From Bolinopsis microptera (lineage: Eukaryota; Ctenophora; Tentaculata; Lobata; Bolinopsidae), in contig NC_087072.1 in NCBI RefSeq assembly GCF_026151205.1, positions 722,875-786,874 of the forward strand: a stretch of DNA of 64,000 nt, in the 5' to 3' direction. Each line of letters begins with the position of its first letter. The first letter of the stretch is position 1. The notes beneath the pieces were generated by a model. It did no database searches. It saw nothing but the letters and a program-made list of their open reading frames with translations, and had not been told where the DNA came from. Shown one piece after another: positions 1 to 64,000 of the stretch. The position numbers and the translations under genes were made by a program.

Positions 1-686
1 CGCAATGTCGGCGAATGAAGCAAGGCAGTTCTTAAGCATTTGGAGCTAGGCCTCGGAATTTTTTTTGCGTTTTTGCTTGGCCACACAAGAATCTACAATA
101 ACAAAATATCTGAAGCCCTTCAAAATAGTGTGTTACAAAATTTTACAAACAAATATTTTAAAGTGGCTTTCTCCTACAACCAACAAGTAAAACATGGCCA
201 GCTTGCACCATCTGTCGTAGATATCACAAATGATTATATGTGCCTTGCACATATATAATATATTCCAAATCTCAATGGTATTTAATTCATGATAAACGTT
301 GATAAATATTTAAATATTATAAACAGACAAACATGAATATTTGCTAACGCAAGGTACTCTCTTTCTCCGTCCTCACTAATATGTGTTGCCACTGACCTCC
401 TTTATAAGGAAACTCTGTCATTACCCGGCCCTTTACCCTCCTCGAGACTATAAGGGATTGTTCACATATAATATACATAACTACGAACACCAGCAGAAGG
501 GGTAAAGAGTTTGGAAAAGGTTGCGCTAGTGTACTTTCTACATAATTGCATTGTAAAAGTCATGATCTGGCTTACGTAAAATATGAACCATCCCTTACTG
601 TACCGAGTCAGTTACTATGGTTACCAGTCAGTTACTATAGGTATCAGTCAGTTAACAACTCCTAACATCTCCTCCGCACTCCGCAG
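1..686. other. Intronic or 5' flanking sequence of the MED12-like gene
   Basis: AT-rich with no convincing exon. Bases 608-653 carry GTTACTATGGTTACC-type motifs, like those at 2498-2600. The only ORFs are short and lack family marks. Confidence 0.5.
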
Positions 687-847
687 GTCAATGATGACAC
701 TGTCCATGGACATGATGAACCGGTTCGCGGGACTGAAGAAGTTCGTGACAGTACCACTGGACATCTACCTGTGTATTACTGCAGTTCTGAAGAAGTACCA
801 GACCTGCCTGCTTATCTCAGAGCGAGATACTGAGTTCGTGTTTGACG
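687..847 (+). CDS. MED12: MED12-like exon a
   Basis: The acceptor is ctccgcag and the donor is GACG|gtgggt. The exon reads through [19 protein letters not shown] and then [19 protein letters not shown] to EFVFD, an amphipathic helical segment. It begins in phase 2 and ends in phase 1. The last 27 bases and the donor are the seed of the 62-bp array that follows. The preceding exons are outside the window. Confidence 0.6.
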
Positions 848-3800
848 GTGGGTAACAATCTAGCTATTATATATTATCTACTAGCGAGATACTGAGTTCG
901 TGTTTGACGGTGGGTAACAATCTAGCTATTATATATTATCTACTAGCGAGATACTGAGTTCGTGTTTGACGGTGGGTAACAATCTAGCTATTATATATTA
1001 TCTACTAGCGAGATACTGAGTTCGTGTTTGACGGTGGTTAACAATCTAGCTATTATATATTATCTACTAGCGAGATACTGAGTTCGTGTTTGACGGTGGG
1101 TAACAATCTAGCTATTATATATTATCTACTAGCGAGATACTGAGTTCGTGTTTGACGGTGGGTAACAATCTAGCTATTATATATTATCTACTAGCGAGAT
1201 ACTGAGTTCGTGTTTGACGGTGGGTAACAATCTAGCTATTATATATTATCTACTAGCGAGATACTGAGTTCGTGTTTGACGGTGGGTAACAATCTAGCTA
1301 TTATATATTATCTACTAGCGAGATACTGAGTTCGTGTTTGACGGTGGGTAACAATCTAGCTATTATATATTATCTACTAGCGAGATACTGAGTTCGTGTT
1401 TGACGGTGGGTAACAATCTAGCTATTATATATTATCTACTAGCGAGATACTGAGTTCGTGTTTGACGGTGGGTAACAATCTAGCTATTATATATTATCTA
1501 CTAGCGAGATACTGAGTTCGTGTTTGACGGTGGGTAACAATCTAGCTATTATATATTATCTACTAGCGAGATACTGAGTTCGTGTTTGACGGTGGGTAAC
1601 AATCTAGCTATTATATATTATCTACTAGCGAGATACTGAGTTCGTGTTTGACGGTGGGTAACAATCTAGCTATTATATATTATCTACTAGCGAGATACTG
1701 AGTTCGTGTTTGACGGTGGGTAACAATCTAGCTATTATATATTATCTACTAGCGAGATACTGAGTTCGTGTTTGACGGTGGGTAACAATCTAGCTATTAT
1801 ATATTATCTACTAGCGAGATACTGAGTTCGTGTTTGACGGTGGGTAACAATCTAGCTATTATATATTATCTACTAGCGAGATACTGAGTTCGTGTTTGAC
1901 GGTGGGTAACAATCTAGCTATTATATATTATCTACTAGCGAGATACTGAGTTCGTGTTTGACGGTGGGTAACAATCTAGCTATTATATATTATCTACTAG
2001 CGAGATACTGAGTTCGTGTTTGACGGTGGGTAACAATCTAGCTATTATATATTATCTACTAGCGAGATACTGAGTTCGTGTTTGACGGTGGGTAACAATC
2101 TAGCTATTATATATTATCTACTAGCGAGATACTGAGTTCGTGTTTGACGGTGGGTAACAATCTAGCTATTATATATTATCTACTAGCGAGATACTGAGTT
2201 CGTGTTTGACGGTGGGTAACAATCTAGCTATTATATCTCTATTTGCCTGAGGGTATCTTGAGTCAGTAAGGCCTTGAGTCATGCCTTACCATAATATCTG
2301 ATCACTTTGAAATTGTAGAATGATGCCGTTATTTTACCTTCACACACTCCAACATTATGCTGACCGTAGTGGTAGACTGTATAGTAGTAAACTGCGTCCG
2401 TTCACACGATATTTGGCAAATAAGTAAATCGTGATAATTACATCATTTCACTGAGTAGTCCCAGGTTTGACGGGCCACATCAGCTGTGATGTCACCTTAG
2501 TTACTATGGTTACCAGCCAGTTACTATGGTTACCAGTCAGTTACTATGGTTACATGCCAGTTACTATGGTTACCAGCCAGTTACTATGGTTATCAGCCAG
2601 CTCGCCTAAACTAGAAACTCTTTTTACGATAGTTCACTGGAAATAAAACTTGACGAGTACCGAGAAGGATATAAAATGGAATATTTATGTTGCGACAGTA
2701 GTTAGTAAACCTGTTCGCAGAAGCAGCTCATCCTATTTGTAAACCGCTGTTACATTTATTCTTAAATTGAGTAACGTCAGCATCTCTCAAGTTGAGTAAC
2801 GTCAGCATTTCTTTATGTTTGACAAGTTTATTTAAAGAGTTTTATAGGATCCCTCTCAAGCAAGCAACCATATTAGCAGTTCAGCAACCATATTAGCAGT
2901 TCAGCAACCATATTAGCAGTTCAGACACGATGTTTAATAATATTACTGGCTAGTCGTCTCTGGTCATTAGAATATTAGAATATTTCGAATAGAATAATAA
3001 AATCTCTCATTTTACGATATTATTGACATCAAACTACCCAATAATGGTTAAGAGGGTGTTACGCTATGTTACTATGGTTACAATAATGGTTAACCACGAG
3101 GGTTATATTTTGAGTATGAGGTTTGTTAGTATGACGTTAATTTCTTATTACAACCACTTGTTGCCACTTCCGCCCAGAATCTTTGACGTGCGTCAAATGT
3201 CACGTCAAACATCTGGAGCCCTAGTGCTCAGTAGGGCTAGACTGGTTAGATATTACTCTGAACCTAGTAACCTTAGTAACCTAGTAACCTGTTAACCTGG
3301 TAACCTGGTAACCTTGTTGCTTGCACAAGAGCAATTCTAATTGCAAATCATAATTTCAAACTCAGCTTAAACATTGATATTAGATATGTACATGGCATAT
3401 ACAATGAATATTCAATATGAATTACATTTCAGATATGTGAATGACTGAATCGCTTGTAAACATTTTAAATTGTTTGGACGTTGGACACTTTTAGATAATA
3501 ATCATGGTATGAGAACCTTTCGTGCTTCATCAACCCGCGTTAATACCTGCCCTAAACAGTAAACATGGTACCTGCCCTAAACATGGTACCTGCCCTAAAC
3601 AGAATAGTTTGGACTTCATGTATATACCACGAAGAGGGTGTTTCACGCTAAACCAGCCAGTTACTATGCATGTATGGTTACGCTAAAATCAATAGTTGGA
3701 AATCCCATACACCGACTAAATATCTATTTTAAGTCTACCTACCAACTAAGTAAATAAAATAAAGTACGCCAAAGCTCTTAAATAGTTTGTTTTGCTGGAA

Positions 3801-6800
3801 CCATTGTTAGTCGTGGTCCCGGCAGTGTTAGCAAGTCCTGGTCCATGCAAAAAATAAGTGCCGGTCAATATTTGCATGTGATGTCACATGTGATGGTATG
3901 TTTTGAGAGAGATGTCACATGTGGCATCTCTCAAAACACTTGTTCTTGAACGGAAGGAGCATTTTAATATTGAACCACCCGCGATGTTCTTCATGATTGT
4001 CATAGAACGGTTGAAATTTCTTTCACCGCTAGCAATTAGATAAACGTCACTGAATGGATTCTACAAAAATACCTGGAAATTGAAGTTTGATGAACTGTCA
4101 TATAAACATCACCAAAACATCAGGATCGTGATGAAATAAAGTGGTTTGATCAATGTTTGTAGACATATTAATTACCATGGTAACCATGTGACTTGATTTA
4201 TTTCCATCCTGTCGGTGTTTGTTAAATGTTACTAAAATAAGAAACTGTTTAATATACTCCGGTGACTGGTCCTGACTGAGGCAGTGTCAGTGCTGTGAGG
4301 TCCTGTAGGCTGGTCTGGAAAGGTCACGTTACATTAGTGCTTATTGATTTTCAAACAAATCAATGAGATAGGGGATGTTGTTTGAGATAACCTGTCGGAG
4401 CTTGATCGATTCTATTAAGTAGCCCTCCTGTTGAACCCGACAGAATTGCTCAATCTGTGGTGTGTCCCACAGATCTCATGTAAACGTCAACCCCCCCCCC
4501 CCCCCCCCCCCACGCATTAGAATCTGACAGCTTCATGTTCATTTCAGCCCTGTCCCGTTTAACTGAGAAAGACAGTCCGGTGAGTGCAGCTGAGAAGTGT
4601 ATCCTGGTGTACAGACAGGAGCTACACAAGGCCAGCCCTAAACTATCCAACAATCGAGAGGTGAACTTTAGATTAGGTTCTATACTTACAACTACTTATT
4701 AACTAAGTATTTACTTTTCATAGTTGAAGTAGCTGTTAGCAGCTATCATACTTCCCCAAGTAATAACTGCGTTATAATTTCTCTAATATCTACGCTGAAA
4801 CTTTTAATAACATCTATTTAGATCAGAGAGCAGGCACACGTTTAAAGAGCAGGCACACGTTTAAAATCGTGCAGACTAATTCTGTTCCACCTCCAGGAGC
4901 CCAACAGCCCGAAATACAGCAGTTCGAAGAAACAGAGACTGAAAGCGATTCCTAGCAACATCTCCCCTCACTCGGACACATTTAAAGACTCTATCAGTAA
5001 CCCGCGCCATGTCAATATCATGGAGATGTCCGACAAGGTAATTAGTAACCTGCCTGACTCCGGCTACCTTTTCATTAATTTGTCTCAGGGTCGTTCAACT
5101 GTAAGTTCTACTTCAGAGCCGGACTCGGATAGATATAATAACATAAACCCGCCACGCAAAGGGTTTATATAACAGATCATCCCGCGCTAGCGGGATGATC
5201 TGATAAACACATACGAGTGCGCGCAGCGCACGAGTTTTGTGTTAATATGTAATCCCGAAGCGCCAGCTGAGGGATTACATTTATTTAGCCCTGAGCGTGA
5301 AGTGTTTATGGATTATAATTATCTCCGGCGATTTCGACAAGGGATTTATACTTTAGAAGACTAACTGTACTGTCCGGAACACGATTGGAAAGCAGTTCAT
5401 CAATCTGAATGTCAAACCGATCTGTCATAGTGGAGCAATAGCTTGAACGTTAACAGGAACAAGAGCTGGAAGGAGAGCAAGCAAAACAATACTATTTTTA
5501 GGGCACGGACAAGGGTAGCTGGCTAGTCGCCAAATTCTCACGCCACGCGTTGGAGAAATTCCAAGAATTAGCTGCTTTGGCAACGTTCCCAGGAATTTGC
5601 GTGTAAAAGAAGTGGACGGTTACGATGTTTCATATCACGTGGTGCGCTTTCGTGTCACGTGGTATAGACTCGGCGTATGCTATTGGTGGCACGTGGTACG
5701 CACGTGACGCGCCCACGTGATCGCGCGTCTAACTGTTCTACTATTATCGAGTTCTAATCAGCAGTATCATTGATTATTGTAAGTCGGAGAATTGAATGAT
5801 AAACATCAGTTACGACTAAAAAGCGGGCCGGGTTTATACAAATTTCCGGGGCGGGATGATATCACCTTGAGATGTTTATCTAACAGCGGGCCGGGCTGAG
5901 TGATAATATGATCCCGCGTCGAAATCCCGGAGATATTTATATAGTCATAGAACTAGAAGCTGTCTTAAAAGACTAGAACAACTGTTTGTTTGTTTATAGA
6001 ACCCGTCCCCAATCACAGTGCTGGCAAGCACGAACGGTGTCTTTATTGGGGGTATACTATGTACCCCCTTTACTATTATAACCCCTTTGGTACTCGTCGG
6101 AAGCCTCTTTCGTGCATGCGAAGCGTGCACTCCGGCCGGAGGCGGCGGCCGAAGGCCGCCGCCTCCGGCAGGAGTTTTTCAGGCATTAAGACTCATCGGA
6201 AGTCGTTCAGCAGATTTATTTTTAGTTCAAAACATTCTAATTTGATGTCAAAGATGACAGGAATAAAAAATAGTTATGTTGAGATTTTTAAGAAATTTGC
6301 ATAAAATACTCGCCAGCACTGTTATACGAAATTCGGTAAAAAACCCAAAATCGCCATATTCAGGTGCCTTAAAAACCATGTTAAAATTGAGTTAGAGATC
6401 TGAAATTTTTCAGGGCGTCTAGACGTTGACCAAATCGACTGCAAATTAAAGTTTCAGGTTTCAGGAACATCGGGAAGTGGGTTTTCTAGAACCCCTGTTT
6501 TATGACAGATTGTCGTGATATCTATATACATATATATATATACATATATTCAGGGATAGACGCTTTGCCAGTCAATTGTAGCCTGTATTTAAGTGTCCAT
6601 AGATTCAAAAGTATAAAAGATACAGCCATTCCCGACCACAGGTCTTGCAAATAATTGTTTATACTTTAGTTTACATTGTATAAAAAAATTATTTGACGTC
6701 ATAAACACCCCTTGATGACGTCATCAAGTTAACCGTTTTTAAAACTTGATTTTTGACAAAGTAATAACTTTTAAAATTAATTTTAAACCATTAAGGAGTA

Positions 6801-9800
6801 ATTTTATTCAAAATCTGAGTAAATTTTCATCTTAGATAATTGTTCAAGCATTCTGAAAATCTATCGGAAAGTTTTTCTAGCTTGCTCCTTCATAAAGATA
6901 TTCGTCATTGAAGTTTGTGCTTTTTTGAAGAATTATTTTATAAAAACGTCAATTTTGCGATTTAGTATTCTCTGGTGTTGGGCCATGCCTTGGGTTGTGG
7001 AGCTCAGTTCTGCTTCCTATAGGTATAAATTGTGCATTAGGCTAGTTTTAAAGTTGAAAATCGAAAAGTTGCACACGTGGGGACACGCCCAAATTGATAG
7101 AAAATCGCTAAAATCACTTAAAATTGCTGTTTTCGTCATTTTCTGTCAACTTTAGAGTGCCGTTGTGATTACAGTTCTTCTTGAAATACTTTGAAACTTT
7201 GCATGCTTATCAAGCTATATATAAAACAATTACATGCAAAAATTTACGGCGATTCAATATTGGATGCGCACGCAACGTCCGCTCAAAGTTTGCACGTGCG
7301 AAAGGTGAGAATTTTGCTCATTCGTGATTTCCAACAAATTCTGCTTTGCCACGACAGTTTAATGTCATTATATATGAATTTAATGCCAACTTGAATGAGT
7401 ATTAAGTGGCATATTCAGTCAGTGATCGACCGATATGCTTCCCTAAACACAAGGAAATGTTTTTAAAGGAAAAATTTCGAAATCGTTGAAACTTCCTCCT
7501 TATTAATGAAGATATCAGTTTATATTTCGACTTTATAAAGTACCCTGACATTATAATCAAAAAGAGATGATATTTTACCAAAACCCATAATCATGGGTAG
7601 AGTGGACCGCTGTCAGTGTCTCTCTTTCCCAAACAAAAGGAAATGATATTAATTTGATTGACCGTTCTCAAATGCAAAATGATACCGAGAATGAAATCGG
7701 TCGCTCGCTTTTCCCATTCATTTACAATTGTAATAGATTAAGAAGAACTACCCAAAGGCAGCTGTACTCGGCAATGAAGATTCAATAAACTTCAGCTTGT
7801 TCAATAAGTAATAACTACCACCCTTGTCCCTTACCCCGAAATACTATCGACCCGAACGCAACCCAAAGAGATTTTTACAGCATCTGATTGATGTAATCAA
7901 TCGAAACTTAATTATACAATTCGTAAGCCGTGAATGAATGGGAAAAGCGAGCGACCGATTTCATTCTCGGTATCATTTTGCATTTGAGAACGGTCAATCA
8001 AATTAATATCATTTCCTTTTGTTTGGGAAAGAGAGACACTGACAGCGGTCCACTCTACCCATGATTATGGGTTTTGGTAAAATCTCGTATCGGAAAATGA
8101 CTAAACTCAGGTCTGAGTGTGAATACGGGTGGTACCTGCAAGAGTGTTCATTAAGCATTTAGAGTTCTGTAAAACTGCAGTTACAATTGTGCTAGAGTAT
8201 TTTTAGTATATACGATTGGTATCAGATATATATCCCTACATGCTTCCAAAATTTGTAAAGCCGTAGTAGACTAGAACAACTATTAATATCCTGAATTGAC
8301 CATGTCAAAATATATCAATCCTTGAATTCTTACTGTCATCAAGATGCAGTTAGGCCTAACCAGTTAGCCCTAACCAGTTAGGCCTAACTGCATCTTGGTG
8401 ACAGTTAGAATGGTTTCCGGAGTTTCCCAGTTTCACTGAAGTATTTCTCACTACCACTTGCCCGGTGACTGAAAGCTTCTGCCACCGTTTAAGTAATACT
8501 AATAGCGAGAAATCAGAAATGTTACTGTTAGCCAACAATACTTCGTTTGAGGAATAAACTGAAAATAGTTGCAAAAAGGATATTGCTGATTTTATAAGCT
8601 CTTAAAACAGAATTTAATCAAAAAAGAAACGGAGTTATAATTTTAATTTGCAAAAGTTTCACACGTGGAATTGAAGATTGCCCCCTTTTTAAGATTGCCC
8701 CCTTTTTAAGATTGCCCCCTTTTTAAGATGCCCCTTTTTAAGATTGCCCCCTTTTTAAGATGCCCCCTTTTTAAGATGCCCCCTTTTTAAGATGCCCCCT
8801 TTTTAAGATGCCCCCCTTTTAAGATTGCCCCCTTTTTAAGATGCCCCCTTTTTAAGATTGCCCCCTTTTTAAGATGCCCCCTTTTTAAGATGCCCCTTTT
8901 TAAGATGCCCCCTTTTTAAGATGCCCCCTTTTTAAGATTGCCCCCTTTTTAAGATGCCCCCTTTTTAAGATGCCCCTTTTTAAGATTGCCCCCTTTTTAA
9001 GATGCCCCCTTTTTAAGATGCCCCTTTTTAAGATTGCCCCCTTTTTAAGATGCCCCCTTTTTAAGATGCCCCTTTTTAAGATTGCCCCCTTTTTAAGATG
9101 CCTCTGAAATACAAAATCAAACGCTGTGTGTTCAGATCGGTAAGGACGAGACAGCAGGGCAGAGTTTCGTTTCCACGGTGATTGTGGAGGTGTGTTCCGG
9201 CTACAATAAACACAAACTCCCGGACCTTGTGAAACTGTGTGCGGAGCTCACTACTCAACACAACTACCTGGAGGCTATCTGGATATCTGCCATCAACTGC
9301 CCTCAGCAGTGCGGGTTAGAATTCATTTTTAAGTATTTCTCATAGGATTACTTACGGCGGTAGTTTCGCTAAAGTAACTCTGCTTTTATCTCTCGATTAA
9401 AAGATGAGTAACGACCACATCATAATATGTCCCAGTGACCCCACCCTAATATGTCCCAGTGACCCCACCCTAATATGTCCCAGTGACCCCACCCTAATCT
9501 GTGCTATGCCAGTACCACGAAACAATGTTTGGATCTTGAAAATGGGATAATACTGTCGAATTAAGAACAATGTTATGGTTCGTATATAGCTAGCTGACTG
9601 GTAGTTGGGTCCGAGTAGGTTTGGTTAATCTGCGGCCAAACTGGATACGAATTACATAATTACATAATTACATAATTCAAACGACAGATTGTTGTTTTCA
9701 AAGCTCTCTAATAACATGTGCTAAGCTTTGTTCAACAAGCGAGATAACAATCTGCAGTCTGAAGTTGTACGAAAATTTAAAATTATGAATATACCATAGT

Positions 9801-12800
9801 TTTTAGGTTACAGCGACAAGAATTGAGTAAAAACTTAATTCTAGAAATTAGCTCATATGAGAAGCAAATAATAGCTGAACTCCGAAAAGCCACTGATTTC
9901 GTGAATTCGACACCTTTCAGCAGCTTCAGTATTGCTTTCTTGCATTGTGGTTTGAACATTTTCAAATATTGGCATGACACTGAGCTGAGTCTAAAAACAA
10001 CTTTGAGTGCTTGAAGAATATTAAATTTCTATGTGTGGCAGTGTTGCAACCGTTAATTGGATGAGGGCTGCGACTCCTTCATAAAACCATTCATAGTGGA
10101 AAAGAATAATAAATTGGACAATATTATGCCGTTTATAATTGTGGTTAAAATCGAATAAAATGTCTGTTAAACTTTACTGTTGAAGTTAAGAAAGATTTAC
10201 TGCCAGCAGTAAGTTTTCCATCTTTTTGTTACCGGATACGATTATATTGGCATCATCTGCGTATAAAATAAACTTTGCCAGTGTGCTTATGCCAGGTAAG
10301 TCATTAATGTATAGGACAATGAGTAGAGGACCCAGGATGCTGCCTTGCGGTACTCCGTACTTCATATCTCTACACGAGGAATCAGCGCCATTATTTTACT
10401 GATATATTTGGCAATTTACCATATATTTATATTGCAGATCTCCTGTTGCAATGCTGTATCTTGTACAATGAATAGTTCATTTTGAGGGGAATAAATAAAT
10501 AAATAGCAACAACAATTACCCGCCAATGAAAGTAAAAATTAATAAACATGAACACGTTAATGATAATCGCATCAGCCAAAGCGTTTAAACAAAAATCTAG
10601 TTAAAATAAATATTTAAATCTCATAAAACCCCCGAAAATGGATCTTTAAAAGTAGGTTTGAAACTGCGGTCCTTATTATTTAAATGCACAAATGCACTTT
10701 CTCTATTATAATGCCACACAGCCATATCTTTCACTACCAATCAAAAACAACTAAAAATGAAATAGATCCGTTCCTTTGCTTTCGGTAACTTATTTAATCT
10801 TGTATTATGTATTATGTAATCTATAAAGATTGAATTGACCCATTATAATTTACCGATACGGATAAGTTTTGCTGCGAACATTTGTCAATGGATAGTCTCT
10901 GATTGATTCGACTCATAGCAAAGAACTCGGTAACAGTAGAATCCCTCTTGCTACATGATTTTCTGGGAGTTGCAATCTGCATGCTCTTCCTATGTATAAA
11001 TGTTTTGCAGCCAGGCATTCTCCAGAGGTAGAGGAGAGGGTTTATAGCCGCGTTCAGGGAGACGCTCATCAGGGACACAAAGTTGTCATAGTACAACATG
11101 TACTGACCGTTGTAGTCGAAGGAGTGGAAGTCAAACCTGTAGTCACAGTGATAGTCTATAGTCTGCAGGATCTCACTGACCACTAGGGGGACGTTGAGGA
11201 AGGTGTAGACCCCCGTGAAGAGGAGGATGGTCATGGTGGCTCTGTTGCGGGACTTCTGGAGCTCCTTCCTTCCTGAACCCTCTCGGACACACCCACTGTC
11301 CACTTTCTTTAATGTGATTCTGATGGAGAGGAGGACGCTGAAGAAGACAAAGAACATGGGCAGGACGAAGGTGAAGATGCGCACCACGTCACTCAGCAGC
11401 ATGATGTTCTTGTCAGTTATACTGGGGAAGAGTAAGACACATCTTGCCATGGGTCTCACAAAGTTCACATCTGCCCTCTGTTGGAATTGGAAGGCCACTG
11501 TTTGTCCTATCTGTAGGAGACAGTAGCCCAGGATAACGAGGAGTGAGGGGGCGACCCGCTGCTTGTTGAAGGGCTGCATGAGGTAGTAGGTCCGGGACCC
11601 GCAGAGCACCACCACTAGGAAGATGCTGAGGCGGGAGGTGAGGTGCCAAACATAGGTCCACACGTTACACATCACCTCGTTACCAAATATCAGACCAGGC
11701 TCGCGGGCGGACAGGAAGGAGACTCCTACTGCTAGAGACGCGATACTAGTCGCCATGTCCGTCAGAGATATTATCTTGTAGAGTGTGTTTGGGAGATCTT
11801 TATTCCGTGCCATGAAGTAACAGAGACTGAGGATGTTGCCGATAAGCCCGAAGAAGAAACAGAGACAGTAGACAACTCCGTAACCCATATCCAGAACGTT
11901 GGAATACTCGATCTCCTCCGTAGTGTAGAGTCCTGTCGGTGTCGGGCTGGTTGTCTGGTTCATAACTAACAAATATGTGGAAGTTAGTTACTAGTTCTGC
12001 TAGTTTAATTTACAGCAAAGGTGATCTAATTAATAGGCTATTGTATGTTGAATACTGAATAGGGCAAAACGCTGGAGTTTGACCATTCCGGCAATGAATT
12101 GATCCAGGATAAACTGAACAAATTAAATCTCTGAAAATATTTGAACAGAATCGTAAGGTTGAAGAAGTTAAGATAGCCTTCGATTTACACAAGTTGATAG
12201 CAACATATTTACAACCCATGTTTAGATTAAAATAGAACTGTAAGGTTGAAGAAGTTAAGATAGCCTTCGATTTACACAAGTTGATAGCGACATATTTACG
12301 ACCCATATTTAAACAGAACCGATTTACACAAGTTGACAGTAAGACTCGCGAGAGGGCAGTAAACGCTTGCAGAGTAGAGCGCTTTATAGCTCTCTCCCTC
12401 TCTCTCTCTCTCTCTGGTTACAGCGCTGCAACCACGACCACCTGACTCACTGGTTAATTCTGGACCACCCGCCACTTCACCACCCGTCAAATTGCAAAAC
12501 GCAAAGTTTTATGATCAAAGTAAATTCTTGCTGCTTCTACTGCCACCTTGAGGGTTATCTCATAACTCCGCAAGCGTTCTACTGCCACATTAAGTGGCAA
12601 TCCGGTTAGTAACCTCCGCTTCAGAAACACTTTGGCTGGATAATATGTGCAACTACAAAAACTATTTCTGTTTTATGGCTTAGCCATCCAATCAAATGGG
12701 GAGAAACCAGCGATGTGAATTCTAAACATAGACTGGCAAAAGTGAATAGTCATCAGACTTCTATCTTATTGAAAAGCGTTGTGATCGTTAGCCACATCTT

Positions 12801-15800
12801 GAGGTGAGGGGGGGGGGCCGGGGGTAGGGGGTAGGGGGGAGGGGGGTAGATGGGGTAGGGGGGAGGGGGCCGTGGGTATGGAGAGGGGGTAAGGGGGTTA
12901 CAGTAACATCTGGTTACAGCATTCCTCCGCTTCTGTGATCATTTAATAAAAGTGGAGATTGACAGGAAAATTTACTGTGTTGAATGTGTAAAGAGCTTTA
13001 ATTTTACCAGAGTTTTCTCTATTTAAAAAAGTTAAAGCGATCATATTGACCTGCCTAAAAATCATTTTGTTTTCAAAGAAAATACCGATAACATTTAATT
13101 AAAGTTAAAAACATTCATCTGTGATATGACTCAAGGACTGGCGTGAAATGAATATATTATGCTCACAGATGGTAGATTAATTAGATATCGCGAAAACGTT
13201 AAAGTCACAGGTCACTTAACTACCGTTAAAAGCATGGGAAATACCGAACAATTTCACCGAGCGTGTCGATAACAACAAGAAATACAGATCTTAGCAGCTT
13301 AGTTACCACGGTAACTACTACTGTTGCCAAGGTAACAACTACTTTGTAATCTTAGCAGCTTACTATGTTAAACTTTTCTAAGTAGCTTTCCTAGTCGTCT
13401 AGTCTAGGGAGTAGCTAAGGATCCATTGGATCTATGCGATCTCCTCGGTCGACTCAGCCGAATGAAAGAAAACTTGATTGAGGGTTAAATGAGGAGGGGT
13501 ACCTGTTAAGAGTTCAAGAAACTTCCTAGGACACCCCTTCAGTACATACTGTAAACATAGTAATATTACTATATTACTATTCCCGCTGGAGCTACTCAGC
13601 TTTTTTAGTTAACAAGTCAAAAACTAGAATGTTTGGCTATTGAGAACCCTCAACACGCCTTTTTAACAAATAATCTGACATTTGAGGTAACACCCAAGTC
13701 GATGGCTTCTCTCGAGAACTAAATAATGGAGAATAAAATAAATAAAAGGTCGACACTGTTTTTCGTGCATTAAAGTTTATTAAAGTTATACATTGCTTAC
13801 TGAATACCTGGAGACATGGGCGTGAAATATAACACAACTGTTGCAAGATACAGTGACTAGTGAAAAGTGAACTCAGGTGTCATAAGTGACTCTAAACCTG
13901 CACATTAAACACTGTTTCGAATTTGTCATGCTATATATCAAACTAGGGGTTTTAGGACTCGAGAAACACGTTGCAACTATCTGTTTTAGGCCAATGTGCT
14001 CAGAAAATGAGTTCCCCGATAATATCTAGATTAGAATGATACAAATGTCCTAGACGAAAGGGAAATTCGTTAACTTTTCGTGTTAAAAGCGATTTCTCGA
14101 CGGTTATCACTTCTCTAGATGATGCTTAAAACATTTGAACTTCATGGCGTTTTTGGCCACACCCTTTTCTAGGATTTCGCGGTCACTCGAATTTTTGTAT
14201 TTTGGCCCATGAAGGTCGTAGAGACTATTACCAATTACCATACACCAAAATGTGCCTAATACCTATATTTATCTACAACTTATGAAGCAACACATACATT
14301 AAAATACTTCTATTCGGAAATATGGCCGAAAAACGGTTTTTGGCTTGACGCAGTTCATAATTTCCGTTATTTTTGGAATTTCCGGCGTAGGAAGGTCGTA
14401 GAAACTATTTTGATACACCAAAATATACCTAATGGCCACATTTATCCAATGCTGTTGAATACATAGCGTGTAAAGTTCCCAATCTCCAGAGACTGCCCAA
14501 ACGCTGGTAGTGTCATCATTGAAACTTAGTTGATCAAACCTTGACGATGGGCCAAGTATGGTAACGGCCTTTCCTTAGAGTGGTCGTAGAGGATTAGCTT
14601 TGGCGTTGCAGCAAAATCTCCTACTGCGAAGAGAGCAAGTAAAGTTGTGGCAGTCGTTACAAACATGTCTAAAGGGTTTGACTGTGAATGTCCAGATTAC
14701 CAGTTAAACTCACCTCTTGGAAATGAGGGAGTTAAAATTGATCTTGAAAGTTGTATTGTACTTCATCTAATGCGGTGTAGGTCTAAAATATACCGTACTC
14801 TGTAATCCAAATCTATAAACTGCAGCACTCAGCAATGCTGTTAAATACGTAGCGTTTCAAGCAAACGTATGCATACGCAAACGTATTTGTCGCCGAAAAT
14901 TCGCGTATTTCGATTTCCACTGTGGAGTAAGAACGATTTTAACGCTCAGAAAATTCAACGAATTCAAAAAGCGCGGCGTTAATTTGATCTGCGCGCGTAT
15001 TTCGGACAAATTTTAGACAGATTCCGGACTAAATTTAACAGGGTCTAAATTTAATTTTTCGGGCTTATTGATTGGAAACTTCACTTATTCTTACGTATTT
15101 CTGTCGAACATTGAACACGCCGTATTTTGAGCCGATTTTTTGACGTATTTAACAACGATGACTTAAAGTTATTGAAAAAGTCTTTTCTGCAAGACAAAGG
15201 GCATTCGCGCTGCAGATAGCCAATATCACCGCTAAAGATATTACAAATACTTGAACATATATAATATTATATTATAGCACCCTCCGCTCAAAGGGAATTT
15301 TGCAACTAACTCGGAGCACTTGTAATAACTAGCTTTATATAGCTAAATACCGAACTCTAGTAGCAGGGAGGGGTTTACCGAACTCTACTAGCAGGGAGGA
15401 GTTTACCGAACTCTAGTAGCAGGGAGGGGTTTACCGAACTCTAGTAGCAGGGAGGGGTTTACCGAACTCTAGTAGCAGGGAGGGGTTTACCGAACTCTAC
15501 TAGCAGGGAGGGGTTTACCGAACTCTACTAGCAGGGAGGGGTTTACCGAACTCTAGTAGCAGGGAGGGGTTTACCGAACTCTAGTAGCAGGGAGGGGTTT
15601 ACCGAACTCTAGTAGCAGGGAGGGGTTTATATAGCTAAATACCGAACTCTAGTAGCAGGGAGGGGTTTACCTAACTCTACTAGCAGTGAGGGGTTTACCG
15701 AACTCTAGTAGCAGGGAGGGGTTTACCGAACTCTAGTAGCAGGGAGGGGTTTACCGAACTCTACTAGCAGGGAGGGGTTTACCGAACTCTACTAGCAGTG

Positions 15801-18800
15801 AGGGGTTTACCGAACTTGATAGCAGGGAGGGGTTCACCGAACTCTACTAGCAGGGAGGCCGAGGGGTTTACCGAACTCTAGTAGCAGGGAGGGGTTTACC
15901 GAACTCTAGTAGCAGGGAGGAGTTTACCGAACTCTACTAGCAGGGAGGGGTTTACCGAACTCTACTAGCAGGGAGGAGTTTACCGAACTCTACTAGCAGT
16001 GAGGGGTTTACCGAACTTGATAGCAGGGAGGGGTTTACCGAACTCTAGTAGCAGGGAGGGGTTTACCGAACTCTACTAGCAGGGAGGAGTTTACCGAACT
16101 CTAGTAGCAGGGAGGGGTTTTACCGAACTCTAGAGTCTAGTAGCAGGGAGGGGTTTACCGAACTCTACTAGCAGGGAGGAGTTTACCGAACTCTACTAGC
16201 AGGGAGGAGTTTACCGAACTCTAGTAGCGGGGAGGGGTTTACCGAACTCTACTAGCAGTGAGGGGTTTACCGAACTCTACTAGCAGGGAGGAGTTTACCG
16301 AACTCTAGTAGCAGGGAGGGGTTTACCGAACTCTCCTAGCAGTGAGGGGTTTACCGAACTTGAAAGCAGGGAGGGGTTTACCGAACTCTACTAGCAGGGA
16401 GGATTTTACCGAACTCTACTAGCAGGGAGGGGTTTACCGAACTCTACTAGCAGGGAGGAGTTTACCGAACTCTAGTAGCAGGGAGGGGTTTACCGAACTC
16501 TACTAGCAGTGAGGGGTTTACCGAACTCTACTAGCAGGGAGGAGTTTACCGAACTCTAGTAGCAGGGAGGGGTTTACCGAACTCTACTAGCAGGGAGGGG
16601 TTTACCGAACTCTGACTAGCAGGGAGGGGTTTACCGAACTCTACTAGCAGGGAGGGGTTTACCGAACTATACTAGCAGGGAGGGGTTTACCGAACTCTAG
16701 TAGCAGGGAGGGGTTTACCGAACTCTACTAGCAGGGAGGGGTTTACCGAACTCTAGTAGCAGGGAGGGGTTTACCGAACTCTAGTAGCAGGGAGGGGTTT
16801 ACCGAACTCTAGTAGCAGGGAGGGGTTTACCGAACTCTAGTAGCAGGGAGGGGTTTAGCGAACTCTAGTAGCAGGGAGGGGTTTATATAGCTAAATACCG
16901 AACTCTACGTAGCAGGGAGGGGTTATATAGCTAAATACCGAACTCTACTAGCAGGGAGGGGTTTACCGAACTCTAGTAGCAGGGAGGGGTTTACCGAACT
17001 CTACTAGCAGGGAGGGGGTTACCGAACTCTACTAGCAGTGAGGGGTTTACCGAACTCTACTAGCAGTGAGGGGTTTACCGAACTTGATAGCAGGAGGGGT
17101 TCACCGAACTCTACTAGCAGGGAGGCCGAGGGGTTTACCGAACTCTAGTAGCAGGGAGGGGTTTACCGAACTCTAGTAGCAGGGAGGAGTTTACCGAACT
17201 CTACTAGCAGGGAGGGGTTTACCGAACTCTACTAGCAGGGAGGGGTTTACCGAACTCTACTAGCAGTGAGGGGTTTACCGAACTTGATAGCAGGGAGGGG
17301 TTTACCGAACTCTAGTAGCAGGGAGGGGTTTACCGAACTCTACTAGCAGGGAGGAGTTTACCGAACTCTAGTAGCAGGGAGGGGTTTACCGAACTCTAGA
17401 GTCTAGTAGCAGGGAGGGGTTTACCGAACTCTACTAGCAGGGAGGAGTTTACCGAACTCTACTAGCAGGGAGGGGTTTACCGAACTCTAGTAGCAGGGAG
17501 GAGTTTACCGAACTCTAGTAGCAGGGAGGGGTTTACCGAACTCTAGTAGCAGGGAGGGGTTTACCGAACTTGATAGCAGGGAGGGGTTTACCGAACTCTA
17601 GTAGCAGGGAGGGGTTTACCGAACTCTAGTAGCAGGGAGGGGTTTACCGAACTCTAGTAGCAGGGAGGGGTTTACCGAACTCTTGTAGCAGGGAGGGGTT
17701 TACCGAACTCTACTAGCAGGGAGGGGTTTACCGAACTCTACTAGCAGTGAGGGGTTTACCGAACTTGATAGCAGGGAGGGGTTTACCGAACTTGATAGCA
17801 GGGAGGGGTTTACCGAACTCTAGTAGCAGGGAGGGGTTTACCGAACTCTACTAGCAGGGAGGAGTTTACCGAACTCTAGTAGCAGGGAGGAGTTTACCGA
17901 ACTCTAGTAGCAGGGAGGGGTTTACCGAACTCTAGTAGCAGGGAGGGGTTTATATAGCTAAATATTGAACTCTAGTAGCAGGGAGGGGTTTACCGAACTC
18001 TACTAGCAGTGAGGGGTTTACCGAACTCTAGTAGCAGGGAGGGGTTTACCGAACTCTAGTAGCAGGGAGGGGTTTACCGAACTCTACTAGCAGGGAGGGG
18101 TTTACCGAACTCTACTAGCAGTGAGGGGTTTACCGAACTTGATAGCAGGGAGGGGTTTACCGAACTCTAGTAGCAGGGAGGGGTTTACCGAACTCTACTA
18201 GCAGGGAGGCCGAGGGGTTTACCGAACTCTAGTAGCAGGGAGGGGTTTACCGAACTCTAGTAGCAGGGAGGAGTTTACCGAACTCTACTAGCAGGGAGGG
18301 GTTTACCGAACTCTACTAGCAGGGAGGGGTTTACCGAACTCTACTAGCAGTGAGGGGTTTACCGAACTTGATAGCAGGGAGGAGTTTACCGAACTCTACT
18401 AGCAGGGAGGGGTTTACCGAACTCTACTAGCAGGGAGGAGTTTACCGAACTCTAGTAGCAGGGAGGGGTTTACCGAACTCTACTAGCAGTGAGGGGTTTA
18501 CCGAACTCTACTAGCAGGGAGGAGTTTACCGAACTCTACTAGCAGGGAGGGTTTATATAGCTAAATACCGAACTCTACTAGCAGTGAGGGGTTTACCGAA
18601 CTTGATAGCAGGGAGGGGTTTACCGAACTCTAGTAGCAGGGAGGGGTTTACCGAACTCTACTAGCAGGGAGGAGTTTACCGAACTCTAGTAGCAGGGAGG
18701 GGTTTACCGAACTCTAGTATTAGGGAGGGGTTTACCGAACTCTACTGGCAGGGAGGGGTTTACCGAACTCTACTAGCAGGGAGGGGTTTACCGAACTCTA

Positions 18801-21800
18801 CTAGCAGGGAGGGGTTTACCGAACTCTAGTAGCAGGGAGGGGTTTACCGAACTCTACTAGCAGGGAGGGGTTTACCGAACTCTACTAGCAGGGAGGGGTG
18901 TACCGAACTCTACTAGCAGGGAGGGGTTTACCGAACTATACTAGCAGGGAGGGGTTTACCGAACTCTAGTAGCAGGGAGGGGTTTACCGAACTCTACTAG
19001 CAGGGAGGGGTTTACCGAACTCTACTAGCAGGGAGGGGTTTACCGAACTTTAGTAGCAGGGAGGGGTTTACCGAACTCTAGTAGCAGGGAGGGGTTTACC
19101 GAACTCTAGTAGCAGGGAGGGGTTTAGCGAACTCTAGTAGCAGGGAGGGGTTTATATAGCTAAATACCGAACTCTACTAGCAGGGAGGGGTTTATATAGC
19201 TAAATACCGAACTCTACTAGCAGGGAGGGGTTTACCGAACTCTAGTAGCAGGGAGGGGTTTACCAAACTCTACTAGCAGGGAGGGGGCTACCGAACTCTA
19301 CTAGCAGGGAGGAGTTTACCGAACTCTACTAGCAGGGAGGGGTTTACCGAACTATAGTAGCAGGGAGGCGTTTACCGAACTCTACTAGCAGGGAGGGGTT
19401 TATATATCTAAATACCGAACTCTACTAGCGGGGAGGGGTTTATATAGCTAAATACCGAACTCTACTAGCAGGGAGGGGTTTATATAGCTAAATACCGAAC
19501 TCTACTAGCGGGGAGGGGTTTATATAGCTAAATACCGAACTCTACTAGCAGGGAGGGGTTTACCGAACTCTACTAGCAGGGAGGGGTTTACCGAACTCTA
19601 CTAGCAGGGAGGGGTTTACCGAACTCTACTAGCAGGGAGGGTTTTACCGAACTCTACTAGCAGGGAGGCGTTTACCGAACTCTACTAGCAGGGAGGGGTT
19701 TATATAGCTAAATACCGAACTCTACTAGCAGGGAGGGGTTTACCGAACTCAACTAGCAGGGAGGGGTTTACCGAACTCTAGTAGCAGGGAGGGGTTTACC
19801 GAACTCTAGTAGCAGGGAGGAGTTTACCGAACTCTAGTAGCAGGGAGGGGTTTACCGAACTCTAGTAGCAGGGAGGGGTTTACCGAACTTGATAGCAGGG
19901 AGGGGTTTACCGAACTCTAGTAGCAGGGAGGGGTTTACCGAACTCTAGTAGCAGGGAGGGGTTTACCGAACTCTAGTAGCAGGGAGGGGTTTACCGAACT
20001 CTTGTAGCAGGGAGGGGTTTACCGAACTCTACTAGCAGGGAGGGGTTTACCGAACTCTACTAGCAGTGAGGGGTTTACCGAACTTGATAGCAGGGAGGGG
20101 TTTACCGAACTTGATAGCAGGGAGGGGTTTACCGAACTCTAGTAGCAGGGAGGGGTTTACCGAACTCTACTAGCAGGGAGGAGTTTACCGAACTCTAGTA
20201 GCAGGGAGGAGTTTACCGAACTCTAGTAGCAGGGAGGGGTTTACCGAACTCTAGTAGCAGGGAGGGGTTTATATAGCTAAATATTGAACTCTAGTAGCAG
20301 GGAGGGGTTTACCGAACTCTACTAGCAGTGAGGGGTTTACCGAACTCTAGTAGCATGGAGGGGTTTACCGAACTCTAGTAGCAGGGAGGGGTTTACCGAA
20401 CTCTACTAGCAGGGAGGGGTTTACCGAACTCTACTAGCAGTGAGGGGTTTACCGAACTTGATAGCAGGGAGGGGTTTACCGAACTCTAGTAGCAGGGAGG
20501 GGTTTACCGAACTCTACTAGCAGGGAGGCCGAGGGGTTTACCGAACTCTAGTAGCAGGGAGGGGTTTACCGAACTCTAGTAGCAGGGAGGAGTTTACCGA
20601 ACTCTACTAGCAGGGAGGGGTTTACCGAACTCTACTAGCAGGGAGGGGTTTACCGAACTCTACTAGCAGTGAGGGGTTTACCGAACTTGATAGCAGGGAG
20701 GAGTTTACCGAACTCTACTAGCAGGGAGGGGTTTACCGAACTCTACTAGCAGGGAGGAGTTTACCGAACTCTAGTAGCAGGGAGGGGTTTACCGAACTCT
20801 ACTAGCAGTGAGGGGTTTACCGAACTCTACTAGCAGGGAGGAGTTTACCGAACTCTACTAGCAGGGAGGGTTTATATAGCTAAATACCGAACTCTACTAG
20901 CAGTGAGGGGTTTTCCGAACTTGATAGCAGGGAGGGGTTTACCGAACTCTAGTAGCAGGGAGGGGTTTACCGAACTCTACTAGCAGGGAGGAGTTTACCG
21001 AACTCTAGTAGCAGGGAGGGGTTTACCGAACTCTAGTAGCAGGGAGGGGTTTACCGAACTCTACTAGCAGGGAGGGGTTTACCGAACTCTAGTAGCAGGG
21101 AGGGGTTTACCGAACTCTAGTAGCAGGGAGGGGTTTACCGAACTCTAGTAGCAGGGAGGGGTTTACCGAACTCTACTAGCAGGGAGGGGTTTACCGAACT
21201 CTACTAGCAGTGAGGGGTTTACCGAACTTGATAGCAGGGAGGGGTTTACCGAACTCTAGTAGCAGGGAGGGGTTTACCGAACTCTACTAGCAGGGAGGAG
21301 TTTACCGAACTCTAGTAGCAGGGAGGGGTTTACCGAACTCTAGTAGCAGGGAGAGGTTTACCGAACTCTACTAGCAGGGAGGAGTTTACCGAACTCTACT
21401 AGCAGGGAGAGGTTTACCGAACTCTACTAGCAGGGAGGAGTTTACCGAACTCTACTAGCAGGGAGGGGTTTACCGAACTCTACTAGCAGGGAGGAGTTTA
21501 CCGAACTCTAGTAGCAGGGAGGGGTTTACCGAACTCTACTAGCAGTGAGGGGTTTACCGAACTCTACTAGCAGGGAGGAGTTTACCGAACTCTACTAGCA
21601 GGGAGGGTTTATATAGCTAAATACCGAACTCTACTAGCAGTGAGGGGTTTACCGAACTTGATAGCAGGGAGGGGTTTACCGAACTCTAGTAGCAGGGAGG
21701 GGTTTACCGAACTCTACTAGCAGGGAGGAGTTTACCGAACTCTAGTAGCAGGGAGGGGTTTACCGAACTCTAGTAGCAGGGAGGGGTTTACCGAACTCTA

Positions 21801-24800
21801 CTGGCAGGGAGGGGTTTACCGAACTCTACTAGCAGGGAGGGGTTTACCGAACTCTACTAGCAGGGAGGGGTTTACCGAACTCTAGTAGCAGGGAGGGGTT
21901 TACCGAACTCTACTAGCAGGGAGGGGTTTACCGAACTCTACTAGCAGGGAGGGGTGTACCGAACTCTACTAGCAGGGAGGGGTTTACCGAACTATACTAG
22001 CAGGGAGGGGTTTACCGAACTCTAGTAGCAGAGAGGGGTTTACCGAACTCTACTAGCAGGGAGGGGTTTACCGAACTCTACTAGCAGGGAGGGGTTTACC
22101 GAACTTTAGTAGCAGGGAGGGGTTTACCGAACTCTAGTAGCAGGGAGGGGTTTACCGAACTCTAGTAGCAGGGAGGGGTTTACCGAACTCTAGTAGCAGG
22201 GAGGGGTTTATATAGCTAAATACCGAACTCTACTAGCAGGGAGGGGTTTATATAGCTAAATACCGAACTCTACTAGCAGGGAGGGGTTTACCGAACTCTA
22301 GTAGCAGGGAGGGGTTTACCAAACTCTACTAGCAGGGAGGGGGCTACCGAACTCTACTAGCAGGGAGGAGTTTACCGAACTCTACTAGCAGGGAGGGGTT
22401 TACCGAACTATAGTAGCAGGGAGGCGTTTACCGAACTCTACTAGCAGGGAGGGGTTTATATATCTAAATACCGAACTCTACTAGCGGGGAGGGGTTTATA
22501 TAGCTAAATACCGAACTCTACTAGCAGGGAGGGGTTTATATAGCTAAATACCGAACTCTACTAGCGGGGAGGGGTTTATATAGCTAAATACCGAACTCTA
22601 CTAGCAGGGAGGGGTTTACCGAACTCTACTAGCAGGGAGGGGTTTACCGAACTCTACTAGCAGGGAGGGGTTTACCGAACTCTACTAGCAGGGAGGGTTT
22701 TACCGAACTCTACTAGCAGGGAGGCGTTTACCGAACTCTACTAGCAGGGAGGGGTTTATATAGCTAAATACCGAACTCTACTAGCAGGGAGGGGTTTACC
22801 GAACTCAACTAGCAGGGAGGGGTTTACCGAACTCTAGTAGCAGGGAGGAGTTTACCGAACTCTACTAGCAGGGAGGGTTTATATAGCTAAATACCGAACT
22901 CTACTAGCAGTGAGGGGTTTACCGAACTTGATAGCAGGGAGGGGTTTACCGAACTCTAGTAGCAGGGAGGGGTGTACCGAACTCTACTAGCAGGGAGGAG
23001 TTTACCGAACTCTAGTAGCAGGGAGGGGTTTACCGAACTCTAGTAGCAGGGAGGGGTTTACCGAACTCTACTGGCAGGGAGGGGTTTACCGAACTCTACT
23101 AGCAGGGAGGGGTTTACCGAACTCTACTAGCAGGGAGGGGTTTACCGAACTCTAGTAGCAGGGAGGGGTTTACCGAACTCTACTAGCAGGGAGGGGTTTA
23201 CCGAACTCTACTAGCAGGGAGGGGTGTACCGAACTCTACTAGCAGGGAGGGGTTTACCGAACTATACTAGCAGGGAGGGGTTTACCGAACTCTAGTAGCA
23301 GGGAGGGGTTTACCGAACTCTACTAGCAGGGAGGGGTTTACCGAACTCTACTAGCAGGGAGGGGTTTACCGAACTTTAGTAGCAGGGAGGGGTTTACCGA
23401 ACTCTAGTAGCAGGGAGGGGTTTACCGAACTCTAGTAGCAGGGAGGGGTTTACCGAACTCTAGTAGCAGGGAGGGGTTTATATAGCTAAATACCGAACTC
23501 TACTAGCAGGGAGGGGTTTATATAGCTAAATACCGAACTCTACTAGCAGGGAGGGGTTTACCGAACTCTAGTAGCAGGGAGGGGTTTACCAAACTCTACT
23601 AGCAGGGAGGGGGCTACCGAACTCTACTAGCAGGGAGGAGTTTACCGAACTCTACTAGCAGGGAGGGGTTTACCGAACTATAGTAGCAGGGAGGCGTTTA
23701 CCGAACTCTACTAGCAGGGAGGGGTTTATATATCTAAATACCGAACTCTACTAGCGGGGAGGGGTTTATATAGCTAAATACCGAACTCTACTAGCAGGGA
23801 GGGGTTTATATAGCTAAATACCGAACTCTACTAGCGGGGAGGGGTTTATATAGCTAAATACCGAACTCTACTAGCAGGGAGGGGTTTACCGAACTCTACT
23901 AGCAGGGAGGGGTTTACCGAACTCTACTAGCAGGGAGGGGTTTACCGAACTCTACTAGCAGGGAGGGTTTTACCGAACTCTACTAGCAGGGAGGCGTTTA
24001 CCGAACTCTACTAGCAGGGAGGGGTTTATATAGCTAAATACCGAACTCTACTAGCAGGGAGGGGTTTACCGAACTCAACTAGCAGGGAGGGGTTTACCGA
24101 ACTCTAGTAGCAGGGAGGGGTTTACCGAACTCTAGTAGCAGGGAGGAGTTTACCGAACTCTAGTAGCAGGGAGGGGTTTACCGAACTCTAGTAGCAGGGA
24201 GGGGTTTACCGAACTTGATAGCAGGGAGGGGTTTACCGAACTCTAGTAGCAGGGAGGGGTTTACCGAACTCTAGTAGCAGGGAGGGGTTTACCGAACTCT
24301 AGTAGCAGGGAGGGGTTTACCGAACTCTTGTAGCAGGGAGGGGTTTACCGAACTCTACTAGCAGGGAGGGGTTTACCGAACTCTACTAGCAGTGAGGGGT
24401 TTACCGAACTTGATAGCAGGGAGGGGTTTACCGAACTTGATAGCAGGGAGGGGTTTACCGAACTCTAGTAGCAGGGAGGGGTTTACCGAACTCTACTAGC
24501 AGGGAGGAGTTTACCGAACTCTAGTAGCAGGGAGGAGTTTACCGAACTCTAGTAGCAGGGAGGGGTTTACCGAACTCTAGTAGCAGGGAGGGGTTTATAT
24601 AGCTAAATATTGAACTCTAGTAGCAGGGAGGGGTTTACCGAACTCTACTAGCAGTGAGGGGTTTACCGAACTCTAGTAGCAGGGAGGGGTTTACCGAACT
24701 CTAGTAGCAGGGAGGGGTTTACCGAACTCTACTAGCAGGGAGGGGTTTACCGAACTCTACTAGCAGTGAGGGGTTTACCGAACTTGATAGCAGGGAGGGG

Positions 24801-27800
24801 TTTACCGAACTCTAGTAGCAGGGAGGGGTTTACCGAACTCTACTAGCAGGGAGGCCGAGGGGTTTACCGAACTCTAGTAGCAGGGAGGGGTTTACCGAAC
24901 TCTAGTAGCAGGGAGGAGTTTACCGAACTCTACTAGCAGGGAGGGGTTTACCGAACTCTACTAGCAGGGAGGGGTTTACCGAACTCTACTAGCAGTGAGG
25001 GGTTTACCGAACTTGATAGCAGGGAGGAGTTTACCGAACTCTACTAGCAGGGAGGGGTTTACCGAACTCTACTAGCAGGGAGGAGTTTACCGAACTCTAG
25101 TAGCAGGGAGGGGTTTACCGAACTCTACTAGCAGTGAGGGGTTTACCGAACTCTACTAGCAGGGAGGAGTTTACCGAACTCTACTAGCAGGGAGGGTTTA
25201 TATAGCTAAATACCGAACTCTACTAGCAGTGAGGGGTTTTCCGAACTTGATAGCAGGGAGGGGTTTACCGAACTCTAGTAGCAGGGAGGGGTTTACCGAA
25301 CTCTACTAGCAGGGAGGAGTTTACCGAACTCTAGTAGCAGGGAGGGGTTTACCGAACTCTAGTAGCAGGGAGGGGTTTACCGAACTCTACTAGCAGGGAG
25401 GGGTTTACCGAACTCTAGTAGCAGGGAGGGGTTTACCGAACTCTAGTAGCAGGGAGGGGTTTACCGAACTCTAGTAGCAGGGAGGGGTTTACCGAACTCT
25501 ACTAGCAGGGAGGGGTTTACCGAACTCTACTAGCAGGGATGGGTTTACCGAACTATACTAGCAGGGAGGGGTTTACCGAACTCTAGTAGCAGGGAGGGGT
25601 TTACCGAACTCTACTAGCAGGGAGGGGTTTACCGAACTCTACTAGCAGGGAGGGGTTTACCGAACTTTAGTAGCAGGGAGGGGTTTACCGAACTCTACTA
25701 GCAGGGAGGGGTTTACCGAACTCTAGTAGCAGGGAGGGGTTTACCAAACTCTACTAGCAGGGAGGGGTTTACCGAACTCTAGTAGCAGGGAGGGGTTTAC
25801 CGAACTCTAGTAGCAGGGAGGGGTTTATATAGCTAAATACCGAACTCTAGTAGCATGGAGGGGTTTACCGAACTCTACTAGCAGGGAGGGGTTTACTAAA
25901 CTCTAGTAGCAGGGAGGGGTTTACCGAACTCTAGTAGCAGGGAGGGGTTTACCGAACTCTAGTAGCAGGGAGGGGTTTACCGAACTCTAGTAGCAGGGAG
26001 GGGTTTACCAAACTCTACTAGCAGGGAGGAGTTTATATAGCTAAATACCGAACTCTAGTAGCAGGGAGGGGTTTACCGAACTCTAGTAGCAGGGAAGAGT
26101 TTACCGAACTCTACTAGCAGGGAGGGGTTTATATAGCTAAATACTGAACTCTAGTAGCAGGGAGGGGTTTACCGAACTCTAGTAGCAGGGAGGGGTTTAC
26201 CGAACTCTAGTAGCAGGGAGGGGTTTACCGAACTCTACTAGCAGGGAGGGGTTTACCGAACTCTACTAGCAGGGAGGGGTTTACCGAACTCTAGTAGCAG
26301 GGAGGGGTTTACCGAACTCTACTAGCAGGGAGGGGTTTACCGAACTCTACTAGCAGGGATGGGTTTACCGAACTATACTAGCAGGGAGGGGTTTACCGAA
26401 CTCTAGTAGCAGGGAGGGGTTTACCGAACTCTACTAGCAGGGAGGGGTTTACCGAACTCTACTAGCAGGGAGGGGTTTACCGAACTTTAGTAGCAGGGAG
26501 GGGTTTACCGAACTCTAGTAGCAGGGAGGGGTTTACCGAACTCTAGTAGCAGGGAGGGGTTTACCGAAGTCTAGTAGCAGGGAGGGGTTTATATAGCTAA
26601 ATACCGAACTCTACTAGCAGGGAGGGGTTTATATAGCTAAATACCGAACTCTAGTCGCAGGGAGGGGTTTACCGAACTCTAGTAGCAGGGAGGGTTTACC
26701 GAACTCTAGTAGCAGGGAGGGGTTTACTGAACTCTAGTAGCAGGGAGGGGTTTACCGAACTCTAGTAGCAGGGAGGGGTTTATATAGCTAAATACCGAAC
26801 TCTAGTAGCATGGAGGGGTTTACCGAACTCTACTAGCAGGGAGGGGTTTACTAAACTCTAGTAGCAGGGAGGGGTTTACCGAACTCTAGTAGCAGGGAGG
26901 GGTTTACCGAACTCTAGTAGCAGGGAGGGGTTTACCAAACTCTACTAGCAGGGAGAAGTTTATATAGCTAAATACCGAACTCTAGTAGCAGGGAGGGGTT
27001 TACCGAACTCTAGTAGCAGGGAAGAGTTTACCGAACTCTACTAGCAGGGAGGGGTTTATATAGCTAAATACCGAACTCTAGTAGCAGGGAGGGGTTTACC
27101 GAACTCTAGTAGCAGGGAGGGGTTTACCGAACTCTAGTAGCAGGGAGGGGTTTACCGAACTCTACTAGCAGGGAGGGGTTTACCGAACTCTACTAGCAGG
27201 GAGGGGTTTACCGAACTCTACTAGCAGGGAGGGGTTTACCGAACTCTAGTAGCAGGGAGGGGTTTACCGAACTCTACTAGCAGGGAGGGGTTTACCGAAC
27301 TCTACTAGCAGGGAGGGTTTACCGAACTCTACTAGCAGGGAGGGGTTTACCGAACTCTACTAGCAGGGAGGGGTTTACCGAACTCTAGTAGCAGGGAGGG
27401 GTTTACCGAACTCTAGTAGCAGGGAGGGTTTACCGAACTCTAGTAGCAGGGAGGGGTTTACTGAACTCTAGTAGCAGGGAGGGGTTTACTGAACTCTACT
27501 AGCAGGGAGGGGTTTACCGAACTCTACTAGCAGTGAGGGGTTTACCGAACTCTAGTAGCAGGGAGGGGTTTACTGAACTCTAGTAGCAGGGAGGGGTTTA
27601 CTGAACTCTACTAGCAGGGAGGGGTTTACCGAACTCTAGTAGCAGGGAGGGGTTTACCGAACTTGATAGCAGGGAGGGGTTTACCGAACTCTACTAGCAG
27701 GGAGGGGTTTACCGAACTCTAGTAGCAGGGAGGCGTTTACCGAACTCTAGTAGCAGGGAGGGGTTTACCGAACTCTAGTAGCAGGGAGGGGTTTACCGAA

Positions 27801-30800
27801 CTTGATAGCTAAATGCATTTTATACTTAAGGAACGAAGTCTAATACTGCACCACCAAATATGCCGTGTTATATAATACCATTAAAATGTTCGCTGTTTCA
27901 AACTTAAACGTACCTAGACTAGAACCTTAGTTCTTTGGAATACCATTCAACCGTTTATGTAACTCAGACAAACGCATTTCTTACATTGGCCCAAAGCTAT
28001 ATAACTAAATAACAAAACGGTCAATATTGTAAACAAGGATACAAAATACCCGCGCCGGGTTATAAGACATATGTTACTCTCTATCAAAACTGTCTTTGAC
28101 TGCGCTGTGACAGAGACTGTAAAATAATTTGAAGGTTGCAGTACTTCGACAAATGTAATACAAATTGCTTCGTGAATGGTTAAATAACGACTTGGACGAT
28201 CCCGCCTCCATCGAAGAAAAAAAAATTAAAGAAGAATTTAAAGCTGCAACCTTTAAAGAGGTCTCTGCAGCAAATCGTTTAAAAATTCAAACTTTCTCAT
28301 CGTCTGTTTACTTGAAGAGCCAATAGAAATGCGAGGTTTCTAACATGGCCACGGAGTCAGTGATTTATACGATCTTGTAACTAAGTTACAATATCTTATA
28401 AATCTAAACAGTTCAGTAAAACAATGCTGCTCTGTTTTTAGCCTATAAAGTGCTTAATGAGTGGACAAAGAGAGACGGGAGTAGTAACAGAGACAGCGAG
28501 AGAGTGGTAACAGAGACAGCGAGAGAGTGGTAACAGAGACAGCGAGAGAGTGGTAACAGAGACAACGAGAGAGTGGTAACAGAGACAGCGAGAGAGTGGT
28601 AACAGAGACAGCGAGAGAGTGGTAACAGAGACAGCGAGAGAGTGGTAACAGAGACAGCGAGAGAGTGGTAACAGAGACAGCGAGAGAGTGATAACAGAGA
28701 CAGCGAGAGAGTGGTAACAGAGACAGCGAGAGAGTGGTAACAGAGACAGCGAGAGAGTGGTAACAGAGACAGCGAGAGAGTGGTAACAGAGACAGCGAGA
28801 GAGTGGTAACAGAGACAGCGAGAGAGTGGTAACAGAGACAGCGAGAGAGTGGTAACAGAGACAGTGAGAGAGTGGTAACAGAGACAGCGAGAGAGTGGTA
28901 ACAGAGACAGCGAGAGAGTGGTAACAGAGACAGCGAGAGAGTGGTAACAGAGACAGCGAGAGAGTGGTAACAGAGACAGCGAGAGAGTGGTAACAGAGAC
29001 AGCGAGAGAGTGGTAACAAAGACAGCGAGAGAGTGGTAACAGAGACAGCGAGAGAGTAGTAACAGAGACAACGAGAGAGTGGTAACAGAGACAGCGAGAG
29101 AGTGGTAACAGAGACAGCGAGAGAGTGGTAACAGAGACAGCGAGAGAGTGGTAACAGAGACAGCGAGAGAGTGGTAACAGAGACAGCGAGAGAGTGGTAA
29201 CAGAGACAGCGAGAGAGTGGTAACAGAGACAGCGAGAGAGTGGTAACAGAGACAGCGAGAGAGTGGTAACAGAGACAGCGAGAGAGTGGTAACAGAGACA
29301 GCGAGAGAGTGGTAACAGAGACAGCGAGAGAGTGGTAACAGAGACAGCGAGAGAGTGGTAACAGAGATTAAGTTACCCAGGCTTAATAAACACTGTGAAT
29401 GAAGATATGGCGGAGTGACAGGCTGGGCGCCATCCAGTAAAGAGTAAGCTTAAAAGTGGGAAGAGAAATTACGCTCACAGCAATGTAGGGTTCCTTTGTG
29501 ATAGTCTAAACGCACTAACTAGCGCTTAATAGCGCTAGTTAGCGATGGTTATCGAATATCTGAGGCTCCACAAGCGCTGGTTAGCGCTAGCTATCGCTAA
29601 ATGAGCGCTAGTTAGTGCTAGCTATCGTTAAATGAGCGCTAGTTAGCGCTAGCTATCGTTAAATGAGCGCTAGCTATCGTTAAATGAGCGCTAGTAAGCG
29701 CTAGCTATCGCTTAATGAGCGCTAGTAAGCGCTAGCTATCGCTAAATGAGCGCTAGTAAGCGCTAGCTATCGCGTTTAGACTATCGCAAAAGAACCCAAT
29801 GTAGTAATAATTATGATTGAAGAAACATAACTAGTATAGCCTTTGTAATGAGTAGCAGTATTGTGGTGTTACCTATTGTAATGAGCAGTCTACTTTGTAA
29901 TAGTTAACTTGTGGTCCTAAATGTTTGTACCCTGAACACGTAGCCTGGCGCCTGGCCTCATCACATGGTTACTAGTGGTAACCATTAGTTACTAGTGGTT
30001 ACTAATGGTTACAGTGAACACGTAGCCTCATCACATGCCAACACATCAGAGAAATAATAATTTTATAAACTTATAAATATTACGCATTGTCACCAGACAA
30101 CGGTACCAAATGGTAAAAGGCATAAAAGGCACAAACTTTAATTCAAATTGTGGTCTCTCATAATTTGATAGAGCGCTAATAATATAAGTTAATATAAGAA
30201 AACATTTTAAGTTTTAGTCTAGACTATTTATATTATTTAAAATTTTTTCTTAACAAGTTAACATATAGGTTGGATAAAAAGGAGAGGAAACGCAATCAGA
30301 GTACTATTAACTCTGACTTTTTCAAATTGGTTAATTAGCAGAGAGTAGTTGCTTTTTAAAATTTGTACCGTTTTATTTAATTAATTTATATATTTATATA
30401 TATCTGACCTTGAATAATATCCATCGCTGAAATTATATATATTGTTTGAATGACCTATCAGAACACTTTTAACTCTTAAGTCGAAGTAATACAACTAGAA
30501 GCAATATAATAAGTAATAACGCCTGTGTTCGAATCTTGTGAAAAAGCCATAAAGAGAGTGGGACAGTGTCACTCCGTTCCTGGAAAAGACCAATTTTCTT
30601 CCAATAAGAGAACGAATAGAGAATAAAATTGCTCTAACCGTGTTCAAATGTGTCAACAACATAGCTTCAGACTATATAATCAAATGTATTAACATCAAGA
30701 GCCAACCTGTAACTGTTTTACGCAGAGTAATACTAGTTCATCCTTTATGTTCCTCCTGTCTCAAAATATTGTTAGACTGAGTTTCAGTTACTGTGAACAA

Positions 30801-33800
30801 TATTGTTTAAAAGGAGACTGAAGACTTATCTTTTTAAAAAAGTATCCAGAAGACATTAACTGTTGACACAGCTAATGATTAATGACTCGCCATTGCTGCC
30901 AAGAACTTGGCAACTACAAATGAATGCTGCTAAGTGCGAATAGATAATGGATAATAGATAATAAAGTTAGCTTTCTTGAAACAGGCTGTTAGCGAAATGG
31001 CCGTTAGACTTTTTAAAGACTAAATTGTAATTTATTGGTAACGGGGGTTACCCTAACGGCGACCAAAACTTTGCTGTTCCGGCGACTCATACGAGACAGG
31101 GCAGTATTAGATTTATTAGTTTTACTCAGTGAACTATGACAAGACTTCAAGAAATGGTGCAAGACAACTTCCTCGCACCAACCGCACAATCCAGCGTGGC
31201 GAAGAGCGCTGCTCACGTGGGCGCTGGGATCACGTGGGCGCTGCGATCCAGCGATCACGTGGGCGCTGGGATCACGTGGGCGCTGGTATCACGTGGGCGC
31301 TGGTATCACGTGGGCGCTGCGATCACGGAGTAACTGTTTGATTGTCTAGCAGGGAACTGTCATACTTAAAGTGCATTTGAGAGATTTGAGAGGAACAAAT
31401 AGATTGAATATATTGAGCCCAGTTGCCCTGATAGCCCGGGGAAATATAATTATTCTACCTGACTGTGAGAACCTGAGCATTACCATGACGACGCATTAAG
31501 CACTAGAGCAGTATAAAGTAAGCAGTAAACCAAATTAAGGCTACAATACAACTAATTATTATTTAAATTGAAAACATCTATTTAAAGGTTACTCTAGGTC
31601 AGGTATGTAATGTCAGTTTAAAGTAGCATTAACAATAAGTGAAAACGTGACGAAAAAAAAACTAAATTACAAATTGTTGCTTGTATCAGTTTGCCGTTAC
31701 GTGAAAAGTAAATAAGTTATAACGGAAAGAAGCCTTCAAAGTGTGGCCTCTCTTTCATCTCTCAATGGCTCTTCAAAAATACGGAGAAAACCGTATAACA
31801 AAACACCCTAAAATGCTTCCCTTTGAAGTTATGGGAGAAAATGTGATTTTTTGGCTTTGCAGATTAAAAATGACTTTGTTTACAATAACTTCAAAGGGAA
31901 GCATTCTAGGGTGTTTTGTTGTTTATAACTCATTTATAAATATGCTAGTTGCGGTTATTTTGCACCCTTCAAAAAGTCACTAGCACATTCCGATCAAAAT
32001 TTTAGAAAAATCAGTAAATATGATAAACGAAAAATGTGCCTAAATTTGTTGTTTGGCTTTGAGGTCCAATAGATCTGAAGGAAAATGAGTAAACACATTT
32101 TTGAGGTCATCAAAAACTGCGCCAGAATTCAGAGAATAATTTCATGTCAAGCATCAAAACAATCCGATTTTCCATGACTGACTTTTTGGTTAAAATAAGC
32201 CTGAAAAGGACAATTTCAGCTTTTTGACTTTAAAAATTTATAACACAACAGCCTTTTTAAATACGATATCAAGATTTTACACACACCTTGAAATAGATGT
32301 GAATAGACGGCGAGCAAAATTTCAACCCGATACCGCAAGAAATGATTAACTTACAGCCTCTCCATGAAACAAATTGTGTTTTTACGAAAATTCCACTCTA
32401 ACCAAGAAATGCTCGATTACAAAAATGGGTATTCTCAAAATATTTTTTTTGGTGTGGAAACGGTGCGCTAGAAGGTCACTGAACTGCCTATGAGGTCATT
32501 TGGGTTGGACGGCACTAACCACTGATTTGGTGTATGCCCCCTTAAAAATAAGTGAAAACGTGACGACACGCACAGTGTTTTAAAACTAAATTACAAATTG
32601 TTGCTTGTATCAGTTTGCCGTTACGTGAAAAGTAAATAAGTTATAACGGAAACAAGGCTTCAAAGTGTGGCCTCTCTTTCATCTCTCAATGGCTCTTCAA
32701 AAATACGGAGAAAACCTTGCAAAATACGGAGAAAACCTTGCAAAATCTGTCCAAACAAATTATCCAATATCCATGCTAAAAATTGTATGATAGATCTAGG
32801 AGCACTACACAGATGCAGCAGGCACGTAGCCCCCCCCCCGGCCCCCCTGGCTTCGTGCCCAGATGCAGCAGGCACGTAGCCCCCCCTGGCTACCTACCCA
32901 GATGCAGCAGGCACGTAGCCTGAATACATAACTGCAACTTTCTGACATATAAATAGCAAATACAACTCGAATAGTCCTCGAATAAGTAGTTACAGTCTCC
33001 AATTTATAAATATGTCTGAGAGTTGCAGTGTGAGTTATGTGGGGGGGGGGGGGTCCAAGGGGAACTTTGGGAAAGTCCCCCAAGATTTCTGAAGTTCCCC
33101 AAAAAAAAGTTCCCCAAAACTCCCCAAAGTTCCCCAAAATTATTAAAAATTTACATTAATACCCAAAATATACATTAATACCCATTAATGTTAACATGTA
33201 TGTTATTATAAGGTATAATCTTAACTGACTTGTTGATACTTGCACTTTGCAGCATGATAATTTTTTGGCATGACAATGATTTTGGGGAACTTTTGGGGAA
33301 TTTTGGGTAACTTTCTGAAGTTCCCCAAAAAAAAGTTCCCCAAAAAGTACCTTGAGACTCAAACGACTGAAAGCGATTTCAAACAGATAACAGTCGTTGA
33401 TATATTGAGAACCTAAACCAGTAAATGTGTCAACAACTGGTTAGGTTTAGATGTTTTAATTAATGTGCAATTCTGTGGATTATTAAACCCTAAAATATCT
33501 GAATATCGTTCTAGCCCAATTTATAAATTGGGCAAGAAAATTGACAGAGATCTCCGAATAGGTGTAAAATTTTGGTAATGACCATACTTGTATAAAACTT
33601 ATGAAGCAATATATTGATATACGGTACCTTAATATAATATAACCGGCCAATAAATTTTGTTACAAAAATTGTGGTACCATAATATGTATTAGTCACAAAT
33701 TTCGCAAATTTTTAGTCTTCAACATTTTTAGTCTCATTTTCGACTTTTCAAGACCATTTTTCATTCCATTTATTTGATTTTTCCATTATTTAGCTAGTTT

Positions 33801-36800
33801 TTTTCCCGATTTCGCACATAAAGTCATACTTTAAAGTTTAACGTCAAGCAAAAACACATTCCTGACTATATATATATATGGTTGATAATGTGTCCCCGCA
33901 ATAAATTAGTAAACCAGCAAAATCCAGTGAAGGGGGTGGCTATGAGGTTGATGAGTTGTTGCAGTGAAGGGGGTGGCTATAAGGTTGATGAGTTGTTGCA
34001 GTGAAGGGGGTGGCTATGAGGTTGATGAGTTGTTGCAGTGAAGGGGGTGGCTATGAGGTTGATGAGTTGTTGGAGTGAATGAGGTGGCTATGAGGTTGAT
34101 GAGTTGTTGCAGTGAAGGGGGTGGCTATGAGGTTGATGAGTTGTTGCAGTGAAGGGGGTGGCTATGAGGTTGATGAGTTGTTGCAGTGAAGGGGGTGGCT
34201 ATGAGGTTGATGAGGTGTTGCAGTGAAGGGGGTGGCTATGAGGTTGATGAGTTGTTGCAGTGAATGAGGTGGCTATGAGGTTGATGAGTTGTTGCAGTGA
34301 AGGGGGTGGCTATGAGGTTGATGAGTTGTTGCAGTGAATGAGGTGGCTATAAGGTTGATGAGGTGTTGCAGTGAAGGGGGTGGCTATGAGGTTGATGAGT
34401 TGTTGCAGTGAATGAGGTGGCTATGAGGTTGATGAGTTGTTGCAGTGAAGGGGGTGGCTATGAGGTTGATGAGTTGTTGCAGTGAAGGGGGTGGCTATGA
34501 GGTTGATGAGTTGTTGCAGTGAAGGGGGTGGCTATAAGGTTGATGAGTTGTTGCAGTGAAGGGGGTGGCTATGAGGTTGATGAGTTGTTGCAGTGAAGGA
34601 GGTGGCTATGAGGTTGATGAGTTGTTGCAGTGAAGGAGGTGGCTATGAGGTTTATGAGGTGTTGCAGTGAATGAGGTGGCTATAAGGTTGATGAGTTGTT
34701 GCAGTGAAGGGGGTGGCTATAAGGTTGATGAGTTGTTGCAGTGAAGGGGGTGGCTATAAGGTTGATGAGGTGTTGCAGTGAAGGGGGTGGCTATGAGGTT
34801 GATGAGTTGTTGCAGTGAAGGGGGTGGCTATGAGGTTGATGAGTTGTTGCAGTGAAGGAGGTGGCTATGAGGTTGATGAGTTGTTGCAGTGAATGAGGTG
34901 GCTATGAGGTTGATGAGTTGTTGCAGTGAAGGGGGTGGCTATGAGGTTGATGAGTTGTTGCAGTGAAGGGGGTGGCTATGAGGTTGATGAGTTGTTGCAG
35001 TGAAGGGGGTGGCTATAAGGTTGATGAGTTGTTGCAGTGAAGGGGGTGGCTATGAGGTTGATGAGTTGTTGCAGTGAAGGAGGTGGCTATGAGGTTGATG
35101 AGTTGTTGCAGTGAAGGAGGTGGCTATGAGGTTGATGAGTTGTTGCAGTGAATGAGGTGGCTATGAGGTTGATGAGTTGTTGCAGTGAAGGGGGTGGCTA
35201 TAAGGTTGATGAGGTGTTGCAGTGAAGGGGGTGGCTATGAGGTTGATGAGTTGTTGCAGTGAAGGGGGTGGCTATGAGGTTGATGAGTTGTTGCAGTGAA
35301 TGAGGTGGCTATGAGGTTGATGAGTTGTTGCAGTGAAGGGGGTGGCTATGAGGTTGATGAGTTGTTGCAGTGAAGGAGGTGGCTATGAGGTTGATGAGGT
35401 GTTGCAGTGAAGGGGGTGGCTATGAGGTTGATGAGGTGTTGTAGTGAAGGGGGTGGCTATGAGGTTGATGAGTTGTTGTAGTGAAGGAGGTGGCTATGAG
35501 GTTGATGAGTTGTTGCAGTGAAGGAGGTGGCTATGAGGTTGATGAGTTGTTGCAGTGAAGGGGGTGGCTATAAGGTTGATGAGTTGTTGTAGTGAAGGAG
35601 GTGGCTATGAGGTTGATGAGGTGTTGCAGTGAAGGGGGTGGCTATGAGGTTGATGAGTTGTTGCAGTGAAGGGGGTGGCTATGAGGTTGATGAGTTGTTG
35701 CAGTGAAGGGGGTGGCTATAAGGTTGATGAGTTGTTGCAGTGAAGGAGGTGGCTATAAGGTTGATGAGTTGTTGCAGTGAAGGGGGTGGCTATGAGGTTT
35801 ATGAGTTGTTGCAGTGAAGGGGGTGGCTATGAGGTTGATGAGTTGTTGCAGTGAAGGAGGTGGCTATGAGGTTGATGAGTTGTTGCAGTGAAGGGGGTGG
35901 CTATGAGGTTGATGAGTTGTTGCAGTGAAGGGGGTGGCTATAAGGTTGATGAGTTGTTGCAGTGAAGGGGGTGGCTATGAGGTTGATGAGTTGTTGCAGT
36001 GAAGGGGGTGGCTATAAGGTTGATGAGTTGTTGCAGTGAAGGAGGTGGCTATGAGGTTGATGAGTTGTTGCAGTGAAGGGGGTGGCTATGAGGTTGATGA
36101 GTTGTTGCAGTGAAGAGGGTGGCTATGAGGTTGATGAGTCGCAGTGAAGGAGGTGGCTATGAGGTTGATGAGTTGTTGCAGTGAAGGGGGTGGCTATAAG
36201 GTTGATGAGTTGTTGCAGTGAAGGGGGTGGCTATAAGGTTGATGAGTTGTTGCAGTGAAGGAGGTGGCTATAAGGTTGATGAGTTGTTGCAGTGAAGGGG
36301 GTGGCTATGAGGTTGATGAGTTGTTGCAGTGAAGGAGGTGGCTATGAGGTTGATGAGGTGTTGCAGTGAAGGGGGTGGCTATGAGGTTGATGAGTTGTTG
36401 CAGTGAAGGAGGTGGCTATGAGGTTGATGAGTTGTTGCAGTGAAGGGGGTGGCTATGAGGTTGATGAGGTGTTGCAGTGAAGGGGGTGGCTATGAGGTTG
36501 ATGAGTTGTTGCAGTGAAGGGGGTGGCTATGAGGTTGATGAGTTGTTGCAGTGAAGGAGGTGGCTATAAGGTTGATGAGTTGTTGCAGTGAAGGGGGTGG
36601 CTATGAGGTTGATGAGTTGTTGCAGTGAAGGGGGTGGCTATGAGGTTGATGAGTTGTTGCAGTGAAGGGGGTGGCTATGAGGTTGATGAGTTGTTGCAGT
36701 GAAGGGAGTGATTATAAGGTTGATGAGTTGTTGCAGTGAAGGAGGTGGCTATAAGGTTGATGAGTTGTTGCATTGAAGGGGGTGGCTATGAGGTTGATGA

Positions 36801-39800
36801 GTTGTTGCATTGAAGGGGGTGGCTATGAGGTTGATGAGTTGTTGCAGTGAAGGGGGTGGCTATGAGGTTGATGAGTTGTTGCAGTGAAGGGGGTGGCTAT
36901 GAGGTTGATGAGTTGTTGCAGTGAAGGGGGTGGCTATAAGGTTGATGGATTGTTGCAGTGAAGGGGGTGGCTATGAGGTTGATGAGTTGTTGCAGTGAAG
37001 GGGGTGGCTATGAGGTTGATGAGTTGTTGTAGTGAAGGGGGTGGCTATGAGGTTGATGAGTTGTTGCAGTGAAGGGGGTGGCTATGAGGTTGATGAGTTG
37101 TTGCATTGAAGGGGGTGGCTATAAGGTTGATGAGTTGTTGCAGTGAAGGGGGTGGCTATGAGGTTGATGAGTTGTATCTTACAGAGCCGGAGACCTAAAG
37201 AGCAGTCAATGAACGCGAAATTTAACGTATGAGCAGCACTTCCACACCTCTAAATCACAAGCTAAATCTCTGGTAAAGCTTTTAAATGTAGTTACAAGAG
37301 CGGGGGGGGGGCACACTCCTCTGGTAAATCACAAGCTTTTAAATGTAGTTACAAGAGCGGGAAGGGGGGGGGGGCACAAGAGCGATATAGTCAGATTTTA
37401 ATGGTCTTTTAGCAAACACTGTTCTGAACTAGAGTTGTTGAATGCTGTGCCACAACTTGATTAAAAACCCTACGATTTTCGGAGATAAAAATGAACTCTT
37501 GGAAAGAACTGTGACCGTGAATGCAAGTTTAACTGCAAGTTAAACAGTTAACAATAATATTTACTGAGCTTCGCAATCAACAGAGTCTGGCTAAATGAAC
37601 AATTGTCAAGTTAATACCATTAACCGCATGACCGCTAGTGCCCATTATATATCGTCAAATTGAAACACTAAAAGAGATTCGATATTGGAAGCCACTATTA
37701 ATTAAGTTTACGACTCATTCGGCGGCGAATGTCTCATCAACATTTTCAAGTGATGAGTTTCGAACTAATTTCGAGGGGCCCTTAATTAGCTGATATTTTG
37801 TTATGAACCAACAAAACTGTAACCGTAAATGCAAGTTTAACAGCAAGTTTAACAGTTGGTATATACCGTGCTTCGCATTGAACCTCCCCGTGGCTTAGTG
37901 AACAATTGTCAAGTTAATTATCAAGTTTAATCTCAGATAGCAGAAACTTAGCCTCCTCGCACGGGTCAGGATAGTGTGTTGATAAGTGTTGCTATAGAGT
38001 GTGTTGCTATGTGTTGCTATGTGTTGCTAAGGGCAACTGTAGAAACTAACCCGGTTGTCCTTATAGAATGCCAAAAGATTCCTCAAAATTTGGACTGCTT
38101 AATTACAAGATTGTCTCATTACTTTGAGCGACCTACGTCAAGGGAAATTATTAGTGGTGCAAAATGATCCCTCACGCTGCCTACCCTTCCTCCCCCTCCC
38201 TCCCGCTGCCTACCCTTCCTCCCCTCCCTCCCCCTTCCCACCCTTCCTCCCTCTACCTATTTTTACCGTCCTTACAACTTTACAATAAACTGATGCATAT
38301 ATTTTCAGGGAACTGCCGGACGGGACGGACTGGTGGAGAATGTTGTCTCTGTTCGTGATCCAGCTGCTCAGATACCAGTGTTTCAGTCTCTGGTGGCTGA
38401 TCTACTACGTCATCCTGCCTTACCTCTACAAGTACTCCGAGTACAAGTGGCCCACCAACTGTCACGTGGCTTACCTCATGATAGCGCTCTTTACTCAGGT
38501 ACTTACCTCATGATAGCGCTCTTTACTCAGGTACTTACCTCATGATAGCGCTCTTTACTCAGGTACTTACCTCATGATAGCGCTCTTTACTCAGGTACTT
38601 ACCTCATGATAGCGCTCTTTACTCAGGTACTTACCTCATGATAGCGCTCTTTACTCAGGTACTTACCTCATGATAGCGCTCTTTACTCAGGTACTTACCT
38701 CATGATAGCGCTCTTTACTCAGGTACTTACCTCATGATAGCGCTCTTTACTCAGGTACTCACCTCATGATAGCGCTCTTTACTCAGGTACTTACTTCATG
38801 ATAGCGCTCTTTACTCAGGTACTTACCTCATGATAGCGCTCTTTACTCAGGTACTTAACTCATGATAGCGCTCTTTACTCAGGTACTTACCTCATGATAG
38901 CGCTCTTTACTCAGGTACTTACCTCATGATAGCGCTCTTTACTCAGGTACTTACCTCATGATAGCGCTCTTTACTCAGGTACTTACCTCATGATAGCGCT
39001 CTTTACTCAGGTACTTACCTCATGATAGCGCTCTTTACTCAGGTACTTACCTCATGATAGCGCTCTTTACTCAGGTACTTACCTCATGATAGCGCTCTTT
39101 ACTCAGGTACTTACCTCATGATAGCGCTCTTTACTCAGGTACTTACCTCATGATAGCGCTCTTTACTCAGGTACTTACCTCATGATAGCGCTCTTTACTC
39201 AGGTACTTACCTCATGATAGCGCTCTTTACTCAGGTACTTACCTCATGATAGCGCTCTTTACTCAGGTACTTACCTCATGATAGCGCTCTTTACTCAGGT
39301 AATTATTATTATTTTTTCCTTCACTCAGGTAATTTGATTTGAAACTTTCATCAAATAATGCACAATTATACAACAAGGGAACCTGATTGAAATCAATGGC
39401 GACGAATAATGTTTAGGCTGGGAAAATGCTCGGACTAATGATATCACTGACATTAATTTAATCGTTTCGCACAAGTTAACGGATTTACGGACTTATCTGG
39501 AAGCTGATATTCAACAACAACAACACTTTTTCTATTGATATTCAAGACCAAATAGCAAAGAAAAATAGTAAAAAGTCCACAAATAAAATTTGGATGCTGC
39601 ATAATCAGGAGAGAGGTGACAACAATAAGAGATATGTCAGAACCTTGCAAACTAATTATATCAATTATATACTAATTATATATATCAATTATATACTAAT
39701 TATATCAAACACAATACCACACATCGGACAATTTTCACTTTGGATAGTGAAACAACAGTCTAGCCTAATCTCTTTGCTCCCCATATTATTATTATTTTTT

Positions 39801-42800
39801 AAATCTACCTTCCTATACTTTCAACATCATATCACACTTCCCCCACACACCTTCTCGCACATTAATGACCATATCAGACCTGTATCTGATGTATCTGGAA
39901 TTTTGACTCCATATCCACAGTTATTAACAAATAACAATGGATTTGTTTAAAATGTTGTATAAGCTAAATAGTGTAACCCGTGCCTACGGCCGGGTTTTCA
40001 CTATCGCAGTTGAAATGCAAAAGTATAAACCCGCCAATTATATTCGAAAATACGCATTACATTTTCGTAGTTAAAACGGCGCGAAAGTATGAACTCGCTC
40101 ATTCCAAACATACCACAATTTAATTCTGAATGCCCCTCACATATCAAATAGTAATACTTGATAGGCAATCTTGATTCTTGAGATCCCCTGCCAAATTATC
40201 CCAATTATATAGAAAATATGTTATGAGGGGAGAGAGAGCGAGAGTGGGAGAGTACACATGACACACACACACATACACACTTTAGTATCACATTTGGGAC
40301 ACAAAATGATCAATTAAACCACTTACCACCGACCGATTTAAAAAACCTTTATTATTTGGCTTTGTCAGAGTTTTCTCGGTATATACCGAAAAAACCAGCC
40401 CCGTAACTCTTACCGTTTTCTTGATTAAGCCGCTCGGAAATTACACGCGCACACACACAGCCAGACACACACTCTGAGATTATTGTTTAAGATACTTTTT
40501 GCAAAAATACCATTTTTGTCATAAAAAGCCTCTGATGTAAAACAACCTTATCGTGTCTGCCCAAACAGGCATCACAAGGCAACTGGGTCAATAAAGAATA
40601 ATAATGATATGATATTATATTATATTATAATATATAATAATAATGATAATTTAGTTGTTCTACTCTGTGGCATCTAGATTACGAGTTACTGCTGACTTCA
40701 TGCAATATTCTACTGACTAAATACTGATTACACAGAAAATTAAGGTTTAGTTTTCCGTTTAAATGATAGTAAATTGTCCCGATCTTAATTTTGATTTGAA
40801 ACTTTCATCAAATAATACAGAAATATGCAACATGGAAACTTAATTATACAACGAGGGAACCTGATTGAAAAACGACAAAGAATGTTTAGGCTGGGAAAAT
40901 GCTTGGAGTTGGACTGGTTAGAGCAGGCACAAGTAAAGCAGCATTTTACTGTAATATATAGTTAATTGATAGTTGATCTACTAGGTACTGTGAAGTAAGT
41001 GTGCCGAAGCATATAGGAGTTCTTAGAAAATTGACAAATGAAACATAGGTTTGTTATGCTGGAGGACTATCAACCCCCTCCGGCCTCCAGTCACTATGCT
41101 ATCGTGAGTTCTAAGCGTCTTCAAGGACAGATCAGTATCACCATTTCTAATGCTTACCGTCTTCAAAACCATGGTGGGGCTAGAATTGAGCTAGAATTGC
41201 TCTGTAGCTAGTGGCTACACAGTACACACTATGATAACTCATTTGGAGTGAAAGCTAGAATTGTTCTGTGGTTAGTGGCTACACACCATGATAGCTCATC
41301 TGGAGTGAGCTAGAATTGCTCTGTAGCTAGTGGCTACACACTATGATAACTCATTTGGAGTGAAAGCGGCACAGTTGTGGAATCTTCTCCCCAAAGAAAT
41401 AAATCCCATATCTACTTTGGGCTCGTAAAGATCGCCACTGTTACTATGGTAACAATATCACTGGCTAAAAACAATTTCACGCTGCTACAGATAACATTTG
41501 GAATGGTACTTACAAAAAGACTACAGCGCGAGCGGAGTGATAGAATGACGTGCTTTATAATGCTGTTTTCTGGATCCCAGCCAAATATACTCTAAGTACT
41601 TTGAATAAGTTATTATCAAGAAGAACGCCCGTCACAATTAGTACTGAGAAAATACCTGTTATTTACGAATAAGTAAATATCACATACTCGTTATTTTATA
41701 TAATACACTTATTAAAGTTCTGCGACCCTATTTAATAGTAAATAGTAATTATAACCATTAATTTACCATCATGCTCCAAAACCGGCTCAGATTTCGCCAA
41801 AAAATCAGGAAAAAAGTGTCCATCAAATTTATGTTTAAGTCTAAACAAATCTTTACAATCCGACTATCACCAATTCCAAATTCACTAGATACCATATTAG
41901 TGTTGTCATGGTTACCACTAGATAACTACATTTTCAGATCGAGTACCCGGAGACGGAGCACGTGGACGACTCAATCATCTCCCACTCCGCATTCCGGCAC
42001 CTTGATGCGGACAGGAGGGCTCTGAAGCCGCTCCGGTTCGCTACCATGCTGAAACTACTGATCAGAAACAGCACTGTGGACCAGGAAATACCGCCCTCAC
42101 ACAGTTAGTCATACGCTTCCTCAAACTCTTCAAATAGCAGTCAATGACAGAGACGCTCCCCCACCCCCCCCCCCCCCCCCCCCCCCCCCAAAGTAACGCT
42201 TGTTTCCCCTCAGAGCACCTGAAATAACCCTTGTTTCCCCTCAGAACCCCCAATGTAACGCTTGTTTCCCCTCAGAACCCCCCAAAGTAACGCTTGTTTC
42301 CCCTCAGAGCACCTGAAATAACCCTTGTTTCCCCTCGGAACCCCCAATGTAACGCTTGTTTCCCCTCAGAACGCCTCAAATAACGCTTGTTTCAGAGCAC
42401 CTGAAGCCGATGGCAGTGTTAAAGAGGATCTGTTCCCAGACCTGGGTGCCGGAACTGTGTCTGTCCACCCCGGAGAAGTTAGTGTCTATCAACTACCTGG
42501 CAGATAAGGAGATTACACCCCACAACGCCCAGCTCCTGCTCCATCTCATTTGTAATCCTCAATCTACTGACATGCCTTCTACTGACCCTACCGAACTTGT
42601 CGGAAACATCATCAAGGTTTATACTTTAAACTTAGTAACCTAGTAACATAGTAACTCAGTAACCTAGTAACCTAGTAACCTAGTTACTATGAAGAAGTAG
42701 TAACATCTCATCTGTAATCCCCAATCTACTGACATGCCTTCTACTGACCCTACCGAACTTATCGGAAACATCATCAAGGTTTATACTTTAAACTTAGTAA

Positions 42801-45800
42801 CCTAGTAACCTAGTAACTCAGTAACCTAGTAACCTAGTAACCTAGTAACTATGAAGAAGTAGTAACATCTCATTTGTAATCCCCAATCTACTGACATGCC
42901 TTCTACTGACCCTACCGAACTTATCGGCAACATCATCAAGGTTTATACTTTAAACTTAGTAACCTAGTAACCTAGTAACTCAGTAACCTAGTAACCTAGT
43001 AACCTAGTAACTATGAAGAAGTAGTAACATCTCATTTGTAATCCCCAATCTACTGACATGCCTTCTACTGACCCTACCGAACTTATCGGAAACATCATCA
43101 AGGTTTATACTTTAAACTTAGTAACCTAGTAACTCAGTAACCTAGTAACCTAGTAACCTAGTTACTATGAAGAAGTAGTAACATCTCATTTGTAATCCTC
43201 AATCTACTGACATGCCTTCAACTGACCCTACCGAGCTTATCGGAAACATCATCAAGGTTTATACTTTAAACTTAGTAACCTAGTAACCTAGTAACTCAGT
43301 AACCTAGTAACCTAGTAACCTGGTAACTATGAAGAAGTAGTAACATCTCATCTGTAATCCCCAATCTACTGACATGCCTTCTACTGACCCTACCGAGCTT
43401 ATCGGAAACATCATCAAGGTTTGTACTTTAAACTTAGTAACCTAGTAACTCAGTAACCTAGTAACCTAGTAACCTAGTTACTATGAAGAAGTAGTAACAT
43501 CTCATTTGTAATCCCCAATCTACTGACATGCCTTCTACTGACCCTACCGAACTTATCGGCAACATCATCAAGGTTTATACTTTAAACTTAGTAACCTAGT
43601 AACTCAGTAACCTAGTAACCTAGTAACCTAGTAACCTAGTTACTATGAAGAAGTAGTAACATCTCATTTGTAATCCCCAATCTACTGACATGCCTTCTAC
43701 TGACCCTACCGAGCTTATCGGAAACATCATCAAGGTTTATACTTTAAACTTAGTAACCTAGTAACTCAGTAACCTAGTAACCTAGTAACCTAGTAACCTA
43801 GTTACTATGAAGAAGTAGTAACATCTCATCTGTAATCCCCAATCTACTGACATGCCTTCTACTGACCCTACCGAGCTTATCGGCAACATCATCAAGGTTT
43901 ATACTTTAAACTTAGTAACCTAGTAACCTAGTAACTCAGTAACCTAGTAACCTAGTAACCTAGTTACTATGAAGAAGTAGTAACATCTCATTTGTAATCC
44001 CCAATCTACTGACATGCCTTCTACTGACCCTACCGAACTTATCGGAAACATCATCAAGGTTTATACTTTAAACTTAGTAACCTAGTAACCTAGTAACCTA
44101 GTAACCTAGTAACCTAGTAACCTAGTAACTATGAAGAAGTAGTAACATCTCATTTGTAATCCCCAATCTACTGACATGCCTTCTACTGACCCTACCGAGC
44201 TTATCGGAAACATCATCAAGGTTTATACTTTAAACTTAGTAACCTAGTAACCTAGTAACTCAGTAACCTAGTAACCTAGTAACCTAGTTACTATGAAGAA
44301 GTAGTAACATCTCATTTGTAATCCCCAATCTACTGACATGCCTTCTACTGACCCTACCGAGCTTATCGGAAACATCATCAAGGTTTATACTTTAAACTTA
44401 GTAACCTAGTAACCTAGTAACTCAGTAACCTAGTAACCTAGTAACTATGAAGAAGTAGTAACATCTCATTTGTAATCCCCAATCTACTGACATGCCTTCT
44501 ACTGACCCTACCGAGCTTATCGGAAACATCATCAAGGTTTATACTTTAAACTTAGTAACCTAGTAACCTAGTAACTCAGTAACCTAGTAACCTAGTAACC
44601 TAGTTACTATGAAGAAGTAGTAACATCTCATCTGTAATCCTCAATCTACTGACATGCCTTCTACTGACCCTACCGAGCTTATCGGAAACATCATCAAGGT
44701 TTATACTTTAAACTTAGTAACCTAGTAACCTAGTAACTCAGTAACCTAGTAACTCAGTAACCTAGTAACCTAGTTACTATGAAGAAGTAGTAACATCTCA
44801 TTTGTAATCCCCAATCTACTGACATGCCTTCTACTGACCCTACCGAGCTTATCGGAAACATCATCAAGGTTTATACTTTAAACTTAGTAACCTAGTAACC
44901 TAGTAACTCAGTAACCTAGTAACCTGGTAACCTAGTTACTATGAAGAAGTAGTAACATCTCATTTGTAATCCCCAATCATCATCAAGGTTTATACTTTAT
45001 AATATCTTGTTTTAGGTTTGTCATATTGTGACCTCTACATCAAGATTCAAGAAGGTTACTGGGTCTATATATATATAAAGAAGACAACCAAAATGTTTGC
45101 AACGGCCTTATTAATATACAACTTATGAAGCGTTAGCAACACACGAAATTGCCAATAATTCGATATGTTTCTCGATAACTCATAATATTTCAATTTGTCA
45201 ATTATCGCGGTGGTTACGAGCTCGAAAAATGTCGACTAGCATACTAATAGTAGTGAATTACAAGGATATTTGAGTCTACATCATCTTTAATAAATGTATA
45301 ATATACTTATATAATATAGGTGCGGCCAACTAAGCTAAGTAAAGTAGTAATATCCCGTAACAAGCATAAGCTTGGTAATATCCTGTTAAAATCACCTGTT
45401 GTACCCCCCACCCAACCTGTTGTACCCCTCAGAATATGGACATGTGTAACCTGTTGTACCCCTCAGAATATGGACATGTGTAACCTGTTGTACCCCTCAG
45501 AATATGGACATGTGTAACCTGTTGTACCCCTCAGAATATGGACAATGTGTAACCTGTTGTACCCCTCAGAATATGGACATGTGTAACCTGTTGTACCCCT
45601 CAGAATATGGACAATGTGTAACCTGTTGTACCCCTCAGAATATGGACATGTGTAACCTGTTGTACCCCTCAGAATATGGACATGTGTAACCTGTTGTACC
45701 CCTCAGAATATGGACATGTGTAACCTGTTGTACCCCTCAGAATATGGACAATGTGTAACCTGTTGTACCCCTCAGAATATGGACATGTGTAACCTGTTGT

Positions 45801-48800
45801 ACCCCTCAGAATATGGACATGTGTAACCTGTTGTACCCCTCAGAATATGGACATGTGTAACCTGTTGTACCCCTCAGAATATGGACATGTGTAACCTGTT
45901 GTACCCCTCAGAATATGGACATGTGTAACCTGTTGTACCCCTCAGAATATGGACATGTGTAACCTGTTGTACCCCTCAGAATATGGACATGTGTAACCTG
46001 TTGTACCCCTCAGAATATGGACATGTGTAACCTGTTGTACCCCTCAGAATATGGACATGTGTAACCTGTTGTACCCCTCAGAATATGGACATGTGTAACT
46101 TGTTGTACCCCTCAGAATATGGACATGTGTAACCTGTTGTACCCCTCAGAATATGGACATGTGTAACCTGTTGTACCCCTCAGAATATGGACAATGTGTA
46201 ACCTGTTGTACCCCTCAGAATATGGACAATGTGTAACCTGTTGTACCCCTCAGAATATGGACATGTGTAACCTGTTGTACCCCTCAGAATATGGACATGT
46301 GTAACCTGTTGTACCCCTCAGAATATGGACATGTGTAACCTGTTGTACCCCTCAGAATATGGACATGTGTAACCTGTTGTACCCCTCAGAATATGGACAT
46401 GTGTAACCTGTTGTACCCCTCAGAATATGGACATGTGTAACCTGTTGTACCCCTCAGAATATGGACATGTGTAACCTGTTGTACCCCTCAGAATATGGAC
46501 ATGTGTAACCTGTTGTACCCCTCAGAATATGGACATGTGTAACCTGTTGTACCCCTCAGAATATGGACATGTGTAACCTGTTGTACCCCTCAGAATATGG
46601 ACATGTGTAACCTGTTGTACCCCTCAGAATATGGACAATGTGTAACCTGTTGTACCCCTCAGAATATGGACATGTGTAACCTGTTGTACCCCTCAGAATA
46701 TGGACATGTGTAACCTGTTGCACCCCTCAGAATATGGACATGTGTAACCTGTTGTACCCCTCAGAATATGGACATGTGTAACCTGTTGTACCCCTCAGAA
46801 TATGGACATGTGTAACCTGTTGTACCCCTCAGAATATGGACATGTGTAACCTGTTGTACCCCTCAGAATATGGACATGTGTAACCTGTTGTACCCCTCAG
46901 AATATGGACATGTGTAACCTGTTGTACCCCTCAGAATATGGACATGTGTAACCTGTTGCACCCCTCAGAATATGGACATGTGTAACCTGTTGTACCCCTC
47001 AGAATATGGACATGTGTAACCTGTTGTACCCCTCAGAATATGGACAATGTGTAACCTGTTGTACCCCTCAGAATATGGACAATGTGTAACCTGTTGTACC
47101 CCTCAGAATATGGACATGTGTAACCTGTTGTACCCCTCAGAATATGGACATGTGTAACTTGTTGTACCCCTCAGAATATGGACATGTGTAACCTGTTGTA
47201 CCCCTCAGAATATGGACATGTGTAACCTGTTGTACCCCTCAGAATATGGACATGTGTAACCTGTTGTACCCCTCAGAATATGGACATGTGTAACCTGTTG
47301 TACCCCTCAGAATATGGACATGTGTAACCTGTTGTACCCCTCAGAATATGGACATGTGTAACCTGTTGTACCCCTCAGAATATGGAGTATGGACATGTGT
47401 AACCTGTTGTACCCCTCAGAATATGGACATGTGTAACCTGTTGTACCCCTCAGAATATGGACATGTGTAACCTGTTGTACCCCTCAGAATATGGACATGT
47501 GTAACCTGTTGTACCCCTCAGAATATGGACATGTGTAACCTGTTGTACCCCTCAGAATATGGACATGTGTAACCTGTTGTACCCCTCAGAATATGGACAT
47601 GTGTAACCTGTTGTATCCCTCAGAATATGGACATGTGTAACCTGTTGTACCTTTCAGAATATGGACAATGTGTAACCTGTTGTACCCCTCAGAATATGGA
47701 CAATGTGTAACCTGTTGTACCCCTCAGAATATGGACATGTGTAACCTGTTGTACCCCTCAGAATATGGACATGTGTAACCTGTTGTACCCCTCAGAATAT
47801 GGACCATGTGTAACCTGTTGTACCCCTCAGAATATGGATATGTGTAACCTGTTGTACCCCTCAGAATATGGACATGTGTAACCTGTTGTACCCCTCAGAA
47901 TATGGACATGTTTAACCTGTTGTACCCCTCAGAATATGGACATGTGTAACCTGTTGTACCCCTCAGAATATGGACAATGTGTAACCTGTTGTACCCCTCA
48001 GAATATGGACAATGTGTAACCTGTTGTACCCCTCAGAATATGGACATGTGTAACCTGTTGTACCCCTCAGAATATGGACAATGTGTAACCTGTTGTACCC
48101 CTCAGAATATGGACATGTGTAACCTGTTGTACCCCTCAGAATATGGACAATGTGTAACCTGTTGTACCCCTCAGAATATGGACATGTGTAACCTGTTGTA
48201 CCCCTCAGAATATGGACATGTGTAACCTGTTGTACCCCTCAGAATATGGACATGTGGACCATGAGGTCGGCTCACCTGAAAGTAAGGCTGATAAGAGTAA
48301 GGAGTAAGGAGAATAACGAGGGGGAGGAGGAGGAGGCGGCCACCCTCAAACTCATCACTGACGCTGTCGTCTGTACTCTGGGACATCTCCTCACCGAGGT
48401 AGGGTTTAAGGGAACAATAATAATTTTAATCTAGTTGCCTGGTAACCTAGTAACCTAGTAACCCAGCAACTCTATTAACCTAGTAACCCAATAACTAATA
48501 ATAGTAATCAGTAGTCAATGACTAGGGTTATTGCGATGAAAAGTTACATGGAATGATGGCGTCTGGGCTTGGGACCAGCTCACACTCATAGTACACTACA
48601 TTAATACATTAATGCCCTCTGAATACCATCAGCTAAAGAAATGAATATGTTAATAGTAGTAGTAGTAGTAGTAGTACAGCAGAGTGTCAGAATTATTGGC
48701 GTGTTTGAAATTTTATGTGTATTTTATGATGAAATCAATATTTTTCGACGGGTCATAACTTTACTTCTGAATATCGAAATTACTGGTCTGTAGACAAAAA

Positions 48801-48944
48801 TGTAGTAGTAAGTGTCACGTGACCTCTAACCTGGTTCCCCACAGATAGCACGCGGAGGGTGTAAGAACGCAACTCTCTGGCTGCTCCCCACATTCATCAA
48901 CAAGCTTCACGACCAGGTCAAGGAGCACCTCATCAAGTGGCTAG
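687..48944 (+). CDS. MED12: MED12-like Mediator kinase-module subunit, partial (nine exons; N-terminus and last exons not in window)
   Basis: Exons: 687-847, 4548-4660, 4897-5037, 9136-9314, 38309-38498, 41938-42103, 42396-42616, 48243-48398 and 48845-48944. All have AG acceptors and GT donors, and the phases agree at every join, giving about 475 residues without a stop. The family call rests on the last four exons. A segment with [12 protein letters not shown] and then [12 protein letters not shown] leads into [17 protein letters not shown], an acidic stretch, and [19 protein letters not shown]. This order matches the C-terminal third of animal MED12 (a QxWV segment, then AQ..LICYP, then a WTMR motif, then a WL.P.I.KL segment). 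MED12 bridges CDK8/cyclin C to core Mediator in the nucleus. The upstream exons are lysine/serine-rich or helical and fit by phase and position, not by motif. The start codon lies before the window. The Q-rich tail typical of the family was not found. Five exon junctions are embedded in tandem arrays. Confidence 0.68.
821..2236 (+). repeat. 62-bp tandem array spanning the exon a / intron donor
   Basis: About 23 nearly identical 62-bp copies. Each holds the last 27 coding bases of exon a (starting agcgagatactgagttcgtg), the donor gtgggtaac, and AT-rich intron. One copy at about 1030 has gttaac instead of gtaac. Extending the exon past the first donor reads Gly-Gly-stop. Confidence 0.95.
2498..2600. 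repeat. 20-bp tandem repeat with X-box-like motif
   Basis: Five units of about 20 bp with core GTTACTATGGTTACC. The same core appears in single or few copies elsewhere in the window. Confidence 0.85.
2864..2924. repeat. Three 20-bp repeats
   Basis: Three direct copies of agcaaccatattagcagttc, within intron a-b. Confidence 0.85.
3900..3937. repeat. Short palindrome
   Basis: gttttgagagagatgtcaca is mirrored by the complementary tggcatctctcaaaac, forming an imperfect hairpin of about 16 bp next to tandem tgatgtcacatg motifs. Confidence 0.6.
4548..4660 (+). CDS. MED12: MED12-like exon b
   Basis: The acceptor is catttcag and the donor is CGAGAG|gtgaac. The split codon from exon a plus CC gives Ala, then [20 protein letters not shown] and a charged helix ending in SNNRE. 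It ends in phase 0. A run of about 20 C residues sits just upstream (4491-4511). Confidence 0.6.
4897..5037 (+). CDS. MED12: MED12-like exon c
   Basis: The acceptor is cacctccag and the donor is GACAAG|gtaatt. The exon is exactly 47 codons and symmetric (phase 0-0). It is serine/lysine-rich, with SSSKKQRLK resembling a nuclear localisation signal, and ends in IMEMSDK. Low-complexity basic and serine-rich linkers are common in MED12. Confidence 0.6.
5155..5945. mobile_element. Possible non-autonomous element or regulatory island with inverted internal repeats
   Basis: The left part has a perfect 13-bp stem with 4-nt loop (5173-5202; cagatcatcccgc and its complement). Segments near 5319-5345 (tctccggcgatttcgac) recur inverted at 5918-5935 (gtcgaaatcccggaga). 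Between them lie five CACGTG E-boxes (5635-5722) and an ATTGG box. No transposase is seen. It is more GC-rich than its surroundings. Confidence 0.4.
5635..5722. promoter_or_regulatory. Cluster of five CACGTG E-boxes
   Basis: CACGTG occurs five times within 90 bp, with an ATTGG (inverted CCAAT) between. This density is far above chance and is compatible with a bHLH-bound enhancer or promoter. No adjacent gene start is seen. Confidence 0.4.
6136..6168. repeat. Perfect GC-rich hairpin
   Basis: ccggaggcggcggcc and its exact complement are separated by the loop gaa. The 15-bp all-GC-rich stem stands out in AT-rich DNA. Confidence 0.85.
6711..6728. promoter_or_regulatory. CRE-like palindrome
   Basis: CTTGATGACGTCATCAAG is an 18-bp perfect palindrome around the CREB/ATF site TGACGTCA. 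A second TGACGTCA lies about 20 bp upstream. It may be a chance intronic site. Confidence 0.3.
7572..8083. mobile_element. MITE-like element, 151-bp terminal inverted repeats
   Basis: Arms 7572-7722 and 7933-8083 are near-perfect inverted copies, starting attttaccaaaaccc and ending at the inner boundary cccattcatt. A 210-bp non-coding spacer lies between them. A third, partial copy is at 62214-62322, showing dispersal. No ORF and no clear target duplication were seen. Confidence 0.8.
8330..8409. repeat. 80-bp palindrome
   Basis: Left tactgtcatcaagatgcag and right ctgcatcttggtgacagt enclose further complementary gttaggcctaac units. It would fold into a long cruciform or hairpin and may be a tiny fold-back element. 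Confidence 0.75.
8677..9100. repeat. 17-18-bp C/T-rich array before exon d
   Basis: About 24 copies of aagattgccccctttt with or without a T or C. The pyrimidine strand is the sense strand, and the array ends about 35 bp before the exon d acceptor, so it forms an extended pyrimidine-rich upstream region. Confidence 0.9.
9136..9314 (+). CDS. MED12: MED12-like exon d
   Basis: The acceptor is gtgttcag and the donor is TGCGG|gttaga. The product runs from [19 protein letters not shown] through [20 protein letters not shown] to CPQQC. The leucine-rich helical [16 protein letters not shown] pattern resembles the MED12 helical-repeat region. A 17-18-bp array (8677-9100) ends about 35 bp before the acceptor. 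Confidence 0.62.
9418..9499. repeat. 24-bp repeat, three copies
   Basis: Direct copies of taatatgtcccagtgacccc followed by accc. Confidence 0.85.
10186..10415 (-). pseudogene. Non-LTR retrotransposon reverse-transcriptase fragment
   Basis: The - strand reads [24 protein letters not shown], then [20 protein letters not shown]. These are the RT domain GxPQGSxLGPLLF and YADD catalytic motifs of LINE ORF2 proteins (Jockey/CR1-like type). The frame is open for only about 70 codons and ends in TAA, with no endonuclease or upstream RT blocks. It is a dead fragment just downstream of the GPCR gene and in the same orientation. Confidence 0.85.
10821..11963 (-). CDS. Class A (rhodopsin-type) G-protein-coupled receptor, intronless
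   Basis: A single-exon 380-residue seven-helix receptor lies inside the 29-kb intron of the MED12-like gene on the opposite strand. The ATG at 11963 is chosen because it is the first ATG after an in-frame TAA about 27 nt upstream. Visible class A marks are an N-terminal NQT glycosylation site, GLIGNILSL in helix 1 (about residue 42) and LTDMATS in helix 2 (Asp about 69). Cys about 99 can pair with Cys about 175. Helix 7 carries NPLLY (about 318-322). The E/DRY motif is replaced by [10 protein letters not shown], keeping only Arg, and helix 6 FLNVP lacks the usual CWxP. The long basic, Ser-rich tail offers phosphorylation sites. The ligand is unknown. The divergent DRY resembles chemosensory or orphan receptor expansions of marine invertebrates, but that is an impression only. 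It looks intact and may be a retrocopy or an ancestrally intronless gene. Confidence 0.9.
   Translation of the reverse strand: MNQTTSPTPTGLYTTEEIEYSNVLDMGYGVVYCLCFFFGLIGNILSLCYFMARNKDLPNTLYKIISLTDMATSIASLAVGVSFLSAREPGLIFGNEVMCNVWTYVWHLTSRLSIFLVVVLCGSRTYYLMQPFNKQRVAPSLLVILGYCLLQIGQTVAFQFQQRADVNFVRPMARCVLLFPSITDKNIMLLSDVVRIFTFVLPMFFVFFSVLLSIRITLKKVDSGCVREGSGRKELQKSRNRATMTILLFTGVYTFLNVPLVVSEILQTIDYHCDYRFDFHSFDYNGQYMLYYDNFVSLMSVSLNAAINPLLYLWRMPGCKTFIHRKSMQIATPRKSCSKRDSTVTEFFAMSRINQRLSIDKCSQQNLSVSVNYNGSIQSL
12147..12318. repeat. 87-bp tandem duplication upstream of the GPCR
   Basis: Two copies beginning gtaaggttgaagaagttaag lie about 190 bp before the GPCR start. A third partial stretch, cgatttacacaagttga, follows at about 12320. 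Confidence 0.85.
12806..12900 (+). repeat. G-rich tract with quadruplex potential
   Basis: At least ten runs of four or more G within 95 bp (for example gggggtagggggtagggg), which satisfies the usual G-quadruplex pattern several times. Confidence 0.75.
15334..27812. repeat. 12.5-kb satellite-like array of a 28-bp unit with higher-order structure
   Basis: About 440 copies of a 28-bp unit (accgaactctagtagcaggg then aggggttt). Variants are ctactagc, gagg, cttgatagc, tgagg, and a 13-bp tatatagctaaat insertion. The rare variant aggccgagg starts at 15856, 17123, 18207, 20526 and 24852, and long blocks of identical variant order recur at those spacings. This shows nested segmental amplification. 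No reading frame is conserved. The whole array lies in one intron of the MED12-like gene. Confidence 0.97.
27813..28480. other. Spacer between two arrays
   Basis: AT-rich unique sequence with no ORF or motif recognised. Confidence 0.5.
28481..29368. repeat. 23-bp tandem array
   Basis: About 38 copies of a 23-bp unit containing gtaacagagacagcgagaga, with rare point variants. Because 23 is not a multiple of 3, all three - strand frames stay open and give periodic artefact ORFs. Confidence 0.95.
29515..29780. repeat. AGCGCTAG / GCTATCG repeat array
   Basis: About eight units of about 30 bp built from gcgctagttagcgctagc and tatcgctaaatga. AGCGCT and GCTAGC are themselves palindromes, so the array can fold on itself. 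Confidence 0.85.
29781..31214. other. Intronic stretch with a LINE relic
   Basis: AT-rich. It holds tggttactagtggtaacc-type motifs (29963-30012) and the LINE fragment at 30590-30845. Nothing else is recognised. Confidence 0.5.
30590..30845 (+). pseudogene. LINE ORF2 C-terminal fragment
   Basis: The + strand reads [20 protein letters not shown] and, after frame breaks, [13 protein letters not shown]. This is the conserved end of many CR1/Jockey/RTE-type ORF2 proteins (P...RI.YK...LTFK..., then FK..LKTYLF). It is disrupted by stops and frameshifts. Confidence 0.65.
31215..31327. repeat. 17-bp array carrying CACGTG
   Basis: Seven units of about 17 bp, cacgtgggcgctgggat and variants, each with an E-box core. 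Confidence 0.9.
31634..32716. mobile_element. About 760-bp insertion flanked by about 135-bp direct repeats
   Basis: The segment 31659-31792 (aaactaaattacaaattgtt to cggagaaaacc) recurs at 32583-32716, both preceded by aataagtgaaaacgtgacga. Inside is an inverted repeat (31796-31831 and 31885-31920). It could be a tandem duplication with an insert or a small LTR-like element. No protein is seen. Confidence 0.55.
32717..33927. other. Low-complexity intronic stretch
   Basis: It holds three copies of agatgcagcaggcacgtagc (32812-32918), a G11 run (about 33041), and inverted cccc/gggg motifs (agttccccaaaa at 33081-33135 and 33318-33346, with a ttggggaac partner at 33282). No coding signal. Confidence 0.6.
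33928..37172. repeat. 37-bp tandem array, about 87 copies
   Basis: The unit begins gttgatgagttgttgcagtg and ends ggggtggctatgag. Variants (aaggagg, aatgagg, ataagg, gaggtg) recur in shuffled order. There is no conserved frame, since 37 is not divisible by 3 and the array holds many TGA codons. Confidence 0.95.
37173..38308. other. End of intron d-e
   Basis: It holds two copies of a 60-bp segment with poly-G (37262-37380), diverged copies sharing tgcaagttt and tgaacaattgtcaagttaat (37505-37614 and 37815-37920), and a long C/T tract leading to the exon e acceptor. Confidence 0.6.
38309..38498 (+). CDS. MED12: MED12-like exon e
   Basis: The acceptor is atattttcag, preceded by a long C/T tract (38166-38262). 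The donor is ACTCAG|gtactt. The exon completes a Gly codon with exon d, then reads [20 protein letters not shown] and on to LMIALFTQ. It ends in phase 0. The last 31 coding bases and the donor are repeated about 26 times downstream. Confidence 0.62.
38467..39301 (+). repeat. 32-bp tandem array spanning the exon e donor
   Basis: About 26 copies. Each has coding-end sequence (ttacctcatgatagcgctct then ttactcag) and the donor gtactt. The second copy in frame reads VLTS-stop. Variant copies include changes that would alter the protein (tacttc, taactc). Confidence 0.95.
39302..41937. other. Intron e-f without exons
   Basis: Two dispersed copies of a segment starting ttgatttgaaactttcatca lie at 39337-39434 and 40792-40905. 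There are also CA and GA microsatellites (40226-40275, 40447-40472) and a LINE remnant at 41200-41530. Confidence 0.6.
41200..41530 (+). pseudogene. LINE ORF2 C-terminal relic with internal tandem copies
   Basis: The + strand reads [20 protein letters not shown], like the WN.LP block near the end of LINE ORF2. A segment of about 63 bp around actatgataactcatttgga is present three times (from about 41205, 41278 and 41305). No long frame. Confidence 0.55.
41938..42103 (+). CDS. MED12: MED12-like exon f
   Basis: The acceptor is cattttcag. The donor is CACA|gttagt, a weak consensus site. The exon reads [20 protein letters not shown], then [19 protein letters not shown]. It starts in phase 0 and ends in phase 1, which joins the next exon as a Lys codon. 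Confidence 0.62.
42145..42199. repeat. Poly-C run and start of the acceptor-copy array
   Basis: C runs totalling about 30 nt, prone to length error. Confidence 0.7.
42200..42395 (+). repeat. About 31-bp array of exon g acceptor copies
   Basis: About six copies of ttgtttcccctcag followed by agcacctgaaataac or aacccccaatgtaac. The first ten coding bases of exon g (AGCACCTGAA) are repeated in two copies and degenerate in the others. In frame, the copied exon start runs into TAA. Confidence 0.85.
42396..42616 (+). CDS. MED12: MED12-like exon g
   Basis: The acceptor is gcttgtttcag and the donor is ATCAAG|gtttat. It contains [18 protein letters not shown] and [17 protein letters not shown], the best local match to MED12 (AQ..LICYP-type motif). 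Both ends sit in arrays: acceptor-like copies lie upstream (42200-42395), and 74 bp of its 3' end plus the donor recur 15 times to about 44996. Confidence 0.72.
42543..44996 (+). repeat. About 161-bp tandem array spanning the exon g donor
   Basis: Fifteen full copies and one truncated copy. Each has 74 bp of exon g end, the donor AAG|gtttat, and an intronic part made of CCTAGTAA repeats plus ttactatgaagaagtagtaa. Coding-part differences between copies are listed under findings. Reading past the donor gives VYTLNLVT-stop. Confidence 0.95.
45005..45411. other. Unique sequence inside intron g-h
   Basis: Short AT-rich stretch, including acttatgaagcg, related to sequence at about 14278 and 33598. 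No coding signal. Confidence 0.45.
45412..48260 (+). repeat. 34-bp tandem array of splice acceptors before exon h
   Basis: About 83 copies of a unit with tgtaacctgttgtacccctc, then ag, then the exon start aatatggacatg. Some copies have an extra A (35 bp). Only the last copy continues into TGGACCATGAGG of exon h. Earlier acceptors would give reading frames with TAA. Confidence 0.96.
48243..48398 (+). CDS. MED12: MED12-like exon h (WTMR motif)
   Basis: The acceptor is tacccctcag and the donor is ACCGAG|gtaggg. The exon is exactly 52 codons: [20 protein letters not shown], then an EGEEEEAA acidic stretch, then [16 protein letters not shown] followed by a hydrophobic/basic strand is a recognised MED12 signature. 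This acceptor is the last of about 83 near-identical tandem acceptors. Confidence 0.75.
48434..48495. repeat. CCTAGTAA-type repeat
   Basis: Degenerate tandem cctagtaa units in intron h-i, the same motif as in the arrays of exon g and of the transporter gene. Confidence 0.75.
48845..48944 (+). CDS. MED12: MED12-like exon i
   Basis: The acceptor is ttccccacag and the donor is CTAG|gtaagt. The exon reads [20 protein letters not shown], then [13 protein letters not shown]. It matches the segment following WTMR in MED12 (WL.P.I.KL...V..H). Its ending in phase 1 shows that at least one more exon must follow. None was identified. Confidence 0.72.
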
Positions 48945-48964
48945 GTAAGTTCGTTAAAACGGGG

Positions 48965-49362
48965 CGTGGTCCGGACTTTAATCCGGGACTCTAATCCGGG
49001 ACTCTGGTCCGGGACTCTGGTCCGGGACTCTGATCCGGGACTCTGGTCCGGGACTCTAGTCCGGGACTCTAGTCCGGGACTCTAGTCCGAGACTCTAGTC
49101 CGGGAATCAAGTCCGGGACTTTAATCCGAGACTCTTGTTCGGGACTCAAGTCCGGGACTTTAGTCCGGGACTCTAGTCCGGGAATCTAGTCCGGGAATCT
49201 AGTCCGGGACTCTAGTCCGGGAATCTAGTCCGGGACTCTAGTCCGGGACTCTAGTCCGGGACTCTAGTCCGGGACTCTAGTTCGGGACTCTAGTCCGGGA
49301 CTCTAGTCCGGGACTTTAATCCGGGACTCTAGTCCGGGACTCTAGTTCGGGACTCTAACGGA
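48965..49362. repeat. 13-bp tandem array
   Basis: About 30 copies of gactctagtccgg (variants gactttaatccgg, gactctggtccgg), starting about 20 bp after the exon i donor. Confidence 0.93.
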
Positions 49363-50341
49363 GCGGGGTCCGAATTATAACAGTATTACAAAATAAATGC
49401 AATAAATATTTATTGAGGTGAACTTCCGTAGAGAGCAAGTTTTCGGTTATTATTATTATTATATATATACTAGTGTATATATATATATATATATACAATA
49501 TATATATCTTAATATATCGTATATAAAGCGAGACGATATACATTATATGTAGGTATATATAATTATATATATATATATTTTATTTATTTATGTATATAAA
49601 TTGTGGGTGGCGTCGTCTGCTGACAGTGCTCAATCGGCAAGCTGAGAGCTAGATACAGTTGTCACTGATGATATCATGGTTTGGTATCATGATTGAAACA
49701 TTTGTCTGACTCTTGAACCGTTCGTTTCAATTTGTATTATATATATATCCATACCATTTTACTGACACCACGGCATCAACTTTAACACGACTTTCCGCAA
49801 AAACCGTAAAAGATATACAACTTAAAATAAAAAATTGGCCAAGGAATAAGAATTTTAGTGCCCAAAATTTGGACCCCCAAGTGGTGTCAAAAACGCGAAT
49901 TAAATAGGCAATAATTATTTTAGTTTCTTGAGTTTTGACATCATTTTAGGGTTGGACGGGTTCGTGCTAAATATAATGGAATTATTATAATAAATATAAT
50001 GGTATAATTATCTTAAATATAATAGTATTATAATAAATATAATAGTATTATTATTATAAATTTAATGGTATTTTTATAATAAATATAATGGTATTATTAT
50101 AATAAATATAATGGTATTTGGTTTCTTGGTGTGTTTTGAGGGATGTTGCTCAAATTAGGAATTTCCAAATTTAATACAAGCTACGGCAACAAATATTGAT
50201 ATTGCAGAATCATGCAAACTCCTCTCGAGAACATTTGTTCGGTAATTAAATAATAATATCAAATATATTCAATCCGCAGAAGTGTACAGTTAATCAAAAT
50301 GGCTGAGGAATGCACAGATCTATGATCATATCATCGATATA
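49363..50341. other. AT-rich stretch with no gene
   Basis: TA microsatellites (49440-49575) and repeats of tataataaatataatggtat (about 49977-50115). No exon is recognised here, although further MED12-like exons are expected downstream. Confidence 0.6.
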
Positions 50342-53300
50342 CTAGTAAGGGGAAAAGTGGTCGATTTAAGGGTTCCGTTGGATTTGAATGTTCACAAGGA
50401 TTTCTCAACGGAATATGGTAGTTAGGACCCCTACGAACATAATTAGACTTGTTGCCAATTTTGTATCTCAACAGAAACACCACTTTTACCACTTTTTACC
50501 ACCTTTGTACCACCTTTCTGGTTTGCCAAATATCTTTAGTTGTGAACGTCGTAGAAGGCTGCAAATTAACCTAGAATGTTTATCTTATCAAGGAGTAAAA
50601 CTTTTGTATGAAAAATTGTTACATTGGACAATCAGCTAATTGGATAATTACCAATTAGTTAATCACCAAAAAAAGTGAAAATTTTTTATTGGCTCAAAAT
50701 GATTGAAATCGTTTGAAACACGGAGAAATGTAGTTTTTAGAAAAACTTCAAAAATTTTTCACTTACAATTTTTTTTCGAGACTTGGAAAAAAGTTTGAAA
50801 ATTTGAAAATATATTATTCCGCCAAAAGTGATCGAATTGCATGAAACGTGGATAAAAATGCTTTGCAGAAAAACTTCGAAGATTTTTAGATTGGGGAATA
50901 CTAAAATCATCAATATTTGAAGTTGGAGTTCAGTAAATCTCGACATATTTTATTAATTAGGAATGGCTTAGCGGAAAGGGCTGAACCTGAAAAAGGTTAA
51001 CCACACAATATTAGAGTTTCATAACTAATTACAATACAGCTTTATCAAATTCCAAATAAAGAAACAGCACAAAAGGACCATTTAAGATCGAACCGATTTT
51101 ACCTGCTGTACTATCATTTTATTGATTTCAATGATCAAAACCTCTGTACCGTCAATCTTGCCAATCTATACCGGGTATCTGAATGTACCGGACCTCTTAT
51201 TTACTTCTATAATTAGACACAGTTGTGCAAGAAATGCGATTTCTCACAGGGGTTTCTTTTAACTGTGCACTTTTTGTCACTCTCGCAAGAGGCCCGGTAT
51301 TATAGGGGGGGTATAGGAAGCGAGTGTAAATCTACCTTTCATCATCCACTGTGGCTTTTTTGCCTTGTGAATGCGCATGCCGCTTCGTTTGCTATGCCAG
51401 AATCCAGATACCTCAAATAACCCTCATATCTCATTGCCAGGGTCGGGATAGAGCTGGAGATAGCATCGAGAGGTTGCTAGAAATAGCTAGATTTAGAGTA
51501 AACTGGTGGTAGCTAGGTGGTGCTAGCATGGATGTAGCAGAACGTAGCTACACGGGGTTTCATTGGAGTTGGTTATTTTAATGGCCAAAGAGTGCCGGAA
51601 CTAAAGTTACTTAAGATTGCAGTTGAGGGGCACTCCTGGGGCAGTGTAAACCACGGTGTAATCAGGGATACAGAGCTACAGTGCAGGAGTACTGCAAAAG
51701 AACAGTGCAAGTGATACAGTCTGCAACAGTAAAACGCCGAAGAAGGAGATTAGATTGCGGCTGCAGAGGAGGAGAGGAGCTGGAACCTGATTGTGTTTGT
51801 GTTGAAAGAAGAGGAGGAAGAAGAGTTTCCTGCTCTAGTAACTGCATTTTTTGGAAGAGGTGGGGTGAGAACTTATTTTCAAGCGACAAGGGTGGGCTGG
51901 AAGCAACCAGGTACAGCTATCCGACCTATTAAGATCACCGTCCTGAGCTTAACAGCCTTTCATCAGAATCTGATGAAAACAGAGAGACTGACCCACCCTT
52001 TTTAGATACAACGAAACCCTTTATATAAATCGACTTTTCCGCATGAATTACTTCATGGTATCTTCTTATCAAGGCTACAGACCTTGCCGTACCGGATTTA
52101 TTGATCAAAGTGAGTCTCTTTAGCCCTCTTCTTCATCATGTAGTACGTTCTGCTACCTCCATTTTAGCACCACCCAGCTTCCATCAGTTCACTCTAAGTC
52201 TAGCTTCTTCGGCGTTTTACTGTTGCAGACTGTATCACTTGCACTGTTCTTTTGCAGTACTCCTGCACTGTAGCTCTGTGTCCCTGACCACACCGTGGTT
52301 TACACTGCCCCTCAACTGCAATCTTAAGTAACTTTAGTTCCGGCACTCTTTGGCCATTAAAATAACCAACTCCAATGAAACCCCGTGTAGCTACGTTCTG
52401 CTACATCCATGCTAGCACCACCTAGCTACCACCAGTTTACTCTAAATCTAGCTATTTCTAGCAACCTCTCGATGCTATCTCCAGCTCTATCCCGACCCTG
52501 GCAATATGATATGAGGGTTATTTGAGGTATCTGGATTCTGGCATAGCAAACGAAGCGGCATGCGCATTCACAAGGCAAAAAAGCCACAGTGGATGATGAA
52601 AGGTAGATTTACACTCGCTTCCTATACCCCCCCTATAATACCGGGCCTCTTGCGAGAGTGACAAAAAGTGCACAGTTAAAAGAAACCCCTGTGAGAAATC
52701 GCATTTCTTGCACAACTGTGTCTAATTATAGAAGTAAATAAGAGGTCCGGTACATTCAGATACCCGGTATAGATTGGCAAGATTGACGGTACAGAGGTTT
52801 TGATCATTGAAATCAATAAAATGATAGTACAGCAGGTAAAATCGGTTCGATCTTAAATGGTCCTTTTGTGCTGTTTCTTTATTTGGAATTTGATAAAGCT
52901 GTATTGTAATTAGTTATGAAACTCTAATATTGTGTGGTTAACCTTTTTCAGGTTCAGCCCTTTCCGCTAAGCCATTCCTAATTAATAAAATATGTCGAGA
53001 TTTACTGAACTCCAACTTCAAATATTGATGATTTTAGTATTCCCCAATCTAAAAATCTTCGAAGTTTTTCTGCAAAGCATTTTTATCCACGTTTCATGCA
53101 ATTCGATCACTTTTGGCGGAATAATATATTTTCAAATTTTCAAACTTTTTTCCAAGTCTCGAAAAAAAATTGTAAGTGAAAAATTTTTGAAGTTTTTCTA
53201 AAAACTACATTTCTCCGTGTTTCAAACGATTTCAATCATTTTGAGCCAATAAAAAATTTTCACTTTTTTTGGTGATTAACTAATTGGTAATTATCCAATT

Positions 53301-53587
53301 AGCTGATTGTCCAATGTAACAATTTTTCATACAAAAGTTTTACTCCTTGATAAGATAAACATTCTAGGTTAATTTGCAGCCTTCTACGACGTTCACAACT
53401 AAAGATATTTGGCAAACCAGAAAGGTGGTACAAAGGTGGTAAAAAGTGGTAAAAGTGGTGTTTCTGTTGAGATACAAAATTGGCAACAAGTCTAATTATG
53501 TTCGTAGGGGTCCTAACTACCATATTCCGTTGAGAAATCCTTGTGAACATTCAAATCCAACGGAATGCCACTTTTCCCCTTACTATA
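50342..53587. mobile_element. Fold-back (long inverted repeat) element
   Basis: The left arm runs from about 50342 to 51742 and the right arm from about 52207 to 53587. They are near-identical over about 1.37 kb, with a few substitutions and an 11-bp insertion in the left arm (cactcctgggg, about 51630). A non-coding spacer of about 460 bp separates them. The ends are agtaaggggaaaagtgg and its complement, preceded by tac(t) and followed by atac, which may be a 3-4-bp target duplication. All ORFs in the arms occur in mirrored pairs and have no family marks. No transposase is seen, so it is probably a non-autonomous DNA transposon of fold-back type. Confidence 0.8.
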
Positions 53588-53858
53588 CGTTTCTTCAAAC
53601 ATTTCAACCTTCATCGTAACTTTCTACGGTATGGTTCTGAAAACGATCCTTTAGGGTTAGACGAGTTCCTGCTAGTCTAATATAATACATAAAGTGATAC
53701 ATGATCCATAAATCTCCTAATTCTGTCTTCTTGGATCTCCCTTATAGAAATTGAGATCTGTATATTCTCTCACATCTTGTGAAATAAAACTATCTTCATT
53801 AGTGAAACAAAAATCAATTAATAACAACTCAAATTATGTACATAAATATGGATAGATC

Positions 53859-53864
53859 TTTATT
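53859..53864 (-). terminator. Candidate poly(A) signal for the SLC7-like gene
   Basis: AATAAA on the - strand about 300 bp downstream of the transporter stop. It is the expected motif at a plausible distance, but the region is AT-rich, so a chance match is possible. Confidence 0.35.
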
Positions 53865-54165
53865 CATTCCACACAAGCCCCTATTTCTGTTCATCCCGCA
53901 GAAAAAGGAGAATCCTCAAAAGTAGACTAAATTTGTCGTTCTTAAGGTAAATGGAATGGAAAATGGTCTCGAAAAGTCGAAAAATTTGACTAAAGTTGTT
54001 GTAGACTAACAATTTGCGAAATTTGTTACTAACATTATGGTAACCAAAATTATGGTAACCAAATTTATTGGCCCTAAGAGAAAGTATCAATTTTCTGCTC
54101 AAATTACGCGTGAAAATTCCCAGTACAATATGTGTAAATAATCAAACTAAAATGATTAACAAAGA

Positions 54166-54726
54166 TTATCTGACAGAACTTTCGCCTGTGTCGTCCAACT
54201 TAATCTCCTTCAAACTCAACCGTTTCTGCTTCTCCGCGGTGATCTTGGAGAAGAAGATCCCGTACCCGAAGTAGATTATGAGCCCGACAATGCAGTAGAT
54301 AACCAGCTGTTTCAAGGCTACCACCTCCAGATGAAAGAGAAGCAGGAGGTTTACAAAGACTGAGAACCCCTGAACAAACGGTTTACCCGGACTTTTAAAA
54401 GACAGTGTCCCGTCCTCCTCTTGTGCCTTTAAAGGAATCTTGCATCTGATGAGAGTGAGACTGACTATCATGATGATAGCAAGGACCACCTCTGAAACAA
54501 TCACTGCAGTGGACTGTTCGAGGAATGCAGTGAGGAATGCCAACACGATGGTGGCCAGCAGGAAGACACACATGAAGATGATGAAGAGATGTTTTCTGGC
54601 GTGAGTCTTCTCTGCGGTCAGTGGAGTTTCCTCGGTTTCTTCCATATCTGGGTCCGTTAGGTCGTAGGAGAGGATCATTACTGCTAACGCTGTGATCACA
54701 AACACTGTCAGGGTTCCACCCGAGAT
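54166..54726 (-). CDS. SLC7 CAT-like exon 5 and stop
   Basis: The acceptor is cctctccag. The exon starts ISGGTLTVFVITALAVMILS and ends LKEIKLDDTGESSVR before the stop at 54166-54168. It encodes a hydrophilic loop (TDPDMEETEETPLTAEKTHA) and about four membrane helices, as in the C-terminal domain of CATs. Confidence 0.88.
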   Translation of the reverse strand: MSGGTLTVFVITALAVMILSYDLTDPDMEETEETPLTAEKTHARKHLFIIFMCVFLLATIVLAFLTAFLEQSTAVIVSEVVLAIIMIVSLTLIRCKIPLKAQEEDGTLSFKSPGKPFVQGFSVFVNLLLLFHLEVVALKQLVIYCIVGLIIYFGYGIFFSKITAEKQKRLSLKEIKLDDTGESSVR

Positions 54727-57700
54727 CTGGAGAGGTTTAGGTTAGTTTCAATATCTTAAAATATAGTGGCAATCAATAATCAATATCCATCATGTTTATA
54801 GAAATATGGATCATGGACGGAAATATTCTATGGTCAAAAATCAAGATTACAACTAAGATAAAATCATCTTATTATCTTTTAAACAACTCTAAAGTAACCT
54901 AAAGTAAACAACTCACCATATGACTGAGGGTATCGAACTCGTACACGATACTGGACAGTATCCCCACCACGCTGCACACCACCACATTCCACATGGGCAC
55001 CAACCTAGTAACCTAGTAACCTAGTAACCTAGTAACCTAGTAACCTAGTAACCTAGTAACTCACCATATGACTGAGGGTATCGAACTCGTACACGATACT
55101 GGACAGTATCCCCACCACACTGCACACCACCACATTCCACATGGGTACCAACCTAGTAACCTAGTTACCTAGTAACCTAGTAACCTAGTAACCTAGTTAA
55201 CCTAGTAACTCACCATATGACTGAGTGTATCAAACTCGTACACGATACTGGACAGTATCCCCACCACGCTGCACACCACCACGTTCCACATGGGCACCAA
55301 CCTAGTAACCTAGTTACCTAGTAACCTAGTAACCTAGTAACCTAGTTAACCTAGTAACTCACCATGTGACTGAGGGTATCGAACTCGTACACGATACTGG
55401 ACAGTATCCCCACCACGCTGCACACCACCACGTTCCACATGGGCACCTGAGTCCTCTTGTAGACACTGTTCAGGAAGGGGAACAGCAGGCCGTCCTCCGC
55501 CACGGAGTACACTACGCGGACTACTGTAGTTACAGTGCAGAGTCCGCACGAGAATACTGTGAAGATCAGCCCCGCTGTTACTACGTACTGTGGTAGTGTC
55601 AGTCCTGGGGGAGACAGGTTCAGTTACCATGGTAACTCTGTAAGTCACATGTCAGTCCTGAGGGAGACAGGTTCAGTTACCATGGTAACTCTGAGGGAGA
55701 CAGGTTCAGTTACCATGGTTACTCTGTAAGTCACATGTCAGTCCTGGGGGAGACAGGTTCAGTTACCATGGTTACTCTGTAATTCACATGTCAGTCCTGG
55801 GGGAGACAGGTTCAGTTACCATGGTTACTCTGTAATTCACATGTCAGTCCTGGGGGAGACAGGTTCAGTTACCATGGTTACTCTGTAATTCACATGTCAG
55901 TCCTGGGGGAGACAGGTTCAGTTACCATGGTTACTCTGTAATTCACATGTCAGTCCTGGGGGAGACAGGTTCAGTTACCATGGTTACTCTGTAATTCACA
56001 TGTCAGTCCTGAGGGAGACAGGTCCAGTTACCATGGTTACTCTGTAATTCACATATTGGGACAGTGTTTCCAATGGAATATTTGAGTCTGCAGGTTCAAG
56101 GTTGGTGATGTATTTCTAGTGTGTAATGTGTATACTTATTACTTATATAGAGATAAGCTTACCTTTACGTTTGAGAGATCCAATAAGACCTGTGTTTCCC
56201 CCGACCTCATACCACGGTTCAATGAAAGCGATGGAGAAAGCTGTTACCACGTACAGAACCAGCACTATCAGGAAGGAGCCCATGGTAGCCCGAGGGAGAT
56301 CCCGTTTAGGGTCCACGGACTCCTCCGCTAGAGTCACAACTGACTCCAACCCCACGAATGCGAAGAAAGCAGTCCCCGCTCCCGTCATGATGCCGCTGAA
56401 CCCGAACGGAGCGAACCCCGTCCTGCCGTCCGCTGGATTAACCACTCTGGAGAGGTTAGCAACATCTCCGTTCACCAGCGCCACTATGTTGAAGGTTAGC
56501 AGAGATATCGCAGAGACCCCAGCTATGGCAATGTTGAGATAGGACACTGTCTTTATTCCTGCCATGTTGATAGCCATGAAGAGGAGCATGATACCAATAG
56601 CGATCAGATCTGTGTGTAGCAACCAGTCAGGAAAGTTTGAGCTCTGCCATTCTTGGACAGTCCCATTAATGAGGAACTTGTCGATGTTGTCAGACAGTCC
56701 CAGGGTTAACATTGGGGCCTGAATGATCAGCTCTCCGATCAGGAAGAAACCGGAGATGGCAGCTGCGAGTTCTCCCATTGAGAAGTAAGTGTAAACGTAG
56801 GAGGAACCAGTGCAGGAGTACCTGATGTTAAAATATTGTGAGGATTCATGTGACCTAGTAACCTGGTAACTTAGCAACCTAGTAACCTAGTATTTAGTAA
56901 CCTAGTAACTTAGTAACCTAGTAACTCAGTAACCTAGTAACCTAGTAACTATGAAGAAGTAAGTATAAACGTATGAGGAACCAGTACACATGCAGGAGTA
57001 CCTGATGTTAAAATATTGTGAGGAGTCATGTGACCTAGTAACCTAGTAACCTAGTAACTTAGCAACCTAGTAACCTAGTATTTAGTAACCTAGTAACTTA
57101 GCAACCTAGTAACCTAGTATTTAGTAACCTAGTAACTTAGTAACCTAGTAACTCAGTAACCTAGTAACCTAGTAACTATGAAGAAGTAAGTATAAACGTA
57201 GGAGGACCCAGTGCAGGAGTACCTGATGTTAAAATATTGTGAGGAGTCATGTGACCTAGTAACCTAGTTACTCAGTAACCTAGTAACTTAGTAACCTAGT
57301 AACCTAGTAACCTAGTAACCTAGTAACCTAGTAACCTAGTAACTATGAAAGTATGAAGAAGTAAGTATAAACGTAGGAGGACCCAGTGCACATGCAGGAG
57401 TACCTGATGTTAAAATATTGTGAGGAGTCATGTGACCTGCTCGAACAGCTTTAGTCAAGTTTAAAATATAGTACAGAATGGGACAGAATATAATAGATAA
57501 ATATACTGTACTAGCATATGATAAAAAGTTTCGCCGATTTCATTATAATTTCAAGTTAAATGTAAGATCTGAGTTGTTGTTTCTTCAAACGCTTACCTGG
57601 CAGCAAGATCACTGTAGCATAACACGGACAAGGCAGCAGCTAGACCGGATATCAGATAGCTGATACACGTGGCAGGTCCTGCCATTGACTGCACAATCGC

Positions 57701-58027
57701 CGGGGTTATCACAAATATCCCTGCAAAATGATTTGAATCACTCAATTGAGCAACACCTTTAGTAACCTAGTAACTCAGTAACCTAGCAACACCTTGTTCA
57801 TGAGCAGGAAACATTTATTTTACATTTCACGGATCACCTTTTATTTATTTACATATCACTTCCTGTTTAAGTAAGTGGTAAGTACCTGCTCCAAGCATGT
57901 GGGCAATGCCCTGAACAATAAGTGGGAACAGAGTCAGACATCTCTTGAGCTCTGTCTTTCCTCCTGTGTCTAACTTCACTTGGAACAGTCTCTCTAGTAT
58001 ACCAGGTGCTCTGAAGTTGTAACCCAT
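54166..58027 (-). CDS. Cationic amino-acid transporter-like protein (SLC7, CAT family), five exons
   Basis: Exons on the - strand, 5' to 3', are 58027-57886, 57720-57597, 56821-56163, 55604-55363 and 54726-54166. All junctions are GT-AG, and the lengths sum to 1728 nt, an exact 576-codon frame (575 residues). The ATG at 58027 follows an in-frame TGA 9 nt upstream. Family marks are KTELKRCLT near the N-terminus, the unwound helix 1 GIAHMLGAG followed by IFVITP, and AGPATCISYLISGLAAALS then CYSDLAAR in helix 2. Exon 3 gives FFAFVGLESVVTLAEESVDP with KRDLP, and exon 4 gives VRVVYSVAEDGLLFPFLN; both are hallmark CAT segments. A long loop and further membrane segments form the C-terminal part. The length is slightly below vertebrate CATs (about 620-660). 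A plasma-membrane amino-acid carrier is likely. The substrate is not certain, because CAT4-like members differ. A possible poly(A) signal lies about 300 bp past the stop. Confidence 0.9.
54910..55447 (-). repeat. About 148-bp array spanning the SLC7 exon 4 donor
   Basis: Four copies start at 54910, 55059, 55207 and 55356 (the last is the real exon end). Each has 84-85 bp of exon 4 end, the donor gtgagtt, and CCTAGTAA-type filler. Reading past the donor gives V-S-Y-stop. Confidence 0.95.
55363..55604 (-). CDS. SLC7 CAT-like exon 4
   Basis: The acceptor is gtctcccccag and the donor is CACATG|gtgagt. The exon encodes LTLPQYVVTAGLIFTVFSCG, VRVVYSVAEDGLLFPFLN and VYEFDTLSHM. Both ends are in tandem arrays: about eight acceptor copies upstream and three extra donor copies downstream. 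Confidence 0.9.
55605..56060 (-). repeat. 54-bp array spanning the SLC7 exon 4 acceptor
   Basis: About eight copies of a 54-bp unit. On the - strand each has ctgtctcccccag (or ctccctcag) followed by the exon start GACTGACA. Each also has a GTTACCATGGTTAC-type palindrome-like motif. Confidence 0.93.
56163..56821 (-). CDS. SLC7 CAT-like exon 3
   Basis: The acceptor is aacatcag and the donor is CGTAAAG|gtaagc. This largest exon (659 nt) encodes about six membrane segments, including FMAINMAGIKTVSYLNIA and TAFFAFVGLESVVTLAEESV. Its first about 38 nt with the acceptor are repeated three more times upstream of it (56951-57436). Confidence 0.9.
56782..57436 (-). repeat. Array spanning the SLC7 exon 3 acceptor
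   Basis: Four copies: the real one at about 56782-56857, then about 56949-57034, 57178-57255 and 57354-57436. Each has about 38-44 bp of exon 3 start, the acceptor taacatcag, and a branch-side segment. CCTAGTAA filler lies between the copies. Confidence 0.93.
57597..57720 (-). CDS. SLC7 CAT-like exon 2
   Basis: The acceptor is attttgcag and the donor is GCCAG|gtaagc. The exon encodes IFVITPAIVQSMAGPATCIS and SGLAAALSVLCYSDLAA, that is, the end of helix 1 and helix 2 of the transporter. It ends in phase 2. Confidence 0.88.
57886..58027 (-). CDS. SLC7 CAT-like exon 1
   Basis: Start ATG at 58027. The exon encodes MGYNFRAPGILERLFQVKLD, then KTELKRCLTLFPLIVQGIAH and MLGAG. The donor is GAGCAG|gtactt, in phase 1. 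The GAG triplet of the substrate site is split from the next exon. Confidence 0.88.
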
Positions 58028-58796
58028 TCCTGATCAGAAGGATCGTTAAACCTTCATTGCAAACGCTTATATATAACTATGTCGCAATAAATATTTGTTC
58101 ATTTGTACGGAAGTTGCCGTTCAGATGATGAGGAGTTGAGGGTCATGGGGATTGTCTCATCCCCCCCCCTCCCCCCCCCCCCCCCCCCCCCTCCGCACTG
58201 TTTGAACATGGAGCTTGTCTCGACTTTCTCGACAAGAGTTAAGTAGCTTGTCAGTTTCATGTTTCATGTCTCTTGGTATCATGCAGTATTTAAGAGATCA
58301 GGAAATAATCGTCGACGTAACCAAAATTTCACAAATTCTCGTATTGCTAGATTTCAATCCTGAAAGCAAATTTCCCGAAAATTTCCCAAGGGCCCACAAT
58401 CTACATGCCTTTCTGGAACCACACTTATTTCGCAGAAGCTGCTGGCAGGCCTTTATATATGCATCAAAACTCATATTGTTTGAATCGTTCTTTTAATTGA
58501 TCTCTATTCTTCGCCTGCCGAGTGCAGATAGATTCATGAAAGAAAAGCGACGGTAAGAAAAATCTGGGGAATGTAAAGAGCCAAACTTTCAACGTTATTT
58601 TCACCTATGATTTTATAATGGAGTGAAACCACAATACAACTTGAAAGACGACCTGACGCCACAAGCTGTATCAATAGATCGAAACAAAACCAGCCAGCTT
58701 GAAGATGAAATGTCAAAACTCAAAACACAGATTAATAAAGATTTTATTGTTCTGCACTAACTGGAACACAATGAGAGTGAGCAGCTGGTTGCGCAA
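58028..58796. other. Upstream region of the SLC7-like gene
   Basis: It contains poly-C runs (58159-58192) and ordinary AT-rich DNA. An ORF at 58215-58496 (+) has no recognisable family. The promoter should lie here, but no core element can be named with confidence. Confidence 0.45.
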
Positions 58797-59014
58797 GCTA
58801 ACAACACGCCTCACAACACGCCTAACAACACGCCTAACAACACGCCTCACAACACGCCTAGCAACACGCCTACCAACACGCCTAACAACACGCCTAACAA
58901 CACGCCTAACAACACGCCTAACAACACGCCTAACAACACGCCTAACAACACGCCTAACAACACGCCTAACAACACGCCTAACAACACGCCTAACAACACG
59001 CCTAACAACACGCT
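58797..59014. repeat. 12-bp tandem array
   Basis: About 18 copies of cctaacaacacg. Because 12 is a multiple of 3, both strands give artefact ORFs (TTRL and RRVV periodic peptides). Confidence 0.93.
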
Positions 59015-59099
59015 TCAAACCGAGTACTGAGGTTCACACAATGTAAAGATATTATAACAAGAGAATAAAACAAAGGGTTACGCGCCATGAAGGGAACAC

Positions 59100-60326
59100 G
59101 GTAGCGCTGTAAGATTAAGTGTGGCGCTTTAAGATTGAGTGTAGCGCTTTAAGATAGAGTGTAGCGCTGTAAGATAGAGAGTAGCGCTTTAAGATTGAGT
59201 GTAGCGCTTTAAGATAGAGTGTAGCGCATTAAGATTGAGTGTACCGCTTTAAGATTGAGTGTAGCGCTGTAAGATTGAGTGTAGCGCTTTAAGATAGAGT
59301 GTAGCGCTGTAAGATAGAGAGTAGCGCTTTAAGATTGAGTGTAGCCCTTTAAGATAGAGTGTAGCGCTGTAAGATAGAGAGTAGCGCTTTAAGATTGAGT
59401 GTAGCCCTTTAAGATAGAGTGTAGCGCTGTAAGATAGAGTGTAGCGCTTTAGGATTGAGTGTAGCGCTGTAAGATTGAGTGTAGCGCTGTAAGATTGAGT
59501 GTAGCGCTTTAAGATTGAGTGTAGCGCTTTAAGATTGAGTGTAGCGCTTTAAGATTGAGTGTAGCGCTTTAAGATTGAGTGTAGCGCTGTAAGATAGAGT
59601 GTAGCGCTTTAAGATCGAGTGTAGCGCTTTAAGATCGAGTGTAGCGCTTTAAGATTGAGTGTACCGCTTTAAGATTGAGTGTAGCGCTGTAAGATTGAGT
59701 GTAGCGCTTTAAGATTGGGTGTAGCGCTGTAAGATTGAGTGTAGCGCTTTAAGATTGAGTGTAGCGCATTAAGATTGAGTGTAGCGCTTTAAGATTGAGT
59801 GTAGCGCTGTAAGATTGAGTGTAGCGCTGTAAGATAGAGTGTAGCGCTTTAGGATCGAGTGTAGCGCTTTAAGATTGAGTGTACCGCTTTAAGATTGGGT
59901 GTAGCGCTTTAAGATTGAGTGTAGTGCATTAAGATTGAGTGTAGCACTTTAGGATCGAGTGTAGCGCTTTAAGATTGAGTGTAGCGCTTTAAGATTGAGT
60001 GTAGCGCTTTAAGATTGAGTGTAGCGCTTTAAGATTGAGTGTAGCGCTTTAAGATAGAGTGTAGCGCTTTAAGATTGAGTGTAGCGCTTTAAGATTGAGT
60101 GTAGCGCTTTAAGATTGAGTGTAGCGCTTTAAGATTGAGTGTAGCGCTTTAAGATTGAGTGTATCGCTGTAAGATTGAGTGCTAAGATTGAGTGTAGCGC
60201 ATTAAGATAGAATGTAGCGCATTGAGTTTAAGATAGTGTAGGTAGCGCTTTAAGATAGATTGAGTGTAGCGCTTTAAGATTTAGTGTAGCGCTTTAAGAT
60301 AGAGTGTAGCGCTTTAAGATAGATTG
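59100..60326. repeat. 20-bp tandem array
   Basis: About 60 copies of tgtagcgctttaagattgag with variants (gctgt, agatag, accgc, gcatt). The unit carries AGCGCT. Confidence 0.95.
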
Positions 60327-60539
60327 TTAAGAGTGACGTAATTTATGAAAACAAGCTTACATAAACGTAATTAACGGGTCGCCTCGAGGTTTCCACAAGC
60401 ACATGACTACATCAATCTTTGTTTGTTTACAATACCCTATATCGTATCGGTAAATGATCCAAATCAAGGGTATTCCGGTATTTATTAGAAACTACAGAGC
60501 GTGTCGAACTAGTACCACATTTAAATTATACCACACCAA

Positions 60540-60605
60540 ACCGGGGTTACCGGGGTTACCGGGGTTACCGGGGTTACCGGGGTTACCGGGGTTACCGGGG
60601 TTACA
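60540..60605. repeat. 9-bp tandem array
   Basis: Seven copies of ggggttacc. It produces an LPG-repeat frame with no other coding support. Confidence 0.9.
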
Positions 60606-60701
60606 TAAGTCTACTGTAATATTACTGTTAAAAGGTATTACAATATCCCCGTCTACATGGGGCCAAAAGCATAACTAAACTAAAGTAGTAGTAGTAGTAG
60701 T

Positions 60702-60960
60702 TAATACCATGTATAGTGTATACAGTGCATAACCATGTATAGTGTATACAGTGCATAACCATGTATAGTGTATACAGTGTATAACAGTGTACTGTATAGC
60801 ACTGTGTTATAACAACTACTACAACTCAGAATCGGACACACCTGCTGAGAGAGAAGACAACAAGGCCACGTAATATACAGAATACAATAGATGTGGATTC
60901 TGTGGATTCTGTGGATTCTGTGGATTCTGTGGATTTTGTGGATTCTGTGGTATTTGTACA
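60702..60960. repeat. Two short arrays
   Basis: Three copies of about 26-27 bp around accatgtatagtgtatacag (60706-60785), and seven copies of tggattctg (60895-60952). Confidence 0.88.
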
Positions 60961-61661
60961 GCAATACTAAGGAAATAGGACTTTAGAACACTGTAAGAAG
61001 ATGACAATCAGACCTCATCAATATACAATAGATGTGGGTTCTGGCGGAGAGGCGTATATTTCTATAGCAAATAACAATAAAATAAAATAGCTCCTAACAC
61101 GTTCACTAGCTTTTATCCGGGCCGGCCTTGTAACCATGGTTACAATAGCCGTGCTCAATAACTGAGAATTTAACAACAAGTTTAGTTACACGTGTTACTC
61201 TAGTATAGTATAGCTCTTGCATAATGCATGTCCCTTTTAGTTTTGAACACCCTGGCTGGCTGGCGCGGGCTTTGCGCGCGAAAAGGGAAACGCAGCATCA
61301 AACAACGAGAGAGTTCAATAACTGAGAGAGAGCTCAATAATAATAATATAACTGAGAATTAGGAAACGAGAGAGGCAGTAATTGATTTGTATACAGATCA
61401 ACACGCACCTGTTGTTCTTTATTAGCGATTAACTGCTATCTATGAGGGACCACTAATACATAATAATAATATAATATAATCTCCGCCTACTGAGATGATA
61501 ACAGTGGAATGTACTCCTCAAGTCCTCATTATGTAGCTCAACTTGTTAAAGGTTGAGGAATGAACTGTATACACTGTGTATACTGTGATAACTAATATAA
61601 TGCTGTACCGTGTTAACTACAGCTGGTGAGGCAGCTGCTGGCATTACAATATCGATAAAGT

Positions 61662-61992
61662 AGGCTTAACGTACTTAACTTAGGCTTAACAACTTAGGCT
61701 TAACAACTTAGGCTTAACAACTTAGGCTTAACAACATACTTAACTTAGGCTTAACAACTTAGGCTTAACAACTTAGGCTTAACAACATACTTAACTTAGG
61801 CTTAACAACTTAGGCTTAACAACTTAGGCTTAACAACTTAGGCTTAACAACATACTTAACTTAGGCTTAACAACTTAGGCTTAACAACTTAGGCTTAACA
61901 ACATACTTAACTTAGGCTTAACAACTTAGGCTTAACAACATACTTAACTTAGGCTTAACAACTTAGGCTTAACAACATACTTAACTTAGCAT
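61662..61992. repeat. 14-bp array TTAGGCTTAACAAC with higher-order blocks
   Basis: About 20 copies of ttaggcttaacaac, grouped in blocks of two to four separated by atacttaac. Confidence 0.93.
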
Positions 61993-62213
61993 AGGCTGTA
62001 TAATTATAACAAAGATGATTAGTCAGACCTAACAATAAGGCTGTGTCCCGATCAGTTATATTGGAAATGCAACATGGAAAGTGTGGTTACTGTAGCAACC
62101 ACTGTGTAGGCGCCGCAAGTTTGAAATGCAAAATGAGCATTAAAACAAAGGAATAAGAATTAGTACGTATGTGATTTTTATTTCATACAAGAAAACGTAC
62201 CTATGATATATTT

Positions 62214-62322
62214 GACCAAAACCCATAATTATGGGTAGAGTGGACCGCTGCCAGTGTCTCTCTTTCCCAAACAAAAGGAAATTATATTGATTTGAATAAC
62301 CGTCCGCAAATGCAAAATGATA
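62214..62322 (+). mobile_element. Partial copy of the 7572-8083 MITE arm
   Basis: The sequence from gaccaaaacccata to gcaaaatgata matches the left arm at 7578-7684 with several substitutions, so it is an older copy. Confidence 0.8.
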
Positions 62323-62819
62323 GGGTGTGGCCCCCAAAAATCGAATTTTCAAATTTTGGTGACGAAATCCTCGAACAAGTAGGTACAGACTACAGTATGC
62401 CATCTGTAAAGCAACAACTCTCAAATATAAAACACGGCGGTGGTATAAGACCCAACGTAGATACTGTCACAACTGAAGATACAGCCAATTAAAATAAAGC
62501 TCGCACTGGACCAAACGTAATTACCACAAAACCGATCAAAATGTCGCTCGCAAATCTTTGCACGTGCATGTGCGCGTTTCAACACCATTACCATGGTTAC
62601 TATGCAACTTCCTATTTCTCATATTATTTGCACGTGGGCGGTCGTGCAAACAAAGGGAATTCTCTGAATTATAAGTAAGATATATATATTGTGTATGTTT
62701 GACCTCGCAGAGTCCGTTTATAAAAAGATGTGTAACATTGCTTCACCGAGCAAGAATAAAGCTTTCCAGCTATAAGAACACCATCATAATGGCATTTACA
62801 AGATTATCAATTATCCATA
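62323..62819. other. Unique AT-rich stretch
   Basis: Two Ebox/X-box-like sites (caccattaccatggttac at 62583-62600; cacgtg at 62560-62635). No coding signal. Confidence 0.4.
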
Positions 62820-63447
62820 AAAAAGGTTTTTTTAAAAAAAAAAAAATTTTTAAAAAAAGGAAAAAACCTTTAAAAAAATTTAATTTTTTAAAATTTTAAA
62901 AAAAAAAGGGAAAAAAAAATTTTGGGGGGTTTTTTAAAAATTTTTTAAAAAAAATTTAAAAAAAACTTTTTTTTAAAAAATTTAAAACCTTTTTTTTCAA
63001 AGGAAAAATTTAAATTTTTAAAAAAAAGGGGGGTTAAAATTAAAGGCCCAAATTTAAAAAAAAAAAAAAAAAATTGGGAAATTTTTTTGCCCCGAAAAAA
63101 AAAAAAAAAAAAGGGGGGGGAAAAAAAATTTTAAACCCCGGGGGGGGGGAAAAAAAAAATTTTAAAAAAGGGGGGGGGCCCCCCGTTTTTTTTTTTAAAA
63201 AAAAAAATTTGGGAAAAAATTTTTTAAAAAAAACCCCCTTTTTTTTTAAAAAAAAAATTTTTAATTTTTAAAACCCCCCTTTTTAAAAAGGGGGGTTTTT
63301 TAAAAAAAAAATTTTTTTAAAAAAAAAAAGGGGGTTTTTTTGGGGGGAAAAAAAACCCTTTAAAAAAAAAAGGGGGGTTTTTTTTTTGGGGGGGGGGGTT
63401 AATTTGGGGGGGGTTTTTTTTTGGGGGGGGGGGGGGGGGGGGGGGGG

Positions 63448-63478
<31 letters not shown>

Positions 63479-64000
63479 TAAAAAAAAAAATTTTTTTAAA
63501 AAAAACCGCCCCCCCAAAAAAAAAAAAAAACCCCCCCCCCTTTTTTTTTTTTTAAAAAAAAAACCCCCGGCCCCGGAATTTTTTTTTTTTAAAAAAAAGG
63601 GGGGTTTTTTTTGGGGAAATTCTCTAAAAAAAAAATTTTTTTTAAAAAGGCCCCCTTTTTTTTTAAAAAGGAAAATTTTAAAAAAAAAAAAAACCCCCCC
63701 TTTTAAAGGTTTTTTTTTTAAAATTTAAAAAAAAAAACCCCCTTTTTTTTAAAACCCCCCTTTTAAATTTTTTTAAAAAAAAAAGGTTCCAAGGGTTTAA
63801 TTTTTTTTTAAAACCGGTTTCTTTTTTTTTAAAAAAAAAAAAAAAACCCTTTTTAAAAAAACCGGGTTTAAAGGAAAAAATTTTTAAAAAAAAAAAAAAA
63901 TTTTAAACCTTTTTTAAAAAAAGGAAAAAAAAGGTTTTTAAAAAAAAACCCAAAACCAAAATTTTAAGGTTTTTTTTTCCCCCCCCCCCCCCCTTTTTTT
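62820..64000. other. Homopolymer-block sequence, probable sequencing or assembly artefact
   Basis: From about 62820 the text becomes runs of A, T, G or C of 3-27 bases with almost no dinucleotide variety, quite unlike the rest. It is typical of a failed consensus at a contig end. ORFs here (poly-Lys/Pro/Phe) are meaningless. Confidence 0.85.

Follow-up and report, generated by a model that had tools for sequence, protein, structure and literature searches.

Tandem arrays straddling exon junctions

In the window (the whole stretch of 64,000 nt analyzed here), 8 of the 20 placeable exon junctions carry, according to TRF and reading, tandem arrays whose repeat unit spans the splice site and takes in both coding and intronic bases. 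These arrays reside in two conserved genes, MED12 on the + strand and a cationic amino acid transporter of the SLC7 type on the - strand, and the pattern is real but looks local. With a probability of roughly 0.7, they are ordinary minisatellites, generated by tandem duplication at random positions where repeats are abundant and the ancestral introns were short, and tolerated provided that the exon-proximal site survives.

The + strand gene was identified as MED12 by its exons a, e, g, and h, which match PDB 8tq2_C as a joined query (E 1e-10), and by its upstream exons, which match the same chain (E 2.3e-33); the - strand gene matches CAT1 (E 4.7e-65). MED12 exon a (687..847) is an open frame flanked by AG and GT, with 848 or 852 as the first intron base; within the joined query, it shows a weak alignment to residues 921-952 of 8tq2_C. 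Exon b (9136..9314) aligns to residues 1047-1097; a 16-bp array stops 33 bases short of this exon and is not a straddling one. Exon e (38309..38498) was placed by its open frame and splice sites, and no alignment to chain 8tq2_C was found for it. Neither of the two junctions of exon f (41938..42103) is straddled, and exons g (42396..42616) and h (48243..48398) both have PDB alignments, with NMDMWTMR in exon h corresponding to NLDQWTMR in 8tq2_C. SLC7 exons 1 to 5 map to 57880..58030, 57599..57722, 56167..56821, 55363..55604, and 54166..54727, respectively, on the - strand. Scanning the window for Rfam families and tRNA genes yielded no matches.

All eight arrays claimed by the sequence-only reading are present in these two genes, and their splice-site copies were counted with probes that allow mismatches. 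In MED12 (+), the array at the exon a donor (821..2236) consists of 22.8 units of 62 bp with ∼28 to 31 exonic bases each (TRF), and its 23 site copies retain GT in 22 cases at the register tested. The exon e donor array (38470..39305; 32 bp × 26) has 29 exonic bases per unit and 26 copies, all with GT. Exon g is flanked by arrays on both sides. That at its acceptor (42185..42395; ∼31 bp × 6 to 7, ∼10 exonic bases per unit) lacks part of the tract in the final unit and yielded 4 copies with the first probe, an undercount, and 6 decoys with a shorter one, whereas that at its donor (42542..44978; ∼162 bp × 15) contains ∼75 exonic bases and intron with AACCTAGT repeats in each unit, with GT in 15/15 copies. 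The exon h acceptor array (45414..48256; 34 bp × 83, ∼15 exonic bases per unit) preserves AG in all 83 copies. In the SLC7 gene (-), the exon 3 acceptor array (56781..57436; ∼180 bp × 4) combines ∼42 exonic bases with AACCTAGT repeats in each unit; the first probe recovered 2 copies, again an undercount, and a shorter probe recovered 4 (57403, 57222, 57001, and 56821). Exon 4 carries arrays at its acceptor (55597..56054; 53 bp × 8 to 9, 8 exonic bases) and at its donor (54910..55447; 149 bp × 4, ∼85 exonic bases plus ACTAGGTT repeats), where the site dinucleotide is intact in 8/8 and 4/4 copies, respectively. The claimed unit composition, i.e., exon plus site plus intron, was confirmed, although only 3 of 32 bases in the exon e donor unit are intronic and only 8 of the 53 in the unit at the exon 4 acceptor are exonic.

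Two further straddled MED12 junctions were found in the 40 kb upstream of the window, one of them with an acceptor array that copies the MED12 signature LCEWAV, bringing the total for the two genes to 10 of 34 junctions. As judged from NMDMWTMR in exon h, LCEWAV upstream and the end of SLC7 exon 4, the copied exon bases are old coding sequence. Splicing at a decoy is predicted to lead to a premature stop in every case checked (178/178 in ten arrays, assessed at the actual decoy site positions).

Array differences between two gene copies

A second, partial copy of MED12 exons e-h and SLC7 lies ∼725 kb away, near the contig end, and is either a duplication or an unmerged haplotype. Comparison over eight exons revealed 45 synonymous and 5 nonsynonymous changes and no stops, with exons e and f contributing 2 and 7 synonymous changes, respectively, and no others. 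Array copy number and unit vary between the two. Exact 30-mers of the exon e donor occur 35 times at the second locus versus 22 in the window, and exon g donor sites number 3 versus 15. The exon h array of the second copy is built from intron-only units (16 motif matches, a single exon-joined site, versus 83 in the window), and its exon 4 donor is a single unit followed by the same intron, versus 4 copies in the window. At this junction, the intron is thus present without a donor array; at the other nine, the arrays border introns between exons (by reading). Which copy keeps the older state was inferred from these two copies. Such similar gene copies, with 1 versus 4 donors, 3 versus 15 donors and 1 versus 83 exon-joined acceptors, offer a natural experiment in spliceosomal choice among many near-identical sites, for which exon definition predicts the choice of the exon-proximal one.

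Straddling relative to chance expectation

Tandem repeats cover 48% of the window and 22% of the upstream 40 kb, versus 11.9% of a 200-kb random sample taken at 20 places and 3.7% of myosin loci (assessed with a laxer TRF score). Straddling occurs where repeat coverage is high. The random sample listed 49 arrays beside open frames. A consensus donor 9-mer had 2462 matches versus 1212 for its reversed control; 17 of the first 100 places listed fall within one array (C1:6.659-6.667 Mb), in which partial reading found no recognizable exon.

A null based on plain coverage of the window was not exceeded, and it was dropped because whole arrays set at random positions would bury exons. The geometric null that we used gives each unit a random position within its ancestral intron or overlapping the intron's edge, with ancestral intron lengths and three straddle flags set by hand. 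Across the window and the upstream sequence, a region chosen for this feature, 10 of 42 arrays straddle a junction versus 3.56 expected (∼2.8-fold; P 7.8e-5). Overlap beyond chance was seen against this null but not against plain coverage. With automatic edges only, the figures are 8/43 versus 3.55 (P 0.005), and upstream of the window alone they are 2/10 versus 0.80 (P 0.18). It had also been argued that an ordinary intronic satellite would not be expected to begin within an exon's coding bases. This does not apply to short introns, since random placement of 31- to 180-bp units in ancestral introns of ∼110 to 340 bp often crosses the exon edge; the argument fares better for long introns (ancestral length of at least 600 bp), with 6 straddling arrays among 37 versus 1.16 expected. 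The exonic share of the unit ranges by reading from 0.15 to 0.91 (Kolmogorov-Smirnov [KS] test against uniform, P 0.37; n = 10); it looks uniform, with no fixed position relative to the splice site.

Alternative explanations

The surplus of straddling arrays relative to the geometric null, which is most marked in long introns, would be expected if splice junctions were hot spots at which transcription- or splicing-coupled breaks, or splice-site-like microhomology, favor duplication and array growth. Consistently, the arrays at upstream exon X1b and at myosin locus L032 start at or within one base of the first intron base, and at two of five further loci, chosen for their AACCTAGT repeats, the unit terminates within an open frame, next to a good splice site (an acceptor at L035 and a donor at L037). 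However, Pfam searches with these two exons returned no match for L037 and only a sub-threshold spectrin match for L035 (E 0.12), and no exon edge was found at the other three loci (L034, L036, and L038). Furthermore, in the portions covered of three interior myosin genes, none of the 52 junctions is straddled, the upstream count alone (2/10 versus 0.80) has P 0.18, the overhang is not fixed, and the exon h array is known in an intron-only form. We regard hot spots of this kind as unlikely, and it is slightly less likely still that junctions are true hot spots of minisatellite birth or growth, tied to transcription or splicing, beyond the effects of intron length and repeat density; a junction bias of this sort, if true genome-wide, would newly connect splicing with repeat instability. 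The genome-wide seeding at splice junctions put forward in the sequence-only reading found no support in what was sampled: neither in the myosin genes, nor in the second copy, with its intron-only exon h array and single exon 4 donor, nor in the unit overhang, which varies in position relative to the site.

The multiplied sites could instead be useful, with spare or decoy sites that buffer or regulate splicing being kept by selection, and the site dinucleotides are indeed intact in nearly every copy found. This conservation is nonetheless not special, because whole units are nearly identical, and no consistent protection around the junction was found in the variation along the unit; the exon side of the exon h unit has excess variation (6.5% per site), mostly due to ∼15 copies with one extra base. 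Selection on decoy sites was rejected on this pattern, which is not arranged around the junction. Copy number also differs widely between the gene copies, one of which has a single exon 4 donor, making a useful role very improbable. Even less credible is an assembly error involving collapsed or expanded repeats. The second partial copy near the contig end could be an unmerged haplotype, but junction arrays recur at both loci, their units carry internal variants, and in one array a retroelement, flanked by what looks like a 21-bp target duplication, interrupts the repeats (by reading). Exact copy numbers may be off.

Probable tolerated growth of ordinary minisatellites

Selection that tolerates growth only on the intron side, one of the two options raised by the sequence-only reading, is what we adopt as the main explanation, by inference. 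Minisatellites would arise through local tandem duplication in a chromosomal region rich in repeats. Unit placement would not depend on the splice site in particular, and the shortness of the ancestral introns would make crossing of the exon edge likely. Duplications confined to an exon would mostly disrupt the protein and be lost, whereas those crossing a junction would survive because an intact exon and a working exon-side site remain. Further copies would then be added on the intron side, presumably by unequal exchange or slippage, and the spliceosome is predicted to take the exon-proximal site (the first donor or the last acceptor), with the rest being removed as intron. The geometric null falls short of the straddling count, which runs against this tolerance model. 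The arrays show how an intron can expand by kilobases, starting at its edge, and how coding sequence can end up in an intronic satellite.

Comparison with known systems

Among the matches listed for splice-site-bearing repeats in the literature, only one looked close, a study of human genes in segmental duplications that have internal tandem repeats where exons and introns meet (Genome Biol 2009, PMC2812944). Those repeats are minisatellites at exon-intron boundaries, with unit numbers that vary from one recent gene copy to another, and a boundary-spanning unit is likewise found here. They average 30 bp × 4, half lie in coding exons, and some create new introns, whereas the arrays described here reach 83 copies, affect 10/34 junctions of two conserved genes, and would generate stops at all decoys checked. 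Tandem duplication of splice-signal segments, a known type of intron gain, is similar in being tolerated since splicing removes the extra copy. There, however, a new intron divides an exon or a block of intron and exon is duplicated, whereas here existing introns grow at the edge; no new intron was seen, and new-intron formation was thus rejected. Introners and introner-like elements also consist of repeated sequence with splice sites but are dispersed over many genes. By contrast, the exact exon e donor 30-mer is confined to the two MED12 copies and the exact exon a donor 23-mer to a single locus (22 matches). Introners were rejected on the basis of these exact patterns, which represent 2 of the 10 units.

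Gene models and repeat content of the window

The window (C1:722875-786874) belongs to a 264.65-Mb genome in 232 contigs, and its tandem repeats (87 TRF rows) cover 48% of it once merged. The plus strand carries MED12, whose exons a, b, g, and h match PDB chain 8tq2_C (Mediator subunit 12), with individually weak alignment stretches for a and b, and exons within the 40 kb upstream of the window gave a MED12 alignment (E = 2.3e-33) and a match to Pfam Med12-LCEWAV. For exons e and f, support comes from open reading frames and splice sites, together with a second copy of the region in which their only changes are synonymous. The a-b and b-e intervals possibly hold exons that the model lacks. The minus-strand gene encodes a transporter of the SLC7 type whose nearest match is cationic amino acid transporter 1 (CAT1). 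MED12 introns also hold a nested, opposite-strand rhodopsin-type receptor gene (Pfam 7tm_1; single frame, minus strand, 10821-11972) and a 12.5-kb satellite of ∼438 28-base units (15348-27802). The MED12-SLC7 interval contains a perfect inverted repeat (1260-base arms at 50373-51632 and 52306-53565, 673-base spacer), which appears to be a fold-back mobile element of recent origin.

Tandem arrays straddle exon-intron junctions

Twenty junctions were placed in the window (both sides of MED12 exons a, b, e, f, g, and h; the SLC7 exon 1 donor, both sides of exons 2 to 4, and the exon 5 acceptor). Eight of them are straddled, i.e., the array unit holds coding bases, the splice site, and intron, bearing out the eight junctions named by the sequence-only reading. 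Two further arrays lie at upstream MED12 junctions: one at a donor (∼112-bp unit, 10 sites, ∼70 exonic bases) and one at an acceptor (∼114-bp unit, 7 sites), in which the exonic part codes for CEWAVTHRRTGSHR of the LCEWAV signature. A ∼2-kb retroelement interrupts the acceptor array; it has a reverse transcriptase-like frame and, by reading, an apparent 21-bp target duplication. Window and upstream sequence together thus have 10 straddled junctions out of 34, around 17 introns. Composite units, in which an exon edge is joined to a short repeat (8 to 10 bases, type TAGTAACC / GGTTACTA), make up five of these 10 arrays (exon g donor, SLC7 exon 3 acceptor, SLC7 exon 4 donor, and both upstream MED12 arrays); a 24-mer of the commonest form of this repeat has 2409 overlapping matches in the genome. 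The match of the captured bases to the MED12 and CAT1 chains runs on through the junction, which indicates that the arrays took up coding sequence and not the reverse.

Among further loci chosen because they contain this short repeat, L035 carries a composite repeat of ∼7 units (680-1510) and L037 one of 2 units (442-760). Each ends in an open frame bordered by a good splice site, an acceptor in L035 and a donor in L037; both frames are candidate exons. At C1:6658906-6667021 on the window's contig (in part locus L041), consensus donor 9-mer matches recur, many at 57-base spacing, and units in the part of L041 that was read each hold two CAGGTA-type sites.

Straddling relative to chance and to myosin loci

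Our geometric null places a unit at random in or across the ancestral intron (present length minus extra units and the retroelement). Across window plus upstream, it predicted 3.56 straddles among 42 arrays versus 10 observed (P = 7.8e-5). The window, however, was selected for its straddling arrays, and the upstream part by itself has 2 of 10 arrays straddling versus 0.80 expected (P = 0.18). Straddling involved 6 of 37 arrays in ancestral introns of ≥600 bp (1.16 expected) and 4 of 5 in shorter ones (2.40 expected). With automatic TRF edges, the figures were 8 of 43 versus 3.55 expected (P = 0.005).

The outside sample comprised parts of 3 of ∼11 myosin loci, picked for exon density, and by reading none of its 52 junctions was straddled, in contrast to 10 of 34 in MED12/SLC7 (Fisher P = 3.7e-5). 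Its 13 arrays gave 1.44 expected straddles, a figure that is too high, since a single spurious short intron contributes a value of 1. Several of them lie ≤12 bases from an exon, and one starts at the first intron bases. The contrast parallels repeat coverage, which is 48 and 22% in window and upstream (score 80) versus 3.7% in the myosin sample (laxer score of 50). In myosin locus L032, adjacent exon matches at 2612-2803 and 2855-3085 fall on one stretch of the domain (positions 105-167 and 102-167) and are possibly alternative exons.

Array sizes differ in a second copy

A second copy of MED12 exons e to h and SLC7 exons 1 to 4 came up among loci fetched for the short composite-type repeat. 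It lies near the contig end, at ∼36-48 kb of C1 (loci L001, L005, L039, and L040), and could represent either a segmental duplication of part of the region or a haplotype left unmerged. Homology to the window stops near 58075, and a protein search with MED12 exons X4 (upstream) to e placed exon e at both loci and earlier exons near the window only. Eight exons differ by 45 synonymous and 5 other changes, with no stops (dS ∼0.098, dN ∼0.0035). Copy number differed by more than one unit in five of seven arrays compared. Site counts in the second copy versus the window were 1 versus 4 (SLC7 exon 4 donor), 3 versus 15 (exon g donor), 35 versus 22 (exon e donor, exact matches), 3 versus 4 (SLC7 exon 3 acceptor), and 6 versus 6 (exon g acceptor). 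The SLC7 exon 4 acceptor gave 11 plus 7 motif matches in two adjoining loci versus 9, and exon h a single exon-joined acceptor, with intron-only units upstream (16 motif matches), versus 83. By reading, the exon and the intron flank have GTG in common at the exon h joins, a single case that suits microhomology-mediated duplication.

Origin of the arrays and known relatives

Use of any of the 178 decoys (extra splice-site copies) found would introduce a premature stop, as would most random sequence; intact protein therefore needs the exon-proximal site, i.e., the first donor or last acceptor. Per-site variant rates reach no more than 1.6% in the arrays at exons a, e, and g and 0.3% in the intron part of the h unit; they read 6.5% in its exon part (mostly one-base insertions) and 4 to 8% in the SLC7 exon 4 acceptor array. 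By these rates, the arrays are largely young or homogenized.

Exonic sequence makes up 0.15 to 0.91 of the unit (read by hand), with no apparent relation between array position and the precise splice site. A junction hot spot for array birth or growth is a less probable alternative. We favor, at a probability of roughly 0.7, random tandem duplication with selective retention: duplications would arise at random positions, those lying in exons would be lost, and the array would grow on the intron side.

Related cases include the minisatellites found at exon-intron boundaries of segmentally duplicated human genes (PMC2812944), a duplication model of intron gain (PMC4974935), and intron borders with short direct repeats nearby (PMC11782384). 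Intronic repeats of earthworm metallothionein genes (PMC12783039) are more distant from the arrays described here. For the ctenophore Hormiphora, TRF repeats amount to 13% of the genome, with heterozygosity of ∼3.2% (PMC8527503); these figures serve as a comparison and are not values for the window's genome.
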